In this document: positions 1-64,000 of the stretch, piece after piece | How positions within the stretch are numbered: position 1 is the first letter of the stretch | Layout: the number at the start of each line of letters is the position of its first letter | Assembly: GCA_020161845.1 (NCBI GenBank) | Contig: JAIUNK010000018.1 | Coordinates: forward strand, 1 to 64,000 | Length of the DNA stretch: 64,000 bases | Direction: 5' to 3' | DNA from: Actinomycetota bacterium | GTDB taxonomy: Bacteria; Actinomycetota; Actinomycetes; Actinomycetales; Dermatophilaceae | The notes under the pieces: generated by a model | What the model saw: only the letters and a program-made list of their open reading frames with translations | Told to the model about the DNA's origin: nothing | The model's database searches: none | Made by a program: the position numbers and the translations under genes

Positions 1-111
1 CGCGCCTGGCTCCACATCATCTGGCACTGCTGGCAAGACCACCAGACCTACGACCCCGCCCAGCACCGCGCACTCCAGCGCGTCCTGGCCACCCAAACCC
101 AGGCGGCTTGA
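1..111 (+). mobile_element. 3' end of an IS110-type transposase gene (partial)
   Basis: The first 36 codons read in frame 1 to a TGA at 109-111 and end a protein that begins outside the window. The readable tail contains AWLHIIWHCWQDHQTYDP and then ALQRVL, which resembles the C-terminal end of IS110/IS116-type (DEDD) transposases of actinobacteria. Only this tail is visible, so activity and element boundaries cannot be judged. It runs toward secD, whose stop codon is only 11 bp away. It therefore sits exactly where secF is expected. Confidence 0.6.
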
Positions 112-122
112 CATAGGGCTTC

Positions 123-2150
123 TCATGCGGTCACCTCCGCGCCGTCGCCGGTACGCCGGGTGGGGCGGGCCTGCCGGGCCAGCGCGGGCGCCTCGGCCAC
201 TCGGCCGCGCCCGCGGTAGCGCGGGACCGCCCCCAATCGGTCGGGGGACAACCCGGACCACGGATGCCCGCCGCCGAAGAACTTCGTCGTCGCCAACAGG
301 GTGAGCAGCGGGTGCGTGAACAGGAAGGTCACCAGCACATCCAGGGCGGTGGTCAGCATGAGCATGAACGCGAACCCGCGCACGTTGCTCGCGGCGAGCA
401 GATAGAGCACGGCCGCCGCCAGGAAGTTCACCGCGTCGGAGATGAGGATGGTGCGCTTGGCGCGGGCCCAGCCGGTCTCCACCGCGGCCTGCAGCGCGCG
501 GCCCTCACGGATCTCGTCGCGGACCCGTTCGAAATAGACGATGAAGCTGTCCGCGGTGGTGCCGATCGCGACGATCGCGCCGGTCACGCCGGCCATGGTC
601 AGTCGCAGGTTCTGGCTCCACCCGAACAGGGTCAACATGAGATAGGTCAGCAGAGCGACGACCGCGATGGAGGCAACGGTGACGAAGCCGAGGGCGCGGT
701 ACTGGAACAGCGAGTAGACGACGACGAGCAGCAACCCGATCAGGCCGGCGATGATGCCCTTGCGGAGCTGATCGCCGCCGATCGTGGGGCTGATGTCCTG
801 CAGCTCCTGGGCCTGGAAGCTCATCGGCAGGGAGCCGAACTTCAGCTGGTCGGCGAGGAGCTTGGCGCTCTCGGCGGTGAAGTTGCCGCTGATCTCGGCG
901 GAGCCGTCGAGGATGGCACTGCTGAAGTACGGCGCGGAGATGACCCGGCCGTCCATCACCACCGCGAGCTGGTTGGCGGGCTGCTGCAGGCCGACCATGA
1001 GCTGGCTGACCGCGGCGTACACGTCCGTCGGGTAGCCGCCCTGCATCCGCAGGTTGACCACCCACTTGCCGGTCGTGGCTCCGTTGACCATTTGAGGGCC
1101 GCTGTTGGCGTCGGCCAGGGCGTCGCCGGTGAGGATGGCGGGGCCGAGCACGTACTTCTCGGTGACCTGGTTGTTCGCCTGGGGGTTGACGCTGCCGCAG
1201 ATCACCTGGGGCTTGGTGAGGTCTTCCGTGGTCGGGTCGAAGTCCTTCTGTGGGCATTGCAGCGCGATCGCGGCCTGCTGGACCTCGGCCGTCAACCACG
1301 CCTGGTTGGTCGCATATTGCGCCAGCCGCTTGGGGTCGTTCTTGACCGCCTCGGACCATTGGGGGGCGGCGTTGGGGTCGGCGGGGGCGCTGGTGAACGG
1401 GTTGGCGGCCGGGGCCGTCGGCGCGGGAGCGGGAGCCGCCGGAGTCGTGGCTGGGGTCGTCGCTGCGGGCGTGGCGGCGGTGGTGCCGGCGGGCGCGGGC
1501 GTCGTCGGGTCGACCGCGGGCCCGACGGCCGGCGCGCCGGCGGTGCGCAGCGCCTCGGGCAGGACGCCCCGGGCCGCGCTGGTGGTGCCGGCCGGCGCGG
1601 CGGGTGTGGCGGGAGCGGTCCCGGGCGCGGTTCCGATGCTCGCCGGCTGGGTTCCGGTCGGCGCGCCGGTGGCGCCCGGCAGCGTGGTGGGGTTGCCGGT
1701 CTGCGGCGCGGTGCCGGTCCCGCCGGGCAGGGTTTCCGGTCCGTTCGCGGCGGCCCCGGTCGGCAGGATGGCCAGGACCGGCCGGAAGCGCATCTGGCTG
1801 GACTGCTCCAGCGCGCGCTGCTGCTCCTGGGAGATCTTGCCCGGGACCGTGACCACGACGTTCGTGCCGAGCGTGCTGACCTCGGCCTCCGCGACGCCTT
1901 GACCGTCGACGCGCTTGCGGATGATGTCGACCGCCCGGGAGAGTTCCTCGGTGTTGACGTCTTCGCCCGAGCGCACCTGCGGCCGCAGGATCATCTGCGT
2001 GCCGCCTTCGAGGTCCAGACCCAGTTTCGGGGTCAGGTCCGCCTCGCCCCACCGGTTCACCGCCAGCAGGAAGCCGGCCAGGCCGAGCGTGATCACCAGC
2101 ATCGCCAGCAGCGTGCGGATCGGCGTGCGCCGATGGGGGTTTCTCGCCAT
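123..2150 (-). CDS. secD: Protein translocase subunit SecD
   Basis: Membrane subunit of the SecDF accessory complex, which uses the proton gradient to pull preproteins out of SecYEG. The 675-residue product has one N-terminal membrane segment (about residues 12-31), the SecD motif DLEGGTQM near residue 47, and a large periplasmic region. The C-terminal membrane block (about 465-640) includes VYFERVRDEIREG. A long Ala/Pro/Thr-rich segment (about residues 130-265) splits the first periplasmic domain; such linkers are known in actinobacterial SecD. The gene ends GCATGA, so a possible secF start (complement 126-124) overlaps the stop by four bases, but the frame that follows is not SecF. No yajC lies in the 205 bp between secD and ruvB, where nothing else is recognisable. 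Confidence 0.95.
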   Translation of the reverse strand: MARNPHRRTPIRTLLAMLVITLGLAGFLLAVNRWGEADLTPKLGLDLEGGTQMILRPQVRSGEDVNTEELSRAVDIIRKRVDGQGVAEAEVSTLGTNVVVTVPGKISQEQQRALEQSSQMRFRPVLAILPTGAAANGPETLPGGTGTAPQTGNPTTLPGATGAPTGTQPASIGTAPGTAPATPAAPAGTTSAARGVLPEALRTAGAPAVGPAVDPTTPAPAGTTAATPAATTPATTPAAPAPAPTAPAANPFTSAPADPNAAPQWSEAVKNDPKRLAQYATNQAWLTAEVQQAAIALQCPQKDFDPTTEDLTKPQVICGSVNPQANNQVTEKYVLGPAILTGDALADANSGPQMVNGATTGKWVVNLRMQGGYPTDVYAAVSQLMVGLQQPANQLAVVMDGRVISAPYFSSAILDGSAEISGNFTAESAKLLADQLKFGSLPMSFQAQELQDISPTIGGDQLRKGIIAGLIGLLLVVVYSLFQYRALGFVTVASIAVVALLTYLMLTLFGWSQNLRLTMAGVTGAIVAIGTTADSFIVYFERVRDEIREGRALQAAVETGWARAKRTILISDAVNFLAAAVLYLLAASNVRGFAFMLMLTTALDVLVTFLFTHPLLTLLATTKFFGGGHPWSGLSPDRLGAVPRYRGRGRVAEAPALARQARPTRRTGDGAEVTA

Positions 2151-2355
2151 GAGTGTGCAGTCCTCGAATACGCCAGTGCCGCGAAATCGCGACGCTTCGC
2201 CGGACGCCAGCCACCGGCGAAGACCCGTGCGAGTCTAAGTGAGGCTCAGCGCCGGAGGCGAAACGGCTCGCGGCAGGCCAGGATCCGAACCGCCGGACAG
2301 CTCCACCGGTGCGCCACACGGGTTCTGTGGTGACAGCCGTGGCGCCGATCCAGTC

Positions 2356-3642
2356 CTAGAACCGGCCGCTGGAGCCCTCCCAGGGCAGCTCGTCCTGGCC
2401 GGGCGTCGAGACGCCCGCCGACCCCGACGTACCGGCGGGACCGCCCACCCAGCCGCCCGCACCCGGCGCGCCCGGTGGCGCGGTCAGGCCCAGGTGCGCC
2501 CACGCGATGGGGGAGGCGGCCCGGCCGCGCGGCGTACGCACCATGAAGCCCTCCCGCACCAGGTAGGGCTCGGCCACGGTCTCCACGGTGTCCGGCTCCT
2601 CCCCCACGGCCACCGCCAACGTGGTCAGACCGACGGGGCCCCCACCGAACCGGCGACACAGCGCGTCCAGCACGGCCCGGTCGAGTCGGTCCAGGCCGGC
2701 GACATCGACGTCGAACAGCGCGAGCGCCGCCATCGCGGCCTCGCGATCCACGATGTCGCGGCCGTGCACCTGGGCCCAGTCGCGCACCCGCCGGAGCAGC
2801 CGGTTGGCGATGCGCGGCGTGCCGCGGGACCGCCGTGCGATCTCGGTGACGCCGTCGTCGTGGGTGGCCACCCCGAGCAGACGCGCCGACCGCAGCACGA
2901 TCGAGACCAGGTCCTCCACCTCGTAATAGTCGAGGTGACCGGTGAATCCGAACCGGTCGCGCAGCGGGGCCGGCAGCAGCCCGGCCCGCGTCGTGGCCCC
3001 GACGACGGTGAACGGCGCCAGCTCCAGCGGGATGGCCGTCGCGCCCGGCCCCTTGCCCACGACGATGTCGACCCGGAAGTCCTCCATCGCCAGATAGAGC
3101 ATCTCCTCGGCCGCCCGCGACATCCGGTGGATCTCGTCGAGGAAGAGCACCTCGCCCTCGCTGAGGCTGGACAGGATCGAAGCCAGATCCCCCGCGTGCT
3201 GGATCGCCGGCCCGCTGGTGACGCGGATCGGCGCCTCCAACTCGGCCGCCACGATCATCGCCAGCGTGGTCTTGCCCAGCCCGGGCGGCCCGGACAGCAG
3301 CATGTGGTCCGGCGGGGTACCGCGCCGCTTGGCGGCCTCCAGCACCAGGCCGAGCTGTTCCCGGACCCGGGTCTGCCCAGCGATCTCGGCGAGCCGCTTC
3401 GGGCGCAGCGCCGCCTCGACGCGCCGTTCGTCGTCGGCGTCGAGCCGGCCGTCCAGCGTGGGGTCCACGACGCGGGCGGTGGCGTCGTAGGAGCCGTCGT
3501 CGTTGTGTTGGTACGCCGGGTCGGGTGCGCGGTCGGGGTAGGCCTGATCGGGCTCGGGTCGATGGTCTGCCCCGTACGTCGCGTCAGGCCGGCGCTCGTC
3601 GTACGCGCCGACCTCGACGCCCCGACCGGGTGGGGGCGTCAT
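2356..3642 (-). CDS. ruvB: Holliday junction branch migration ATPase RuvB
   Basis: Hexameric AAA+ motor that drives branch migration with RuvA. Walker A (GPPGLGKTT) and Walker B (LFLDEIHR) are intact, with sensor 1 GATTRAG and the C-terminal winged-helix region. At 428 residues it is longer than the usual 340-350: about 65 extra acidic/Pro-rich residues precede the conserved block [15 protein letters not shown], and a Gly/Pro-rich tail ends the protein. A GTG near residue 58 could be the real start, but the start used gives a four-base ATGA overlap with the ruvA stop, so I kept it. Last gene of ruvCAB. Confidence 0.95.
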
Positions 3643-4247
3643 CGTCCGAGCTCCCGCAGCGCGGCCCGCAGGGCCTCGGCGACGTGCGGGCTGGCGCCCA
3701 GCGCCGGGGCGACCCGGTCGAGGGTGTCGTCGGCCTGCTTCGCCGACCAGCCGAGCCCGACGAGGGCCTCGCGCACCTGGTCGCGCCAGGGAGCCGCCGG
3801 GGCCGCGGCGGGCGCGCCGGCGGGACCCGACCCGGGGCCGAGCTGCCCGGCGCCGATCTTGTCGCGCAGCTCCAACACGAGGCGCTCGGCACCCTTCTTG
3901 CCGATCCCGGGGACCTTGGTCAGCGCGGCGACATCACCCGAGGCCAGGGCTAGGCGTAGGGCCTCCGGGGGGTGCACCGCGAGCATCGCCAGCGCCAGCC
4001 GCGGACCGACCCCGGACACCGTCTGGACCACGTCGAAGAGCTCGCGTTCGTCGGCGGAGCCGAACCCGTAGAGGGTCAGCGAGTCCTCACGGACGACGAG
4101 CGAGGTGAACAGACGGGCCGGCGTGCCGGTGCGCAGGGCGGCGGCGGTGCCCGGGGTAGTGCGGACCAGGAGCCCGACTCCCCCGACCTCGACGACGGCG
4201 TGGTCGAGGCCGACATGGGCCGTGGTACCGGCGACGGACGCGATCAT
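3639..4247 (-). CDS. ruvA: Holliday junction DNA-binding subunit RuvA
   Basis: Tetrameric protein that binds four-way junctions and loads RuvB. The 202-residue product begins MIASVAG, typical of the OB-fold N-terminus. It carries two helix-hairpin-helix motifs ([13 protein letters not shown] and [12 protein letters not shown], about residues 71-125), an Ala/Pro linker and the C-terminal RuvB-contact domain. The start is fixed by a four-base ATGA overlap with the ruvC stop; the open frame upstream is only read-through over ruvC. Translationally coupled to both neighbours. Confidence 0.95.
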
Positions 4248-4789
4248 CGGGCCACCCTCCGAGCGCTGGCCTGGGCGCGCCGCTGCACGGCGACTGCGGC
4301 GTCGATGCGCTCCTGGGCGCCGCCCCGCCACAAGTGGCACACCGCGAGGGCCAGCGCGTCGGCGGCATCGGCGGGGCGCGGAGCCTGCTCGAGCCGCAAG
4401 ATCCGGGTGATCATCGTCGTGACCTGCGCCTTGTCGGCGCGTCCATTGCCGGTCACCGCGGCCTTCACCTCGCTGGGGGTGTGCATCGCCAGGGGCAGGC
4501 CCAGCCGCGCGGCGGCCAGCATCGGGATCGCGCTGGCCTGGGCCGTGCCCATGATCGTGGAGACATCGTGGCGGGCGAACACTCGTTCGACGGCGATGGC
4601 GTCGGGCTGGTATCGGGCGATCCACTCGTCGATCTCGGTCTGCACGGTCAGCAGCCGCTCGGCGGTGGCATCCCCGGACGGCGTACGAATCACCCCGACC
4701 GCGACCATCCGCGGCGGGCGACCCAGACCGCCGTCGACCACCCCGAGGCCGCAGCGCGTCAGGCCGGGGTCGACCCCGAGCACCCGCAT
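4244..4789 (-). CDS. ruvC: Crossover junction endodeoxyribonuclease RuvC
   Basis: Dimeric RNase H-fold resolvase that nicks Holliday junctions symmetrically. The 181 residues start [14 protein letters not shown], placing the first catalytic Asp at position 7. A Glu lies in the AVERVF block, and the two C-terminal acidic residues lie in [12 protein letters not shown], as in the family. First gene of the ruvC-ruvA-ruvB operon; ends by overlapping ruvA. The region upstream (4790-5003) holds no gene I can recognise. Confidence 0.95.
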
Positions 4790-5003
4790 GTGACCTCCTG
4801 TCGCACATCTGTCCTAACGCGACGGTACCCGCTGCGGTGCTCCCGACCCAGCCGACGCGCCGCGCCGCGGCGCACCGGGAGCCTCACTCGCGGATCGAGC
4901 CCGTGCCGCGTCGTCGTTGAGCCGACTTCTGACGCGGTCAGCCAACCCGGCCGGCAGCACCGACTTGCCACTCCAGCCGCGCCCTGTCGGCACTGTCGAG
5001 CAC

Positions 5004-5275
5004 CCCCGTCAACCTGGTAGTCGTCGTGGCGCCAGGCGGCTTCGACGGCCGCTTCGAGCGCGGCGTCGTCGTACGGCGTCTCGCGGGTCGCGCGGAGTTG
5101 GTCCACGAACCGGTGGTGCAGGATGCGCCGGCGCCAACGGCCTGGCGCGGCCTCGCCGCGGAACGAGTCGCCCCGCTCCAGGGCACGCAGCAAGCTGTCC
5201 TGGACCAGGTCCGCCGCCCGGGCCGACGACCGGCGGCGCTGGCGCGCCAGCGGGTGGGCCTCAGCGGGTCTGGTG
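5004..5275 (-). pseudogene. Remnant of an ECF sigma factor (region 2)
   Basis: Reading the minus strand from about 5275, one frame gives AADLVQDSLLRALERGDSFR, then RWRRRILHHRFVDQLR and a YQVDGG end. This is the -10-recognition core of sigma-70 region 2 in ECF factors, which normally carry QDTLLRA and LRRILHN-like stretches. There is no start of the right type upstream: the frame runs back into the DUF2892 gene. Region 4 is missing, and after YQVD the frame turns into unrelated sequence toward ruvC. I read it as a decayed, truncated sigma gene; the exact ends are approximate. Confidence 0.5.
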
Positions 5276-5470
5276 CCGGTTGGTACTCAGGCCGAGCAGT
5301 CGATACAGCGGGCAGAATCGCACCGTCCCGGTGACGGCCATGAGCACCGCCACGACGAGCAGGACGATGCCCAGCGCCGAGCCGAAGCCGGCGAGATAGG
5401 CACCGACCAGGGCGAGAACGGCAATGACGTAACGGACCATCCGGTCGACCGGTCCGACATTGGTGCTCAT
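5261..5470 (-). CDS. Small DUF2892-type inner-membrane protein
   Basis: A 69-residue protein starting MSTNVGPVDRMVRYVIAV. It has two hydrophobic helices (about residues 12-30 and 31-49) and a C-terminal CPLYRLLG motif, the pattern of the DUF2892/YgaP-like membrane domain often linked to sulfur or thiosulfate handling. The start is supported by AAGGAAG eight bases upstream of the ATG at 5470. It stands alone between yebC and the sigma remnant, and its last codons overlap that remnant. Function unproven. Confidence 0.8.
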   Translation of the reverse strand: MSTNVGPVDRMVRYVIAVLALVGAYLAGFGSALGIVLLVVAVLMAVTGTVRFCPLYRLLGLSTNRHQTR

Positions 5471-5574
5471 GGAAGCTTCCTTTCGCGACGGCCCGGGGGC
5501 CTCTCGTGGCCCCGCATGTGGCGTGGCCTCGGGGTGTGGCACGGTACCGCACGTGCGGCACGGTCCCGCGCCGG

Positions 5575-6345
5575 TCAGTCGTCGGCGTCCAGTTCCGCCG
5601 CGACCTCGTCGCTCACGTCGCCGTTCACCCACACGTTCTGCACGTCATCGCTGTCCTCCAGCGCGTCCACCAGCCGCATCATCCGCCGCGCACCGTCGGC
5701 GTCCAGCGGCACCTCCACGCTGGGCACGAACTCGGCCTCCGCGGAGTCGTAGTCGATCCCGGCCTGCTGCAGGGCGCTGCGCACGCCGACGAAGTCGGTC
5801 GCCTCGGACAGGATGCGGAAGCTGTCGTCGTAGTCCTCGACCTCCTCCGCGCCCGCGTCGAGCACGACCTCCAGCAGCGCGTCCTCGGTGGCCAGGCCGT
5901 CCTTCTGGGCCTTGGGCACCATCACGACGCCCTTGCGGGTGAACAGATAGGCCACCGATCCGGGGTCGGCGAGCGTGCCGCCGTTGCGGGTCAGGGCCGT
6001 GCGCACCTCGGCGGCGGCGCGATTGCGGTTGTCGGTGAGGCACTCGATGAGCACGGCCACCCCGCCGGGGGCGTAGCCCTCGTACGTGATCGTCTGGTAT
6101 TCCGCGCCACCCGCCTCGGCGCCCGAGCCGCGCTTGACCGCACGGTCGATGTTGTCGTTGGGCACCGAGGCCTTCTTGGCCTTCTGGATCGCGTCGTACA
6201 GCGTGGGGTTCCCGCCGGGGTCCCCGCCGCCGGTTCGCGCCGCCACCTCGATGTTCTTGATGAGCTTCGCGAACAGCTTGCCCCGCTTGACGTCGATCGC
6301 GGCCTTCTTGTGCTTGGTCGTCGCCCACTTGGAGTGACCGCTCAT
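5575..6345 (-). CDS. yebC: YebC/PmpR-family protein
   Basis: The 256-residue product begins [20 protein letters not shown], the signature N-terminus of the family, followed by [16 protein letters not shown] and [12 protein letters not shown]. Members bind DNA as transcription regulators or act on ribosomes stalled at proline stretches; which applies here is unknown. ATG 6345 was chosen over the longer frame because the family always starts there and GGGAAAGAAG precedes it. It belongs to the conserved block pdxS-pdxT-yebC-ruvCAB. Confidence 0.95.
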
Positions 6346-6463
6346 CGCTGCTTCTTTCCCCTCGACGATGCCGATTCGGCGTTCTCGTAGCCGGCGACGC
6401 GGGCCCGACACCAGCCGCCGCCCGGCTGCGGGCCGCCGCCCCTGGCGGGTGCGCCCTGGTCGA

Positions 6464-6477
6464 GCCGCCGCGGCGGC
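6464..6477 (-). terminator. GC-rich palindrome behind pdxT
   Basis: GCCGCCGCGGCGGC is a perfect 14-bp palindrome starting nine bases past the pdxT stop. It could end or pause pdxST transcription before yebC, but there is no T tract and the fold would have almost no loop. Confidence 0.25.
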
Positions 6478-6486
6478 CTGTCGATC

Positions 6487-7107
6487 TTACCGGCCGCGCA
6501 CCATGCCCACGAACAGCGCGTGGATCCGGTCATCTCCGCTGACCTCGGGGTGGAAGGAGGTGGCCAGCAGGTGGCCCTGCCGGACCGCGACGACCCGGCC
6601 CGCGGCGGGACCCTCCGCGGGACCCTCCGGCACCGTCGCGAGCACCTGCGCCGCCGGACCGACGGACTCCACCCAGGGGGCCCGGATGAACACCGCCCGC
6701 AGCGGCCGGTCCTCGTCCTCGATCCCCCGCACGACCAGGTCGGCCTCGAAGCTGTCCACCTGCCGACCGAAGGCGTTGCGGCGGACGGTCACGTCCAGCC
6801 CACCCAGCGTCTCCTGGTCGGCACGGGCGTCCTCGACCCGGTCCGCCAGCATGATCAGGCCCGCGCAGGACCCGTACGCCGGCATCCCGTCGGCCAGCCG
6901 CGCGCGCAGCGGCTCCTGCAGTCCGAACGCCCGGACCAGCTTGTCGATGGTGGTGGACTCCCCACCGGGGATGATCAGGCCGGTGACGCCGTCGAGCTCG
7001 TCGGGGCGACGCACCGGCACGGCGACGGCGCCGCTGCGGTCCAGGGCCGCCGCGTGCTCGCGGACGTCGCCCTGGACCGCAAGGACACCGATGCGAGGCG
7101 TGGTCAC
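6487..7107 (-). CDS. pdxT: Glutaminase subunit PdxT of pyridoxal 5'-phosphate synthase
   Basis: Class I glutamine amidotransferase-like subunit that hydrolyses glutamine and channels ammonia to PdxS for direct PLP synthesis. The 206 residues show the GGES motif ([10 protein letters not shown]), the nucleophile Cys in YGSCAGLIM and the catalytic His/Glu in SFHPEV. It starts with GTG at 7107, overlapping the pdxS stop by four bases (GTGA). PLP made here would also serve the PLP-dependent enzyme at 34.7 kb. Confidence 0.95.
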
Positions 7108-8009
7108 CAGCCGCGCTGAGCCAGGCGGTGCGGCACGGGCACGTCGTCGACGTTGATCCCGACCATCGCCTCGCCCAGGCCGCGGGACACCTCGGCGATG
7201 ACGGCCGGGTCGTCGTAGAAGGTCGTCGCCTTGACGATGGCCGCGGCGCGCTTGGCGGGGTCGCCGGACTTGAAGATGCCCGAGCCGACGAAGACGCCCT
7301 CGGCGCCGAGCTGCATCATCATCGCCGCGTCGGCGGGGGTGGCGATGCCGCCCGCGGTGAACAGCACGACCGGCAGCTTGCCGTTCGCGGCGACCTCCTT
7401 GACCAGCTCGTACGGCGCGGCCAGCTCCTTGGCCGCGACGTACAGCTCGTCCTCGACCATGTTCTGCAGGCGCCGGATCTCCTTGCGCAGGGCGCGCATG
7501 TGGGTGGTGGCATTGGAGACGTCGCCCGTGCCCGCCTCGCCCTTGGAGCGGATCATCGCGGCGCCCTCGGTGATCCGACGCAGGGCCTCGCCCAGGTTGG
7601 TCGCACCGCACACGAAGGGCACCGTGAACGCCCACTTGTCGATGTGGTTCTCGTAGTCGGCCGGGGTCAGCACCTCGGACTCATCGACGTAGTCGACGCC
7701 CATCGACTGCAGCACCTGGGCCTCGACGAAGTGGCCGATGCGAGCCTTGGCCATGACCGGGATCGAGACGGCGTCGATGATGCCGGCGATCATGTCCGGG
7801 TCGCTCATCCGGGACACCCCGCCCTGGGCCCGGATGTCGGCCGGGACCCGCTCCAGCGCCATCACCGCGACCGCGCCGGCATCCTCGGCGATCCGAGCCT
7901 GCTCGGGGGTGACGACGTCCATGATCACGCCGCCCTTGAGCATCTCCGCCATGCCGCGCTTCACGCGGGTGGTGCCGGTGGTCGCGCCGACGGGGGTGGG
8001 GTCGCTCAC
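7104..8009 (-). CDS. pdxS: Pyridoxal 5'-phosphate synthase lyase subunit PdxS
   Basis: TIM-barrel synthase that joins ribose 5-phosphate, glyceraldehyde 3-phosphate and ammonia into PLP. The 301-residue product contains [49 protein letters not shown] with the active-site Lys, and the phosphate-binding [13 protein letters not shown]. Length and motifs match the family. It heads a two-gene operon with pdxT. The 238 bp to the divergent Uma2-like gene should hold its promoter, but I see no clear -35/-10 pair. Confidence 0.97.
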
Positions 8010-8247
8010 GGGGGTGGCCTTTCCTCACGGAACTCATCACGGATCCGGCGGACCGATCGGTCGCCGCAGGCGATCGTAACGCCCGGCAGCCTCGCCCGGA
8101 CGGGCGGTCCCGGGAATCCAGCGGCCTCAGACGACGTTGCGCCTGGTCGCAGAAGCGCTGTGGATAACCCGACGACCCGCGCGGCGGGTCCTGCCACGCT
8201 GGCGGCCATGAACCGGAGTCTGGCCGGAGTTGGCCCGAGGAGGCACG

Positions 8248-8796
8248 ATGGTGGCTATGACGGCGATCTTGCGGGACCGGGAGTGGACCCGTGCTGACCG
8301 GGACGCTCTCCCCGAGGATGGAAAGCGATACGAGATCCTGGATGGGGCACTCCTCGTGACGCCCTCGCCCGCTCCCGGCCACCAGATCGTGCTGATGGGC
8401 CTGATCAGGCAGCTCGACGGCGCGTGCCCGTCCCACCTGCGGCTGCTGACAGCGCCGCTCGACGTCACGCTGGACGAGCGCACGATCCTGCAGCCCGACC
8501 TGCTCGTGGTCCGCCGGGACCGCATCGAGGATCGTGGGGTGCGCGACCGGCCCGAACTGGCCGTCGAGATCCTCTCCCCCAGCACCCAGCGCGTCGACCG
8601 CACCCTCAAGCTCGAGCGCTACCAGCGAGCCGGTACCCCCGCCTACTGGCTCGCCGACCCCAAGGCGCTGACCCTCACGGCGTACGAACTGGTCGACGGC
8701 GACCTCCGGGAGGTCGCGCACGTCACCGCCGGGGCGAGCTGGACGGCCACGACGCCGTACGTCGTGACCATCACCCCCGGCATCTGGCTCGACTGA
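8248..8796 (+). CDS. Uma2-family (DUF820) PD-(D/E)XK-fold protein
   Basis: The 182-residue product has the Uma2 pattern: GKRYEILDGALLVTPSP at the N-terminus, QPDLLVV with the first acidic residue, AVEILSPSTQRVDR with the catalytic-type Glu, then KLERYQRAGTPAYWLADP. The family has a restriction-endonuclease fold but no firm role. AGGAGG four bases before the ATG at 8248 fixes the start; a second ATG nine bases on is possible. It is the only plus-strand gene in this part of the housekeeping block and so looks like a later insertion between pdxS and the pimA group. Confidence 0.85.
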   Translation: MVAMTAILRDREWTRADRDALPEDGKRYEILDGALLVTPSPAPGHQIVLMGLIRQLDGACPSHLRLLTAPLDVTLDERTILQPDLLVVRRDRIEDRGVRDRPELAVEILSPSTQRVDRTLKLERYQRAGTPAYWLADPKALTLTAYELVDGDLREVAHVTAGASWTATTPYVVTITPGIWLD

Positions 8797-8840
8797 CGTC
8801 CCTCGGGCCGGGCCGGGCCGGGCCGGGCGCGAGCCACGGG

Positions 8841-9428
8841 TCAGCCGAGATCGCGGACGTCGTCGTCGAACTCGACGGTGCGCGGCAGGTCGGTGCGTCC
8901 GGCGAGGAAGAACAGCCGCACGAACACATTGCGCCGCAGCCGCAGGACGTCGGTGACCGCGTCGTTGTGGAACCGCCGGGCCATCATCACGCGCTGACCG
9001 GCGGAGTCCAGCCGGTCGAGCGCGGCGCTGGAGACCGCCGAGCCCAACTCGCGCCCGGTCGCGAGATGACTGGCCCGCCCGGGGTCGGTGGGCTCACCGC
9101 CCCCGGCGACGTCGGCCGGCAGGGTCAGCCGGATCGCCCGGGTCAGGTCCGACTCCACGGCCTCGCGGTCGGCCTGGTCGTCGTCGCCGCCCTCCAGGGA
9201 TTCCGTCGCCGCGTCGGCGAGGATGAGCGCGGCGGCTGGATCCACCGCGCCGGAGTTCGCGACCTCCAGGACCGCCTCGGCCCGCCGGACCAGTTGGGCG
9301 TCGAGGGCGGCGTAGGTGCCCTCGACCCGGGTGTGCAGCCGGTGCAACCGGGCCGCGGTATAGGTCAGGTACCACGCGAACGCCAGCAGCACGGCGACGA
9401 TCAGCGTCACGACCTCGATGGTGCTCAC
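8841..9428 (-). CDS. LemA-like single-pass membrane protein
   Basis: A 195-residue protein with one N-terminal membrane helix (TLIVAVLLAFAWYLTYTAA, residues 8-26). A helical cytoplasmic part follows (RLHTRVEGTYAALDAQLVRR), similar to LemA-type and actinobacterial proteins found next to PIM genes. GTG 9428 overlaps the pimA stop by four bases, so it is coupled to pimA. The second half is a charged helical region ending in an acidic tail. No enzymatic motif is visible; the role is unknown. Confidence 0.8.
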   Translation of the reverse strand: MSTIEVVTLIVAVLLAFAWYLTYTAARLHRLHTRVEGTYAALDAQLVRRAEAVLEVANSGAVDPAAALILADAATESLEGGDDDQADREAVESDLTRAIRLTLPADVAGGGEPTDPGRASHLATGRELGSAVSSAALDRLDSAGQRVMMARRFHNDAVTDVLRLRRNVFVRLFFLAGRTDLPRTVEFDDDVRDLG

Positions 9429-10654
9429 GAGCCCGCCCCCCTCGTCCGGTACCCGCCGCCGCGCGCCTCCCGCGCCGGAGAGCGCCCCTCGGAGCGCCAG
9501 CGCCGCAGCCACATCGGCGGGCTCTCCCGGCCGGCCACGGCCGAGGTGCCCTCCACCACGGTCTCGTAGACGGCCAGCACGTCGGCGGCGACCGCGGACC
9601 AGTCGTAGCGCCGCGAGTGCCGACGCCCCGCCTCGCCCACGGCCTGGCGCCGCGCGGGATCGCCGAGCAGGTCACCCAGGACGGCCGCGAGGGCCGCGGG
9701 GTCGCCGGTAGGGAACAGCACTCCGCTGCGACCGCCGTCCAGGACCCGGCTGAAGGCCGGCAGGTCGCTGGCGACGACCGGAGCCCCGGCGGCCATCGCC
9801 TCGACGAGGACGATCCCGAAACTTTCACCGCCGGTGTGCGGCGCCACGTAGGCATCGACGGAGGCGAGCAGCCTGGCCTTGGCGGCGTCGTCGATGCCGC
9901 CGAGGAAGTGCACCGAGTTCGCCAGCTCCGGCGCGAGGCGCTCCTGGGCTGCGGCGATGTCGCCGAACCCGGCGACCAGCACCTGTAGCCCCGGGTGCCG
10001 GGCCAGCAGCTGCGGCAGGGCCTGGAGCAGCAGAGGTAGACCCTTGCGGGGTTCGTCGATCCGGCCGAGGAAGGCGATCGTCGGCGCCTGCGGCGTACCC
10101 TGCCAGCGCGGGTCCGGCACGGCGGCCCCGAAGCGGTCCACGAACACCCCGTTGGGGATGACGACGGCGTCGCCGCCGATGTGGGTGATGACGGTCTCGC
10201 GGGCCGATTCGGAGACGGCGATGCGGCCGTGGATCTTCTCGAAGCTGCCGCGGACCATCGGATAGGCCGCTTGCATCGCGCGGCTGCGCACGAAGCTGGT
10301 GTGGAAGGTCGCCACCGTGGGCCCCTCGACCGCCCAGAGCGCGAGGATGGACAGCGACGGCGCGATCGGCTCGTGGATGTGCACGACGTCGAAGGCTCCC
10401 CGGTCCAGCCATCGGGCGACCTTGCCGGCGGTGATCGGCCCGAACGCGAGCCTTGCCACCGATCCGTTGTAGGGGATCGGGACGGCCTTGCCGGTGCCTT
10501 CGACGTACGCCGGGAGCGGGGTGTCCTCATCGGCCGGGGCGAGCACGGACACCTGGTGACCGATGTCGATGAGGTGCTCGGCGAGGTCCCGGACGTGAAA
10601 CTGGACGCCGCCGGGGACGTCGAAGCTGTACGGGCACACGATCCCGATCCGCAT
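9425..10654 (-). CDS. pimA: Phosphatidyl-myo-inositol alpha-mannosyltransferase PimA
   Basis: GT-B glycosyltransferase that transfers the first mannose from GDP-mannose to phosphatidylinositol at the inner leaflet. The 409-residue product starts MRIGIVCPYSFDVPGGVQ, has HIHEP and TFHTSF in the acceptor half, and the GT4 donor signature GESFGIVLVEAMAAGAPVV with the E-x7-E pair. ATG 10654 shares one base with the stop of the acyltransferase upstream. A basic tail of about 30 residues is extra. The order pgsA-acyltransferase-pimA matches the PIM operon of actinobacteria. Confidence 0.93.
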   Translation of the reverse strand: MRIGIVCPYSFDVPGGVQFHVRDLAEHLIDIGHQVSVLAPADEDTPLPAYVEGTGKAVPIPYNGSVARLAFGPITAGKVARWLDRGAFDVVHIHEPIAPSLSILALWAVEGPTVATFHTSFVRSRAMQAAYPMVRGSFEKIHGRIAVSESARETVITHIGGDAVVIPNGVFVDRFGAAVPDPRWQGTPQAPTIAFLGRIDEPRKGLPLLLQALPQLLARHPGLQVLVAGFGDIAAAQERLAPELANSVHFLGGIDDAAKARLLASVDAYVAPHTGGESFGIVLVEAMAAGAPVVASDLPAFSRVLDGGRSGVLFPTGDPAALAAVLGDLLGDPARRQAVGEAGRRHSRRYDWSAVAADVLAVYETVVEGTSAVAGRESPPMWLRRWRSEGRSPAREARGGGYRTRGAGS

Positions 10655-11664
10655 CAGCTCCCCCCGGTGCTGCGGGCCGGTCCGTCCGCGAGGTGTTCCG
10701 GTGGGCCGAGCCGATCCGATGATCCCGCGGGCCGCCGGGTGGGGTCCAGGTCGGCAGTGAAGACGCGCTGCATCATGTGCCAGTCTTCCGTGTGCTCGGC
10801 GATCGCGCGGCCGAGCACGTCGGCGCAGGCCTGCGTCATCGCCGTGACGCGGGCCCGGGTCGGTCCGGCGGCCGGTCCGGGGTCGGGGACCTGGTCGTGG
10901 AAGGTCACCACGGTGCGCCAGCCGCCGGGCAGCTCCACTCGGGGCACCGGCTCGTAGTGCACCGACACCGGGTAGAGCGCGGCTCCGGTGCTCACGGCCA
11001 GGGCCGCGGGGCCGGCGGCCATCCGGGCCGGCAGGCCGCGGAAGGTCACCTCGACGCCCTGGGCGGTGAGGTCGCGATCGGAGACCAACGGGATCACCCG
11101 GCCGCCGGCCCGGGCGGCCTCCACGAGCGCGGGAAACGGCGGATCGCCGCCGGTCAGGGGCAGGATCGTCATCCCCAGTCGGGTCCGGAACGCCAGGAAG
11201 TCGGCGAACAGCGCCTCCGGCTCCAGGCGTTCGGCGACGGTGGTGACGGGGCCGAACTCGGTGCTGGACCAGGCCCCCGCGATGTCCCAGTTGCCCATGT
11301 GGGCGAGGAAGGCGATGACGGAGCGGCCGGCGGCGAGGTCGGCGCGGGGCGCGTCGAAGCCGACCGGCCGGACCGCGGCGACGAGTTGCTCCCGGGACAT
11401 GTCGGGCAGCCGGAACGCCTCGCACCAATACCGCAGGTAGGACCGCATCCCGGCGCGGACGAGCTGCTCCAGCTCCGCCGGCGTCAGGTCGGGGCGGATC
11501 CGGGCGTAGTTGGCCCGCAGCAGCCGTACATCGCGGCCGTTGCGCGCGTGGCCGGCGTCCGCGAGGCGCTCGAACAGCGCGTACGCCGCGGCGGGCGGCA
11601 TCCGGCGGACCCCTGCCCAGCCGGCCCGGAACGCCGCAAGCGTGGCTCGTTCGGTCGGCCTCAC
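10654..11664 (-). CDS. Phosphatidylinositol mannoside acyltransferase (LpxL/HtrB family)
   Basis: A 336-residue protein of the lysophospholipid acyltransferase superfamily. The H-x4-D catalytic motif is visible as HMGNWD, followed by substrate-pocket residues in VIPLVSDRDL and a conserved Pro block (LYPVSVHYEP). Known relatives acylate the mannose of PIM1/PIM2. GTG 11664 overlaps the pgsA stop (GTGA) and the gene ends one base into pimA, so all three are coupled. Confidence 0.9.
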   Translation of the reverse strand: MRPTERATLAAFRAGWAGVRRMPPAAAYALFERLADAGHARNGRDVRLLRANYARIRPDLTPAELEQLVRAGMRSYLRYWCEAFRLPDMSREQLVAAVRPVGFDAPRADLAAGRSVIAFLAHMGNWDIAGAWSSTEFGPVTTVAERLEPEALFADFLAFRTRLGMTILPLTGGDPPFPALVEAARAGGRVIPLVSDRDLTAQGVEVTFRGLPARMAAGPAALAVSTGAALYPVSVHYEPVPRVELPGGWRTVVTFHDQVPDPGPAAGPTRARVTAMTQACADVLGRAIAEHTEDWHMMQRVFTADLDPTRRPAGSSDRLGPPEHLADGPARSTGGS

Positions 11665-12278
11665 GACTCGGCGAGGATGTGCCGGCGCACCGCGATCATG
11701 CGTTGCAGCACGGTCACCGCGCTGGCCAGGGCCAACAGGCCGAGCAGGATCGTCAGCACGATGTCGGGCAGCCCGAAGAGGCCGGTCAGCCCGGTCCCCA
11801 CCAGGGCGACGACGAGGCGGTCGGCGCGTTCGGCGATGCCGACGTTGGCGGCGGTCACGCCGAGCCCCTCGGCGCGGGCGCGGGCGTAGCTGGTGACGAA
11901 GCCGAACACCAGGCAGGCGAGCGCGAACCAGGCGGTCAGCTCCATGCCGGGGCGGCTGGCGAAGCACAACAGCAGCCCGCCGAACACGGCGCCGTCGCCG
12001 ATCCGGTCGAGCGTGGAGTCGATGAAGGCCCCCCACCTGCTGGTCTGTCCGGACAGGCGGGCCATCGTGCCGTCCAGGGTGTCGGAGAAGACGAAGACCG
12101 CAATGACGAGCGTCCCGATGAGGAACTCGTGGCGAGGGTAGAAGATCAAGGCGCCGAGGCAGACCCCGATCGTTCCGATGATGGTGACCATGTCGGGGGT
12201 CAGGCCGACCCGCAAGGCCAGCCGCGCGACGGGCGTGAGCAGGCGCGTGACAAACGCGCGGGCAAATTTGTTCAACAT
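11661..12278 (-). CDS. pgsA: Phosphatidylinositol phosphate synthase (CDP-alcohol phosphatidyltransferase)
   Basis: Integral membrane enzyme that condenses CDP-diacylglycerol with inositol 1-phosphate, the first step to PI and PIMs. The 205-residue product contains the CDP-alcohol signature DTLDGTMARLSG followed by GAFIDSTLDRIGD, which supplies all four metal-binding Asp residues, and five to six hydrophobic helices. ATG 12278 (MLNKFARAF) was preferred to the longer frame because the family begins with this amphipathic helix. It is the first gene of the PIM group; the usual upstream partners HIT and thrS lie 8 kb away. Confidence 0.93.
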   Translation of the reverse strand: MLNKFARAFVTRLLTPVARLALRVGLTPDMVTIIGTIGVCLGALIFYPRHEFLIGTLVIAVFVFSDTLDGTMARLSGQTSRWGAFIDSTLDRIGDGAVFGGLLLCFASRPGMELTAWFALACLVFGFVTSYARARAEGLGVTAANVGIAERADRLVVALVGTGLTGLFGLPDIVLTILLGLLALASAVTVLQRMIAVRRHILAES

Positions 12279-12358
12279 GGCGAGGCCTACAGTACCGACG
12301 CGCCGCCGCCGCCAGAGCACTGCCGCCGTCGGCGAGCCGGTGCCGCGTCGCCCCGTCC

Positions 12359-12405
12359 GGCGTCTCGCCCGGCGTCTCGCCCGGGTCCCGTGCGGCGTCT
12401 CGCCC
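12359..12405. repeat. Three copies of a 12-bp repeat (GGCGTCTCGCCC)
   Basis: Copies lie at 12359-12370, 12371-12382 and 12394-12405; the first two are directly tandem. They sit in the 218-bp gap between pgsA and the EF-G-like gene. Each copy has partly self-complementary ends (GGCG...CGCC). Confidence 0.6.
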
Positions 12406-12496
12406 GATGGGACGGGCTGCGCTGTGGCGGACTCGTCAGGGCTTTTCGGCCGAAAGTCCTTGTCCGCACCCCGGCTGCGTAGCAGGGTGTATCGGC

Positions 12497-14605
12497 ATGA
12501 GCGGCAGACCAGCTACCCCCACGTCATCCCCCGTCGCCACGTCCCCGGACGCGCTGCGCAATGTCGTCCTCGTCGGTCCCAGCGGGTCCGGGAAGACGCG
12601 CCTGTACGACCACCTCCTCACCACCACGACGCCCGGCTATCGGGCGCCGCAGCGTGGCGACGAGCGGTCGACGCAGCTCTCGGTGGCGGCGGTGTCCTTC
12701 GGTGACGTGGTGATCAACCTCATCGATACTCCCGGTTACAGCGACTTCGTCGGCGACCTGCGGGCCGGCCTGCGGGCGGCGGACGCGGCGTTGTTCGTGG
12801 TCTCGGCGGCGGACGGGGTCGACGCGGGGACGCGCCGGCTGTGGCGCGAGTGCGCGAACGTCGGGGTCCCGCGCGCGGTGGCGATCACCAAATTGGACGC
12901 GGGCCGCGGCGATTTCGACTCGGTCCTGTCGGAGTGCCAGAGCGCGTTCGGCGACGGCGTACTGCCGTTGGCGATCCCGCAGCTCGGCGCCGGCGGGTCA
13001 CTGGACGCCACGGTCGACCTGGTGCTCGGCGAGGTGCACGACTACACCGGCAGCGAGCGGGTCGTGAAGAAGACCGGCCCGGAGCACCAGGACATCTTCG
13101 AGACCTACCAGGGCCCACTTCTGGAGGGAATCATCCAGGAGGCGGAGGACGACACGCTGCTGGACCGCTACCTGGAGGGTGAGGAGATCGGCTTCGAGGT
13201 CGTCGAGGACGCCCTGCTCAAGGCCGTCGCGCGCGGCTCCTTCTTCCCGGTGTTGCCGATGTCGGTGGCGACCGGCGCGGGTGTGGACGTGCTGTTGCAC
13301 CTGATCGAGAAGGCGTTCCCGCCGCCGACGCTGCACCCGCTGCCGCGGGTGTTCACCACCGCGGGCGCGGACGCCCCGGCGTTGTCGGCGGATCCCGCCG
13401 GGCCCCTGGTCGCGGAGGTCGTCAAGACGACCTCGGATGCGTATGTCGGCGCGGTGGCCCTGGTGCGGGTCTTCAGCGGCACGCTGCTGCCGGAGACGAC
13501 CGTGCACGTGTCGGGGCACCTGGAGTCGCTCTCGGGCCGGGAGATCGAGGGTCACCACGACCACGACGAGGATGTGAAGGTCGGCCCGCTGAGTTCCCCG
13601 CTGGGCGACACGCTGCGCCCCAAGGACAAGGCCATCGCGGGCGACATCGCGGTCGTGGCGAAGCTGCCTACGGCGCAGACCTCGGACACCCTCTCGGACA
13701 AGGACACGCCCCTGGTCATGGAGCCCTGGGATATGCCGGATGCGTTGCTGCCGGTGGCGGTGAAGGCCGCGACCCGGGCGGATGAGGACAAGCTGCCCAA
13801 TGCGCTGCAACGCCTAGCGGCCGGCGACCCGTCGCTGCGGGTGGAGCACAATGCGGAGACCGCCCAGGTCGTGCTGTGGACGATGGGGCAGACGCATGCG
13901 GACATGGTGATGGACCGGCTGAAGAACCGGCTCAACGTCAATGTCGAGGTCGAGCCCCTGCGGATCGCGTTGCGCGAGACGTTCGTCGGCAAGTCCGGGG
14001 GCCACGGCCGGCACGTGAAGCAGTCCGGTGGCCACGGCCAGTTCGCGGTGTGCGACATCGAGGTGGAGCCGAACGAGCGGGGCGCCGGGTTCGAGTTCAT
14101 CGACAAGGTCGTGGGCGGCGCGGTGCCGCGGCAGTTCATCCCCTCGGTCGAGAAGGGCATCAGGGCGCAGCTGGAGAAGGGCTGCATCGCCGGCTATCCG
14201 ATGGTCGACCTGAAGGTGACGCTGTTCGACGGCAAGGCGCATTCCGTGGACTCCTCGGACGCGGCGTTCCAGCTGGCCGGGTCGTTGGCCCTGAAGGAGG
14301 CCGCGAACAAGGCCGGGGTGGCGACCCTGCTGGAGCCGATCGACCTGCTGACGGTGATGGTGCCGGACGATTACGTCGGCGCGGTGATGACCGATCTGCA
14401 GGGCCGGCGGGGCCGGTTGCAGGGCACCGAGCCGGGGGCTCAGGACGGCGTCTCGGTGATCCGGGCGGAGGTGCCGCAGGTGGAGCTGTCGCGGTACGCC
14501 GTGGAGTTGCGCTCGCTCTCCCATGGTGCGGGGTGGTTCACCCGGCAGATGGTGGGGTACGAGCAGATGCCGGCGAACTTGGTCAAGGACCACCTGACCA
14601 AGTAA
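12497..14605 (+). CDS. EF-G-like translational GTPase (EF-G2 type)
   Basis: A 702-residue protein with the EF-G layout: GTPase domain, domain II, and domains III-V (RETFVGKSGGHGRHVKQSGG is the domain IV entry). G1 reads GPSGSGKT instead of the AHVDAGKT of true EF-G, G3 is DTPGYSDF and G4 TKLD. This matches the EF-G2 paralogue of mycobacteria and other actinobacteria, which has weak or no translocase activity and an unclear role. ATG 12497 is used because the codons upstream look non-coding. It opens the plus-strand block that separates pgsA from HIT. Confidence 0.85.
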   Translation: MSGRPATPTSSPVATSPDALRNVVLVGPSGSGKTRLYDHLLTTTTPGYRAPQRGDERSTQLSVAAVSFGDVVINLIDTPGYSDFVGDLRAGLRAADAALFVVSAADGVDAGTRRLWRECANVGVPRAVAITKLDAGRGDFDSVLSECQSAFGDGVLPLAIPQLGAGGSLDATVDLVLGEVHDYTGSERVVKKTGPEHQDIFETYQGPLLEGIIQEAEDDTLLDRYLEGEEIGFEVVEDALLKAVARGSFFPVLPMSVATGAGVDVLLHLIEKAFPPPTLHPLPRVFTTAGADAPALSADPAGPLVAEVVKTTSDAYVGAVALVRVFSGTLLPETTVHVSGHLESLSGREIEGHHDHDEDVKVGPLSSPLGDTLRPKDKAIAGDIAVVAKLPTAQTSDTLSDKDTPLVMEPWDMPDALLPVAVKAATRADEDKLPNALQRLAAGDPSLRVEHNAETAQVVLWTMGQTHADMVMDRLKNRLNVNVEVEPLRIALRETFVGKSGGHGRHVKQSGGHGQFAVCDIEVEPNERGAGFEFIDKVVGGAVPRQFIPSVEKGIRAQLEKGCIAGYPMVDLKVTLFDGKAHSVDSSDAAFQLAGSLALKEAANKAGVATLLEPIDLLTVMVPDDYVGAVMTDLQGRRGRLQGTEPGAQDGVSVIRAEVPQVELSRYAVELRSLSHGAGWFTRQMVGYEQMPANLVKDHLTK

Positions 14606-14683
14606 GGACGACGGTTGTGGTGCAGGGGTCTGGTCCGATGGGCCGGGCCCCTGCGCCGGTGCGGCACGAGATCGGAGGGCGTG

Positions 14684-16084
14684 GTGAGTGACAACTACAG
14701 CGCGTTCGTGAATTCGGTGGTGGGCGCCCGGCTGGCGCGGTCGCTGGGGCTGCCGCGGCCGAGCACGCTGCGACGGCACGAGCCGGGGGCCGCGCTGATT
14801 CCGGGACCGGTGCTGGTCGGTGGGCACGGCGCGGCCCCGGTCGCGGCGATCGTGCGGGGTCTGCTGGCGACCGAGGGCGTCGAGGTCGTCGATGAGGTGG
14901 GCGACGGCGGGGTCGGCGGGGTGGTCGTCGACGTGACCGAGGTCGCCATCCCGCAGGATCTGGAGTCCGCCCGGGCGCTGCTGTCCCCCGCGCTGCGGGT
15001 GCTGGGTCCGGGCGGCCGGGTGATTGTCGTGGGTCGCCCGCCGCTGGAGGGCGGGTCCGAGGGGCCGCTCGACCCGGCCCGGGTCGCCGCCCGGCGGGCC
15101 GTGGAGGGCCTGGTGCGGTCGATCGGCAAGGAGCTGCGCGGCGGCGGCACGGCCAACCTGGTGCACGTCGCGCGGGGCGCCGACGGTGCGCTCGGCGCGA
15201 CGTTGCGGTTCCTGTTGTCGGGTCGGTCCGCGTATGTGTCCGGCCAGGTCCTCACGGTCGGTGCGGCCGGCTCGGGAGGCGCCCGCCGGGAGCCCGAACC
15301 GGCGCCGTCGGGACCGGTGTCGCATCGGTTGGCGTGCGGGGATCGGCCGTTGGCGGGCAAGGTCGCGGTCGTCACCGGGGCCGCCCGGGGCATCGGGGCC
15401 GCGATCGCTGCGGTCCTGGCCCGCGACGGCGCCTCGGTGGTGTGCGTGGATCTGGAATCCGCTGGTGAGGCGCTGTCGACGGTCGCGACCGACGTGGGCG
15501 GGGTCCCGCTGGCCGTGGATGTCACGGCCGTCGATGCGGGCGCCCAGATCGTCGCCCGGTGTGCGGAGCTGGGCGGCTTGGACGTCGTGGTGCACAACGC
15601 CGGCATCACCCGCGACCGGCTGCTCGTCAACACCGACGCGCAGCGGTGGGCCCAGGTCATCGACGTGAATCTGGAGTCGGTGCTGCGGATGAACGGCGCC
15701 CTGCTGGGCGCGCAAGGGCTCCGCGACGGCGGCCGGGTCGTCCTGGTGTCGTCGACGTCGGGAATCGCCGGCAACCGGGGTCAGGCGAACTACGCGGCGT
15801 CGAAGGCGGGCGTCATCGGGGTGGTCCAGGCGCTCGCGCGGGATCACGCCCTGATCGAGCGCGGGATCACCGTCAACGCGGTCGCGCCCGGGTTCATCGA
15901 GACGGAGATGACCGCCCGGATCCCGCTGCTGATGCGGGAGGTGGGTCGGCGGATCAATTCGCTGGCCCAGGGCGGGCTGCCGGTCGACGTCGCCGAGGCC
16001 GTCGCCTATTTCGCCCAGCCCGCCAGTGGCGCGGTCACGGGCAACGTGCTGCGGGTGTGTGGCCAGAGCCAGCTGGGGGCGTAG
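14684..16084 (+). CDS. fabG: Two-domain 3-oxoacyl-ACP reductase (FabG4-type SDR)
   Basis: A 466-residue short-chain dehydrogenase with an extra N-terminal Rossmann-like domain, as in the long FabG4 reductases of actinobacteria. The C-terminal half holds the NAD(P)-binding motif TGAARGIGAAIA, the HNAGITRD motif, the catalytic Ser in VSSTSG and Tyr/Lys in YAASKAG. GTG 14684 is preceded by GGAGGG; the GTG just before it is also possible. It likely reduces 3-oxoacyl thioesters; long FabGs favour NADH and CoA substrates. It follows the EF-G-like gene by 78 bp and ends just before the iron box of the next operon. Confidence 0.85.
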   Translation: MSDNYSAFVNSVVGARLARSLGLPRPSTLRRHEPGAALIPGPVLVGGHGAAPVAAIVRGLLATEGVEVVDEVGDGGVGGVVVDVTEVAIPQDLESARALLSPALRVLGPGGRVIVVGRPPLEGGSEGPLDPARVAARRAVEGLVRSIGKELRGGGTANLVHVARGADGALGATLRFLLSGRSAYVSGQVLTVGAAGSGGARREPEPAPSGPVSHRLACGDRPLAGKVAVVTGAARGIGAAIAAVLARDGASVVCVDLESAGEALSTVATDVGGVPLAVDVTAVDAGAQIVARCAELGGLDVVVHNAGITRDRLLVNTDAQRWAQVIDVNLESVLRMNGALLGAQGLRDGGRVVLVSSTSGIAGNRGQANYAASKAGVIGVVQALARDHALIERGITVNAVAPGFIETEMTARIPLLMREVGRRINSLAQGGLPVDVAEAVAYFAQPASGAVTGNVLRVCGQSQLGA

Positions 16085-16109
16085 CAACACCAATAGCCGG
16101 GACTCTGAG

Positions 16110-16128
16110 TTAGGTTATCCTTACCTAA
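16110..16128 (+). promoter_or_regulatory. IdeR/DtxR-type iron box
   Basis: TTAGGTTATCCTTACCTAA is a 19-bp inverted repeat with only one mismatch between its 8-base arms and matches the actinobacterial DtxR/IdeR consensus (TTAGGTTAGGCTAACCTAA) closely. It lies 29 bp before the ATG of the iron-binding lipoprotein, where a repressor would block initiation. Iron-replete repression of the transporter follows. Confidence 0.85.
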
Positions 16129-16156
16129 CTTCGACCGACGCCCGAGGAGCTCCCGT

Positions 16157-17227
16157 ATGCCCCGCCGCACCCGACGTACCCTCTGTCTCGCCGCCGCAAT
16201 GGCGGTGACGGCAACGCTCGCGGGATGTGGCACCACCCCCACGCCGGCCGCCACCACCGCGGGCGCACCCGCGGCGAACCAGGGCGGGCCGGCGGCGAGC
16301 GTGACCATCTACTCGGGCCGCAGCGAGAAGCTCGTCGCCCCCCTGCTGGCCAAGATCGAGGCCGCGACCGGGGTGAAGGTCACCACGCGGTACGGCGACT
16401 CCAGCGCCCTCGCCGCGCAGATCCTCGACGAGGGCGATCGCTCCCCCGCCGACCTGCTGTTCAGCCAGGACGCGGGAGCGCTCGGCGCGCTGGCCAAGGC
16501 CGGCAGGCTGACCCCGCTGCCCGAGCAGACGACGGCCCTGGTCAAGCCCGGCTACGCGGACGCGAACCGCCGCTGGGTGGCCACATCGGCCCGGGCCCGC
16601 GTGGTCGCCTACCACCCGGCTCAGGCGCCCGAGGCGGCGCAGATGACGGGCATCGACGCCGTGCTCGATCCGAAGTATCGGGGCAAGGTCGGCTACGCCC
16701 CCACGAACGCCTCGTTCCACTCCTTCGTCACGGCGCTGCGGGTCAGCCGCGGCGAGGCGGCGGCCACGACGTGGCTGACGAAGTTCGCGGCGAACCAGCC
16801 CAAGGCGTACGACAAGAACGGCACGGTCCTGAAGGCGGTCGATTCCGGCGAGGTCAGCCTGGGGTTGATCAACCACTACTACTGGAACGAACTCGCCAAG
16901 GAGAAGGGCGCCGACAACGTCACGGCGAAGATCCGCTTCCTCGGCAGCGACGACCCTGGCGCCCTGGTCAACGTGGCCGGGGTCGGGGTGCTTGCCACCA
17001 GCAAGCAGTCCGAGGCGGCCGGGAAGGTGGTCACCTACCTGCTCGGGCGGGAGGCGCAGCAGTACTTCGCCGACGAGACCGCCGAATACCCGGCCATCGC
17101 GGGCGTCACCTCGACGAAGCACCAGCTGGCCCCGCTGGAGGGCCAGCGGACCTCGAGCGTGGACCTGAACTCCCTCGACTCCCTGCAGGACACCCTGGCC
17201 CTGCTCACCAAGGTCGGGCTGACCTGA
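16157..17227 (+). CDS. fbpA: Ferric iron ABC transporter, substrate-binding lipoprotein
   Basis: A 356-residue FbpA-type (Fe3+/type 1 periplasmic) binding protein. It has a lipoprotein signal with the lipobox LAGC (Cys 24) and then a Thr/Ala linker. The mature part begins VTIYSGRSEKLVAP, typical of iron-binding proteins, with metal-site tyrosines likely in NHYYWNELA. Iron specificity is backed by the iron box directly upstream. First gene of a three-gene transporter operon; its stop overlaps the next gene. Confidence 0.88.
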   Translation: MPRRTRRTLCLAAAMAVTATLAGCGTTPTPAATTAGAPAANQGGPAASVTIYSGRSEKLVAPLLAKIEAATGVKVTTRYGDSSALAAQILDEGDRSPADLLFSQDAGALGALAKAGRLTPLPEQTTALVKPGYADANRRWVATSARARVVAYHPAQAPEAAQMTGIDAVLDPKYRGKVGYAPTNASFHSFVTALRVSRGEAAATTWLTKFAANQPKAYDKNGTVLKAVDSGEVSLGLINHYYWNELAKEKGADNVTAKIRFLGSDDPGALVNVAGVGVLATSKQSEAAGKVVTYLLGREAQQYFADETAEYPAIAGVTSTKHQLAPLEGQRTSSVDLNSLDSLQDTLALLTKVGLT

Positions 17228-18831
17228 GCGCCGACCTGGCCGCGCCGGCCCGCAGCTCGCCGCACCGCACCGGCCCACACGTCCCCGCGCGCGCCCCGAG
17301 CCCGACGGATCACGGCCGCCGCAGCGCCCCCGCCGTTCCCCGCCCGCTGCTGCTGGCTGGCGCGCTGGTGGCCGGGATCGCCCTGATCCCGATCGCCTAC
17401 CTGCTGGTCCGCACCGCGGCCGCGGGCCCGGCGGCCGTCGGCGCGGTCCTGAGCCGGCCGGCGACGCTGGCCCTCGTCGGCCGCTCCCTCGCGCTCGCGC
17501 TCGGCGTCACGACCGTCAGCGTGGTCGTCGGCGTCGCGCTGGCCTATCTGGTGACGCGCACCGACCTGCCGGGGCGCCGGCTGGTCGGGGTCCTGGCGCC
17601 GCTGCCGTTGGCGGTCCCCAGCTATGTGGCCGCGTTCGCGTGGGTCTCCTCGGTGCCCGGTTTCGCGGGCCTCGCGGCCGCGATCCTGGTGCTCTCGCTG
17701 TGCTGCTATCCCTACGTCTACCTGCCCGTCGTCGCCGCCATGTCGCGCCTGGACCCGGCCGCCGAGGAGGTCGCCCGGTGCCTGGGCCGCAGCCGGTGGC
17801 GCGCGTTCACCGACGTCACGGCGCGGCAGCTGGGGCCGACGGTGGCGGGCGGGGCCCTGCTCGTGGCGCTCTACGCGCTCAGCGACTTCGGCGCCGTGTC
17901 CCTGCTGCGATTCGACGCCTTCACGCGGGTGATCCACACCTCCTACCAGGCGAGCTTCGACCGTACGCCGGCGGCGGTGCTGGGCCTGCTGCTCGTGGCG
18001 CTGACCGTCCTGATTACGGTGGGCGAGTCGCGGTTGCGGACCCGCGGCGTGGCCCGGCTGGGATCGGGGCTGGCCCGGGCGGCCGAGCCGGTGCGGCTGT
18101 CGAGGGCGCGGGTCCCGGCGGTCACGGCCGTCGTCGCGGTGCTGGGCGCGGCGCTGGTCTTCCCGGTGGCCTCGCTGGGCTACTGGGCGGCGACGGGGTT
18201 GTCCGGCGGGGTGGCCTGGTCGCGGCTGCTGACGGTGAGCGGCAACACCGTCGTCCTTGCCGGCTGGGGCGCGCTGGTCGCCACGCTGGCGGCGCTGCCG
18301 GTGGGCCTGCTCGGCGCCCGCTTTCGCAGCCGCTGGACCGACCTGATCGAGCAGGCCACCTGGGCGGCCCACGCCCTGCCCGGGCTGGTGATCGGTCTGG
18401 CCCTGGTCTTCTTCGGGATCCGGGTGGTGCCCTGGGCCTACCAGCGGGAGCCGCTGCTGGTGCTCGCCTACCTGGTGCTCTTCCTGCCCGCGGCGGTGGG
18501 GGCGGTGCGCAGCGCCGTGGAGCTGGCGCCCGTGCGCGCCGAGGAGGTGGCGCGCACGCTGGGCTGCGGGCCGCTCGCCGCGTTCCGCCGCGTCACCCTC
18601 CCCGTGGCCGCACCGGGGATCGGCGCCGGTGCGGCGCTGGTCTTCCTCACCGCTATGAAGGAGCTTCCGGCGACGATCCTGTTGCGCCCCACCGGGACCG
18701 ACACCCTCGCCACTGCGCTGTGGACCGAGACCGGGGTGGCGGCGTACGCCGCCGCTGCGCCGTACGGTCTCGCCCTCGTCCTGCTCGCGGTGCTGCCCAC
18801 GGCGGTGCTCCTGCGGGGGCGGCACCGGTGA
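17224..18831 (+). CDS. fbpB: Ferric iron ABC transporter, fused permease
   Basis: A two-copy permease of about 535 residues with roughly twelve membrane helices and two EAA loops (EEVARCLGRSRWRAF in the first half, EEVARTLGCGPLAAF in the second), as in FbpB/SfuB. No ATG, GTG or TTG lies at the expected start; the first useful one (GTG 17368) would cut the first helix. A CTG at 17224 overlaps the fbpA stop as CTGA, exactly like the ATGA/GTGA couplings elsewhere here. I therefore take CTG as the probable start. The end overlaps the ATPase gene by four bases. Confidence 0.85.
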   Translation: MSADLAAPARSSPHRTGPHVPARAPSPTDHGRRSAPAVPRPLLLAGALVAGIALIPIAYLLVRTAAAGPAAVGAVLSRPATLALVGRSLALALGVTTVSVVVGVALAYLVTRTDLPGRRLVGVLAPLPLAVPSYVAAFAWVSSVPGFAGLAAAILVLSLCCYPYVYLPVVAAMSRLDPAAEEVARCLGRSRWRAFTDVTARQLGPTVAGGALLVALYALSDFGAVSLLRFDAFTRVIHTSYQASFDRTPAAVLGLLLVALTVLITVGESRLRTRGVARLGSGLARAAEPVRLSRARVPAVTAVVAVLGAALVFPVASLGYWAATGLSGGVAWSRLLTVSGNTVVLAGWGALVATLAALPVGLLGARFRSRWTDLIEQATWAAHALPGLVIGLALVFFGIRVVPWAYQREPLLVLAYLVLFLPAAVGAVRSAVELAPVRAEEVARTLGCGPLAAFRRVTLPVAAPGIGAGAALVFLTAMKELPATILLRPTGTDTLATALWTETGVAAYAAAAPYGLALVLLAVLPTAVLLRGRHR

Positions 18832-19913
18832 GCGCGCTGACGCTTCGCGGCGTCGCGGTGCGCCTCGGCGGCCGGGACGTGCTGACCGGCGTGGACCTCG
18901 ACGTTCCCGCCGGGAGCATCGTGGCGGTGCTCGGCCCCTCCGGCTGCGGCAAGACGACCCTGTTGCGCGCCGTCTGCGGGTTCGCGGCGCCGCACGCCGG
19001 TCGGATCACGATCGGTGACCAGGTGGTCGCCGGTGCCGATCCGCGGCGAACCGTGCCGCCGGAGCGCCGCGGCGTCGGTCTCGTCCCGCAGGAGGGTGCC
19101 CTCTTCGGGCACCTCGACGTGGCCGGCAACGTCGGCTTCGCCCTGCCCCGATCACCCGATCGGGCCGCGCTCATCGCCACGGCGCTGGACCTGGTGGGCC
19201 TGTCGGGATATGAGCGGCGTCGCCCCGCCGAGCTGTCCGGCGGCCAGCAGCAGCGCGTGGCAGTGGCGCGGGCCCTGGCCCCGCGGCCGCGGCTGGTGTT
19301 GCTCGACGAGCCCTTCAGCGCGCTCGACGCGGGCCTGCGCGAGTCCGTCCGGGCCCAGGTCAAGAGCGCGCTGCGGGCCAGCGGGGCCACCGCGCTGGTG
19401 GTGACGCACGGTCAGGACGAGGCGCTGAGCCTGGCCGACACGGTCGCCGTGCTCGACGGCGGCACCATCCTCATGCACGACAGCCCGCAGGCCGTGTACG
19501 CCGCCCCCACCGCCCTGGCCGTCGCCCGGTTCGTCGGGCAGTGCGTGGAACTGCCGGCGACGCTGCGGCACGGGTACGCCGAGACGGCGCTGGGCGCCCT
19601 GCCCTGCGCCGGGTCCCTGCCGGTCGGCGGCGGACCCGGAATCGCGATGCTGCGTCCCGAACAGCTGCGCCTGCGGCCCGCGGCGGGTCCCGTCGGGATG
19701 CCCGCCGAGCTGGTCGACCTCAGCTACTACGGGCACGACGCGATGGCGCTGGTGCGGGCCTGCGGGATGCTGGTCCCGGTCCGACTGACCGGAGCGGCTC
19801 CACCGCTGGGGCCCGTGCGCCTCACCGTCGAGGGCCCGGCCCGGTTCTTCGCGGCGCCGGGCGCCGCGACGTCACCGGCAGCACCGGGAGCACCGGGAGC
19901 ACCGGGACCGTAG
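18828..19913 (+). CDS. fbpC: Ferric iron ABC transporter, ATP-binding protein
   Basis: A 361-residue ABC ATPase. Walker A is GPSGCGKTTL, the Q-loop is PQEGALF, the signature is LSGGQQQRVAVARAL, Walker B is LVLLDEPF and the switch His is in VVTHGQDE. The C-terminal third is a TOBE-like regulatory domain, as in FbpC/CysA-type ATPases. GTG 18828 overlaps the permease stop. The last 20 residues are a low-complexity Ala/Pro/Gly tail from a GC-rich repeat. Confidence 0.9.
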   Translation: MSALTLRGVAVRLGGRDVLTGVDLDVPAGSIVAVLGPSGCGKTTLLRAVCGFAAPHAGRITIGDQVVAGADPRRTVPPERRGVGLVPQEGALFGHLDVAGNVGFALPRSPDRAALIATALDLVGLSGYERRRPAELSGGQQQRVAVARALAPRPRLVLLDEPFSALDAGLRESVRAQVKSALRASGATALVVTHGQDEALSLADTVAVLDGGTILMHDSPQAVYAAPTALAVARFVGQCVELPATLRHGYAETALGALPCAGSLPVGGGPGIAMLRPEQLRLRPAAGPVGMPAELVDLSYYGHDAMALVRACGMLVPVRLTGAAPPLGPVRLTVEGPARFFAAPGAATSPAAPGAPGAPGP

Positions 19914-19923
19914 GCTGGCGCGT

Positions 19924-20610
19924 GTGCGCCTGCTCCTGATCCGCCACGGCGAGTCCGCCAACAACGCGGCGTACGCCGCCACCGGCCTGCGCACCGGGCG
20001 GGTGGCGGAGCCCGAACTCACCCCGCTGGGACACCGCCAGGCGGCGGCCCTCGGCGAGGCCCTGGCCGGCGGCGTCGTCGGCCCGGTCGAGGTCCTGCTC
20101 ACCTCGCCGATGCTGCGCGCGGTCCAGACCGCCGGCTACCTCGCGCGCGCCCTGTCCCGGCCCGTCACGGTGTGCCCGCAGGCCTACGAGAGCGGCGGCG
20201 TCTACGACCTCGACCACGACTCCGGCGTGCGAACGGCCGCACCGTGCGCCTCGTTCGCGCAGCTGCGAGCCCACTGCCCGGACCTGCACTTCCCGCCCGG
20301 GCTCGCCGACCCCTGGTGGTCCGGCCCGCACGAGACGCCGCCGCAGCGGCTGCCCCGCGCGCGCCGGGTGCTCGCGGAACTGCAGGAGCGGTACGCCGCG
20401 ACGCCGGGCCTGGTCGCTCTCGTGGCGCATCAGCACTTCGCCCAGCACGTCATCGCCGCCGCCCTGGGGCTGCCGGCGCTGCCCGCCCTCTTCTTCACCC
20501 AGGGCAACACCGCCACCACGCTGCTGGACCTGCGCGACGCCGCACACCCGGTGATGCGCTGGTCCAACGGCCTGGAGCACCTGCACCCCGACCTGCGCAC
20601 CGGCTGCTGA
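19924..20610 (+). CDS. Histidine phosphatase family protein
   Basis: A 228-residue phosphoglycerate-mutase-like protein: LLLIRHGESANN holds the RHG nucleophile His, TSPMLRAVQTAGYLA the second Arg, and VALVAHQHFAQH the C-terminal catalytic His region. Such proteins dephosphorylate small metabolites or proteins; the substrate is unknown. It starts with GTG ten bases after fbpC and may be co-transcribed with it. It converges with the HIT gene. Confidence 0.85.
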   Translation: MRLLLIRHGESANNAAYAATGLRTGRVAEPELTPLGHRQAAALGEALAGGVVGPVEVLLTSPMLRAVQTAGYLARALSRPVTVCPQAYESGGVYDLDHDSGVRTAAPCASFAQLRAHCPDLHFPPGLADPWWSGPHETPPQRLPRARRVLAELQERYAATPGLVALVAHQHFAQHVIAAALGLPALPALFFTQGNTATTLLDLRDAAHPVMRWSNGLEHLHPDLRTGC

Positions 20611-20618
20611 GCGCACGC

Positions 20619-21188
20619 CTACTCCCAGGCGGCCACCAGCACCTGGCGGGCATCCTCCAACAACGTGGGCAGCGCCTTCGTCTGCCCGATGATCGGCAGG
20701 AAGTTGGCGTCGCCACCCCAGCGCGGGACGACGTGCTGATGCAGGTGCGCGGCGACCCCCGCGCCGGCCACGGCGCCCTGATTCATCCCGAGGTTGAAGC
20801 CCTGCGGGTTCGACCCGGCCTGCAGGGCCCGGATCGACCGCTTGGTCAGGTCGGTGAACTCCAGGGTCTCCTCGGGCGTGAGGTCGATGTACGCCGCGAC
20901 ATGGCGGTACGGGCAGATCATCACGTGACCCGGGTTGTACGGGAACAGGTTCATCACCACGAAGCACCATTGACCTCGGTGAACGATCAGACCCTGCGCG
21001 TCGTCCATGCCAGGGGTCGAGCAGAACGGGCAGCCCGACCCGGCGGCCCCCGCCGGCTTCTCCCCCTTGATGTAGACCATCCGGTGTGGCGTCCACAGCC
21101 GCTCGAAACCGTCCTCGACGCGGGGAAAGGACTCGGGGCTCTCGTGCGGGGGCTCGGTCCGTTCCTCGGCCATGCCTGCGCTGTCCAT
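20619..21188 (-). CDS. HIT-domain protein (AP4A phosphorylase/hydrolase type)
   Basis: A 189-residue histidine-triad protein with HLHQHVVPRW as the catalytic HxHxH motif, a possible metal-binding CPFC near residue 53, and NLFPYNPGHVMICPYRH. It resembles the mycobacterial diadenosine tetraphosphate phosphorylase. The usual actinobacterial order is thrS-HIT-pgsA; here GNAT and a plus-strand nitroreductase-like gene separate it from thrS, and 8 kb separate it from pgsA. An alternative start is the ATG five codons in. Confidence 0.85.
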   Translation of the reverse strand: MDSAGMAEERTEPPHESPESFPRVEDGFERLWTPHRMVYIKGEKPAGAAGSGCPFCSTPGMDDAQGLIVHRGQWCFVVMNLFPYNPGHVMICPYRHVAAYIDLTPEETLEFTDLTKRSIRALQAGSNPQGFNLGMNQGAVAGAGVAAHLHQHVVPRWGGDANFLPIIGQTKALPTLLEDARQVLVAAWE

Positions 21189-21246
21189 GCTCGCGATCCT
21201 AGGTGCCGGGGTTGCCCTCGCCGTCGCGACGGGCTTGAGTAGCGCT

Positions 21247-21681
21247 ATGCCTTTGCACGGTGACTACGCCACGCCCCTGCCCGGCTGGCAGGCAGACCAG
21301 CTCGCCGAGATCGATCGCACCGGTGACACCCGCAGCGTCGCGGTCCTGGATCGTCCCGTCGTGGTGTTGACCATCCGCGGCGCGAAGTCGGGCAAGCTGC
21401 TGCGGGTGCCCTTGATGCGGGTCGAGCACGACGGGCGGTACGCCGCGGTCGCGTCCAAGGGCGGCGCCCCCGAGCACCCGAAGTGGTACCACTCGCTGGT
21501 CGCCAACCCCGGCATCGAGATCCAGGACGGCCGGGAGCGCGCCGACTACACGGCCCGGGAGCTGCACGGCGCCGAGCGGGACGCCTGGTGGGACCGGTGC
21601 GTGGCCGCCTTCCCGCCCTATGCCGACTACCAGCACAAGACCGACCGGTCGATCCCGGTCTTCGTCTGCGAACCCACCTGA
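21247..21681 (+). CDS. Deazaflavin (F420)-dependent nitroreductase-family protein
   Basis: A 144-residue DDN-like split-barrel protein. Typical stretches are MPLHGDYATPLPGW at the start, VLTIRGAKSGKLLRVPLMRV, ASKGGAPEHPKWYHSLVANP (cofactor site) and YADYQHKTDRSIPVF near the end. ATG 21247 was chosen since the family begins here; the codons upstream form a hydrophobic, non-family stretch. The family is largely restricted to actinobacteria with coenzyme F420. The physiological substrate is unknown. Confidence 0.85.
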   Translation: MPLHGDYATPLPGWQADQLAEIDRTGDTRSVAVLDRPVVVLTIRGAKSGKLLRVPLMRVEHDGRYAAVASKGGAPEHPKWYHSLVANPGIEIQDGRERADYTARELHGAERDAWWDRCVAAFPPYADYQHKTDRSIPVFVCEPT

Positions 21682-21684
21682 GTC

Positions 21685-22158
21685 TCAGGGCAGGTCGAGC
21701 CGCAGCAGGCGCGATTCGGCGGCGGTGAACCCCGCGCGCCGGTAGAGCCCGGACCCGGCGGTCGTCGCCGACAACTGCACCCAGATCGCCCGGTTGTCGC
21801 GGCACCAGTCGAGGCCGGACTTGAGCAGCTGGTCGCCGACGCCGCAGCGCCGAGCCCCGGGCGTGACGTAGAGGTTGGTGACGTGCACCCACGGTCGCGA
21901 CAGCCGGCCGGGGCGGGGCAGACCGTCGACGACGAACAGGGTGATCGCCCCGAGCGGGCTGCCGTCCAGGGAGGTCGCCAGCCACGCGGGGCGCCGGTCC
22001 CGCTCGGCGAGCCACGCGTCGGCGTACCGGTCCAGGAAGCCGGCCTCCCCCGCCCGACCCTGCTCACGGTTGAGCTGCAACTCCAGGGCGGCCAACGCGA
22101 ACGCGTCCCCGGGCTCCGCCCGGGCCACCTGCGTCAACTGCGCCTGACCGGCCCTCAC
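21685..22158 (-). CDS. GNAT-family N-acetyltransferase
   Basis: A 157-residue acetyltransferase with the GNAT core: VHVTNLYVTPGARRCGVGDQ supplies beta-4 and the acetyl-CoA loop (R/Q-x2-G-x-G/A type), and GLYRRAGF is the C-terminal motif. The acceptor is unknown. It ends three bases from the convergent nitroreductase-like gene and lies downstream of thrS on the same strand, separated by the large palindrome. Confidence 0.8.
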   Translation of the reverse strand: MRAGQAQLTQVARAEPGDAFALAALELQLNREQGRAGEAGFLDRYADAWLAERDRRPAWLATSLDGSPLGAITLFVVDGLPRPGRLSRPWVHVTNLYVTPGARRCGVGDQLLKSGLDWCRDNRAIWVQLSATTAGSGLYRRAGFTAAESRLLRLDLP

Positions 22159-22221
22159 TCCTGCATGAAAGCACAGCGGCGCACGTCCCGACAGGGGTGA
22201 ACGCCTCTCACCATCACGGAT

Positions 22222-22283
22222 CGACCGTTCGTGACCTGCGGTTTTAGCACCATGGTGCTAAACGACCTGGTCACGAGCGGTCG
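22222..22283 (-). terminator. 62-bp nested inverted repeat just behind thrS
   Basis: The core TTTAGCACCATGGTGCTAAA (22243-22262) is a perfect 20-bp palindrome. Outside it, CGACCGTTCGTGACC (22222-22236) pairs with GGTCACGAGCGGTCG (22269-22283) with one mismatch, around the same centre. It starts 14 bp past the thrS stop, so its simplest role is a terminator hairpin, though it lacks a T tract and could equally be an operator for the GNAT gene. Confidence 0.5.
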
Positions 22284-22297
22284 GGGTGCGGCGCCCC

Positions 22298-24304
22298 CTA
22301 GACCTGCGCGCGGTCGCGGATGGCCGTGCGGATCTTCTCGACGGCCGCGTCGACCGGCACGCCGTTCTCCTGCGAGCCATCCCGGTAGCGGAAGCTGACC
22401 GCCCCGGCGGACCGGTCCTCCTCCCCCGCGATCAGCACGTACGGCACCTTCGACTTGCTCGCCGTGCGGATCTTCTTGGGGAACCGGTCGTCGCTGGTGT
22501 CGATCGCGACCCGGACGCCGTGCGCGCGCAGCTTCTGCGCCACCTCACCCAGATAGGCGTTGTATTCGTCGGCCACCGGAATCCCGACCACCTGCACCGG
22601 CGAGAGCCACACCGGGAACGCCCCGGCGTAATGCTCCACGAGAACCCCGAAGAACCGCTCGATCGAGCCGAACAGCGCACGGTGGATCATCACCGGTCGC
22701 TGCCGGGTGCCGTCCGCCGCCTGGTATTCCAGACCGAACCGTTCGGGCAGGTTGAAATCGAGCTGGATCGTCGACATCTGCCAGGTCCGCCCGATCGCGT
22801 CGCGCGCCTGCACCGAGATCTTCGGCCCGTAGAACGCCGCCCCACCGGGATCGGGCACCAGCTCCAGCCCGGAATCCTGCGCGACCTGCCGCAGCGTCTC
22901 GGTGGCCTCCTCCCAGGCCTCGTCGTCGCCGACGAACTTCTCCGGGTTCTTGGTGGACAGCTCCAGGTAGAAGTCGTCCAGGCCGTAGTCCTTGAGCAAC
23001 CCCAACACGAAGGTGAGCAGGGAGGTCAGCTCGTCCTTCATCTGCTCGCGGGTGCAATAGATGTGCGCGTCGTCCTGGGTGAAGCCCCGCGCCCGGGTCA
23101 GGCCGTGGATCACCCCGGACTTCTCGTTGCGGTAGACCGTGCCGAACTCGAACAGCCGCAGCGGCAGCTCCCGGTAGGACCGGCCCCGGGACCGGAAGAT
23201 CAGATTGTGCATCGGGCAGTTCATCGGCTTGAGGTAGTAGTCCTGCCCCTGCTTGCGGATGTTGCCCTCGGCATCGCGCTCCTCGTCCATGTGGATCGGC
23301 GGATACATCCCGTCGGAATACCAATCCAGGTGACCCGAGGTGTCGAACAACTGGCCCTTGGTCAGATGCGGGGTGTTGACGAACTGATAGCCCTCCTGGA
23401 CGTGCCGGCGCCGGGAGTATTCCTCCATCTCCATCCGGATGATCCCGCCGTTGGGATGGAATACCGCCAGCCCCGAGCCGATCTCGTCGGGGAAGGAGAA
23501 CAGGTCCAGCTCGACACCGAGCTTGCGGTGGTCGCGCTTCTCCGCCTCGGCCAGCCGATCCAGATAGGCCTTCAGCTCGTCCTTGCTCGGCCAGGCGGTG
23601 CCGTAGAGCCGCTGCAGCTGGGCGTTCCGCTGGTCCCCGCGCCAGTACGCCGCGGCCGAGCGCATCAGCTTGAACGCATTGCCGATGATCTTGGTGTTCG
23701 GGATGTGCGGGCCCCGGCACAGGTCACCCCAGGCGCGGCTGCCGTCGCGGCGCAGGTTGTCATAGATCGTCAGCTCGCCCGCGCCGACCTCGACCCCGGC
23801 CCCGGCCTCGGCATCGTCGTGCGACATCCCGCCCTTGAGCCCGACGAGTTCGCACTTGAACGGCTCGGCGGCCAGCTCGGCCAGCGCGTCGGTCTCGGAG
23901 ACGACGCGCCGATGGAAGGTCTGGCCCTCGTTGACGATGCGCTGCATGACCTTCTCCAGGGCCTTGAGGTCCTCGGGAGTGAACGGCTGCGCGACGTCGA
24001 AGTCGTAGTAGAACCCGTCCCGGACCGGCGGGCCGATGCCCAGTTTCGCGGTGGGGTTCACCTCCTGGACGGCCTGGGCCATCACGTGCGCGCAGGAGTG
24101 CCGCAGCACATAGAGCCCGTCCTCGGAGCCCACGTCCACGCCCTCGACCACGTCGCCGTCGGCCAACACATAGGCCAGGTCCTTGAGGTCGCCGCCGACC
24201 CGGGCGACCACGACCCGCCGATCGTCGGCGAACAGGTCCGCGGCGGTCGTGCCCGCGTCCACCTGTCGCGGGGCTCCGGCAACGGACACGCTGATCTGGG
24301 ACAC
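22298..24304 (-). CDS. thrS: Threonyl-tRNA synthetase
   Basis: Class II synthetase of 668 residues with TGS domain, editing domain ([12 protein letters not shown] and CRGPHI), catalytic core and anticodon-binding domain. The core shows MNCPMH with the zinc Cys, the class II motif [19 protein letters not shown] and [17 protein letters not shown] 24304 is preceded by AAGGAG at proper distance; the codons before it are not family sequence. No T-box-like leader is visible in the 157 bp to the divergent methyltransferase. Confidence 0.97.
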
Positions 24305-24461
24305 GAGGGTTGCTCCTTGGGCAGTGGCGCCGTACGGTCGGCCCCGGCGCGGGCAGGACGCCGTACGACGGGCGCCCCGCATCAGCCTAAACGCCCTCGC
24401 GCCCCGGCTCCGAACGGGTTTGGGTGTGGCGCGTCGCCCCGTGCTGACTAGGGTGACGGAC

Positions 24462-25304
24462 GTGTTGGGCTCCGTCGCCGCCGTGCTGGCCTGCCCGGTG
24501 TGCGGCGCCTCGTTGGCCGCCGCTCCGGCGCCACCGGAGCAGCCGCGGCGCCTGGTCTGCCCGACCGGGCACTCCTACGACGTGGCGCGCCAGGGCTACG
24601 TCAGCCTGCTGCCGGGCAGCCATCGGCACCGCGGCGACACCGCCGCGATGGTGGCCCGACGCCTGGCCGTTCTCGGTGCCGGGCACTTCGACCCGGTCGC
24701 CGACGCGGTGCTCGACCTCGCGGCGGGCACCGCCGCACCGGGGGTGCTGCTCGACGTGGGCGGCGGTCCGGGGTGGTACGCCGCGCGCCTGCTGGACGCC
24801 TTTCCCGAGCGGGCCGGCATCAGTCTCGACGTGTCGGCAGCTGCGGCGCGCCGAGCGGCCCGCGCCCATCCGCGGCTGGCCTCCGTCGTGGCCGACGCAA
24901 CGGCCGGATACCCCCTGCGCACCGGGTCCGCCGCCGTGGTCACCTGCCTGTTCGCGCCGCGTCACGGCACCGAGATCAGCCGGGTCCTCGCGCCGGGCGG
25001 CGTCCTGGTGATCGCCACCGCGGGCCGCGATCACCTGCGGGAGCTGGTCGCCACGATCGGGATGCTGGCGGTGCCCGCCGACAAGGAGGCCCGCCTGGCG
25101 AAGAGCCTGCCCGGATTCGGTGCGCTGGATCAGCGGCGGGTGCGTCGCACCGTCGCGCTGTCCCCCGCGGCGGCGACCGACCTGGCGTTGATGGGTCCGT
25201 CGGGCTTCCACCTGGACGCAGAGCGGGTGGCCGCCGGCTGGGCGCCGGGCCGACCGGTCGAGGTGACCCTCGACGTTCTCGTGCGGGTATACACAGTCAA
25301 GTAA
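24462..25304 (+). CDS. RlmA/TlrB-type 23S rRNA (guanine-N1) methyltransferase
   Basis: A 280-residue protein with an N-terminal zinc finger (CPVCG ... CPTGH) followed by [15 protein letters not shown], the hallmark of RlmA/TlrB. A class I methyltransferase fold follows, with SAM motif [17 protein letters not shown]. Relatives methylate G745 or G748 of 23S rRNA, and the latter can give tylosin resistance; the target base here is not known. GTG 24462 was chosen for its AGGG upstream; GTG 24453 and 24441 are alternatives. Confidence 0.8.
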
Positions 25305-25307
25305 AGC

Positions 25308-25327
25308 GGGTGAATCTCTGTTCACCC
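25308..25327 (+). terminator. Hairpin after the RlmA-like gene
   Basis: GGGTGAA-N6-TTCACCC forms a perfect seven-base stem four bases past the TAA stop. It is likely a terminator without a T tract. It also lies 112 bp before nifJ, so a regulatory role there cannot be excluded. Confidence 0.4.
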
Positions 25328-25346
25328 GGGGCCCTTGGTCCTGCAT

Positions 25347-25360
25347 ACTTTGGCTAAAGA
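25347..25360. promoter_or_regulatory. Shared 14-bp motif, nifJ copy
   Basis: ACTTTGGCTAAAGA, a near-palindrome (ACTTT-N4-AAAGa) 79 bp before the nifJ ATG. Related sequences lie before ygeW, the permease and between mocA and xdhC. It is a candidate operator for a common purine regulator. Confidence 0.5.
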
Positions 25361-25438
25361 CACCTGGACATTCGCTCGTGACAAGCCAACTTATCCGTGG
25401 AAGACTGCGGGCTATCTCGACGCGAGGAGGCCTGTCTC

Positions 25439-28400
25439 ATGCACACATCACCAACGCGTTGGGCAACTATGGACGGCAACGATGCCGCCGCCCGCGTAGC
25501 CCACGCGCTGAGCGAAGTCATTGCGCTCTATCCCATCACACCCAGCTCCGCGATGGGAGAGTCCGCGGACGCCTGGAGTGCTGCCGGTCGCACGAACATC
25601 TGGGGCGCCGTCCCGGAGGTCGTGGAAATGCAGTCCGAGGCCGGCGCCGCCGGCGCGCTGCACGGCGTGGTGACCAAGGGTGTGCTCGGTTCGACGTTCA
25701 CCGCGTCGCAGGGCCTGTTGCTCATGTTGCCCAATATGTACAAGATCGCCGGCGAGCTCACGCCGGCGGTTCTCCACGTCGCCGCCCGCACGCTGGCGAC
25801 CCACGCCCTGTCGATCTTCGGCGATCACCAGGACGTGATGAGCGCCCGGATGACCGGCTGGCTGATGCTCGCCTCCTCCTCCGTGCAAGAGGCCCAGGAC
25901 CTCGCGATGGTCGCGCACGCCGCGACGCTGCGCTCCCGGATCCCCGCCATGCACTTCTTCGACGGATTCCGGACCTCCCACGAGGTCAACAAGATCCAGC
26001 TGCTGTCCAATGACGACATGCGATCCCTGATCCGCGAGGAGGACGTGGTCGCGCACCGCAAGCGGGGCCTGACCCCCGATGCGCCGACCGTCCGGGGCAC
26101 CGCGCAGAACCCGGACACGTTCTTCCAGGCGCGCGAGGCGTGCAACCTGTTCTACAACGCCGCCCCGGCGATCGTGGCCGAGTGCATGGCGGAACTGGCC
26201 ACGCTCACCGGCCGCGAATACCACCTGGTCGACTACTACGGCGCCCCCGACGCCGACCGCGTCGTCATCCTCATGGGATCGGCGTTCGGCACCACCCGCG
26301 AGACGGTGGACGCCCTCAACGCCGCCGGCGAGAAGGTCGGCGTGCTCGCCGTGCGCCTCTACCGGCCGTTCCCGACCGAGGACCTCCTAGCCGCCCTGCC
26401 GGACACCGTGCGCAGCATCGCCGTCCTGGATCGCACCAAGGAGCCGGGCGCCACCGGCGAGCCGCTGTTCCAGGACGTGCTGGTCGCGCTGGCGGAGAAC
26501 TCCGAGAAGTTCGGTGGCATGCCGCGGCTCATCGGCGGCCGCTACGGGCTCTCCAGCAAGGAATTCTCGCCGGCGATGGCGAAGGCGGTCTTCGACGAGC
26601 TCAAGGCCGAGGCGCCCAAGCCGCGCTTTACGGTGGGCATCGTCGACGACGTCACCCACCTGTCGCTGCCCTACGACCCGGACTTCCGCCCGGAGTCCGA
26701 ATCGCTGACGGCCGTCTTCTACGGCCTGGGCTCCGACGGCACCGTCGGGGCGTCGAAGAACTCGGTCAAGATCATCGCCGAGGACGACGGTCGCTACGCC
26801 CAGGGCTACTTCGTCTACGACTCCCGCAAGTCGGGTGCGACGACCGTGTCGCACCTGCGGTTCGGCAACCAGCCCATCGACGCGGCCTATCTCATCGACG
26901 AGGCCGACTTCGTCGCCGTGCACCAGTTCGAGATGCTCGGCCAGATGAGCACCGTCGACATCGCCAAGAAGGGCGCGACGGTCCTGATCAACAGCCCGTT
27001 CTCGGCCGCTGAGACGTGGGCGAACCTGCCGGTCGAGGTGCAGCAGGTCATCATCGACAAGCAACTCAAGCCCTACGTGATCAACGCCCTCGAGGTGGCT
27101 CACAAGGCCGGCCTGGGCAAACGGATCAACACGGTCATGCAACCCTGCTTCTTCTATCTCTCCGGCGTCGTGCCGCAGGAGGACGCGATCGGTCGCATCA
27201 AGACCTCCGTCGAGAAGAGCTATGGCAGCAAGCGCGGCCGCACGGTCGTCGAGCGCAACTGGGCCGCGATCGACGCCTCCATCGACGCGCTGGAGGAACT
27301 GACGGTGCCGGCAACGGCCGACGGCGAGCTGCACCGCATGCCGCCGCTGCCCGCGGGCGCTCCCGACTTCGTGCAGCAGGTCACCGCGACCATGCTGCGC
27401 GGCGAGGGCGACCTGTTGCCGGTGAGTGCCCTGCCGGTCGACGGCACCTGGCCCACCGGGACCAGCAAGTTCGAAAAGCGCGGCATCGCCGACAAGATCC
27501 CGATCTGGGACCCCAGCCTGTGCATCGACTGCGGCAAGTGCGCCGTCGTCTGCCCGCACACGGCGATCCGCATCAAGATCATGCCGACCGAGTCCCTCGA
27601 GGCGGCCCCGCAGACGCTGCAGTCGAAGAAGTACAACGACCGCGCCCTTAAGGACCACAAGCTCATCGTCCAGGTCGCTCCGGATGACTGCACCGGCTGT
27701 GGCGTCTGCGTCGACGTCTGCCCGGCCCGCAGCAAGACCGAGGTCAAGCACAAGTCGATCAACATGGAGAACCGGCGCGAGCACCTGGAGGTCGAGCGGA
27801 ACAACTTCGACTTCTTCCTCGACATCCCCGAGGTGGACCGCAGCGCCGTCCGGATGGACCAGGTCAAGGGCGTCAGCCAGCTGCAGCCCCTGTTCGAATA
27901 CAGCCTGGCCTGCTCCGGCTGTGGGGAGACCGGCTACATCAAGACGCTGACCCAGATGTTCGGCGACCGCATGGTCATCGCCAATGCGACCGGGTGCAGC
28001 TCGATCTACGGTGGCAACCTGCCGACCTCGCCGTGGACCACGAACGCCGCCGGCCGCGGCCCCGCCTGGAGCAACAGCCTCTTCGAGGACAACGCCGAGT
28101 TCGGGCTCGGCATGCGCCTCGCCTGGGAGCAGCAGAACTCCGAGGCACGGCGGTACGTCGAGCAGTTGCGCGGGGCTCTGCCCGCGGACCTGGTCGACGG
28201 CCTGCTCGGGGCGGACATGTCCGACGAGGCCGGCCTGGCCGCGCAGCGCGCCCGGGTCGAGCAGCTCAAGGCGGCCCTGGCCGGGATGGACGAGCCGGTC
28301 GCGGCGTCGCTGCTGACGCTGGCCAACGAACTGGTCGACAAGTCGATCTGGATCATCGGCGGCGACGGCTGGGCCTACGACATCGGCTACGGCGGGCTGG

Positions 28401-29083
28401 ACCACGTGCTGGCCTCCGGACGCAATGTCAACGTCCTGGTGCTGGACACGCAGGTCTACTCCAACACCGGCGGGCAGGCCTCCAAGGCCACCCCGCGCGG
28501 CGCGGCGGCCAAGTTCGCAGCCTCCGGCAAGAGCACGCCGAAGAAGGATCTCGGCATGATCGCGCAGGCCTACGGCAACGTCTACGTCGCCCAGGTCAGC
28601 CTCGGCGCCAACCAGCAGCAAACGATCCGGGCCTTCCAGGAGGCCCAGGCGTGGGACGGCCCGAGCCTGATCATCGCGTACTCCACCTGCATCGCCCACG
28701 GCATCGACATGGAGACGTCGATGACCCACCAGATCGATGCGGTGTCCACCGGCTACTGGCCGCTCTACCGGTTCCGCCCGAGCGACGAGGAGCACACCCA
28801 GCCCTTCCACCTCGACTCCAAGGCGCCGGTCGGCGCGGTCGCCGACTTCATGACCAGCGAGGCCCGGTTCGCGATGCTCAAGCGGTCGCACCCCGAGCGC
28901 GCGGACGAGCTGTTCCGGCTCGCCCAGCAGGACGTCGACGAGCGGTGGCGCTACTACAGCCAGATCGCCGGCGTGGAGCGGGTGCTCCCCGCCGACAATG
29001 TCGGGATTCCGGTGCCCGAGGCGGGGCCCGGCGACCCGACTCCGGTCCCCCAGCCCGGCAACGTCGACAAGGATGAGTCATGA
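25439..29083 (+). CDS. nifJ: Pyruvate:ferredoxin (flavodoxin) oxidoreductase, single-chain
   Basis: Homodimeric PFOR of 1214 residues that converts pyruvate and CoA to acetyl-CoA, CO2 and reduced ferredoxin. Domains in order: N-terminal TPP-pyrimidine domain (YPITPSSAMGE), domain II, gamma-like domain (FYGLGSDGTVGASKNSVKII), the two-cluster ferredoxin domain (Cys 695/698/701/705 and 751/754/757/761), and the C-terminal TPP domain (GGDGWAYDIGYGGLDH) with the proximal-cluster CSGCGETGYIKT. GAGGAGG eight bases before ATG 25439 fixes the start. It overlaps the next gene by four bases. PFOR in an actinobacterium points to anaerobic life, and it can consume the pyruvate expected from the purine pathway encoded next to it. 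Confidence 0.96.
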   Translation: MHTSPTRWATMDGNDAAARVAHALSEVIALYPITPSSAMGESADAWSAAGRTNIWGAVPEVVEMQSEAGAAGALHGVVTKGVLGSTFTASQGLLLMLPNMYKIAGELTPAVLHVAARTLATHALSIFGDHQDVMSARMTGWLMLASSSVQEAQDLAMVAHAATLRSRIPAMHFFDGFRTSHEVNKIQLLSNDDMRSLIREEDVVAHRKRGLTPDAPTVRGTAQNPDTFFQAREACNLFYNAAPAIVAECMAELATLTGREYHLVDYYGAPDADRVVILMGSAFGTTRETVDALNAAGEKVGVLAVRLYRPFPTEDLLAALPDTVRSIAVLDRTKEPGATGEPLFQDVLVALAENSEKFGGMPRLIGGRYGLSSKEFSPAMAKAVFDELKAEAPKPRFTVGIVDDVTHLSLPYDPDFRPESESLTAVFYGLGSDGTVGASKNSVKIIAEDDGRYAQGYFVYDSRKSGATTVSHLRFGNQPIDAAYLIDEADFVAVHQFEMLGQMSTVDIAKKGATVLINSPFSAAETWANLPVEVQQVIIDKQLKPYVINALEVAHKAGLGKRINTVMQPCFFYLSGVVPQEDAIGRIKTSVEKSYGSKRGRTVVERNWAAIDASIDALEELTVPATADGELHRMPPLPAGAPDFVQQVTATMLRGEGDLLPVSALPVDGTWPTGTSKFEKRGIADKIPIWDPSLCIDCGKCAVVCPHTAIRIKIMPTESLEAAPQTLQSKKYNDRALKDHKLIVQVAPDDCTGCGVCVDVCPARSKTEVKHKSINMENRREHLEVERNNFDFFLDIPEVDRSAVRMDQVKGVSQLQPLFEYSLACSGCGETGYIKTLTQMFGDRMVIANATGCSSIYGGNLPTSPWTTNAAGRGPAWSNSLFEDNAEFGLGMRLAWEQQNSEARRYVEQLRGALPADLVDGLLGADMSDEAGLAAQRARVEQLKAALAGMDEPVAASLLTLANELVDKSIWIIGGDGWAYDIGYGGLDHVLASGRNVNVLVLDTQVYSNTGGQASKATPRGAAAKFAASGKSTPKKDLGMIAQAYGNVYVAQVSLGANQQQTIRAFQEAQAWDGPSLIIAYSTCIAHGIDMETSMTHQIDAVSTGYWPLYRFRPSDEEHTQPFHLDSKAPVGAVADFMTSEARFAMLKRSHPERADELFRLAQQDVDERWRYYSQIAGVERVLPADNVGIPVPEAGPGDPTPVPQPGNVDKDES

Positions 29084-30117
29084 CCGCCACCTCCGACCCG
29101 CAGACCAGTGCCGGGCCTGACCTGGCCACCACCTACCTGGGCCTGCAGCTGTCCGGCCCGGTGATCGCCTCGGCCAACCCGACCACCCGCACCGTCGAGT
29201 CGATGCTCGCGTTGCAGGAGGCCGGCGCCGCCGCCGTGGTCCTGCCCAGCCTCTTCCAGGAGGAGGTCGAGGCCGAGGAGATGGCCATCTTCGACCTGAT
29301 GGACATGGGTGGCGAGTTCGCCGAGTTCGATTCCGCGCCATTGGCGGACGTCGATACCTCGGGACTGGGCACGGACCGGCACATCCGGCTGGTCCGGGAG
29401 GCCAAGCAGGCGCTGTCCATCCCGGTGATCGCCAGCGTCAACGGCACCCAGCCGGGCGGTTGGTCGCGTTACGCGACGATCCTGGCCGAAGCCGGGGCGG
29501 ACGCGATCGAGCTCAACCTGTACGGCGTGAACACCGACCCGGATCTCGACGCGAACACGATGGAGACGCAATACCTGTCCATCATCGAGTCGGTTCGGTC
29601 CGTCGTCTCGGTGCCGCTGGCCGTCAAACTCAGCCAGAACTACATGTCGCTGTCGAACTTCGCCAAGCGGGCCCAGGAGGCCGGGGCCGATGGCCTGGTG
29701 TTGTTCAACCGCTTCCTCGGGCCGGACATCGACCTCGAGGAGTTCCAGGTGCGGCCGAAGGTGGCCCTGTCCACCTCGGGTGAGCTGCGGGTCCGGATGC
29801 GCTGGATCGCCATCCTGCGCAGCCAGCTGCCCACCATCGGGCTGGCCGCCACCGGCGGCGTGCACACGGCCGAGGACGTCATCAAGACCCTCATGGTCGG
29901 TGCGGACGTGGCGTGCGTGGCCTCTGCGTTGCTGCAGCGCGGCCCTGGCGTCATGACCGAGCTGGTCGGGGGCGCCCGCGCGTGGATGGCCGAGCGCGAT
30001 TACGCCTCGGTGCAACAGCTGCGCGGCAGCATGAGTTCGACGTCGGTGGACAACCCCGGCGAATTCGAGCGCGCCCAGTACGTCGAGGCCATCAAGTCCT
30101 GGACGCCGGACCGCTGA
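29080..30117 (+). CDS. Dihydroorotate-dehydrogenase-like flavoprotein
   Basis: A 345-residue FMN TIM-barrel of the DHOD family: LQLSGPVIASANPTTRT at the start, SVNGTQPGGW, AIELNLYGVNTDP, PLAVKLSQNY and the phosphate-binding AATGGVHTAEDV ... GADVACVASALLQRG. Proteins of this subgroup often sit beside nifJ, and their true substrate is not established. The ATGA overlap with nifJ means tight coupling. It is unlikely to serve pyrimidine synthesis, as no other pyr gene is near; an electron-transfer role with ferredoxin or in pyrimidine/purine ring reduction is possible. Confidence 0.8.
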   Translation: MTATSDPQTSAGPDLATTYLGLQLSGPVIASANPTTRTVESMLALQEAGAAAVVLPSLFQEEVEAEEMAIFDLMDMGGEFAEFDSAPLADVDTSGLGTDRHIRLVREAKQALSIPVIASVNGTQPGGWSRYATILAEAGADAIELNLYGVNTDPDLDANTMETQYLSIIESVRSVVSVPLAVKLSQNYMSLSNFAKRAQEAGADGLVLFNRFLGPDIDLEEFQVRPKVALSTSGELRVRMRWIAILRSQLPTIGLAATGGVHTAEDVIKTLMVGADVACVASALLQRGPGVMTELVGGARAWMAERDYASVQQLRGSMSSTSVDNPGEFERAQYVEAIKSWTPDR

Positions 30118-30132
30118 GTCCGTCCGACACAG

Positions 30133-30169
30133 CGAGAGGGCGGCCCCTGGATCAGGGGCCGCCCTCTCG
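30133..30169. terminator. Bidirectional terminator hairpin
   Basis: A perfect 16-bp GC-rich stem (CGAGAGGGCGGCCCCT and its complement) with a five-base loop. It lies between the plus-strand nifJ-DHOD operon and the convergent minus-strand gene at 30184-30924, 15 bases from each stop. Confidence 0.8.
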
Positions 30170-30183
30170 GCGTACGGCCGAAT

Positions 30184-30924
30184 TCAGGCGACGTCGTTCA
30201 TGTCGCCGTAGGCGACCGGGTTCTGACTGTTGTTGTCGAGCGGATCCGGCTGACCGATGAACGGGTGGTCCGGCAAAGGTTGGCCGATGATGGCGATACG
30301 ATCGCCGTGGATGGTGAGACCGTCGATCGTCCCGACCATGCGCACCTGGCCCGCGTGGGCCACGATCAGCCATTGGGAGGCGATGACGCGGTCCGCCTGC
30401 ATCCGCCACACGCCGCGGCCGCGCAGCCAGGTCTCATGCGGCGAGGCGCCCTCGCGGAAGCCCACCCGTTCGCGGCCCAGGGCGTCGTTGGTGACGGCGG
30501 GCTGATCCGCGCCGAGCCGGACCCGCACCAATTGCGGGCGTGGCACGGTGGGGTACGCCGAGGGCACGCCGAGCTGCTCCAGGATCTCGCGCTCGCGGGA
30601 CTGCTTGGACTGCGAGGACTGGGTCAACACGCTGGCGATGACCGATTGGTGCTGGCCATCCAGGGAGTCCCACCGGGCGCCGAAGGTCTGGTCCGGCTGG
30701 CGCACATCGGGATTGAAGCCGGCGATCTCGGCGCAGATGCCGAGGAAGGCCCGGTCACCACTGGAGAGCACGTTCTGGCTCGCCAGGTAGGCGATCTTGG
30801 CCCAGTCGATCTGCGGCTCGGGGCCCTCGCCGGTGACGAACGCCGCTGCCTTCGCAAGCACCGAGGGCGCACTGGCCAGGATCGCGGCAGCGTCCTCGCG
30901 GGCTTGCGTCAAGGCGAAATCCAT
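30184..30924 (-). CDS. Conserved-looking protein of unknown function inside the purine cluster
   Basis: A soluble 246-residue protein starting MDFALTQAREDAAAILASAP. It has an N-terminal helical half (KIAYLASQNVLSSGDRAFLGICAEIAG, VLTQSSQSKQSREREILEQL) and a beta-rich C-terminal half (WRMQADRVIASQWLIVAH, VRMVGTIDGLTIHGDRIAIIG). There is no signal peptide, membrane helix or known catalytic motif, and I do not recognise the family. It is transcribed opposite to ygeW, and the 14-bp purine motif (30973-30986) lies 49 bp before its start, so both genes may share the regulator. No good ribosome binding site precedes the ATG. Confidence 0.7.
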   Translation of the reverse strand: MDFALTQAREDAAAILASAPSVLAKAAAFVTGEGPEPQIDWAKIAYLASQNVLSSGDRAFLGICAEIAGFNPDVRQPDQTFGARWDSLDGQHQSVIASVLTQSSQSKQSREREILEQLGVPSAYPTVPRPQLVRVRLGADQPAVTNDALGRERVGFREGASPHETWLRGRGVWRMQADRVIASQWLIVAHAGQVRMVGTIDGLTIHGDRIAIIGQPLPDHPFIGQPDPLDNNSQNPVAYGDMNDVA

Positions 30925-30972
30925 GACCGCAATACTAGCCGGAGCCTTGCCGCCCCGAAAGAAGAAGACTAG

Positions 30973-30986
30973 ACTCTTGCCATAGT
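30973..30986. promoter_or_regulatory. Shared 14-bp motif, ygeW copy
   Basis: ACTCTTGCCATAGT (ACTyT-N4-AtAGT), in the 190-bp divergent region between the unknown gene and ygeW, 128 bp before the ygeW ATG. Read on the other strand it is ACTATGGCAAGAGT, closest to the mocA/xdhC copy. Confidence 0.5.
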
Positions 30987-31114
30987 TAGATTGACCAGGC
31001 CGGGAGTAGCCACCACGGTCCGGTCCTGGGCCGGGCCACCCCCCGACCCGCCGCCACACCGAGCACCACACCGGCGCGAGGCCACCGCCATCGATAAGGA
31101 GTTGACGAGGTCCC

Positions 31115-32305
31115 ATGGACGTTCGTGAGCAGATCGCCAAGCTACAGGGGCTGGACTTCTCGGGGCTCTACCAGGACGACTTCCTGCTGACCTGGGACAA
31201 GACCGAGGACGAGATTCGTGCGGTGCTTGCCGTCGCAGACGCCCTGCGGGGGCTGCGCCAGCAGAACAAGAGCTGCCGCATCTTCGACTCCGGCCTGGGC
31301 ATCTCCCTGTTCCGCGACAACTCGACCCGGACCCGGTTCTCGTATGCCTCGGCATGCAACTTCCTGGGCCTCGAGGAGCAGGTCTTCGACGAGGGCAAGT
31401 CGCAGGTCGCGCACGGCGAGACCGTCATGGAGACGGCCAACATGATCTCGTTCATGGCCGACGTGATCGGGATCCGCGATGACATGTACATCGGGAAGGG
31501 CCACACCTACATGAAGGCCTTCTCGGAGTACGTGCAGATGGGGCACGCCGAGGGCGTCCTGGAGCAGCGGCCCACGCTGGTCAGCCTGCAGTGCGACATC
31601 GACCACCCGACCCAGTCCACCGCCGACCTGCTGCACCTGATCCACACCTTCGGGTCGCTGGAGAACCTGCGCGGCAAGAAGCTGGCCATGAGCTGGGCCT
31701 ACTCCCCCAGCTACGGCAAGCCGCTGTCCGTGCCGCAGGGCATGATCGGCCTGATGTCCCGGTTCGGCATGGACATCGTGCTGGCCCACCCGCAGGGCTA
31801 CGACGTGATGAGCGAGACCCGCGATGTGGCGACGAAGTTCGCCGCCGAGAGCGGCGGCTCGTTCCGGGTCACGCACGACATGGCGGACGCCTTCGAGGGC
31901 GCCGACATCGTCTGCCCCAAGAGCTGGGCGCCGTTCGCCGCCATGGAGGAGCGCACCGAGCTCTACGGCAACGGCGACACCGACGGCATCAAGGCCCTGG
32001 AGAAGCGGCTGCTGGCCCAGAACGCCGAGTTCACCGACTGGACCACGACCGAAGAGCTGATGGCCTCCACCAAGGACGGCAAGGGCCTCTACATGCACCC
32101 GCTGCCCGCCGACATCACCGGCTTGTCGTGCAAGCAGGGCGAGGTCGATGAGAGCGTGTTCAGCCGCTACCGCGTCCCGATGTACGCCGAGGCCAGCAAC
32201 AAGCCCTATTCGATCGCGGCGATGATCTTCCTGCAGAAGGTCAAGGACCCGATCGCCAAGCTCAACGACCTGCTGGCCGACGCAGCGCCCCGCTGGCGGC
32301 AGTGA
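31115..32305 (+). CDS. ygeW: Knotted carbamoyltransferase YgeW
   Basis: A 396-residue member of the aspartate/ornithine carbamoyltransferase superfamily. The carbamoyl-phosphate site is NSTRTRFS, the HPTQ-type block is [14 protein letters not shown], and the long C-terminal part contains [15 protein letters not shown]. YgeW-type enzymes are distinct from OTCase and ATCase and belong to purine/urate clusters. There they are thought to work toward carbamoyl phosphate, releasing it from a carbamoylated diamino acid. First gene of the ygeW-ygeY-arcC-PLP enzyme operon. AAGGAG and GAGG lie upstream of ATG 31115. Confidence 0.93.
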
Positions 32306-32309
32306 GCTT

Positions 32310-32354
32310 CGGGGCGGGTGGCGGAACTCCGGACGCCGCCCGCTGCCCGCCCCG
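32310..32354 (+). terminator. Hairpin between ygeW and ygeY
   Basis: CGGGGCGGG (32310-32318) pairs with CCCGCCCCG (32346-32354); the 27-base interior is also GC-rich. It begins four bases past the ygeW stop and ends 78 bp before ygeY. It may be an attenuator or mRNA-stability element inside the operon. Confidence 0.4.
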
Positions 32355-32432
32355 ACACCTCCGCCCGCGACGTCACCCGGCGGCCGACCACCCCGGCCGC
32401 GAGCAATCGCACCACCGAAGGAGAACCATCCC

Positions 32433-33680
32433 ATGGCCGAGATCGACTACGGACGCGTCAACGAGGTTGCGGAGAGCTACCGCGCCGACATGACCCGTTT
32501 CCTGCGCGCTCTCATCAAGAACAAGGGCACCAGCTGCGAGGAAGAGGCCAAGAGCCGCCTCATCGTCGCCGAGATGGACAAGCTGGGCTATGACCGCACC
32601 CGCATCGACGGCCTGGGCAGCGCCATCGGCTACCTCGGCACCGGTGGCAAGGTCGTCTGCTTCGACGGCCACATCGACACCGTCGGCGTCGGCAACATCG
32701 ACAACTGGAAGTTCGACCCGTTCGAGGGCATGGAGGACGACGAGGTCATCGGTGGCCGCGGCGGCTCCGACCAGCTCGGCGGCGTCGTCTCGGCGGTCTA
32801 CGGCGGCAAGATCGCCAAGGACCTCGGGCTGCTCTCCGACGAGTTCACCTACATGGTGACCGGCACCGTGCAGGAAGAGGACTGCGACGGGATGTGCTGG
32901 CTCTACCTGATCGAGGAGGAGAACGAGCGTCCCGACCTGGTCGTCTCCACCGAGCCGACCGACCACGGCATCTACCGCGGCCACCGTGGCCGGATGGAGA
33001 TCCGCGTCGAGGTCGACGGCGTCTCCTGCCACGGCTCGGCCCCCGAGCGCGGCGACAACGCGATCTACAAGATGGCCGAGATCCTGCTGGAGATCCGGGA
33101 CCTCAACGACAAGCTGCACGTCGATGAGTTCCTCGGCAAGGGCACCGTGACCACCTCCGAGATCTTCTTCACCAGCCCGTCGCGCTGCGCCGTGGCCGAC
33201 TCCTGCGCGATCTCCCTGGACCGCCGCCTCACCGACGGCGAGACCTGGGAGGGCGCGATCGAGGAGATCAAGGCGCTGCCCACCGTGCAGAAGTGGGGCG
33301 CCCGGGTGTTCTGCTACGACTACAAGAGCACCGCGTGGACCGGCACGGAATACGGCCAGCAGTGCTACTTCCCGACATGGGTCATCCCGGAGGACTCCCC
33401 CGAGGTCCAGTCCGCCGTCGAAGTTCACCGCGGCCTGTTCGGGGAGCCCCGCGTCGACAAGTGGACCTTCTCCACCAACGGCGTGGCGACCGCGGGTCGG
33501 CACCACATCCCGACCATCGGTTTCGGCCCCGGCAAGGAGGCCCAGGCGCACGCCCCGAACGAGCTGCAGTGGAAGGACGACCTGGTCCGCTGCGCCGCGC
33601 TGTACGCCTGCCTGCCGACCCTGTACGTCGAGCACATGACCCACGCCGGCGACGCCAAGACGGTCGTCAGCCAGCTCTGA
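32433..33680 (+). CDS. ygeY: YgeY-family M20-type metallohydrolase
   Basis: A 415-residue ArgE/DapE/M20 hydrolase. Metal-binding motifs are FDGHIDTVG (His, Asp), [11 protein letters not shown] (bridging Asp) and [10 protein letters not shown] (catalytic Glu pair), with the C-terminal His in AQAHAPNE. YgeY is defined by its occurrence in selenium-type molybdenum hydroxylase and purine clusters and probably hydrolyses an amide or ureido intermediate of ring breakdown. It follows ygeW by 127 bp and GAAGGAGAA precedes the ATG. Confidence 0.93.
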
Positions 33681-33687
33681 GGTCCCC

Positions 33688-33715
33688 GGCCGGGACGCCC
33701 GCGGGCGTCCCGGCC
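33688..33715 (+). terminator. First of two hairpins between ygeY and arcC
   Basis: A perfect 28-bp palindrome (GGCCGGGACGCCCG and its complement) beginning eight bases past the ygeY stop. Confidence 0.6.
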
Positions 33716-33730
33716 ACCCCATCGTTCACT

Positions 33731-33762
33731 CCGGGGCGGTTCCGCTGTCGGAACCGCCCCGG
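33731..33762 (+). terminator. Second hairpin between ygeY and arcC
   Basis: A perfect 14-bp stem (CCGGGGCGGTTCCG) with a CTGT loop, followed by AGGCGTTTCTTC. With its T-rich tail this looks like an intrinsic terminator, 29 bp before the arcC start. Partial read-through would lower arcC and PLP-enzyme expression relative to ygeW-ygeY. Confidence 0.65.
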
Positions 33763-33791
33763 AGGCGTTTCTTCCCGGAAGGATCACTGGA

Positions 33792-34724
33792 ATGTCGCGC
33801 ATCCTCGTCTCACTCGGCGGCAACGCCCTCGGCGTCGACTTCGACGAGCTCGTCGAGACGGTCGGCGTCATCGCCACGCCCATCGTGGGGCTGCTCGCCG
33901 ACGGCCACGAGGTCGTCATCTGCCACGGCAACGGCCCGCAGGTCGGCATGATCAAGACCGACATCGACCTGGGCAAGGCCGGACTGCACGAGAACCGCGT
34001 CATGCCGCTGTCGGAGTGCGTGGCGATGAGCCAGTCCTACATCGGCTATCACCTGCAGAACGCCATCGAGAACCAGATGGCGGCGCAGGGAGTGGCCGGC
34101 AGGGTGGTGACCACCGTGGTCTCGCGCTGCCTCGTCGACCCGGCCGACCCCGGTTTCGCCAACCCGACCAAGCCGATCGGCGCCTTCTTCACCAAGGAGC
34201 AGGCGGACGGCTACATCGCCGAGGGCAAGACCTTCATCGAGGACTCCGGCCGCGGCTGGCGCGAGGTCGTCGCCTCCCCGATCCCGCAGACCATCCTTGA
34301 GAAGGACGCCGTCCGCGAGCTCGTCTCCGCCGGACACGTGGTGATCGCCGGCGGCGGCGGTGGCATCCCGGTGGTCACCCGCGACGGCTGGACCAAGGCG
34401 ATCGACGCGGTCATCGACAAGGACCGCACCTCCATCCTGCTGGCCGCGGACACCGAGTGCGACTCGCTGGCGATCCTGACGGGCGTGGAGAAGGTCGCCG
34501 TCGACTTCAACACGCCCCAGCAGCGCGACCTCGACGAGATCACGGTGGCGCAGGCGCAGGAGTTCATGGCGGCCGGCCAGTTCCCGGCCGGGTCGATGGG
34601 CCCCAAGATCCAGGCGGCGATCGACTTCGCCACCTCCGGCCCAGGCCGCAAGTGCCTGATCACCTCGCTCGACAAGCTCGTGGAGGGGCTGCGCGGCGAG
34701 ACCGGCACGTGGGTCGTGGCCTGA
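33792..34724 (+). CDS. arcC: Carbamate kinase
   Basis: A 310-residue kinase of the amino acid kinase fold that makes ATP from ADP and carbamoyl phosphate. Diagnostic blocks are VSLGGNALG, VICHGNGPQVG, VIAGGGGGIPV, DKDRTSILLAADTECDSLAILT and GSMGPKIQAA. In purine clusters this is the energy-yielding step fed by YgeW (E. coli yqeA position). GGAAGGA lies before ATG 33792. The stop shares one base with the next start (TGATG). Confidence 0.95.
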   Translation: MSRILVSLGGNALGVDFDELVETVGVIATPIVGLLADGHEVVICHGNGPQVGMIKTDIDLGKAGLHENRVMPLSECVAMSQSYIGYHLQNAIENQMAAQGVAGRVVTTVVSRCLVDPADPGFANPTKPIGAFFTKEQADGYIAEGKTFIEDSGRGWREVVASPIPQTILEKDAVRELVSAGHVVIAGGGGGIPVVTRDGWTKAIDAVIDKDRTSILLAADTECDSLAILTGVEKVAVDFNTPQQRDLDEITVAQAQEFMAAGQFPAGSMGPKIQAAIDFATSGPGRKCLITSLDKLVEGLRGETGTWVVA

Positions 34725-35998
34725 TGACGGACGCCGGTCCGACATCGGTCGGGTTCGCACCGGCTCCCGACGTACGGCGTGGTGTCGTCGTCGGCTACCG
34801 GTGCGCCACCTGCGCGACCGAGGTACCCATCGAGACGACCCACCCGTGGCGCTGCCCGGCCGCGCCGCCCGGCGACGCGCACCACGTGCTACACCCCGTG
34901 ATCGGCGGTCCGGACCCCGAGGTCATCGACGACCCCAACCCGTTCGTGGCGTACGGTCGCTCGCTGGCGTGGTGGGCGTTCGCGCGGGCGCACGGGATGA
35001 CCGAGGCCCGCTGCATCGAGCTGACCCGCCAGGTCGGCGCCGGCTTCCGGGTCACCCCCACCGCCGCGCACCCGGCCCTGTCGCAGAAGCTCGGCGCGGA
35101 CGTGTGGGTCAAGGACGAGACCGGCAACGTCGGTGGCTCGCACAAGGCACGTCACCTGGTGGGCATCCTGCTGCACCTGCGGGCCGCCGAGGAGCTCGGC
35201 CTCGCCGACGGCGCGCGGCGCCCGCTCGCGATCGCCTCGTGCGGGAACGCGGCCATCGCGGCGTCGACGCTGGCGCAGGCGGCGGGGTGGCCGATCCAGG
35301 TGTACGTGCCGGAGACCGCCAGCCCGGCGGTGCTGCGCACGCTCGCCGAGTTGGGCGCGCGGGTGCACCCCTGCGTCCGTACGCCGGGGGTGCCCGGCGA
35401 CCCGGCCGTGACCGCGTTCCGGGCCGCCGTGGCCGAGGGCGCCATCCCGTTCAGCGTGCAGGGCCCCGAGAACGGGCTGTGCCTCGACGGGGGCCGCACG
35501 ATCGGTTGGGAGCTCGCCGACCAGCTGCCCGCTCCGGCCCGGATCGTCATCCAGGTCGGCGGTGGGGCGTTCGCGGCCTGCATGGGTTGGGGCCTGGGCC
35601 CGACGTACCGGCTCGACTGCGCCCAGACCGAGGGCGGCGCGCCGCTGGACCGGGCCTGTCGCCTGGCCGACGGGGTCCCGGTCGAGCAGTTGGGTGCGCG
35701 TTGGTCCGACTTCATGACCCCCTGGGATGCGCCGGACTCTCTCGCCGACGGGATCCTCGACGACGAGACCTACGACTGGCAGGCCGACATCGCGGTCATC
35801 CGCACCAGCAAGGGTCGCCCGATCGTGGTGGCCGAGGAGCAGGTGCGGCAGGCGTACGAGCTGGTGGACTCCCTCGGTCTCGCCGTGAGTCCGACCGGCA
35901 CCGCCGGGCTCGCGGCGCTGCTGCCGGGGTCGGGGCCGGGCACCGGAGTCGCGCCGGGCGAGCGGGTGGCGGTCGTCTTCTCCGGTGTCCGCCGCTGA
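34724..35998 (+). CDS. Threonine-synthase-like PLP-dependent enzyme, candidate diaminopropionate lyase
   Basis: A 424-residue fold-type II PLP enzyme. The N-terminus has a threonine-synthase-like zinc-ribbon trace (RCATCATEVPIETTHPWRCP, only three Cys). The PLP Lys is in GNVGGSHKARHL, the phosphate-binding loop is ASCGNAAIAAS, and QVGGGAFAACMG lies in the second half. It occupies the place of ygeX (2,3-diaminopropionate ammonia-lyase), but true YgeX proteins have an AFK-type active site and are about 400 residues. I infer that it supplies the same ammonia-lyase step or a related beta-elimination. It could also be a plain threonine synthase paralogue. Coupled to arcC by a one-base overlap. Confidence 0.75.
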   Translation: MTDAGPTSVGFAPAPDVRRGVVVGYRCATCATEVPIETTHPWRCPAAPPGDAHHVLHPVIGGPDPEVIDDPNPFVAYGRSLAWWAFARAHGMTEARCIELTRQVGAGFRVTPTAAHPALSQKLGADVWVKDETGNVGGSHKARHLVGILLHLRAAEELGLADGARRPLAIASCGNAAIAASTLAQAAGWPIQVYVPETASPAVLRTLAELGARVHPCVRTPGVPGDPAVTAFRAAVAEGAIPFSVQGPENGLCLDGGRTIGWELADQLPAPARIVIQVGGGAFAACMGWGLGPTYRLDCAQTEGGAPLDRACRLADGVPVEQLGARWSDFMTPWDAPDSLADGILDDETYDWQADIAVIRTSKGRPIVVAEEQVRQAYELVDSLGLAVSPTGTAGLAALLPGSGPGTGVAPGERVAVVFSGVRR

Positions 35999-36013
35999 CG
36001 CTTTGCTGCAGCG

Positions 36014-36880
36014 CTAGCTCGCGACCAGGCCGGCGGCGCGGGCCAGCGCGGGCAGCACGGCGATCAGCTCCGGAGGTGCGGGCGAGCGGGTGACCATCGA
36101 GAACGAGAACTCCGCGGTCACGGGCGAGCGAAGCACCTTCTCCTGCGGCGTGGCCAGGCTGAGTGCCAGGCATCGACCGATCAACGCGAGGTCCCCGCGG
36201 CGTCGGGCCAGCGCCGCGGCGACATCCGCGCTGGCCGCCCGGCGCGGCTGCCCACCCAGCTCGGCGATGCGGGCGTGCAGCCGGGTCGTCGTCATGTCCA
36301 CGGCATGAAAGTGCACGACCCGGCCGGTCAGTGGGCGCCGACCGCGACCCGGCGGCTCGACCCCGGCCGGGGTCAGGACCGCCAGCCGATCCCGGCCCAA
36401 CGGCGTGGCGATCGTGCCGGGCGCCGGGGGCAGCTGCCCGGCCACGGCCACGACGGCCACGTCGAGGGAGCCCTCCCCCACCCAGCTCATCAGCCGATCC
36501 CCGTGATCGGTGAGCTGATAGATCGGGACCTGCGGCAGCAGGGCGTCCAGGCCCGCGAACAGTGTCGGGCCGAAGCTGGCGAAGGTGCCCACCCGCAGGG
36601 GCACCCCCTCGACGGCCTGCCGGGAGCGCTCGAAGGCCTGCGTCAGGTGTCCGAGAATGTGCGCCGCCTCCGCGGCCAGCGCCGTGCCGGCCGCGGTCGG
36701 CCGGGCGCCGGTGGTGTCCCGGACGAAGAGCGGCGCCCCGACGCGACGTTCCAGAGCGGCGAGCCGCTGGCTCGCCGACGGCTGGGAGACGAGCAACTCA
36801 CGGGCGGCGGCACCGACCGAACCATGGCGATGGACGGCGTCGACCAAGAGGAGATCAGCGACCTCTGGCAATGACCTCAT
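36014..36880 (-). CDS. LysR-family transcription regulator
   Basis: A 288-residue regulator with the N-terminal winged helix (HGSVGAAARELLVSQPSASQRLAALERRVG) and a C-terminal effector domain starting VPLRVGTFASFGPTLF. It converges with the PLP-enzyme gene (stops 15 bp apart) and diverges from an MFS gene, the usual arrangement when a LysR protein controls a transporter. It could control the purine genes too, but the 14-bp purine motif is absent from its own promoter. ATG 36880 is used; a GTG two codons upstream is possible. Confidence 0.88.
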   Translation of the reverse strand: MRSLPEVADLLLVDAVHRHGSVGAAARELLVSQPSASQRLAALERRVGAPLFVRDTTGARPTAAGTALAAEAAHILGHLTQAFERSRQAVEGVPLRVGTFASFGPTLFAGLDALLPQVPIYQLTDHGDRLMSWVGEGSLDVAVVAVAGQLPPAPGTIATPLGRDRLAVLTPAGVEPPGRGRRPLTGRVVHFHAVDMTTTRLHARIAELGGQPRRAASADVAAALARRRGDLALIGRCLALSLATPQEKVLRSPVTAEFSFSMVTRSPAPPELIAVLPALARAAGLVAS

Positions 36881-36894
36881 AGCCACAGCTTATG
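36878..36894. promoter_or_regulatory. Possible LysR binding site
   Basis: CATAGCCACAGCTTATG has CATA/TATG ends around a nine-base centre and covers the start codon of the LysR gene, 14 bp before the MFS start. Size and dyad fit LysR boxes; evidence is position and symmetry only. Confidence 0.35.
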
Positions 36895-36907
36895 GTCGAA
36901 CCGCGCG

Positions 36908-38218
36908 ATGCGCAGGCTACCGACTCTCCTTTCTGACCTGCACGCTAAGGACGTGACCAGCCACGTCGTACCCGCTGCGGAGGCTCCACCGGGCACCGGC
37001 AACCCCCGCCATGCCCGCCGGGCTCGCCGGGCTCGCCGGCACATCGCCCTCATGCTCATGGCGACCTTCGTCAGCTGGGTGGGCCAGCGCCTGGGCGCCA
37101 TCGCCCTGCCGCTGGTGGCCCTCGCGCAGACCGGCGAGGCCTGGACCACCGGCCTGGTGGCCGGCGCGGCCGGCCTCCCCGTCATCGCCGCGCCCTGGTG
37201 GACCGCCCGGCTGCGTCACCGGGTGGACAGCGGGCGGATGCTCGGGCTGCTCACGGCGCTGGCCGCGGCCGGTACGGCGGCGGTACCGGTCGCCGCGCTG
37301 ACGATCGGGCTCGGCGCGGGAACGCTGGTGGCCTCCGGCCTGGTCTTGGGCGGTTGCACCGCGCTGACCGCGCCAGGACAGCGGGCGCTGCTGGCCGACA
37401 TCGGCGATGCCCTCTCGCCCGCCACCAGCGTGCGAGCCCTCACCGGCCAGGACTTCGCGCACCGGATCTCGATGACGTTCGCCCCGGCGCTCGGCGCGCT
37501 GGTCGTCGCCCTGGGCCACCCGATCACGCTGCTGTGGGTCGAGTCGGCCGCGCTCGCGACGGCGGCCGGGCTGTTGGCCGCGGTGCCGAGCTATCCGGCC
37601 GTCCGGATGGCCGGTGAGCTGAACCCTGCGCCGTCGCTGCGCGAGGCGCTGCGGCAACGGCCGACCATTGCCCGCGCGATCGCCGTCAATGCGATCGGTG
37701 GCGCGTGCTGGTTCGCCTTCAGCCTGGGGCTGGCGATCCGGGGCGCCGAGATCGGACGGCCCGGCGTGCTCATCGCCGCAGGGATGACGGGCTATGGCAT
37801 CGCCTCGGTGCTCGGGGCCGCCCTGGCGCCTCTGGCGGTGCCCCGACTGCCGGTGCTGCCCACCATCGGCGCCGGGTGGGCGCTGTTGGGCGTGTCGTTC
37901 GTCGCGTTGTCCGTCGTGCTCGACAGTCCCGGCGCGGTGCTGGCGTGCGGCGCCCTGGGCGGCGCCGCGATGCCGCTGCTCATCGGCGCCCACAACGCCC
38001 TGATCGCGGGCGGTACGACGGGGCAGCTGCGCCGGGCGTGCTTCGCCGCGGACGCGACGGCCTACGCCGCCGCCGGTGCGGTCGGCATGACCCTGGGTGG
38101 GGCGGTGATCGGCGTCGCGGGGGCTCCCGCCACCCTGCTCGCCGCGGGCACGGTGCAACTCCTCGCCCCGGGCCTGCTCGTCCTTCGGCGCCGGCCCCGG
38201 ACGAGGCCGACGCCCTGA
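36908..38218 (+). CDS. MFS transporter
   Basis: A 436-residue protein with a basic N-terminus (RHARRARRARRH) and about twelve hydrophobic helices, with an Arg-rich loop after TM2 (WTARLRHRVDSGRML), the position of MFS motif A. It resembles actinobacterial major facilitator exporters; the substrate is unknown. Divergent from the LysR gene, which probably regulates it. The N-terminus may be shorter than given, since GTG codons follow within 15 codons. Confidence 0.8.
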   Translation: MRRLPTLLSDLHAKDVTSHVVPAAEAPPGTGNPRHARRARRARRHIALMLMATFVSWVGQRLGAIALPLVALAQTGEAWTTGLVAGAAGLPVIAAPWWTARLRHRVDSGRMLGLLTALAAAGTAAVPVAALTIGLGAGTLVASGLVLGGCTALTAPGQRALLADIGDALSPATSVRALTGQDFAHRISMTFAPALGALVVALGHPITLLWVESAALATAAGLLAAVPSYPAVRMAGELNPAPSLREALRQRPTIARAIAVNAIGGACWFAFSLGLAIRGAEIGRPGVLIAAGMTGYGIASVLGAALAPLAVPRLPVLPTIGAGWALLGVSFVALSVVLDSPGAVLACGALGGAAMPLLIGAHNALIAGGTTGQLRRACFAADATAYAAAGAVGMTLGGAVIGVAGAPATLLAAGTVQLLAPGLLVLRRRPRTRPTP

Positions 38219-38285
38219 GCGGCGCGCACTCGACGGATCTGAGGGGTCCTGCCCGCGGCCCCAGGAGGGCCGCGGCCGGACCTTT

Positions 38286-38316
38286 CATCCATAGTGCATG
38301 TCATGCACTATGGATG
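38286..38316. promoter_or_regulatory. Operator of the toxin-antitoxin operon
   Basis: A perfect 31-bp inverted repeat: CATCCATAGTGCATG, one central T (38301), then its exact complement. It ends two bases before the antitoxin ATG. Toxin-antitoxin complexes of the VapBC type repress their own operon at such sites. Confidence 0.75.
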
Positions 38317-38317
38317 C

Positions 38318-38599
38318 ATGGGTGTCTTGGTGCAGATCCGCGATGTGGACGAGAACGTGCGAGACAAGCTCAAGGCCAAGGCGCAGCAGGAGGGAGTCTC
38401 CCTCAATGCCCTCCTCAAGGATCTACTGGCGAGGGAGGCCCGGGTCCCCTCGAAGCGGGAGATGTGGCGGCGGTTGCGAGAGCGCGGCAACCTGACGGAG
38501 GTCTCGGCCCTGGACATCTTGGAGCGAGTGCGCGCGGAGCGGGACGGGCGTGACTCCGAACGACTTCACCGGGCTATCGGGCGGCCGTCTTCAGAATGA
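38318..38599 (+). CDS. vapB: VapB/FitA-type ribbon-helix-helix antitoxin
   Basis: A 93-residue protein starting MGVLVQIRDVDENVRDKLKA. The N-terminal ribbon-helix-helix (VQIRDV then DKLKAKAQQEGVSLNALLKDLL) binds the operator directly upstream; the charged C-terminal tail should wrap the toxin. ATG 38318 fits the domain start; a longer frame from GTG 38294 would run through the operator. The stop overlaps the toxin start by four bases (ATGA). Confidence 0.88.
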   Translation: MGVLVQIRDVDENVRDKLKAKAQQEGVSLNALLKDLLAREARVPSKREMWRRLRERGNLTEVSALDILERVRAERDGRDSERLHRAIGRPSSE

Positions 38600-38976
38600 T
38601 CGTCGTCGACTGCTCCTACGTCGTGGACTTCATCCTTCGGCCGGAATCGATCTCCACGGCCCCATCTGATGACGCCTGGCAGGCGCCGTCCTTCCTGGAT
38701 GCGGAGTTCACGAGCGCCCTGCGAGGTCATCTCCTGGGCGGGCATCTTGACGACAACGGCGCGCATGAGGCGCTTCGGGTGTACACGGCCCTCCAACTGG
38801 TCCGGTGGCCCATCGACCAGCCCTTGCAGGTGCGGATGCTCCAGCTGAGACACAACCTGTCGGCGTACGACGCCTCGTACGTCGCCCTCGCCGAAGCCCT
38901 CGACGCGCCCCTGCTCACCCGAGACGCCGGGATGGCGCGCGGGGCCCCGCCGGGGGTGCGCGTCGAGGTCGCATGA
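38596..38976 (+). CDS. vapC: VapC-type PIN-domain toxin
   Basis: A 126-residue PIN ribonuclease. Acidic active-site residues lie in MIVVDCSYVVD (Asp 5), SFLDAEFTSAL (Glu), LSAYDASYVALAEAL and LLTRDAGMA, the complete PIN set. Such toxins cleave tRNA or rRNA when the antitoxin is lost. Translationally coupled to vapB. Confidence 0.9.
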   Translation: MIVVDCSYVVDFILRPESISTAPSDDAWQAPSFLDAEFTSALRGHLLGGHLDDNGAHEALRVYTALQLVRWPIDQPLQVRMLQLRHNLSAYDASYVALAEALDAPLLTRDAGMARGAPPGVRVEVA

Positions 38977-39009
38977 CAGCCTGGAGCATTCGAGTCACGG
39001 AGGCGGCGA

Positions 39010-39310
39010 GTGAGCCCGATGGCGGAGGAGTCTCCCCCCGACCTCGTCGCGATCCTGCGGGAGGCGCGGGCCGAGGCGGCCGAGCGGCTGAGCGAGTTCA
39101 GCGCGACCGAGCGGGCGTACGCCGACGCCCGCAGCCTCCGCCGCCGCGGCAGCCAGGCACCTCGCCGAGGTCGACGCCGCGCTCGCGCGGGTCGCGGCCG
39201 GCTGGGACGGCACCTGTACGGCGTGTGGGCGGACCATTCCCGCCGAGCGACTCGCCGCCCGCCCCTCGGCGGATCGGTGCGTGACCTGCGCGGCGACCAC
39301 GAGCCTTTGA
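39010..39310 (+). pseudogene. Frameshifted DksA/TraR-type zinc-finger gene
   Basis: The first frame gives PDLVAILREARAEAAERLSEF, a helical N-terminus like that of small TraR/DksA proteins. A second frame, shifted by one, gives LAEVDAALARVAAGWDGTCT, a CTAC pair and CVTC before a TGA at 39308-39310, completing the C4 zinc finger. The switch is around 39135-39160. The N-terminal frame runs on only as Arg-rich read-through. I take this as one broken gene; a sequencing slip is the alternative. Confidence 0.6.
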
Positions 39311-39384
39311 CCCGGCGCGCAGGTCACGCGCCAGCCCGGCGGATCTGACAGGCTGAGCCCAGCCAACCCAGGAGGGCCGATCAC

Positions 39385-40323
39385 ATGAGCGACGTACAGG
39401 TGCTGGCCGCGCGCGAGGTGCCGCTGGGCGGGTTGCGGGCGATGACGGTACGCCGCACGCTGCCGCACCGGGACCGCTCGTTCGTGGGCGCCTGGTGCTT
39501 CGTGGACCATTACGGGCCGACTCCGGTGGGCCCGGGGAACGCCGGCGGCATGGACGTCGCACCGCATCCGCACACCGGGTTGCAGACGGTGTCCTGGCTG
39601 TTCACGGGCGAGATCGAACATCGGGACAGCGGCGGCGTCATCGGTCTGGTGCGCCCCGGCGAGATCAACCTGATGACCGCCGGGCACGGCATCGCCCACA
39701 GCGAGGTGTCGACGCCCGCGACGACCACCCTGCACGGCGTACAGCTCTGGGTGGCGCTGCCGCAGTCCGCCCGCGACACCGACCGCGGGTTCGAACACCA
39801 CGCCCCGGAGCCGGTCGACCTGCCGGGCGGGGCGGGAACGGCGCGGGTGTTCCTGGGCTCGCTCACCGGCGTGGGCACCTCGCCGGTGCACACGTTCACC
39901 CCGCTGCTCGGGGCACAGCTCGACCTGCTCGCCGGGGCGGAGCTGGAGGTGGCTGTGGACCCGGCGTACGAGCACGCCGTTCTCGTCGACCGCGGTGAGG
40001 TGACCTACGACGGCGCATCGTTGCGGCTGGGCGACCTGGGCTGCCGCGATGCGGGCGCCGACCGGATGGTCCTGCGGGCGGGGCCGGCGGGCGCCCGGCT
40101 GATCCTGCTCGGCGGGGAGCCGTTCGAGGAAGAGATCGTCATGTGGTGGAACTTCGTCGGACGCAGCCACGAGGAGATCGCGGCGTTCCGGGAGCAGTAC
40201 GAGGCGGGCTCCGAGCGCTTCGGCGCGGTCCCTGGCTACGTCGGCGCCGTGGAGCGGATCCCCGCTCCCCCGCTGCCGAACGTCCGGCTGCAACCTCGCA
40301 GCCGCCACGGCCGACGGGACTGA
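39385..40323 (+). CDS. Pirin-family protein
   Basis: A 312-residue bicupin. The metal site is visible as PHPHTGLQTVSW plus a His in EIEHRDSGG and the His/Glu of HGIAHSE; the pirin C-terminal block MWWNFVGRSHEEIAAFR is intact. Pirins can act as quercetinase-like dioxygenases or redox-linked regulators; the role here is open. GGAGGG lies upstream of ATG 39385. Confidence 0.9.
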   Translation: MSDVQVLAAREVPLGGLRAMTVRRTLPHRDRSFVGAWCFVDHYGPTPVGPGNAGGMDVAPHPHTGLQTVSWLFTGEIEHRDSGGVIGLVRPGEINLMTAGHGIAHSEVSTPATTTLHGVQLWVALPQSARDTDRGFEHHAPEPVDLPGGAGTARVFLGSLTGVGTSPVHTFTPLLGAQLDLLAGAELEVAVDPAYEHAVLVDRGEVTYDGASLRLGDLGCRDAGADRMVLRAGPAGARLILLGGEPFEEEIVMWWNFVGRSHEEIAAFREQYEAGSERFGAVPGYVGAVERIPAPPLPNVRLQPRSRHGRRD

Positions 40324-40430
40324 CGACCGACCGTCGAGTGGTCCCCGGCGGCCAAGAATGTCGCCGAAGCGCCCCCGGGCGGCGCGTCACGCTGGTGCAG
40401 GCCCACGGTCCGCGCTCAGGATGGCCGGCT

Positions 40431-41105
40431 TCACGCCGAGGCAAAAGCGGCCCGGCCCACCGGCCGCGGCGAACGGACCGGGCGCGGCGAGTAACCGCCG
40501 GTGGCGGGCAGCGAAGCCACCGGCAGCCAGTGGCCGCTGCGGTATCGCTGATGCAGGGGGCGCACCGCGCGGGCCCAGCAGCTGAAGGCGAACTCGGCCC
40601 AGTCGCTGTCCAGAATCTCCGCTGTGCCCACCGCGCGGCGCCGCCACACCAACCGGCCCGGCCCCACCAGGTCGATCTCGGCCAGCTCGCACCAGTCGAT
40701 GGCGCGCAGCGCGGGACCGGACGTCAGGTAGACGCCCCGATCGGTGAGCCACATCGTCCCCTCATCGCGAGGAAGACAGCTTGCGACAGCCGCTCTCGCC
40801 TGGGTCAGGCCGCGCCGTGCGTGGCCGACACGGCTGAAGGCCGCAGCACGGATGTGCAGGGTGGCCCCCATTCCGCCGGCGGCCACCGTGACCTGCCGGT
40901 CAACACCCCGGCCACGGCCGCGCTCCGGCGGCGACTCCCACAGCACGTAGGTGGCACTGGTCAACACGTGCTCACCCAACCGGCGCAGCGCGAAGGGCAC
41001 GGCCAGGCTCTCACATTCCCCCAATCGCCCCTGCTGGGCCAGATTGTCGACATGCCGGGCATACATCAGCGCGTTTTCCCTCGGGGTCACCGTGCCGTCC
41101 TGCAT
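40431..41105 (-). CDS. Protein of unknown function beside the two-component system
   Basis: A 224-residue soluble protein; no family recognised. The middle (MWLTDRGVYLTSGPALRAIDWCELAEIDLVGPGRLVWRRR, in part) looks like a PH/GRAM-type beta sandwich, and the N-terminal half is helical. A strong ribosome binding site (GGGAGGTGAG) precedes ATG 41105, which supports a real gene. It is transcribed away from the sensor kinase. Confidence 0.7.
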   Translation of the reverse strand: MQDGTVTPRENALMYARHVDNLAQQGRLGECESLAVPFALRRLGEHVLTSATYVLWESPPERGRGRGVDRQVTVAAGGMGATLHIRAAAFSRVGHARRGLTQARAAVASCLPRDEGTMWLTDRGVYLTSGPALRAIDWCELAEIDLVGPGRLVWRRRAVGTAEILDSDWAEFAFSCWARAVRPLHQRYRSGHWLPVASLPATGGYSPRPVRSPRPVGRAAFASA

Positions 41106-41270
41106 CTCGACTCACCTCCCTGATCGCGGTGCCCTGGGGGTCCTCCGTCGTCGCTGGACGCCGTCGCCAACGCTCTGAGTGTGGTGTTGGGCGAGAGTCC
41201 AGGTCCATGGGTTTCCCCCCGTGGCAAGCCACGGCGGCCCGGCGATGAAGCGGATGCGCCCGACGGCCCG

Positions 41271-43124
41271 ATGGAGCCCTGGACCCCTAAGCTGTACGTC
41301 GTGCGAGCCCAGCGATCGGGACGCTGGCCGACGTCGTCCCCCGACGATCCGCAGGTGCGTGTTGTCGGGGTTTCGCGTGCCGCCAAGGCCCGACCGACAA
41401 GGGCGCGGCTGACGGGCGAGATCGCGGCCGTCGTCCTGCTCGCTACCGGAGCCGTGCTGGCGGCGGCGGGGCCCTCTTACTGGGCCGCTCACCCGGCGGC
41501 AGCGGCCAGCACCGTCTTCGCCGTCGCCTCCTGGGCCATCGTCGGAGTTCTGTGGTGGCGCACCGACGTCGAACCGGCCACCACGGTCCTGATTCTGGCG
41601 CACAGCTCGATGACGGCCCTGTCCTGGGTGTTCGTGCGCAACAGCGGCCCATGGCCCGTGATCGGCGAGTGCGCCAACACCATGGCGAACTTCTGTGGCG
41701 CATCGGCCATCGTCACCCACATCTGCGGGGGAACGTTCACCCGCCCCGTCAAGGCGTGGATCGCCGGCGCCGCCGTGCTCTTCGCCACGTGCCAGGGGAT
41801 TTTGCTCGCCACCACGGTCACGGCGGGGCGGGGCTACGGCGCGACGGTGTGGTGGCCGACTCTGCCCATGACCGACGCAATGCGCCAGGTCCTGCTCGAT
41901 GCGGCCCTGGTGGGCTACTCCCTTCTGCTGGTCACGAGCCTGCCGCTCATCGCCAGGACGCGGGGTTCCATGGCCAGGGCCCAACGGGAACGGTCGCTGC
42001 CCTGGATCGCTGGGTGGATCGCCATGGTGCTCATCAACATTGCGCACGAACACGAGGCCATGCGGAACGGCTATGCCTTTGTGCATTGGGTGGCGGCGCG
42101 CGAGCAGCAAGTGCTGATCCTGCCCCTCCTGCCGCTGGCGCTGCTCGCGACGGCGTCGCGGTCGGCGTGGCAGCAGCTCCTCATCACCTGGCGGTTGTCT
42201 CGACAAGCGGCCACCCTCACGCATCGCGGCCTCCAGGACCAGGTACGGACCGCCCTGCGTGACCCGACGCTGGCGATCTGGCTGTGGAGCCCCGCTGCGG
42301 GGGCATTCGTCGACGCCGACGGACGGCTGCGCGGGGTCGGCGGCAACGACTCACCGGCCCGAAGGCAGCTGCATATCACGACGGCGGAGGGGCTCATCGC
42401 CGTGTGGGACATCGACCCCTCGGCGTTGTACGACCTTCCACTGGCCCATGCCGCTGCCGCGGCGAGCCTGCCCAGCCTGACCGTCATCCGGACCAGGAAC
42501 GAAGCGGTGGAGTCGGTGCGGCAGTTGCAGGGCCGGCTCCTCGAAGCCGAGCAGCGGGCCCGCGAGGCTGTGGCCCGCGACCTCCACGATGGCGTGCAGC
42601 AACAGCTGCTTTCGCTGCGGTTCGAACTCAAGCGCAGCGCCCGTCAGGACACCATTGACCAGACGCGCGGGCTCCTCGGCACCTGCGAGCAGCGCGTGTG
42701 CGACATTCAGCAAGAGATCCGTCGCCTGGCGCGGGGCATCAGCCCGCCGAGCCTGACCGATGGCGGCCTCGCTGCGGCCGTTGAGGAACTCGCCGACAAC
42801 GCCAGCTGCACCGTTCGTATGGACATCCCGGAACGCCGGTTCAGCCCCGCGTTCGAGTCGATGGTCTACTTCTTTTTCGCCGAAGGCCTGACGAACGCCC
42901 TGAAACACGGGAGATGCGCCACGGTGTGGCTCAGCCTGCGCCCCGGGGAACACGCCACGCTGGTGGCCGAGGTGCGCGACGACGGCCACGGCGGCGCTCG
43001 CGTCGCGCCTGGAGGCGGTCTCGCCGGCCTCGCCGACCGGCTGTCCGTCATGCGGGGCCGGCTCGAGGTGCACAGTCCCCCGGGCGGGGGAACCCGCCTG
43101 GCCGCCCATCTCACCAACAGCTAG
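41271..43124 (+). CDS. NarL-type membrane sensor histidine kinase
   Basis: About 617 residues. Seven to eight membrane helices fill the first half (from LTGEIAAVVLLATGAVLAAA to ILPLLPLALLATA). A coiled linker follows, then the HisKA_3 phosphoacceptor ARDLHDGVQQQLLSLRFELK and a HATPase domain (EGLTNALKHG and DDGHGG-type boxes). The large membrane sensor is not one I can match to a known ligand class. The start is uncertain: ATG 41271 is used, while an upstream frame stays open to 41181. Eight bases separate it from its response regulator. Confidence 0.85.
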   Translation: MEPWTPKLYVVRAQRSGRWPTSSPDDPQVRVVGVSRAAKARPTRARLTGEIAAVVLLATGAVLAAAGPSYWAAHPAAAASTVFAVASWAIVGVLWWRTDVEPATTVLILAHSSMTALSWVFVRNSGPWPVIGECANTMANFCGASAIVTHICGGTFTRPVKAWIAGAAVLFATCQGILLATTVTAGRGYGATVWWPTLPMTDAMRQVLLDAALVGYSLLLVTSLPLIARTRGSMARAQRERSLPWIAGWIAMVLINIAHEHEAMRNGYAFVHWVAAREQQVLILPLLPLALLATASRSAWQQLLITWRLSRQAATLTHRGLQDQVRTALRDPTLAIWLWSPAAGAFVDADGRLRGVGGNDSPARRQLHITTAEGLIAVWDIDPSALYDLPLAHAAAAASLPSLTVIRTRNEAVESVRQLQGRLLEAEQRAREAVARDLHDGVQQQLLSLRFELKRSARQDTIDQTRGLLGTCEQRVCDIQQEIRRLARGISPPSLTDGGLAAAVEELADNASCTVRMDIPERRFSPAFESMVYFFFAEGLTNALKHGRCATVWLSLRPGEHATLVAEVRDDGHGGARVAPGGGLAGLADRLSVMRGRLEVHSPPGGGTRLAAHLTNS

Positions 43125-43132
43125 GAGTGCCT

Positions 43133-43804
43133 GTGCGTGTGGCGATCGCCGATGACAGCGGCCTGTTCCGAGAGTCCCTCGCGCGCTACCTCACCGAGCT
43201 GGGCCTGGAGGTGGCCGTCAAGGCCGCGACGACCGCCGAGCTCCTTGCCGCGCTGGCGCGCTCTCCCGTCGACGTCGCGGTCGTCGACGTCTTCTTCCAC
43301 GGCAAGGACGACGGACTCTCGGCGGCCCGACGCATCCGCGCGAATCACCCGGCGACCGGCGTTTTGATGCTGTCGGCCCAGACCGTCACCCGACAGGCGA
43401 TCGAGCTGCTCCGCGCCTGCTCGGACGCGATCGGATATCTGAACAAGGACAACGTCGCCGATATCGAGGAGCTGCACGCGGCCATCCACCGGGTCGCCGC
43501 CGGGGAATGCGTGGTCGACACCGATATCGTGCGGCGCCTCCTGGACTCCCCCCGCCACGAGGAGGGCCTCAGTCATCTGAGCGAGCAGGAGCTCGGCGTG
43601 TTGACCTTGATGGCGCAGGGCTACTCCAACCGGGGCATCGCCAAACGCGTCTGTCTGAGCGAACGCCGCGTCGAGGACTACGTCGGACACATCTTCGCCA
43701 AGCTCGGCATCGACTCCACTCCCGGCGGCGAGCCCGCCGATCGCAACCGGCGCGTCCTGGCGGTCCTGCAATGGCTGCGTCTGTCCAATGGCGGGCCGGC
43801 CTGA
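43133..43804 (+). CDS. NarL/LuxR-family response regulator
   Basis: A 223-residue regulator. The receiver domain has the acidic pair in IADDSG, phosphoacceptor Asp 52 in VVDVFFHG and the Lys of YLNKDN. The C-terminal LuxR-type HTH reads LSEQELGVLTLMAQGYSNRG then KRVCLSERRVEDYVGHIF. GTG 43133 fits AGGAG upstream and the domain start. Partner of the kinase before it. Confidence 0.9.
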   Translation: MRVAIADDSGLFRESLARYLTELGLEVAVKAATTAELLAALARSPVDVAVVDVFFHGKDDGLSAARRIRANHPATGVLMLSAQTVTRQAIELLRACSDAIGYLNKDNVADIEELHAAIHRVAAGECVVDTDIVRRLLDSPRHEEGLSHLSEQELGVLTLMAQGYSNRGIAKRVCLSERRVEDYVGHIFAKLGIDSTPGGEPADRNRRVLAVLQWLRLSNGGPA

Positions 43805-43942
43805 GACACGACCCGCTCCGTCCTCGGGCCATCAGCGCGGCCCGGCGGCGCGGAGCTGCTCTTCAAGGGCGACGACGTCGGCCACACCGACGCCTCCCCA
43901 AGCGCGAGGCCAGGAGGCGACTGGCTGTGGCATAACCACAGC

Positions 43943-43958
43943 TGTGATCTGTATCACA
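43943..43958. promoter_or_regulatory. CRP-type binding site
   Basis: TGTGATCTGTATCACA is an exact TGTGA-N6-TCACA site, extended by one paired base on each side. It lies in the 286-bp gap between the response regulator and the DUF222/HNH gene, 132 bp before that gene's ATG. Confidence 0.65.
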
Positions 43959-44090
43959 GTTCAATGCAAGTCGAATCTACCTGGCGGCCGGCGATGCTCA
44001 GATCGCGCGCTGGGCTGTTCCGTACTTAATATCGAACATAACCGGGCTCCTGCGCTTGCCTGATCGGTCGCCTGTTCGAGACAATTGGCT

Positions 44091-45572
44091 ATGACCGCGA
44101 GGGACACCGTGACACCGGATCCGGTGGCTGGGTTGTCCTCGTTCGAGGCGATGAGCTGGTTGGGGGAGACGGTACGTCGGGTGGGGTCGGGGCTGCGGAG
44201 CTTGACCGGTGCTGACGTGCTTGACGCTGGCGATGGTGGTGGCCCGGTCCGGCTGGGTGAGGTGTTGGCCCTGGTGTCGACCGACGATCTGGCTGGCCTG
44301 TTCGGGGACCTGGTCGCGCTGCGGGCGCTGGCGGAGGGGGCCTCGGCGGCGGTGCTGGCCGAGGCGGTCGCCCGTGGCGTGGTCGCCGCCGCGGATGAGT
44401 CGCCGCGGCCGATCGGCCCGAAGATCACCGCGTGGGTGCAGGACCAGGCCGCCGCGGCCGGTGCACCGGTCACGGCCGGGGTGGCCGGCACCTACCGGAC
44501 CTGTTGGGAGCAGTCCCGCCGCCCCGAGCTGGCGCCGCTGACCGCGGCGGTCCGGGCCGGGCGGATCTCGTTGGCCGTCGGCGCCCGACTCGGCGCGGAT
44601 CTGAGCACGTTGGCCGTCAAGATCCCCACCGACTGGTGGCAGGCGGCGGCGGGAGAGTTGTTCGCGCACGCCGCCACCGGTGCCTCCGCGTCCCAGCTGG
44701 GCAGCCTCAAAGAAGCGCTGATCGCCAGCTACGGCGAGGAAGGCGACTTCGAGGAGCAGCAGAAAGACCTGCACGCCCAGCGGCGGTTCACCACCCCCGT
44801 CAAGGACAGCACCGGGATGTGGGTCGGGAAGTATGCGATGACCAACGACGACTACGCCGCCCTCAAAGCCGCCCTCGATGCGTTGGCCGCGCCGACCCCC
44901 ACCGCGGACGGTGAGGTCGATACCCGCACCGCGGACCAGCGCAACCTGGACGCGATCATCGAAATGGCCCGCGTCGTGGCCACCGACCCGACGTTGAGCG
45001 GCCACGTCCGGCCGGCCTCAGCGGTCAAGGCCCAGATCATCATCACGATCGACCACGACACCCTCGCCGCCCGCGTCGCCGCCACCTACTCCTCCCCGCC
45101 CAACCACGCCGCCACCTGCACCGGCTGCAGCAACCCCTCGACCGGCACCGGCTGCTCCGGCGCCACCAGCGGGACGGGGAGCAGCGGGTTGGGTAGCGGG
45201 TTCGGGCTCGACGGGTTCGGCACTCCGCTGACCCCGGCCACCGTGCGCCGCCTGGCGTGTGATGCCCGCATCATCCCAGCGGTGCTCGACACCGACGGCG
45301 CGATCCTCGACCTCGGCCGCGCGGCACGCCTGGCCAGCCCTGACCAAGTCCGCTACCTGCGATCGCGGGACAAGTGCTGCACCTTCCCGGGCTGCGACCG
45401 ACCACCGTCCTGGTGCGAGGCCCACCACCTGCGCGAATGGACCACCGACCTCGGCGAGACCAACGTCGACAACCTTGCGCTGCTGTGCACCCGACACCAC
45501 ACCGACGTCCACACCCGCGGACTCATCGGCCGCCTCATCGACGGCACCATCCGCTGGCGCCGCCGCCAATAG
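44091..45572 (+). CDS. DUF222 / HNH endonuclease domain protein
   Basis: A 493-residue protein with the N-terminal DUF222 helical region and a C-terminal HNH nuclease (CTFPGCDRPPSWCEAHHLREW ... NLALLCTRHHTDVH), where the zinc Cys and catalytic His pair are complete. A Gly/Ser/Thr/Cys-rich linker (about residues 340-385) joins them. These proteins occur in many copies in actinobacterial genomes (REP13E12-like) and are often SOS-linked; half LexA-like boxes lie upstream. ATG 44091 was taken over the TTG two codons earlier. Confidence 0.88.
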   Translation: MTARDTVTPDPVAGLSSFEAMSWLGETVRRVGSGLRSLTGADVLDAGDGGGPVRLGEVLALVSTDDLAGLFGDLVALRALAEGASAAVLAEAVARGVVAAADESPRPIGPKITAWVQDQAAAAGAPVTAGVAGTYRTCWEQSRRPELAPLTAAVRAGRISLAVGARLGADLSTLAVKIPTDWWQAAAGELFAHAATGASASQLGSLKEALIASYGEEGDFEEQQKDLHAQRRFTTPVKDSTGMWVGKYAMTNDDYAALKAALDALAAPTPTADGEVDTRTADQRNLDAIIEMARVVATDPTLSGHVRPASAVKAQIIITIDHDTLAARVAATYSSPPNHAATCTGCSNPSTGTGCSGATSGTGSSGLGSGFGLDGFGTPLTPATVRRLACDARIIPAVLDTDGAILDLGRAARLASPDQVRYLRSRDKCCTFPGCDRPPSWCEAHHLREWTTDLGETNVDNLALLCTRHHTDVHTRGLIGRLIDGTIRWRRRQ

Positions 45573-45642
45573 CTGGGGTCCTGCTCTCCCCCAAGCCGAT
45601 GCCCCCGCGCTGAAACGCCCAGCGACCGAAGAGCGGTATGAC

Positions 45643-45681
45643 AGCGGTACGCCGGGGAACGGCGCTCCCCGGCGTACCGCT
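45643..45681. terminator. Bidirectional terminator between HNH gene and xanthine dehydrogenase
   Basis: A perfect 16-bp stem (AGCGGTACGCCGGGGA) with a seven-base loop, followed on the plus strand by TGCTTCTGT. It separates two convergent genes and marks the end of the second purine arm. Confidence 0.8.
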
Positions 45682-45697
45682 TGCTTCTGTGAGCGCC

Positions 45698-48343
45698 TCA
45701 GTGCTTGGCCACGGCCTCCGTCGGCGCGTTCGGCGCCATGGACGCCGGGGCTCCGAAGGTGGCCTGCGGGCCGCCGAAGGTGTTCGGCTCCTCCTTCTTG
45801 TACGCCGTGCCACGCAGCGGCAGGCTGTAGCGACGCTTGCCGTCCCGCTTGTAGTACGCCCAGGCCGCCGCCGGCGCGGTCGGGATCAGGCAGATCTCCC
45901 CCATGCCCTTGGCGCCATAGGCGTACGGCAGCGTGCCCGGCCCCTTGACGAAGCGCACCTCGACCTCCGGCATCTTGTCGGCGCGCATCAGGCCGAGCTT
46001 GCCGTAGCGGGTCTGCGGCACGCCGCCCTCGACGACGAACTCCTCGGTGAGCCCGTAGCCGATGCCCATCATCACCCCGCCCTCGATCTGGCCGACCGCG
46101 GACTGCTCGTTCATCACCGTGCCCACGTCGTACACGGCCAGCACCTTGTCGATCTCGCCCTTCTCATTCAGCGTGATCATCTGAGCGCCGTAGCCGTAGG
46201 CCACGTGGCTGTACGGGTTCTCCTTGGGGGTGTCGACGACGTCGGTCTCCGGGGAGAACTCGCCGTACCACTCCTGCCCCTCCAGGCGCGCCAAGTCACC
46301 ATCCACGGCCGCGAACGCGTCGCGCAGCTGCACCGCCGCCAGCCGCGTCGCCTCGCCGGTGAACAGCGTCTGCCGCGACCCGGTCGAGGTGCCCGAGTCC
46401 GGGGTCCGGGCGGTGTCCGGCAGCTCGAAGACGATCTGATCCGGGCGCAGGTCCACGGTCTCGGACAGCACGTGCACGCAGACCTGCCCGACACCCTGGC
46501 CCATGCAGGACGCCGAGGTGCGGATGTGGACCTTGCCCGACTCCACCGAGAGGATGCACCGGCCGGTGTCCTTCAGACCCATCCCGACGCCGGTGTTCTT
46601 GTGGGCGATGGCCAGGCCCGCGTCGGGGTTGGCGTAGAAGTCGCCCTTGAGGTCCTCCAACACCTCCGCGATGCCGGTCGACTCGTCGGCGATCTGGCCG
46701 TTCGGCAGGCTGTCGCCCGGCCGGACCACGTTGAGATAACGCATCTCCCACGGGTCCAGGCCGACCTTCTCGGCCAGCTCGTTGACGCAGGTCTCCATGC
46801 CGAACTGGCTCTGCACGACCCCGAACCCGCGGAACGCGCCCGAGGGCACGTTGTTGGTGTACATCGCCATGCCGAGCACCTCGAAGTTCTCGATGGCGTA
46901 CGGGCCGCCGGCGTGGGTGCAGGCCCGCTGCAGCACAGGGCCGCCGAGCGAGGCGTAGGCGCCGGTGTCGGAGAGGATGACGACCTTGCAGGCCGTCAGC
47001 TTGCCCTTCTCGTCGCAGCCGACCGTGAACTCCATGTGCATGGGGTGCCGCTTGACGTGGTAGTTCAGCGACTCGGTGCGGGTGAACTTCACCTTGACCG
47101 GCTTCTTCAGGTGCCAGGCCATCAGCGCCGCGTGGTGCTGGACGCTCATGTCCTCCTTGCCGCCGAAGCCGCCCCCGACGTACGTCGCCTGGCTGCGCAC
47201 CTTCTCCAGCGGCAGCTTGAGCATCCGGCTGATCTCGTGCTGCTCGTCGTACACGGACTGGCTGGAGGTGTACATGCGCACCCCGTCGCCGTCCGGCTCG
47301 GCCACGGCGCACTCGGGCTCCATGAACGCGTGCTCCTGCCACGGCGTGGCGAACTTGTGCGCGACCACGTGCGCGGACTCGCGGATCGCCTTGTCGACGT
47401 TGCCGCGCTTGACGTGCTCGATGTCGAGCACGTTGCCGTTCTCGTGGATCAGCGGCGCATCGGGACGCAGCGCCTCCTGGGGCGAGGTGACCGGCGGCAG
47501 CGCCTCGTAGTCGAGCTCGATGAGGGCGAGGATCTCCTCCAGCTTGTCCTCGTCGTCGGAGGCGACCAGGGCCAGGGCATCGCCGGTGTAACGGGTCTGC
47601 GTCCCCACCGGGATGAGCACGTCCCAGTCGCTGCTGATGTGCCCGATCTTGTTCTCCGGCACATCCTCGCTGGTGAGGATGGCCAGGCAGTTCGGGTGCG
47701 CCTTGGCCGCGGTCAGGTCCATCCCGCGCAGCAAACCCCGCGGGCTCGGGGAGCGCAGCGCCTTGGCGAAGACCATCCCCGGCAGCCGCACGTCGTCGGC
47801 GAACTTGCCCGTGCCCAGCACCTTGTCGGCGACGTCGGGCCGGTGCGCCCGGTCGGAGAGCCGCTGCCGCTCGTTGCTGGTCTGCACCGCGGCGTCGCGG
47901 CGGAACATGTCGCCGGCCATCAGGATCGCATCGAAGATCTGCCGATAACCGGTGCACCGGCAGATGTCGGTGCGAATCGCCTTCTTGACGTCGTCCAGGC
48001 TCGGGTCGGGGTTCTTGTCGAGCAGCGCCTTGCTCGCCATCACCATGGCCGGGGTGCAGAAGCCGCACTGCACCGCGCCGGTCTCGCCATAGGTGTGGAC
48101 GTAGACATCCTTCTCCCGCTCGGAGAGCCCCTCGACCGTGAGGATGTCCTGACCCTCGAACTGCTTGGCCGGCCGGTTGCAGGCCTTCACCGGCTTGCCG
48201 TTCGCGACGACGATGCACGTGCCGCAGGTCGAGTCGTCGCAGCCGACCTTGACCGACAACGTCCCGATCACCTCACGCAGCGCGTGGACCAACATCCGGT
48301 CGCCGTCCACCTCGTGCTCGGTGCCATTCACTCGTAGCTGCAT
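45698..48343 (-). CDS. xdhD: Fused xanthine dehydrogenase, selenium-dependent hydroxylase type (2Fe-2S + molybdenum domains)
   Basis: An 881-residue molybdenum hydroxylase without an FAD domain. The N-terminal part carries both 2Fe-2S clusters (Cys 35, 40, 43, 55 and Cys 93, 96, 128, 130). The rest is the molybdopterin-binding chain (YVGGGFGGKED, GAFRGFGVVQSQ) with the catalytic Glu in GAKGMGE. Fusion and lack of FAD match the XdhD/SDMH group, which oxidises xanthine or other purines and may carry labile selenium. Electrons must pass to another protein; YgfK in the same operon is the obvious partner. Last gene of the permease-ygfK-ssnA-hyuA-xdhD operon. Confidence 0.9.
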   Translation of the reverse strand: MQLRVNGTEHEVDGDRMLVHALREVIGTLSVKVGCDDSTCGTCIVVANGKPVKACNRPAKQFEGQDILTVEGLSEREKDVYVHTYGETGAVQCGFCTPAMVMASKALLDKNPDPSLDDVKKAIRTDICRCTGYRQIFDAILMAGDMFRRDAAVQTSNERQRLSDRAHRPDVADKVLGTGKFADDVRLPGMVFAKALRSPSPRGLLRGMDLTAAKAHPNCLAILTSEDVPENKIGHISSDWDVLIPVGTQTRYTGDALALVASDDEDKLEEILALIELDYEALPPVTSPQEALRPDAPLIHENGNVLDIEHVKRGNVDKAIRESAHVVAHKFATPWQEHAFMEPECAVAEPDGDGVRMYTSSQSVYDEQHEISRMLKLPLEKVRSQATYVGGGFGGKEDMSVQHHAALMAWHLKKPVKVKFTRTESLNYHVKRHPMHMEFTVGCDEKGKLTACKVVILSDTGAYASLGGPVLQRACTHAGGPYAIENFEVLGMAMYTNNVPSGAFRGFGVVQSQFGMETCVNELAEKVGLDPWEMRYLNVVRPGDSLPNGQIADESTGIAEVLEDLKGDFYANPDAGLAIAHKNTGVGMGLKDTGRCILSVESGKVHIRTSASCMGQGVGQVCVHVLSETVDLRPDQIVFELPDTARTPDSGTSTGSRQTLFTGEATRLAAVQLRDAFAAVDGDLARLEGQEWYGEFSPETDVVDTPKENPYSHVAYGYGAQMITLNEKGEIDKVLAVYDVGTVMNEQSAVGQIEGGVMMGIGYGLTEEFVVEGGVPQTRYGKLGLMRADKMPEVEVRFVKGPGTLPYAYGAKGMGEICLIPTAPAAAWAYYKRDGKRRYSLPLRGTAYKKEEPNTFGGPQATFGAPASMAPNAPTEAVAKH

Positions 48344-48370
48344 CTGGGTCCTCCTCGGTCGTACGGTCGA

Positions 48371-49765
48371 TCAGCGGATGTCGGAATCGGGCAGGGCGCG
48401 CGAGACGAACCGTCCGGTCGGCTCCCCCGCCGCCAGGTCACCACCGCGCACCAGGTGCTCCCCCCGCAGGAACACGTCGCGCACGCGGCCGCGCAGGGGC
48501 AACCCCTCGTACGGCGTGTGGTCCGTCGCGTCGTGCAGGTCCGCGTGCCGGACGAGGTGCTCGCCGTTCGGATCGTAGACGACGATATCGGCGTCGCTGC
48601 CTGGAGCAAGCACCCCCTTGCGCGGGTAGAGGCCGAAGTACTTCGCCGCATTGGTCGAGGTGACCTCGACGAACCGCTCCGGGGTGAGCCGCCCCGCGGC
48701 CACGCCGTACGTGTAGAGCAGGCCCATCCGCAGCTCCAGCCCGGGACCGCCGTTGGGCGTGTGGGCGAAGTCGGCCGCCGCGGCCTTCTGGCCCGCCAGG
48801 GTGAACGAGCAGTGGTCGGTGCCGACGAACTGGATGGTCCCGTCGGCCAGCGCGTCCCAGAGCAGCTCCTGATCGGCCGGCGTGCGCAGCGGCGGGCTCA
48901 TCACATAGGCCCGGCTCGCCAGCTCATCGGTGTCGGGGTCGCCATAGCGCGAGCCGTCCAGCACCAGGTATTGCGGGCAGGTCTCCACGACCATCCGGGC
49001 GCCGCGCTCCCGGGCGGCGCGGATCTCGGCCAACGAGCCGCCGGAGGACAGATGCACCACGTAATGCAGCGCCTCCAGCGGGGCCGCGATCACCCCGAGC
49101 CGGTTGATCGCCTCCCGTTCGAGTTCCGCCGGCCGGGAGGCCTGGTGATAGTACGGCGTGCGCCGGCCGGCCGAGACGTACTCGCGCACCAGCGCGTCGA
49201 CGAGGCGCCCGTTCTCGCAGTGGAACCCGATCGTCGTGCCCAGCCGCTCGCTGGCCTGCAGCGCCGCCCGGATCTCGTCGTCCTCCACCATCATGGAACC
49301 CCGGTAGGCCATGTAGAGCTTGAACGAGGTCACCCCGGCCGCGACGATGTCGGCCATCTGATCCGCGAACTCAGGCCGCCATTCGGTCATGGCCAGGTGG
49401 AACCCGTAGTCGCAGGACGACACGCCGGCAGCCTTCGCGTGCCAGCGGTCCAACCCGAACGCCAGCGACTCCCCATGGAACTGGGTGGCGAAGTCCAGCA
49501 CGGTCGTCGTGCCCCCGGCCAGCGCCGATCGCGTCCCGCTGGCGAAGTCATCCGCCGTGGTCAGCCCCGGCCCGCACTCCAGATCCAGGTGGGTGTGGGT
49601 GTCGATGCCGCCGGGCAGCAGCAGGCACCCGGTGCAGTCGAGCACCGGCTCCCCCGAGTCGGGCTCGAGGTCGCCCAGCTCGACGACGACGCCGTCGCGC
49701 AGGCGCAGGTCGGCTCGCCGCGACCCCTCCGCCGCAACCACCGTCCCACCGCGCAACAGCGTCAT
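48371..49765 (-). CDS. hyuA: Dihydropyrimidinase / hydantoinase
   Basis: A 464-residue cyclic amidohydrolase. The dinuclear metal site is complete: HTHLD, the carboxylated Lys in SFKLYMAY, GFHCENG, VVHLSS and the Asp of VGTDHCSF. HyuA/HydA members of purine clusters open a five- or six-membered ring amide. It lies between ssnA (47 bp) and the dehydrogenase (27 bp) in one operon. The exact substrate cannot be read from the sequence; an imidazolone or ureido ring is likely. Confidence 0.92.
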   Translation of the reverse strand: MTLLRGGTVVAAEGSRRADLRLRDGVVVELGDLEPDSGEPVLDCTGCLLLPGGIDTHTHLDLECGPGLTTADDFASGTRSALAGGTTTVLDFATQFHGESLAFGLDRWHAKAAGVSSCDYGFHLAMTEWRPEFADQMADIVAAGVTSFKLYMAYRGSMMVEDDEIRAALQASERLGTTIGFHCENGRLVDALVREYVSAGRRTPYYHQASRPAELEREAINRLGVIAAPLEALHYVVHLSSGGSLAEIRAARERGARMVVETCPQYLVLDGSRYGDPDTDELASRAYVMSPPLRTPADQELLWDALADGTIQFVGTDHCSFTLAGQKAAAADFAHTPNGGPGLELRMGLLYTYGVAAGRLTPERFVEVTSTNAAKYFGLYPRKGVLAPGSDADIVVYDPNGEHLVRHADLHDATDHTPYEGLPLRGRVRDVFLRGEHLVRGGDLAAGEPTGRFVSRALPDSDIR

Positions 49766-49812
49766 CGCTTCGTCCTTCCGACGGCCCTACCTGACGGTCA
49801 ACGTTCCAGGCG

Positions 49813-51138
49813 TCACATCTGCGCCCAGACCCGGGGCGCGCGCTCGCGAGAGCGGGCCAGGATCCGGTGCTCGTCGACGGTCTGGATCTTGCGGTCCCGC
49901 ATCACCCAGCGGCCGGCGACCATCGTGTCGTTGGTCATCGCCCCGCTCATCCCGAACAGGATGTGGCCGACGGTGTTGGCGCCGGTCATCGGGGTCTGCG
50001 GGACATACCACACGGTGATGAGGTCGGCGTAGGCGCCCGGCTTGAGCACGCCGACCGGCTTGCTCCAGAACTTGCCGGCGATGGCCGGGTTGTTCTGGAA
50101 GAGCAGCGTGGCGGCCTCGCCGAAGCCGACCGTCGGGTCCTGCAACCGGTGGCTCTGGGCGATCTTGACCACCGAAGCGGACTGGAACATGTCGGCGAGA
50201 TAGGCGTCGGTGCCCAGCCCGACCCGGATGCCCTTGCGCAGCTGCTCGGTCACCTTGGTCAGGCCCACCGCGTTGCCCATGTTGGAGTGCGGGTTGGTGA
50301 CGACCGAGGTGTCGGTGTCCTTGATGAGGTCCATCTCGGCCTCGTTGATGTGCACGCAGTGCACCAGGATCGACTCCGGTCCCAGCATCCCGAAGTCGGC
50401 GAATCGCTGCACGATCCGCTGGCGCGTCAAGCCCTCGCAGTGCGGCTCGTCCTCGGGGCCCTCGGCGGTGTGCACGTGGAACCCACCGGGCACCCCTGCA
50501 TCGCGGACGGCCGCCGCGCAGCGTTCCAGGGTCTGCTGGCTGACCGTGAACGAGGCGTGGATGCCGAACAGCCCGTGGATCAGGTCCTGGCTGCCGTCGT
50601 TCGCCTCCATCATGAAGGCGATGTTCTCCTCGATCTGCTGATCCAGGATCTCGGCCCCGTCGCGATCCGAGGTCTCGTAGCACAGGCTCGCGCGGATCCC
50701 CAGCTCACGAGCGGCCTTGGCCTGCGCGGCCAGGGAGCCCGGTACGGCGTGCGGGCTGGAGTGGTGGTCGATGACCGTGGTGACCCCGGCCCGGATCGAC
50801 TCCAGGAACGTGGTGGACGTGTTGAGCTCGACGTCCTCGGTCTCCAGCAAGCGGTCCAGCTTCCACCACATCTTCTCCAGCACGCCGGTGAAGGTGCTGC
50901 CCTGCTCGCTGGGGGCCAATCCCCGCGCATAGTGGCTGTAGGCGTGCGTGTGCGCGTTGATCAGGCCGGGCATGATGACCCGTCCGGCGACGTCGACGGT
51001 CTCCTCGCCGGGGCTCGCGGGCAGGTCGGCCGCCGGGCCGACGGCGACGATCTGGTCGCCCTCGATCCGGACGGCGCCGTTCTCGATGAACGGGTTCTCG
51101 GGGTCGTTGGTGATGACGGGTCCGCCGGTGATGATCAT
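49813..51138 (-). CDS. ssnA: SsnA-type putative aminohydrolase
   Basis: A 441-residue amidohydrolase of the guanine-deaminase/chlorohydrolase branch. Metal ligands are in NAHTHAYSHYARG, FHVHTAEG, VHCVHINE and GLGTDAYLADMF. SsnA homologues are fixed members of urate/purine clusters. The ATG at 51138 overlaps the ygfK stop by four bases, so the long upstream open frame is only read-through. Deamination or ring hydrolysis of a purine-derived intermediate is the likely role. Confidence 0.92.
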   Translation of the reverse strand: MIITGGPVITNDPENPFIENGAVRIEGDQIVAVGPAADLPASPGEETVDVAGRVIMPGLINAHTHAYSHYARGLAPSEQGSTFTGVLEKMWWKLDRLLETEDVELNTSTTFLESIRAGVTTVIDHHSSPHAVPGSLAAQAKAARELGIRASLCYETSDRDGAEILDQQIEENIAFMMEANDGSQDLIHGLFGIHASFTVSQQTLERCAAAVRDAGVPGGFHVHTAEGPEDEPHCEGLTRQRIVQRFADFGMLGPESILVHCVHINEAEMDLIKDTDTSVVTNPHSNMGNAVGLTKVTEQLRKGIRVGLGTDAYLADMFQSASVVKIAQSHRLQDPTVGFGEAATLLFQNNPAIAGKFWSKPVGVLKPGAYADLITVWYVPQTPMTGANTVGHILFGMSGAMTNDTMVAGRWVMRDRKIQTVDEHRILARSRERAPRVWAQM

Positions 51139-54100
51139 CGGGCGTACACCTCCGCAGCGCTCGACTCGGTGGGGGCCAGCAGGTAGGAATAGCTGCCTTC
51201 GAGGACGTCCAGGACGCGCGTCATCTCGTCGGTCATCTTGTTGGCGGTCTGGAAGTCCTGCGCCTGGCTGTGTTCGAAGACGTCGCCGCCGGGCATCCGC
51301 ACCAGATAGGTGTGCTCCCCCAACGGCAGAAAGCCGGGGTTGGTGGAGTCGTCGAAGTCCTCGCGGGTCCAGAACACCGTGAGCTTGTCCTTGTAGGGCA
51401 GCCCGGCGTGCGGGCAGAACGTGCCGCAGGTGTTGCACTCGTTGCACAGGCCGTCGATGTGCACGATCTGGCGTGGGTCGCTGAATCCCGGCACCGTGAT
51501 CGCGACGTTGGCGCGGTTCGGGCACACCTCGGTGCAGATCTCGCAGATGTCCTGGCAGGACAGGCACCGGGCGCCCTCGGCCTTGCCGTTGATCTCGGCG
51601 ATGAGCAGACCGCGCCGCTGGTAGACCTGCTCGGCCGGCTGGTGCACGGTCGGGTGCGGGCGTGCGTAGTCGGGGGTGATGCCCTGCGCGGTCAGGATGG
51701 CCTTGCAGGCCACCTTGGCGTCCCCGATGGCCTCGACGATCGTCGCCGGGCCGCGCCGGCCGTCGCCGATGACGTACACGCCGGGCACGGTGGACTGGAA
51801 GGTCTTGTCGAGCACCGGGCGGCCGCGGCCGTCGAGCGTGATGCCGTTCCTGGTGTACGGCTCGGCCAGCAGGGTCGCGCCGGTTGCGCCGACGACGGTG
51901 TCGAACGCCATGTCGGTGAACTCGCCGGTGCCGGTGACGGACCGGCGACCGCTCGCGTCGAGCTCGGACAGGCTCATCTTCTCCACGCGCAGCGTCGTGC
52001 CGTCGTAGCTGATCGGGGCGAGCAGCTGGTGCATCGTCAAGCCTTCGCCGCGCACCAGGTTGACCTCGTGCTGGGTCGCCGGCATGTTCGGCTCGGTGCG
52101 CCGGTAGACCAGCTCGGCCACCTCGCAGTCCGGCAGCCGGGAGGCGGTGCGGACGCAGTCCATCGCCACGTCGCCGGCGCCGATGACCGCGACCCGCTTG
52201 CCGTAGTCGGTCTTGCCCTCGTTCTGCGTGGCCCACAGGAAGTCGAACGCGTCGACGATGTGTTCCCCGCCCTCACGCACCGGGCTCGGGCACTTGCCCC
52301 AGGCCCCGACGGCGACGATGACGTGGCTGTAGGACTTCTTCAGTTCGGCGACGTCGAAGTCGGGGTCGGCGTTGAAGTGGAACCGTACGCCGAGAGCGGT
52401 GGCCAGCTCGTAGTCGCGGGTGATCTGGTCTCGGTCGATGCGGAACTTCGGAATGATGTATTCGACCACGCCGTACGGGCCCTCGAGCTTTTCGAAGACG
52501 TCGACGTCCATCCCGTTGCGCCGCAGGTAGATCGCCGAGGCGATGCCGGCGGGGCCGGCCCCGATGATCGCGACCTTGTCGGTCGTGGCCAGCTCGGGGG
52601 CCTTGGTGGCCTTGATGTAGTCGTCCTGCGCGCCGTCCGAGGCGGTCAGCTTCACGCCGCGCATGTCGATCGAGATGTCGTAGTCGAGGCGGGTGCAGTG
52701 CTCGCGGCACTGCTCCGAGCACAGCACGCCGGTGATCGTGGGGGCCGTGTTGTCCAGCGCGATCACGTCGAAGGCCTCGGCGAACCGGCCCTCGGAGGTC
52801 AGCGTGAGGTATTCCGGGATCTGCTGCTCGATGGGGCAACCGCCGTGCTCACAGGGCGCCTTGTAGCAGTCCGTCAGGGGCAGCGCCGAGGCGGTCTTGC
52901 GGGAGCGGATCTTCTCCCGCCAGCGCTTGTGGTAGCGCTCGCCGGCCGACTCATCGAAGATCGCCTCGACGGCCGCGTCGAGCTTGGCCACGTCGATCCC
53001 GGCATAGTCGGTCATCACCGCGGCGGTCTCGTCGGCCATCTGGTTGAACCGCAGCACTCCGCCCGGCTTGAGGATCGTCGTGGCGACCGTCACCGGCTGG
53101 ATGCCCGTCTGCAGCACCTCGCGGATGTTGAAGGCGTCGATGCCGCCGGAGAACGAGATCGGCAGCGTTCCGTCGAACGCGTGCGAGAGCTTCTGCGCCA
53201 GCGACAGGGAGAGCACGTAGAGGCTGCGCCCCGACATGTACATCTCCTCGCTCGGCAACTCCCCCGCGGCGACCTGCACCGGGAAGGTATTGGTCAGCTT
53301 GACGCCGAACCGCAGGCCCAGCTCGCCGGCGGTGGCGGTGAGCCGCTGGAACATCGGTACGGCGTCCTCGAACTGCAGGTCGGCCTTGAAGTGATGGTCG
53401 TCGAACGTGATGTAGTCGAAGCCGAGCCGATCCAGCGCCTCGCGGGCGTAGTCGTAGCCGAGCATCGTGGGGTTGCACTTGACGAAGGTGTTGAAGCCCT
53501 TCTCCTTGAGCAGGTAGTCCGCGATCCGCTCGATCTCGTCCGCCGGGCAGCCGTGCAGCGTCGAGAGCGTGCACGACCGGGTGATCCGCGGGTCGAGGGC
53601 GTCCAGGTCCTCCTGGGTGAAGTGTGCGAACTCCGGCAAGCGCTGCTGCACCCAGGCGTAGCACTCAGCCCAGATCGGGGTGGTGCTCGCGTCCTTCATG
53701 CCCTCCAGGTAGGTGTCGACCTTGGCGCCCTTGATGCCCTCCAGGTCATAACCGACGCTGATGTTGTAAGCGACGTCGTGCACCCCACCCAGGCCCAGCT
53801 CCTTGCCGAAGACGGCGATCGCGAAGTAGGCCTTGATGTATTCGTCGAAGGCCTGCGGCACGGTCAGCTCGGTGGACCACTCGCAGTTGTAACCCTCGTC
53901 GGTGGCCTCGATGCACGGCTTGGCCACGGCGTGCCGGATCTCCTCGCCGTCCATCTTCTGCACGGTCTTGAGTTCCATGAACCGGGCGCCGGTCAGGTAG
54001 GCGACCAGGATGTTGTTGGCCAGCTGGGTCTGCGGCCCCGCGGCCGGGCCGAGCGGCAACGCCAGCCGGTCCCCAAAGGCGTTGGTGATGATCCGAGGTT

Positions 54101-54218
54101 CCGTGGCGGTCCAGAAGTGATCGCGACGGACCCCGAAGATCGCGTCGTCGACGCGGAGCTCATCTCGCGCCCACGTCATCAGGTGGTCGAAGCTGAGGGG
54201 TCGCATGATGTCGCCCAT
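51135..54218 (-). CDS. ygfK: YgfK: putative selenate reductase / purine-pathway flavoprotein
   Basis: A 1027-residue multidomain redox protein. It starts with a DHOD-like FMN barrel half (PLGPAAGPQTQLANN, CNPTMLGYDYARE), continues with a cysteine-rich GltD-type linker (CEHGGCPIEQQ, CSEQCREHC) and two nucleotide-binding motifs (AIIGAGPAGIASAIYL, AVIGAGDVAMDC). It ends with two ferredoxin-like cysteine groups (CLSCQDICEICTEVCPN and CNECNTCGTFCPH). The old name reflects a link to selenate; in urate clusters it is required for purine breakdown, probably as the reductase. Coupled to ssnA by ATGA; six bases after the permease stop. Confidence 0.93.
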   Translation of the reverse strand: MGDIMRPLSFDHLMTWARDELRVDDAIFGVRRDHFWTATEPRIITNAFGDRLALPLGPAAGPQTQLANNILVAYLTGARFMELKTVQKMDGEEIRHAVAKPCIEATDEGYNCEWSTELTVPQAFDEYIKAYFAIAVFGKELGLGGVHDVAYNISVGYDLEGIKGAKVDTYLEGMKDASTTPIWAECYAWVQQRLPEFAHFTQEDLDALDPRITRSCTLSTLHGCPADEIERIADYLLKEKGFNTFVKCNPTMLGYDYAREALDRLGFDYITFDDHHFKADLQFEDAVPMFQRLTATAGELGLRFGVKLTNTFPVQVAAGELPSEEMYMSGRSLYVLSLSLAQKLSHAFDGTLPISFSGGIDAFNIREVLQTGIQPVTVATTILKPGGVLRFNQMADETAAVMTDYAGIDVAKLDAAVEAIFDESAGERYHKRWREKIRSRKTASALPLTDCYKAPCEHGGCPIEQQIPEYLTLTSEGRFAEAFDVIALDNTAPTITGVLCSEQCREHCTRLDYDISIDMRGVKLTASDGAQDDYIKATKAPELATTDKVAIIGAGPAGIASAIYLRRNGMDVDVFEKLEGPYGVVEYIIPKFRIDRDQITRDYELATALGVRFHFNADPDFDVAELKKSYSHVIVAVGAWGKCPSPVREGGEHIVDAFDFLWATQNEGKTDYGKRVAVIGAGDVAMDCVRTASRLPDCEVAELVYRRTEPNMPATQHEVNLVRGEGLTMHQLLAPISYDGTTLRVEKMSLSELDASGRRSVTGTGEFTDMAFDTVVGATGATLLAEPYTRNGITLDGRGRPVLDKTFQSTVPGVYVIGDGRRGPATIVEAIGDAKVACKAILTAQGITPDYARPHPTVHQPAEQVYQRRGLLIAEINGKAEGARCLSCQDICEICTEVCPNRANVAITVPGFSDPRQIVHIDGLCNECNTCGTFCPHAGLPYKDKLTVFWTREDFDDSTNPGFLPLGEHTYLVRMPGGDVFEHSQAQDFQTANKMTDEMTRVLDVLEGSYSYLLAPTESSAAEVYAR

Positions 54219-54224
54219 GTCTGA

Positions 54225-55736
54225 TCACTGTCCTTCGTTGTGGGTGGGAGCCGGTCGGGTCGCCTCTCGAGGAGGCACGGGGGGCGTTCCGTCGCCAGCG
54301 GATGCGGATGGTGCACGGTCGGGAAGGTCGGCCAAGACCTCGTGATCGATGGCGCGAGCCGGCCCGTGCGCCTGCAGGGTCGCCACGCTGGAGTCGCCGC
54401 GTCGACCGATCATGTTGAAGAACACGTTCAGGGTGAAGGCCACAATGGCACACGCGCTGATGCCCGACTCGAGGACCAGCTCGGCGGTCGTGGGTAGCCG
54501 GCTCCAGAAGCCCGGCGCCACAGCCGGAATGAGGCCGAAGCCGAGCGCTGTCGCCACGATGAGCAGGTTGTTGGTGCCGTCGTACGCGACTTTCGACAAG
54601 GTGCGGATTCCGGAGGCGGCAACCGAACCGAAGAGGACGATGCCGGCACCGCCGAGCACCGGCTGCGGGATCATGTTGATCAATGCGGCCAGCCACGGCG
54701 ACAGCCCGAGAACGGCCATCAGACCGCCGCCGACGGCCACGACGTACCGGCTCTTGATTCCCGTCAACGCGACCAGGCCGACGTTCTGGGCGAACGCCGT
54801 GGCCGGGAAGGTATTGAAGACGGGGGCCACGGCGGAACTCAGCATGTCCGCTCGCAGGCCGTCGGCGACCCGGTGCCCGGGGCAGTCGGTCCCGACGATC
54901 TCGGAGACGGCCACGATGTCGGCAGTCGTCTCCACCATGATGACGATGAAGACGACGACCATGGACAAGATCGCCCCGAAGCTGAACAGCGGGGTGCCGA
55001 AGGCGAACGGCGTAGGGGCAGCCAGCGGCGAGATCACCGACAGGTCGGGGGTGTGCAGCTTGCCCATGGGAATGGCCGCCACCGTCCCGAACACGAGGCC
55101 GAGCAGGATCGCCATGCGCGCGAACCTCTTGACAGTGCTCAGCGCGAGGACGAAGGCCAGGGTGATCATGCCGAGGGCGAGATTCCCCAGATCCGCGAAC
55201 CCGGGATTGGGTGCCCCGTTGATGGTCGGTCGTCCGGCGATCCAGCCGGCCGCCACCGGCAGCAGCGAGGCCCCGATCACCGTGATCACCGTTCCCGTCA
55301 CCACTGGCGGGAAGAACCTGATGATCTGAGCGAAGAGCGGCACGATGGCGAAGGCCACGACGCCGGCGGCGATGCAGGCGCCAAACGCCCGCCGCAGTCC
55401 AAGGGTGCCGTCGGTCCCGATGACGGCGAGCACCGTGGAGACCGAGGCGAAGGTCAATCCCTGCACGAGCGGGAGCTGGGAGCCGAGGTAGGGGACCCCC
55501 AGGGCTTGCAGGAGCGTGGCGAGGCCGCTGACGAAGAGCGCGCTGGCCACGAGCAGTCCGCGGCCGGCGGCGTCGAGGCCTGCCGCCTCGCCGATGAGGA
55601 GAGGCACCGCGATGACACCGCCCACCATGGACAGGATGTGCTGCAGGCCATAGCCCACGAGCGCTCCCATCGGGAGCATCTCATCCTCAGGTCGCTGCGG
55701 CATCGCGCGCCGAAGCACGGGGGTGGCGGGTGGCAA
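54225..55736 (-). CDS. NCS2-family xanthine/uracil (urate) permease
   Basis: A 503-residue permease with about 14 hydrophobic segments. NCS2 signatures are QHILSMVGGVIAVPLL, the substrate-site Glu in VETTADIVAVSEI, and FAQNVGLVALTGIKSRYV. It resembles the UacT/XanQ branch, so xanthine or urate is the likely cargo. Start: AAGGAGGTCGAC lies directly before TTG 55736, giving MPPATPVLRRAMPQ; the ATG five codons upstream contains that ribosome site and has none of its own. First gene of the second-arm operon. Confidence 0.9.
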   Translation of the reverse strand: MPPATPVLRRAMPQRPEDEMLPMGALVGYGLQHILSMVGGVIAVPLLIGEAAGLDAAGRGLLVASALFVSGLATLLQALGVPYLGSQLPLVQGLTFASVSTVLAVIGTDGTLGLRRAFGACIAAGVVAFAIVPLFAQIIRFFPPVVTGTVITVIGASLLPVAAGWIAGRPTINGAPNPGFADLGNLALGMITLAFVLALSTVKRFARMAILLGLVFGTVAAIPMGKLHTPDLSVISPLAAPTPFAFGTPLFSFGAILSMVVVFIVIMVETTADIVAVSEIVGTDCPGHRVADGLRADMLSSAVAPVFNTFPATAFAQNVGLVALTGIKSRYVVAVGGGLMAVLGLSPWLAALINMIPQPVLGGAGIVLFGSVAASGIRTLSKVAYDGTNNLLIVATALGFGLIPAVAPGFWSRLPTTAELVLESGISACAIVAFTLNVFFNMIGRRGDSSVATLQAHGPARAIDHEVLADLPDRAPSASAGDGTPPVPPREATRPAPTHNEGQ

Positions 55737-55804
55737 GTCGACCTCCTTCATCGGAGCCGTGTACTCGACCTGAGGTGCTGCTAACAGTACCAAAGGACAC
55801 CGAG

Positions 55805-55818
55805 ACTTTGCTTAGAGT
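55805..55818. promoter_or_regulatory. Shared 14-bp motif, permease copy
   Basis: ACTTTGCTTAGAGT (ACTTT-N4-AgAGT), 68 bp before the permease start in the 184-bp gap to mocA. It lies inside a wider CGAGAC...GTCTCG inverted repeat (55801-55830). Confidence 0.5.
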
Positions 55819-55920
55819 CATTGTGTCTCGTTACTCCCCCGAGGCGCCACCATCGGACCCCCCGATGTGTCCCAGCTCACGGCGCCGTGCGCCCGGCGGT
55901 CACCATCCGGCGTTCCCCCG

Positions 55921-56475
55921 CTAGCAGTAGTCGCGATCGCTGCCGTCTGCGAGATCGTCGCACGGGATGACCCGCAGGTCAGGATGCCCATCCAGGTAAC
56001 GTCCAGCACCCCGATCACCCGCCGTGTTGCGGAGCGCCGCATCCCAATGCCGACGACCGAGTACGACGGGATGCCCAGGCGCCCCGTCGTACGAGGCACG
56101 CCGCAGACTCCCCGGTCCGGCCCCCGCCACCAGCCGAGCGACGACATCAGCCCCGACGTCGGGAAGGTCCACCAGATGCAGCACGGCGACCGCCGCCTCC
56201 GTGTCCTCGGCCGCGAGCAATCCGGCCCGCAGGGAGGTCCCCATCCCCGCCGCCCAGTCGGGATTCGCGATGGCGAGAGCGGGTGGCGGCATCACGACCT
56301 GGGCGGCACCCAGCACGACGTACACGGGCCGGCAGCCCCCCGCGTCGAGCGCCGCGACCGCGGCCCGCAGCCAGGCACCGTCCTCGGCGAGCACCTTCGG
56401 CATGCCGAATCGGCGCCCGGCGCCCGCGGCGAGGACGATGCCGACGGCGGACGGAACCGGCGTTACTTTGTCCAT
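55921..56475 (-). CDS. mocA: MocA-like molybdenum cofactor cytidylyl/nucleotidyltransferase
   Basis: A 184-residue nucleotidyltransferase starting MDKVTPVPSAVGIVLAAGAG. The LAAGAGRRFGMPK loop binds the nucleotide and LHLVDLPDVGADVV holds the metal-binding Asp. MocA adds CMP to molybdopterin, the form used by xanthine-dehydrogenase-type enzymes. It sits upstream of the permease operon on the same strand and diverges from xdhC. Its ATG falls inside the 14-bp motif, so initiation could be directly blocked. Confidence 0.85.
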   Translation of the reverse strand: MDKVTPVPSAVGIVLAAGAGRRFGMPKVLAEDGAWLRAAVAALDAGGCRPVYVVLGAAQVVMPPPALAIANPDWAAGMGTSLRAGLLAAEDTEAAVAVLHLVDLPDVGADVVARLVAGAGPGSLRRASYDGAPGHPVVLGRRHWDAALRNTAGDRGAGRYLDGHPDLRVIPCDDLADGSDRDYC

Positions 56476-56478
56476 AGT
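56465..56478. promoter_or_regulatory. Shared 14-bp motif, mocA/xdhC copy
   Basis: ACTTTGTCCATAGT (ACTTT-N4-AtAGT), 72 bp before the xdhC ATG and overlapping the mocA start codon. The core lies within GTTAC...GTAAC flanks (56462-56487). Confidence 0.5.
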
Positions 56479-56550
56479 CTCGGTAACATCGGAGGAGGAG
56501 CTGTCCCCGGCCGGGGGCAGCGGGCCGGGTGGCAGCGGGAGGAGCCGGTC

Positions 56551-57687
56551 ATGAAGGACATCATCCGTGACCTCGCACAGTGGAGCGCCGCCGGTGTCGA
56601 CTTCGCGGTGGCCACCGTCGTACGGACGTGGCACTCGGCCCCCCGACCGGTGGGCGCCTCGATGGCCGTGGCCGGCACCGGTGAGGTCGTCGGCAGTGTG
56701 TCGGGGGGTTGCGTCGAGGGGGCGGTGGTCGAGGCGGCGACCGAGGTGCTCGGCAGCGGGATCCCCCGGCTGCTGCACTACGGGGTGGCCGACTCCTCCG
56801 CCTACGAAGTCGGGCTGACCTGCGGTGGGACCATCGAATTGGTGCTGACGCGGGCGGACGACACGCTGCGCACGGCCATCCTCACGCTCGCCGAGGCCGT
56901 CGAGAACCGGGCGCCGCTCGCCCTGGCCACCGTGGTGGACGGGCTGCCGGATCGCCTCGGCGCGCGCCTGCTCGTGACCCCGACCGGGGCCGCCGCGCAG
57001 GGGTCGTTCGGGGACGCCGGGCTCGACCACGCGGTCGCGCAGGAGGCGGTGGGCCGGCTGGCCGCCGGCGAGAGCGGTCTGCTCCAGCTGGGGCCGCAGG
57101 GGCAGCGCCGGATGACCGATCTCAGCGTGTTCGTGGAGGCCTACGCCCCGCCGCCGCGGATGCTGGTCTTCGGCGCCATCGACTTCGCCGCCGCCGTCGC
57201 GCGGATGGGCAAGTTCCTCGGCTACCGGGTCACGGTCTGCGACGCGCGGCCCATCTTCGCCACGGCGCGGCGATTCCCGGACGCCGACGAGGTGGTCGTC
57301 GACTGGCCACACCGCTTCCTCGACCAGGTGGACCTCGACGAGCGCACCGTCATCTGCGTGCTCACCCACGATCCCAAGTTCGACGTCCCCCTGCTGGTCA
57401 AGGCGCTGCGGCGACCAGCTCGCTATATCGGGGCGATGGGCAGCCGGCGGACCCACCTGGATCGGCTCGACAAGCTGCGCGCCGAGGGGATGACGGAGGC
57501 GGAGCTGGCCCGGCTGCGCTCCCCGATCGGGCTGGACCTGGGAGGCCGTACGCCGGAGGAGACCGCCGTCTCGATCGCGGCCGAGATCGTCGCCCTGAGC
57601 TGGAACGGCACCGGGCGCCCGCTGACCGCCTTGGACGCCCCCATCCACCGCGAGTCGCTTGCCACGACGGACCCGGCGCGCCGCTGA
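56551..57687 (+). CDS. xdhC: XdhC/CoxI-family molybdenum hydroxylase maturation protein
   Basis: A 378-residue protein. The N-terminal XdhC/CoxI domain has SVSGGCVEGAVVEAA and the conserved Cys of VGLTCGGTIEL. The C-terminal Rossmann domain has MLVFGAIDFAAAVARMGKFL and AMGSRRTHLDRLDKLRAEG. XdhC binds the molybdenum cofactor, protects it during sulfuration and inserts it into the dehydrogenase. GGGAGGAG precedes ATG 56551. It is divergent from mocA and completes the maturation set for the dehydrogenase at 45.7 kb. Confidence 0.93.
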   Translation: MKDIIRDLAQWSAAGVDFAVATVVRTWHSAPRPVGASMAVAGTGEVVGSVSGGCVEGAVVEAATEVLGSGIPRLLHYGVADSSAYEVGLTCGGTIELVLTRADDTLRTAILTLAEAVENRAPLALATVVDGLPDRLGARLLVTPTGAAAQGSFGDAGLDHAVAQEAVGRLAAGESGLLQLGPQGQRRMTDLSVFVEAYAPPPRMLVFGAIDFAAAVARMGKFLGYRVTVCDARPIFATARRFPDADEVVVDWPHRFLDQVDLDERTVICVLTHDPKFDVPLLVKALRRPARYIGAMGSRRTHLDRLDKLRAEGMTEAELARLRSPIGLDLGGRTPEETAVSIAAEIVALSWNGTGRPLTALDAPIHRESLATTDPARR

Positions 57688-57757
57688 GCTGCCGGGGAAT
57701 TCGCCGCGCCACTCCTACACTCGGGGCAGGTTGGGACGAGGCGAAGAGGTGGCCCTG

Positions 57758-58915
57758 ATGCGACGCGTGACCCCCCTGCTCGCCGCGACCCTGCTGGCGG
57801 GCCTGGCCGCCGGCTGCGGCGGTATCGGGACGACGGCCACATCGTCCGGTTCGGGTTCTGTGCCGGGCACGTCGGGGGCCTCCCCGGCGGCCGGCGCCGA
57901 CTCCCGCACCGACGCACCGAGCACGGTCACGTTGGCCTTCGGCGGTGACGTGCACTTCGAGGAATATGTCGCCGACCTGCTCAAGGACCCGCAGAACGCG
58001 CTGGCGGACCTCAAGCCCACCCTGGGCGCCGCCGACTTCTCGATGGTCAATCTGGAGACCGCGATCACCACCGGCGGCACCCGGGAGAACAAGTCCTTCA
58101 CCTTCCGCGCCCCGGCCACCGCGCTGAACACCCTGCAGGCCGCCGGCGTCGACGCGGTGAGCCTGGCCAACAACCACGCGGTGGACTTCGGCCGGGCCGG
58201 CCTGGTCGACACCCTCGCCGCGAAGAACGCCAGCCCGATCCCGGTGGTCGGCATCGGGGCCACCACCCAGGAGGCCTACACCCCGACCTATGTCGAGGTC
58301 CGCGGGGTCCGGGTGGCCCTGCTGTCCGCGCTGCAGCTGTGGGAGGAGACCGCGACGCGCTGGTCGGCCGCGGACGGGGAGGGCGTCGCCACGAGCCAGA
58401 ACCCGAAGGCGCTGGGGCTGCTGCGGGAGGCGACCCGCCAGGCGGCGGCGAACGCCGATCTGGTCGTGGTGATGATGCACTGGGGCACGGAATACATGAC
58501 GTGCGCGGACGAGGCGCAGGCCGCCACGGCCAAGGCGCTCGAGGCGGACGGCGCGGACATCATCGTCGGCGGACACGCGCACCGGTTGCAGGGCGGCGGG
58601 TGGATGGGTCGCAGCTATGTCGGCTATTCCCTGGGCAACTTCGTGTGGTGGCGTTCGGCCGAGCCGGAAGCCCGCTCGGGCGTGCTGACGCTCACCGTCG
58701 ACGCGGCCGCCGCCCGGGAGCGCGGTACGGCGAGCGGGGCGGCCCGCCGTACGGCCTCTCCCCTGGTCACCTCCGCGGTCTGGACGCCGTTGCTGATCGG
58801 CACCGACGGCGTGCCGCGCAAGCCCGCCGACCCGGCGACCACCACCCGTCTGCAGGGGGTCTGGGACACCGCCGTCGCCTGCAGCGGCCTGCGCAGCACC
58901 GCCGCTCGCTCTTAG
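57758..58915 (+). CDS. CapA-family (PGA_cap) lipoprotein
   Basis: A 385-residue secreted lipoprotein with lipobox LAAGCGG and then a Ser/Gly-rich linker. The calcineurin-like PGA_cap domain follows: AFGGDVHFEEY, VNLETAIT, SLANNHAVDFG, MMHWGTEY and IIVGGHAHRLQG supply the metal-binding residues. It is the CapA-type metallophosphoesterase domain linked to poly-gamma-glutamate, without capBC nearby, so the polymer link is doubtful. ATG 57758 places the signal peptide correctly. Confidence 0.88.
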   Translation: MRRVTPLLAATLLAGLAAGCGGIGTTATSSGSGSVPGTSGASPAAGADSRTDAPSTVTLAFGGDVHFEEYVADLLKDPQNALADLKPTLGAADFSMVNLETAITTGGTRENKSFTFRAPATALNTLQAAGVDAVSLANNHAVDFGRAGLVDTLAAKNASPIPVVGIGATTQEAYTPTYVEVRGVRVALLSALQLWEETATRWSAADGEGVATSQNPKALGLLREATRQAAANADLVVVMMHWGTEYMTCADEAQAATAKALEADGADIIVGGHAHRLQGGGWMGRSYVGYSLGNFVWWRSAEPEARSGVLTLTVDAAAARERGTASGAARRTASPLVTSAVWTPLLIGTDGVPRKPADPATTTRLQGVWDTAVACSGLRSTAARS

Positions 58916-58988
58916 GGCCACGCTCGCACCCCACGGTGTCGATGATGCCGTCACCGTCGGCCGCACGGTCGGTCGGGGTTGGCGGGGG

Positions 58989-59378
58989 TCACCCGGGAGC
59001 GATGACGGAGACGCCGTACGCCGTCGCGGCTGCGGCCTGCCGGTCGTCGTAGGTCACCACGGCGGTCAGGTCGTCGCCCAACGAGAGCGCGCTGGCCAGG
59101 TGTACGGCGTCGAGGCTACGCAGCTCGGCTGGATCGAGCCGCCCGGCCGCCTCGAAGATCTCGGCGTCGAGCGTCAGGATCGTGAGCACGTCCAGGACCC
59201 CGCGCGCCGCGGGCATCAGGTCGGGGGCCACCCGACGCACCGCCCGGGCCAGTTCGGTTCGGGCCAGATCGCTCGTGACCGGGTCCACTTGCTGCACCAA
59301 CCAGGTGCGCAGCGCGTCGCTCTCCGGTTCGGCGACGACGAGCTTGACCAGGGCCGACGTGTCGAGATAGACGGCCAC
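58989..59378 (-). CDS. PIN-domain toxin
   Basis: A 129-residue PIN ribonuclease with VYLDTSALVKL, ARTELARAVRR, SLDAVHLASAL and VTYDDRQ, the four acidic positions of the fold. The GTG start at 59378 lies one base after the antitoxin stop (TGAGGTG), indicating coupled translation. Confidence 0.88.
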   Translation of the reverse strand: MAVYLDTSALVKLVVAEPESDALRTWLVQQVDPVTSDLARTELARAVRRVAPDLMPAARGVLDVLTILTLDAEIFEAAGRLDPAELRSLDAVHLASALSLGDDLTAVVTYDDRQAAAATAYGVSVIAPG

Positions 59379-60364
59379 CTCAATACCGCTCGGAGTCGCG
59401 GAGCTCCCGCAGAGCCGCACTCAGCCCGCCGTGGAAACCGGCCACCGCCGGTGCGGGAAGCGAAGCTATCCCCCCGGGACGTCGCGGCGGTCGCGCCCGG
59501 CCGGTGGTCAACAGTTGGGTCAGCCGACCCTGCGGGATGGCCGAGAGCAACGCCGTGGGACGTCCTCGGTCCGTGATCGTCACGGGGGTGCCTGCGGCCG
59601 CCGCCGCAACGACCGCCGAGGCGTTCTGCTTGAGGGCTCGGACCCCGACGTGCTCCATGTGCTACAGAGTAGCTCAAGGCGGGGTGGTGGCGCCGGGACG
59701 GTGCGGGAGTGACGGCGACGCGGTTGACTGAGGATCGATTGATTGCGGCGCGATTGGTTGCGGCGAAAGGCGGCGCCGGCACCGCCTTTTGCCGCAGTCT
59801 GCGGCTCCTGACCACGTGGCGCCCGGTCCACCACCGGATCGCCCGACGCAGGTCACCTCGACCGGGGAACGACCAGGCCGTGGCCACCAGGGCGAGGCAG
59901 GCGAAGAGGTAGCCGAGGTTCTCCAGGGCGATGAACAGGCCGTGCGGGTTGTATTGCGACCACAGCGCCAGAACCTCCTGCTCCCCCTTGACCAGGCTCG
60001 GTTGCACCACCATGAGCTGGATCGCATACGCCAGGCCGAGCACCACCGACGCCGCGACGGCAGACAGGATCGCCAGCCACGCCGCGGGCTGCCGCCGGCC
60101 CGGGACGCCGCCACGGAGGACCACGAGCGTCACGACCAGGGCGGGCGCCAGGATCGCGGCGGGATACATCCACCAGTACTCGGTCGGGACGTACGCCGCG
60201 ACGTCGGTGTAGGGGAACTCGATGCACTCCTGCGTCAGGCAATTCGGCCCGGACCTCGCTGGGGCGAAGGCGATCGCGAGCGCCAAGGCGGCGCCGGCGG
60301 CCACCGCCATGGTCAGCGCCGGAATCGTGACAGACGGCGAGTCGTGATCGGACTGGGCGGACAT
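59216..60364 (-). CDS. Four-helix membrane protein of unknown function with a doubtful C-terminal tail
   Basis: The first 170 or so residues (MSAQSDHDSPSVTIPALTM onward) contain four clear membrane helices and a conserved-looking GPNCLTQECIEFPY loop between the first two. The frame does not stop after the last helix. It continues through Asn/Arg-rich codons and then in another frame across the antitoxin and half the toxin until 59216. The real protein probably ended near 59.75 kb and lost its stop, or the tail is an artefact of GC-rich codons. Family not recognised. Confidence 0.45.
   Translation of the reverse strand: MSAQSDHDSPSVTIPALTMAVAAGAALALAIAFAPARSGPNCLTQECIEFPYTDVAAYVPTEYWWMYPAAILAPALVVTLVVLRGGVPGRRQPAAWLAILSAVAASVVLGLAYAIQLMVVQPSLVKGEQEVLALWSQYNPHGLFIALENLGYLFACLALVATAWSFPGRGDLRRAIRWWTGRHVVRSRRLRQKAVPAPPFAATNRAAINRSSVNRVAVTPAPSRRHHPALSYSVAHGARRGPSPQAERLGGRCGGGRRHPRDDHGPRTSHGVALGHPAGSADPTVDHRPGATAATSRGDSFASRTGGGRFPRRAECGSAGAPRLRAVLRWPSISTRRPWSSSSSPNRRATRCAPGWCSKWTRSRAIWPEPNWPGRCVGWPPT
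59380..59658 (-). CDS. Phd/YefM-type antitoxin
   Basis: A 92-residue protein starting MEHVGVRALKQNASAVVAAA, then PVTITDRGRPTALLSAIP, the typical Phd/YefM fold. The C-terminal half is basic and Pro-rich and ends with ALRELRDSERY, as in antitoxins paired with PIN toxins. First gene of a two-gene toxin-antitoxin operon. Confidence 0.88.
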   Translation of the reverse strand: MEHVGVRALKQNASAVVAAAAAGTPVTITDRGRPTALLSAIPQGRLTQLLTTGRARPPRRPGGIASLPAPAVAGFHGGLSAALRELRDSERY

Positions 60365-60397
60365 GGTGCGCCTCCGAATCTCATGGCGCTCCCTCAC

Positions 60398-62041
60398 CTA
60401 CCGTCCACCGTTGCTGGCTTCGATCGCCTCCAGCGCCAACTCCCGGCGCAGGACCGCGTGTTCGAGCTGCCGGGCCAGCACTGTCTCCTGGTGCAGACTT
60501 CGGGCGGTCGCCACACACATCCCGATCATGATGACGCTGAACGGCGCCGCGACAAGGATGGCCATGGTTTGCAGCGCCGACAGGCCATCGGTCAGCCCGC
60601 CGCTGCGGGCCCCGCTCCACAACAGCACGCCCGCGACGGCACCCTCGAGCACCGAGAAGAAGACGCGGCTCCAGATGGGCGGGTTCTCATCGCCGCCGGA
60701 GGCCAGCATGTCGACCACGAGCGAGCCCGAGTCGGAACTCGTGACGAAGAAGACCACGATCAGGATCAGGAACAAGCCGGCCAGCACGGGGCCACCGGGG
60801 ATGGTGTCCAGAAGGTGGAACAGGGCCGTATTGGTCGACACCGCTCCGTCTTGGACCATGTCGCCGTGGGTGATCTGGCGATAGATGGCGCTGCCACCGA
60901 GCACCGAGAACCACAAGAAGGTCAGCAGAGCCGGGACGAGGAGCACCCCGCCGACGAACTCGCGCACGGTGCGGCCCCGCGAAATCCTCGCGATGAAGAC
61001 CCCGACGAACGGCGACCAGCTCATCCACCAGCCCCAGTAGTACGTGGTCCAGCCGGACAGCCAGGTCTCTCCCGGCTCGCCCTGGAAGGACATCGTGCGA
61101 AAGCTCAGCCCGATGAAGTTCTGCACATAGGCACCCAGGTTCTGGACGAACTCCCGGAGCACGAACAGCGACGGCCCGAACACCAGCACGAGGGTCATCA
61201 GCACCAGGGCCAGGATCAGGTTGCCGTTGGAGAGCCACTTGATGCCCACGTCCAACCCGCTGACCACCGAGACCATCGCGATCGCCGTGATGCCCGCGAC
61301 CAGCAGCAGGAGCAGCGTGCTGCTCTGCTGCACCACGCCGAGATACTCCAGCCCGGCGCCCAGTTGGGTGACGCCGAAGCCGAGCGACGTGGCCACCCCG
61401 AAGAGGGTGCCGACGATCGCCACCACGTCGATCACGTCGCCCCAGCGGCCCGCCACCCGGTCGCCGAACAGCGGCTCCAGGGCCCAGCGGATCGAGATGG
61501 GACGCCCGCGCCGGTGCACGGCCAGCGCGATCCCGAGGGCCACCACGATGTAGATCGCCCACGCATGCAGACCCCAATGCAGGAAGGTCGTGGTCATGGC
61601 GTTCTGGGCGCGGGTCGGGTCGGTAGCTCCGGCCGCCGCACCGGCGCTGCCCGGCGGTGGGGTGACGAAGTGATTCAGCGGCTCCGCCACCCCCCAGAAC
61701 ACCAGCCCGATGCCCATGCCTGCGGCGAAGAGCATCGCGAACCAGCTCCCGAGGCCGTACGCCGGCTTCTCGTCATCCGGACCGAGGGTCACATTTCCCC
61801 AGGCGGAGAATCCGACATAGAGGCAGAAGCCGACGAAGCCGGTGACCAACAGGACGTAGTACCAGCCCAGGCCGTTGATGACGGTCCGGTTGGCGTCGCC
61901 CAGCACGGAACTGAGCCAACCCGGCGCGATCAGCGCCACCAGCACGAAGCCGACGATCAGGATGGTCGCGGGCCAGAACACGCGAGGGGCGATACCTCCC
62001 TTCGCCAGCACCGCCTGACGTGGTTCGGCGTTCGTGGTCAC
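60398..62041 (-). CDS. BCCT-family betaine/carnitine/choline-type transporter
   Basis: A 547-residue secondary transporter with twelve helices. BCCT signatures are AAGMGIGLVFWGVAEP (glycine-rich TM3) and YYWGWWMSWSPFVGVFIARI with SRGRTVREF after it. It imports compatible solutes such as glycine betaine with Na+ or H+. AAGGAGTACCT directly before GTG 62041 sets the start. It follows the membrane-protein gene by 33 bp in reverse order and may share its transcript. Confidence 0.92.
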   Translation of the reverse strand: MTTNAEPRQAVLAKGGIAPRVFWPATILIVGFVLVALIAPGWLSSVLGDANRTVINGLGWYYVLLVTGFVGFCLYVGFSAWGNVTLGPDDEKPAYGLGSWFAMLFAAGMGIGLVFWGVAEPLNHFVTPPPGSAGAAAGATDPTRAQNAMTTTFLHWGLHAWAIYIVVALGIALAVHRRGRPISIRWALEPLFGDRVAGRWGDVIDVVAIVGTLFGVATSLGFGVTQLGAGLEYLGVVQQSSTLLLLLVAGITAIAMVSVVSGLDVGIKWLSNGNLILALVLMTLVLVFGPSLFVLREFVQNLGAYVQNFIGLSFRTMSFQGEPGETWLSGWTTYYWGWWMSWSPFVGVFIARISRGRTVREFVGGVLLVPALLTFLWFSVLGGSAIYRQITHGDMVQDGAVSTNTALFHLLDTIPGGPVLAGLFLILIVVFFVTSSDSGSLVVDMLASGGDENPPIWSRVFFSVLEGAVAGVLLWSGARSGGLTDGLSALQTMAILVAAPFSVIMIGMCVATARSLHQETVLARQLEHAVLRRELALEAIEASNGGR

Positions 62042-62192
62042 AGGTACTCCTTCGCAGCCGGTCGGGCAGGACGACCCCGTTCCGCGCCCGGCCCGATCGT
62101 TAGGGACGTTGATACCGGGGGGAAACACTACCCCTACGTGAGGGTTTCTGACTCCTGGCTCGACGTTCTCCAGCCTCCGGCGCGGCGTCCGG

Positions 62193-63470
62193 TCAGTTCG
62201 CAGGCTTGGGCTGCAGGGTCACGTGGACGTCCTGGATCTGGCCCCCGCGGTGGATCGTCAGGGTCACCTGCTGGTTCGGCTGCTGACCCCGAATTCGACC
62301 GACCAGGCTGGTCGCGCCGTCGACCGGAACCCCGTTGAGGGCGGTGATGAGGTCACCCTCCTTCAGGCCGGCCGAGGCAGCCGGCGAGCCGGCGGCGACC
62401 GACCCGACGCCAGCGCCGCTGATCTGCGCGGCGCCCTGAGTCAGAGATGCATCGGTGGTGGAGATGCCCAGGTAGGCCACCGAGGCGTGACCCGTGCTGA
62501 TCAGCTGGTCGACGATCGAGGTCACTTCGTGGACCGGGATGGCGAAGCCGATGCCGATGTTCCCGCTCTGGCTGCCCGCACCCGAACCGCCCAGCGAGGC
62601 GATGGCGGAGTTGATCCCGACCAGGCGCCCCGCGGCATCGACCAGGGCTCCCCCGGAGTTGCCCGGGTTGATCGCCGCATTGGTCTGAATCGCGGCGGTG
62701 ACGACGGGGGCCGCGGATTGGCCGCCCATCATGTCGCTCATCGGCACCGTCGAGGGAGTCGGGACCTGACTGGTGGTGACCGGCCGGTCCAGGGCGCTGA
62801 CGATGCCGGTCGTGACGGTGCCCGAGAGACCGAGAGGGTTGCCGAGCGCCATCACCGGGTCGCCGACCTTCAGCGTGGTGGAGTCACCGCGCTGGATCGG
62901 GGTCAGGGTGCTGGGTGGGTTGTCGAGGCGAATGACGGCCAGGTCGGTGCCCGGGTCGGTGCCGACGATCGTGGCCGAGTAGGTGTCCTGCGCGCCGATG
63001 CGCACCTGGATCTTGGCCCCCGCGCCTTGGCCGGAGACGACGTGGTTGTTGGTGACGATGTCGCCCTTGGCGTCCCAGACGACGCCGGATCCCTGATCAC
63101 CACCACCGGCGCCGGTGACCTGGATGGCGACCACGCTGGGGGCGGCCTTGCCGGCCACGGTGGTCCAGTCGGTCGGACCGACCGCCGGTGCCGGCCCGGC
63201 GACCGAGGTGCTCGCGGTGGCGGCACCGGTGTCGCGCGCGCCGTCGGCGAATTCGACCGCACCGAAGGTCACCGCGCTGCCGAGCACCGCGGCCAGGGCC
63301 AGGGTGAGCGCGTCGCGGCCGAACCTGCGCCGCGGCGGCACCGCCCCGGCTTGCGCGACACCGAGAGCCCCGTTGCTGGGCGGCGCCGCGGGCATGCCGG
63401 CGGGGCTACGCCCCGGTGCGGCCTCGTGGCGATCGTGGTCGGCGTCGTACCGGGGGTGGGTGGCAGTCAT
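62193..63470 (-). CDS. HtrA/DegP-like membrane-anchored serine protease (S1C, one PDZ)
   Basis: A 425-residue protease. A cytoplasmic Pro-rich N-terminus (about 50 residues) is followed by one membrane anchor, the trypsin-like domain with catalytic His in TNNHVV, Asp in TDLAVIRL and Ser in NPGNSGGAL, and one C-terminal PDZ domain (YLGISTTDASLTQGA, LKEGDLITALNGVPV). It degrades or refolds damaged exported proteins. The upstream region carries an 11-bp-phased direct repeat typical of OmpR-type control. Confidence 0.92.
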   Translation of the reverse strand: MTATHPRYDADHDRHEAAPGRSPAGMPAAPPSNGALGVAQAGAVPPRRRFGRDALTLALAAVLGSAVTFGAVEFADGARDTGAATASTSVAGPAPAVGPTDWTTVAGKAAPSVVAIQVTGAGGGDQGSGVVWDAKGDIVTNNHVVSGQGAGAKIQVRIGAQDTYSATIVGTDPGTDLAVIRLDNPPSTLTPIQRGDSTTLKVGDPVMALGNPLGLSGTVTTGIVSALDRPVTTSQVPTPSTVPMSDMMGGQSAAPVVTAAIQTNAAINPGNSGGALVDAAGRLVGINSAIASLGGSGAGSQSGNIGIGFAIPVHEVTSIVDQLISTGHASVAYLGISTTDASLTQGAAQISGAGVGSVAAGSPAASAGLKEGDLITALNGVPVDGATSLVGRIRGQQPNQQVTLTIHRGGQIQDVHVTLQPKPAN

Positions 63471-63564
63471 GAGCGTTCCTTTCGCTGGGGCATCCGCCGG
63501 GCCCGGGTTGGGCGCTGCGGACCGCTGGTCTTGGCCTCGCCCTCGAGCGTCCGCGGCGAGACCA

Positions 63565-63622
63565 AGAGGACGCTGAGAATGCGCAGCTCCGCGCGCCGGA
63601 CCGGCTCAGCGTCCTCTCAGCG
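63565..63622. promoter_or_regulatory. OmpR-type repeat region between htrA and the PAP2-like gene
   Basis: CTCAGCG-TCCT-CTCAGCG (63605-63622) is an exact 7-bp direct repeat with 11-bp spacing. An inverted copy of its first part (AGAGGACGCTGAG, 63565-63577) pairs with 63605-63617 in a 13-bp inverted repeat. Such phased repeats bind OmpR/PhoB-family regulators; both divergent genes could be controlled. Confidence 0.55.
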
Positions 63623-63695
63623 ACCGGTTGCGAGGGTGGCCGCCGATGGTCCCGGTCGCGCTCACCGGCGCCGCCCCCCGAAAAGGAGAAGCCCG

Positions 63696-64000
63696 ATGAA
63701 TACCACCCTGACCAACGGACGTCACCGCAGCGACGCCCCCCGTCCTGCCCCAGGGCAAACCTCGGGACGTGACGGCGGTGGCGGGCCCATCCCGTGGACG
63801 TGGTGGATCGGCGGGTCCGTCCTTCTCGGCGCGGGCCTGCTCCTCGGCATCGCCCTGCTGCGGTGGGGAGCTCCACACACCGGAGAGCTGGCGCTGGATG
63901 AATATCTCGGCGCGCGCCGCGTCGCTGCGCTGGACGCGATCGCCGTCGCCTTTGGGGTTCTCCTGGGTCCGATCGTGGCGCCCCTGGTGCTCCTCGTCGC
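63696..64000 (+). CDS. Probable PAP2-family membrane phosphatase (5' part)
   Basis: The first 101 codons of a gene cut by the window end. The protein has a polar N-terminus, a membrane helix (WWIGGSVLLGAGLLLGIALL) and then GELALDEYLGARRVAALDAI before a second helix. This is the N-terminal pattern of PAP2 lipid phosphatases, whose catalytic motifs would lie beyond the window. AAAAGGAG precedes ATG 63696. Confidence 0.5.
   Translation, partial: MNTTLTNGRHRSDAPRPAPGQTSGRDGGGGPIPWTWWIGGSVLLGAGLLLGIALLRWGAPHTGELALDEYLGARRVAALDAIAVAFGVLLGPIVAPLVLLV

Follow-up and report, generated by a model that had tools for sequence, protein, structure and literature searches.

A gene cluster of Austwickia as a probable rare actinobacterial form of the reductive uric-acid pathway, with a different PLP enzyme in the place of YgeX

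The analyzed DNA stretch of 64,000 nucleotides (the window) was a part of contig C77 with a G+C content of 71%. It belonged to an Austwickia genome (G000) of 4.39 Mb in 82 contigs with 4.4% contamination. The encoded proteins were compared with curated family models (NCBIfam, PRK, TIGR), and the scores are given as bits/cut-off (Table 1). Two operons facing each other were found. The plus-strand operon was composed of ygeW, ygeY, a carbamate kinase gene and, as the last gene, that of a PLP enzyme. The minus-strand operon ran from about 56475 down to 45698 in the order mocA, NCS2 permease gene, ygfK, ssnA, hyuA and molybdo-hydroxylase gene. Within both operons the genes overlapped or were closely spaced: the ygfK and ssnA genes were adjacent with overlapping frames, and the ATG of the PLP enzyme gene overlapped the stop codon of the kinase gene. 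The operons converged on 9.7 kb of other genes (35999-45697), encoding LysR, MFS-like, pirin and DUF222 proteins, a FitA-like/PIN pair and a histidine kinase/response regulator. The LysR, MFS, pirin and DUF222 proteins had no match in the sequence around the cluster of the relatives.

Table 1. Coordinates of the cluster genes in the window and the matches of their products (scores in bits/cut-off)
Feature	Position	Strand	Match
PFOR, pyruvate:ferredoxin/flavodoxin oxidoreductase	25397-29083	+	TIGR02176 1707/911
DHODH-like flavoprotein	29080-30117	+	PRK07565 383/303
246-aa protein, divergent from ygeW	30184-30924	-	homologues in six other genomes and in G572
YgeW, knotted carbamoyltransferase	31115-32305	+	TIGR03316 705/500; 62.7% identical to E. 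coli
YgeY, M20-family hydrolase	32433-33680	+	TIGR03526 595/321.5; 62.0% identical to E. coli
Carbamate kinase (YqeA/ArcC-like)	33792-34724	+	PRK12352 313.5/266; 46.9% identical to E. coli YqeA
PLP enzyme (PALP, PALP fold)	34724-35998	+	PF00291 130 bits; model pLDDT 89
Mo/Fe-S hydroxylase, TIGR03311 type, without FAD domain; adjoins hyuA-ssnA run	45698-48343	-	TIGR03311 1208/830
HyuA, hydantoinase	48371-49765	-	TIGR02033 528/393; 40.2% identical to E. coli
SsnA, aminohydrolase	49813-51138	-	PRK07203 532/444, TIGR03314 476/455.5; 32.6% identical to E. coli
YgfK, Fe-S flavoprotein reductase	51135-54218	-	TIGR03315 1236/835; 40.5% identical to E. coli
NCS2 permease, UacT-like	54225-55793 (start perhaps near 55751)	-	TIGR03173 (pbuX) 436/414
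MocA-like cytidylyltransferase	55921-56475 (start inferred)	-	TIGR03310 55.5 bits at 55993-56439, cut-off 186
XdhC-family maturation factor, divergent from mocA	56548-57687	+	PF13478 and PF02625

The YgeW, YgeY, SsnA, YgfK, HyuA, TIGR03311-type and PFOR proteins scored above the curated cut-offs and far beyond chance. The alignments showed conserved His, Asp, Lys and Cys patterns in the cluster enzymes, including an HxH motif with other His and Asp residues in SsnA and 18 Cys residues in YgfK; we take these residues to be catalytic or metal-binding. An earlier, sequence-only reading had placed homologues of ygeW, ygeY, ygfK, ssnA, hyuA and an NCS2 permease gene in this region, and all of them were recovered as open frames above the cut-offs. 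The PLP enzyme, PFOR and DHODH-like genes lay within the region covered by that reading, which had left them unnamed.

The possibility that the cluster was a contamination or a decaying relic of the assembly was also considered, given the contamination value of G000 and its size, larger by 0.8-0.9 Mb than those of the three other Austwickia genomes (G010, G011 and G012). However, all cluster frames were open, and the cluster was syntenic in these three genomes with identities of 64-92% per gene (52-57% for mocA and xdhC), so that such an origin is hardly credible. The clustered hyuA and Mo enzyme genes were missing in G010 and G011, where a Mo paralogue of 47-48% identity was located elsewhere.

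The carbamate kinase, previously read as arcC/yqeA, was supported by the PRK12352 model, whereas its score with the TIGR00746 arcC model (312) was under the cut-off of 358. An apparently empty 1 kb ahead of ygeW was rejected as a feature, since it held the conserved gene of the 246-aa protein. The homologues of this protein were 59-89% identical in six other genomes and 57% identical in G572, a Propionibacterium MAG. No match to Pfam, NCBIfam or PDB was obtained (0 PDB matches with its profile), and its predicted structure had a mean pLDDT of 50.

The NCS2 permease shared 39.6% identity with UacT versus 28.2% with XanQ. The two genes read earlier as cofactor genes were retained by the Pfam domains of XdhC and the TIGR03310 match of MocA, but both proteins fell under the NCBIfam cut-offs (for XdhC, NF045664 208/350 and TIGR02964 93/162). 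Homologues of MocA with 52-56% identity adjoined the NCS2 gene in G010, G011 and G012.

Li et al. 2025 reconstituted the reductive uric-acid pathway in vitro and described the reduction of urate to yanthine by XdhD-YgfM, the formation of ureidomethyl-hydantoin by YgfK and SsnA and of 2,3-diureidopropionate by HyuA, the removal of the ureido groups by YgeW and YgeY, and the formation of pyruvate by YgeX (PMC12507026). According to Percudani, it is still open in which order the ureido groups are cleaved and what donates electrons to XdhAC (PMC12990295). The earlier claim that this gene set is a signature of oxygen-independent urate breakdown agreed with the pathway as given in PMC12507026. The system had also been called complete, which held for YgfK, SsnA, HyuA, YgeW, YgeY and the Mo enzyme and failed for YgeX, as the cluster contained a different PLP enzyme instead of a YgeX orthologue.

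The window was compared with the E. coli cluster (ygeW-ygeX-ygeY-hyuA-yqeA and ygfK-ssnA-ygfM-xdhD; NC_000913; PMC12507026). YgeW, YgeY, HyuA, a YqeA-type kinase, YgfK, SsnA, a UacT-like permease, MocA and an XdhC-family protein were common to both. In contrast to E. coli, the window had no YgfM, YqeC or YgeV match (E<=1e-3, E. coli queries), a Mo enzyme of another type and a PLP enzyme other than YgeX, and it additionally encoded PFOR, the DHODH-like protein and the 246-aa protein. The uricolytic cluster of C. difficile (UacX/UacY variant), as described in PMC12507026, shares SsnA, HyuA and YgeY with the window, as well as a Mo enzyme without YgfM for which a ferredoxin donor was suggested. 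YgfK of the window stands against UacX of C. difficile, and YgeW with carbamate kinase against UacY (PMC12507026). By its description, XdhAC of Clostridium sporogenes, a single Fe-S and Mo protein with a proposed role in urate reduction, is also alike (PMC12990295).

The Mo enzyme had been labeled xdhD, and this label was not upheld. Only Fe-S and MoCo domains were found by Pfam, and the protein belonged to the TIGR03311 type rather than to TIGR03313 (220/1102), the family of which E. coli XdhD is presumably a member; the identity to E. coli XdhD was 24.3%. Residue E606 says little on this point, because the alignment, with an identity of 27%, is gapped at its position. The enzyme was proposed to be the urate reductase. 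An oxidative role, namely that of a xanthine dehydrogenase in a cluster serving purine nitrogen salvage and not anaerobic energy metabolism, would agree with the TIGR03311 family name (selenium-dependent xanthine dehydrogenase) and with the lack of a YgfM-type subunit in the window. However, YgfK, SsnA and YgeW were described as acting downstream of yanthine, not xanthine (PMC12507026), and the clostridial XdhAC was reported as a urate reductase (PMC12990295). Moreover, a second XDH-type locus was present elsewhere in each Austwickia genome searched (C59 of G000, C33 of G010, C1 of G011 and C56 of G012) and could oxidize xanthine. The oxidative role was hence judged improbable. Of the substrates named earlier, xanthine or urate, the latter is the published entry substrate, which is reduced to yanthine, and xanthine is not (PMC12507026).

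Three Austwickia genomes (G000, G010 and G011) had a selD gene over the cut-off; G012 and three genomes of the same family, G151, G180 and G182, did not. Absences in G151 and G180 are weak because these genomes are 88% and 79% complete, respectively. The clustered TIGR03311-type enzyme was present in all four selD-negative genomes, being cut by a contig end and under the cut-off in G180. The selA and selB genes adjoined selD in G000, and selA was over the cut-off in G012. In G572, selD, yedF and a yqeB-like gene were located near hyuA, and no TIGR03311-type gene was matched in 39 kb around ygeW. Selenium use may vary between the carrier genomes.

Further, the PFOR and DHODH-like genes were located upstream of ygeW in G000, G010 and G011, the three Austwickia genomes with sequence at this position, as the contig of G012 ended short of it. 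The PFOR homologues were 80.7% identical in G010 and 81.5% identical in G011. A homologue of 71.6% identity was found inside the G572 cluster between ygfK and ygeW, and the DHODH-like gene followed PFOR in G010, G011 and G572. No PFOR match was obtained in the sequence around the clusters of G151, G180 and G182. A ferredoxin donor was suggested by Li et al. for the Mo enzyme without YgfM (PMC12507026). The window had no YgfM match, which puts its Mo enzyme in this group. We infer that ferredoxin reduced by PFOR may feed the Mo enzyme without an FAD subunit; against this stand the missing PFOR matches in G151, G180 and G182 and the YgfK of E. coli, which was reported to use NAD(P)H, not ferredoxin (PMC12507026).

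The PLP enzyme (PALP) occupied the place of ygeX and had a beta-family (fold type II) PLP fold. None of the YgeX or diaminopropionate ammonia-lyase models (TIGR01747, TIGR03528 and NF006058) was among its NCBIfam matches at E<=0.001. It shared 25.5% identity over 141 aa with E. coli YgeX (E 6.5e-4) and 24-29% local identity with YgeX-type lyases. The fold comparison of its model does not separate lyases from synthases or dehydratases. Based on these sequence comparisons, the enzyme is not a YgeX orthologue. A naming of YgeX by PF00291, as indicated for the SsnA neighborhood survey in the Fig. 3 legend of PMC12507026, cannot separate the two.

PALP was found in 6 of the 186 family genomes (E<=1e-30), all of them among the seven with YgeW over the cut-off, and in each of the four Austwickia genomes it was the gene closing the run of ygeW, ygeY and kinase. 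In the seventh genome, G182, the Mo enzyme gene was followed directly by that of a YgeX-type lyase (NF006058 323/276); at the same position, G180, of the same genus, carried two PLP genes, PALP2 and PALP. In the PALP tree the G180 sequence had a long branch, so that its separate origin is unsure. Some findings spoke against a lyase role of PALP in the pathway. The 39 kb around ygeW in G572 did not contain the PLP gene, which was located on another contig without purine genes. The relatives of PALP occurred mostly in Acidimicrobiia without YgeW, and YgeW was not found at E<=1e-60 in 35 of 42 PALP genomes searched.

It is a real possibility, though short of likely, that the core pathway operates as proposed but the operonic PLP enzyme, perhaps together with PALP2, has another job and the last step is performed by a YgeX-type or other PLP lyase encoded elsewhere. 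An unlinked YgeX-type lyase was indeed found on another contig (C13) of the window genome (NF006058 295.6/276), and because of it this genome need not use the PLP enzyme. Also, no cluster gene was present in the sequence around 76 of 79 PALP loci, while 71 of the 79 had a PALP2-family gene (two PALP2 members checked matched PF00291). PALP2 was present in the same six of the seven genomes as PALP and lay outside the cluster in all four Austwickia genomes. Against this, the best TIGR01747 score in the other five PALP genomes of the family did not exceed 54.3 bits, and the restriction of PALP to YgeW carriers within the family, with its place at the end of the Austwickia operon, argues for a role in the pathway. 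The PLP enzyme is proposed to do the lyase step in most carrier genomes.

Seven of 186 family genomes, namely those of Austwickia (four) together with G151, G180 and G182, had a YgeW over the cut-off. Among 394 evenly drawn genomes of the class it was found in one (E<=1e-80), which was that of the window. The YgeW tree (11 rows) grouped G572 with Austwickia (96/99), apart from G151, G180 and G182; this placement suggests a lateral transfer, if the MAG is rightly named. The absence of uricase, claimed earlier for the region, extended to the whole window genome, where no PF01014 match was obtained; the same search was positive in 2 of 14 control genomes. SsnA in Actinomycetota has already been reported (PMC12507026), and Actinobacteria are counted among gut purine degraders in a review (PMC12823916). 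The phylum is not new for the pathway. Among the titles and abstracts listed, which included 25 of 33 Austwickia papers, none placed the pathway in Austwickia.

Uric acid is excreted by many reptiles and birds. The sources of A. chelonae named in PMC6420803 include crocodile lizards, a snapping turtle, a king cobra, bearded dragons and hooded crows. It was hypothesized that the Austwickia cluster is linked to the uric acid of such hosts.

We consider it fairly probable that the cluster encodes a rare form of reductive uric-acid breakdown in actinobacteria, including the swap of the PLP lyase and the supply by PFOR. The gene identities, operon layout and distribution were observed directly; the chemistry up to pyruvate was taken over from the published work on the E. 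coli and C. difficile homologues. By this analogy, the UacT-like permease would import urate, which the Mo/Fe-S enzyme would reduce to 2,8-dioxopurine (yanthine). Yanthine would be dearomatized by YgfK, and its two rings would be opened by SsnA and HyuA to give 2,3-diureidopropionate. YgeW and YgeY would strip the two ureido groups, the one removed by YgeW leaving as carbamoyl phosphate, and carbamate kinase would use this product to form ATP. Pyruvate and ammonia would be released by the PLP lyase, and PFOR would convert pyruvate to acetyl-CoA with the reduction of ferredoxin. The organism may use urate as a source of carbon, nitrogen and energy, grow anaerobically and form short-chain acids.

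A broader reading is put forward tentatively and is on the whole unlikely to hold in all its parts. The PLP enzyme would represent a second class of lyases for diaminopropionate or a ureido precursor, which was recruited, perhaps on two occasions (in Austwickia and in G180), from an Acidimicrobiia family resembling threonine synthase. PFOR would act via ferredoxin as the physiological donor of the urate reductase without an FAD subunit; the donor of XdhAC was called undiscovered in PMC12990295. The genomes without selD would hint at a selenium-free working of the enzyme, and Austwickia would feed on host uric acid.

The pathway itself is known, and what is new here is its rare variant with a non-YgeX PLP enzyme in the slot. 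It is placed in a small corner of the class, in which YgeW is rare, and in a genus linked to reptile and crow disease (PMC6420803). If the proposed reading is true, the YgeX step would be done by a different PLP enzyme, and ferredoxin reduced by PFOR would be the donor for urate reductases that lack an FAD subunit.

PALP2 and PALP, two dissimilar PLP-fold genes, repeatedly co-occurred in Acidimicrobiia, and the PALP2/PALP pairing was recorded in 71 of the 79 PALP loci. The PALP gene of the JPMR MAG (G573) was adjoined by a guanine-deaminase-like gene, and also by an XDH and by a permease with 49.7% identity to UacT. The same YgeW match was obtained for this MAG and for G151, a genome from the family of the Austwickia-type organism.

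The Mo enzyme, a proposed urate reductase, had a paralogue (47-48% identical) in the Austwickia genomes G010 and G011, where it was located apart from the ygeW cluster with yqeB- and yqeC-like genes alongside. The Mo enzyme, hyuA, ssnA and ygfK were present twice in G182, another genome of the family (L035 and L078). In L035, the carbamate kinase was followed by an additional XDH, which had Fe-S as well as YgfM-like parts, and by a guanine-deaminase-like gene.

The selD, yedF and yqeB-like genes of the Propionibacterium MAG were found close to hyuA, ssnA and ygfK. SelD was not found over its cut-off in the Austwickia genome G012, whereas SelA exceeded its own (L064 and L067, G012:C56).

A trio of distant YgeW-like, M20-hydrolase and carbamate-kinase genes was observed in three Acidimicrobiia genomes, the YgeW-like proteins scoring 340-352 bits, below the cut-off. 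This trio perhaps represents a different pathway for ureido compounds.

The 246-aa protein encoded divergently from ygeW gave no matches in Pfam, NCBIfam or PDB. Three genera, as well as the Propionibacterium MAG, carried it together with the cluster, of which it is possibly a regulator.

Positions of the features in the window and in related genomes
Feature	Stretch	Positions	Remark
246-aa protein	window	30184-30924	
FitA-like antitoxin and PIN-domain gene	window	38294-38976	between the two operons
PALP2 and PALP pair	L085	8275-11212	example locus
PALP neighbourhood	L083	1030-10845	JPMR MAG
selD, yedF, yqeB-like gene	L180	1206-3800	Propionibacterium MAG
YgeW-like/M20-hydrolase/carbamate-kinase trio	L182	9563-13191	
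YgeW-like/M20-hydrolase/carbamate-kinase trio	L183	4317-7963	
YgeW-like/M20-hydrolase/carbamate-kinase trio	L184	5421-9040	
Mo-enzyme paralogue with yqeB-/yqeC-like genes	L079	6948-9629	
Mo-enzyme paralogue with yqeB-/yqeC-like genes	L080	15305-17986
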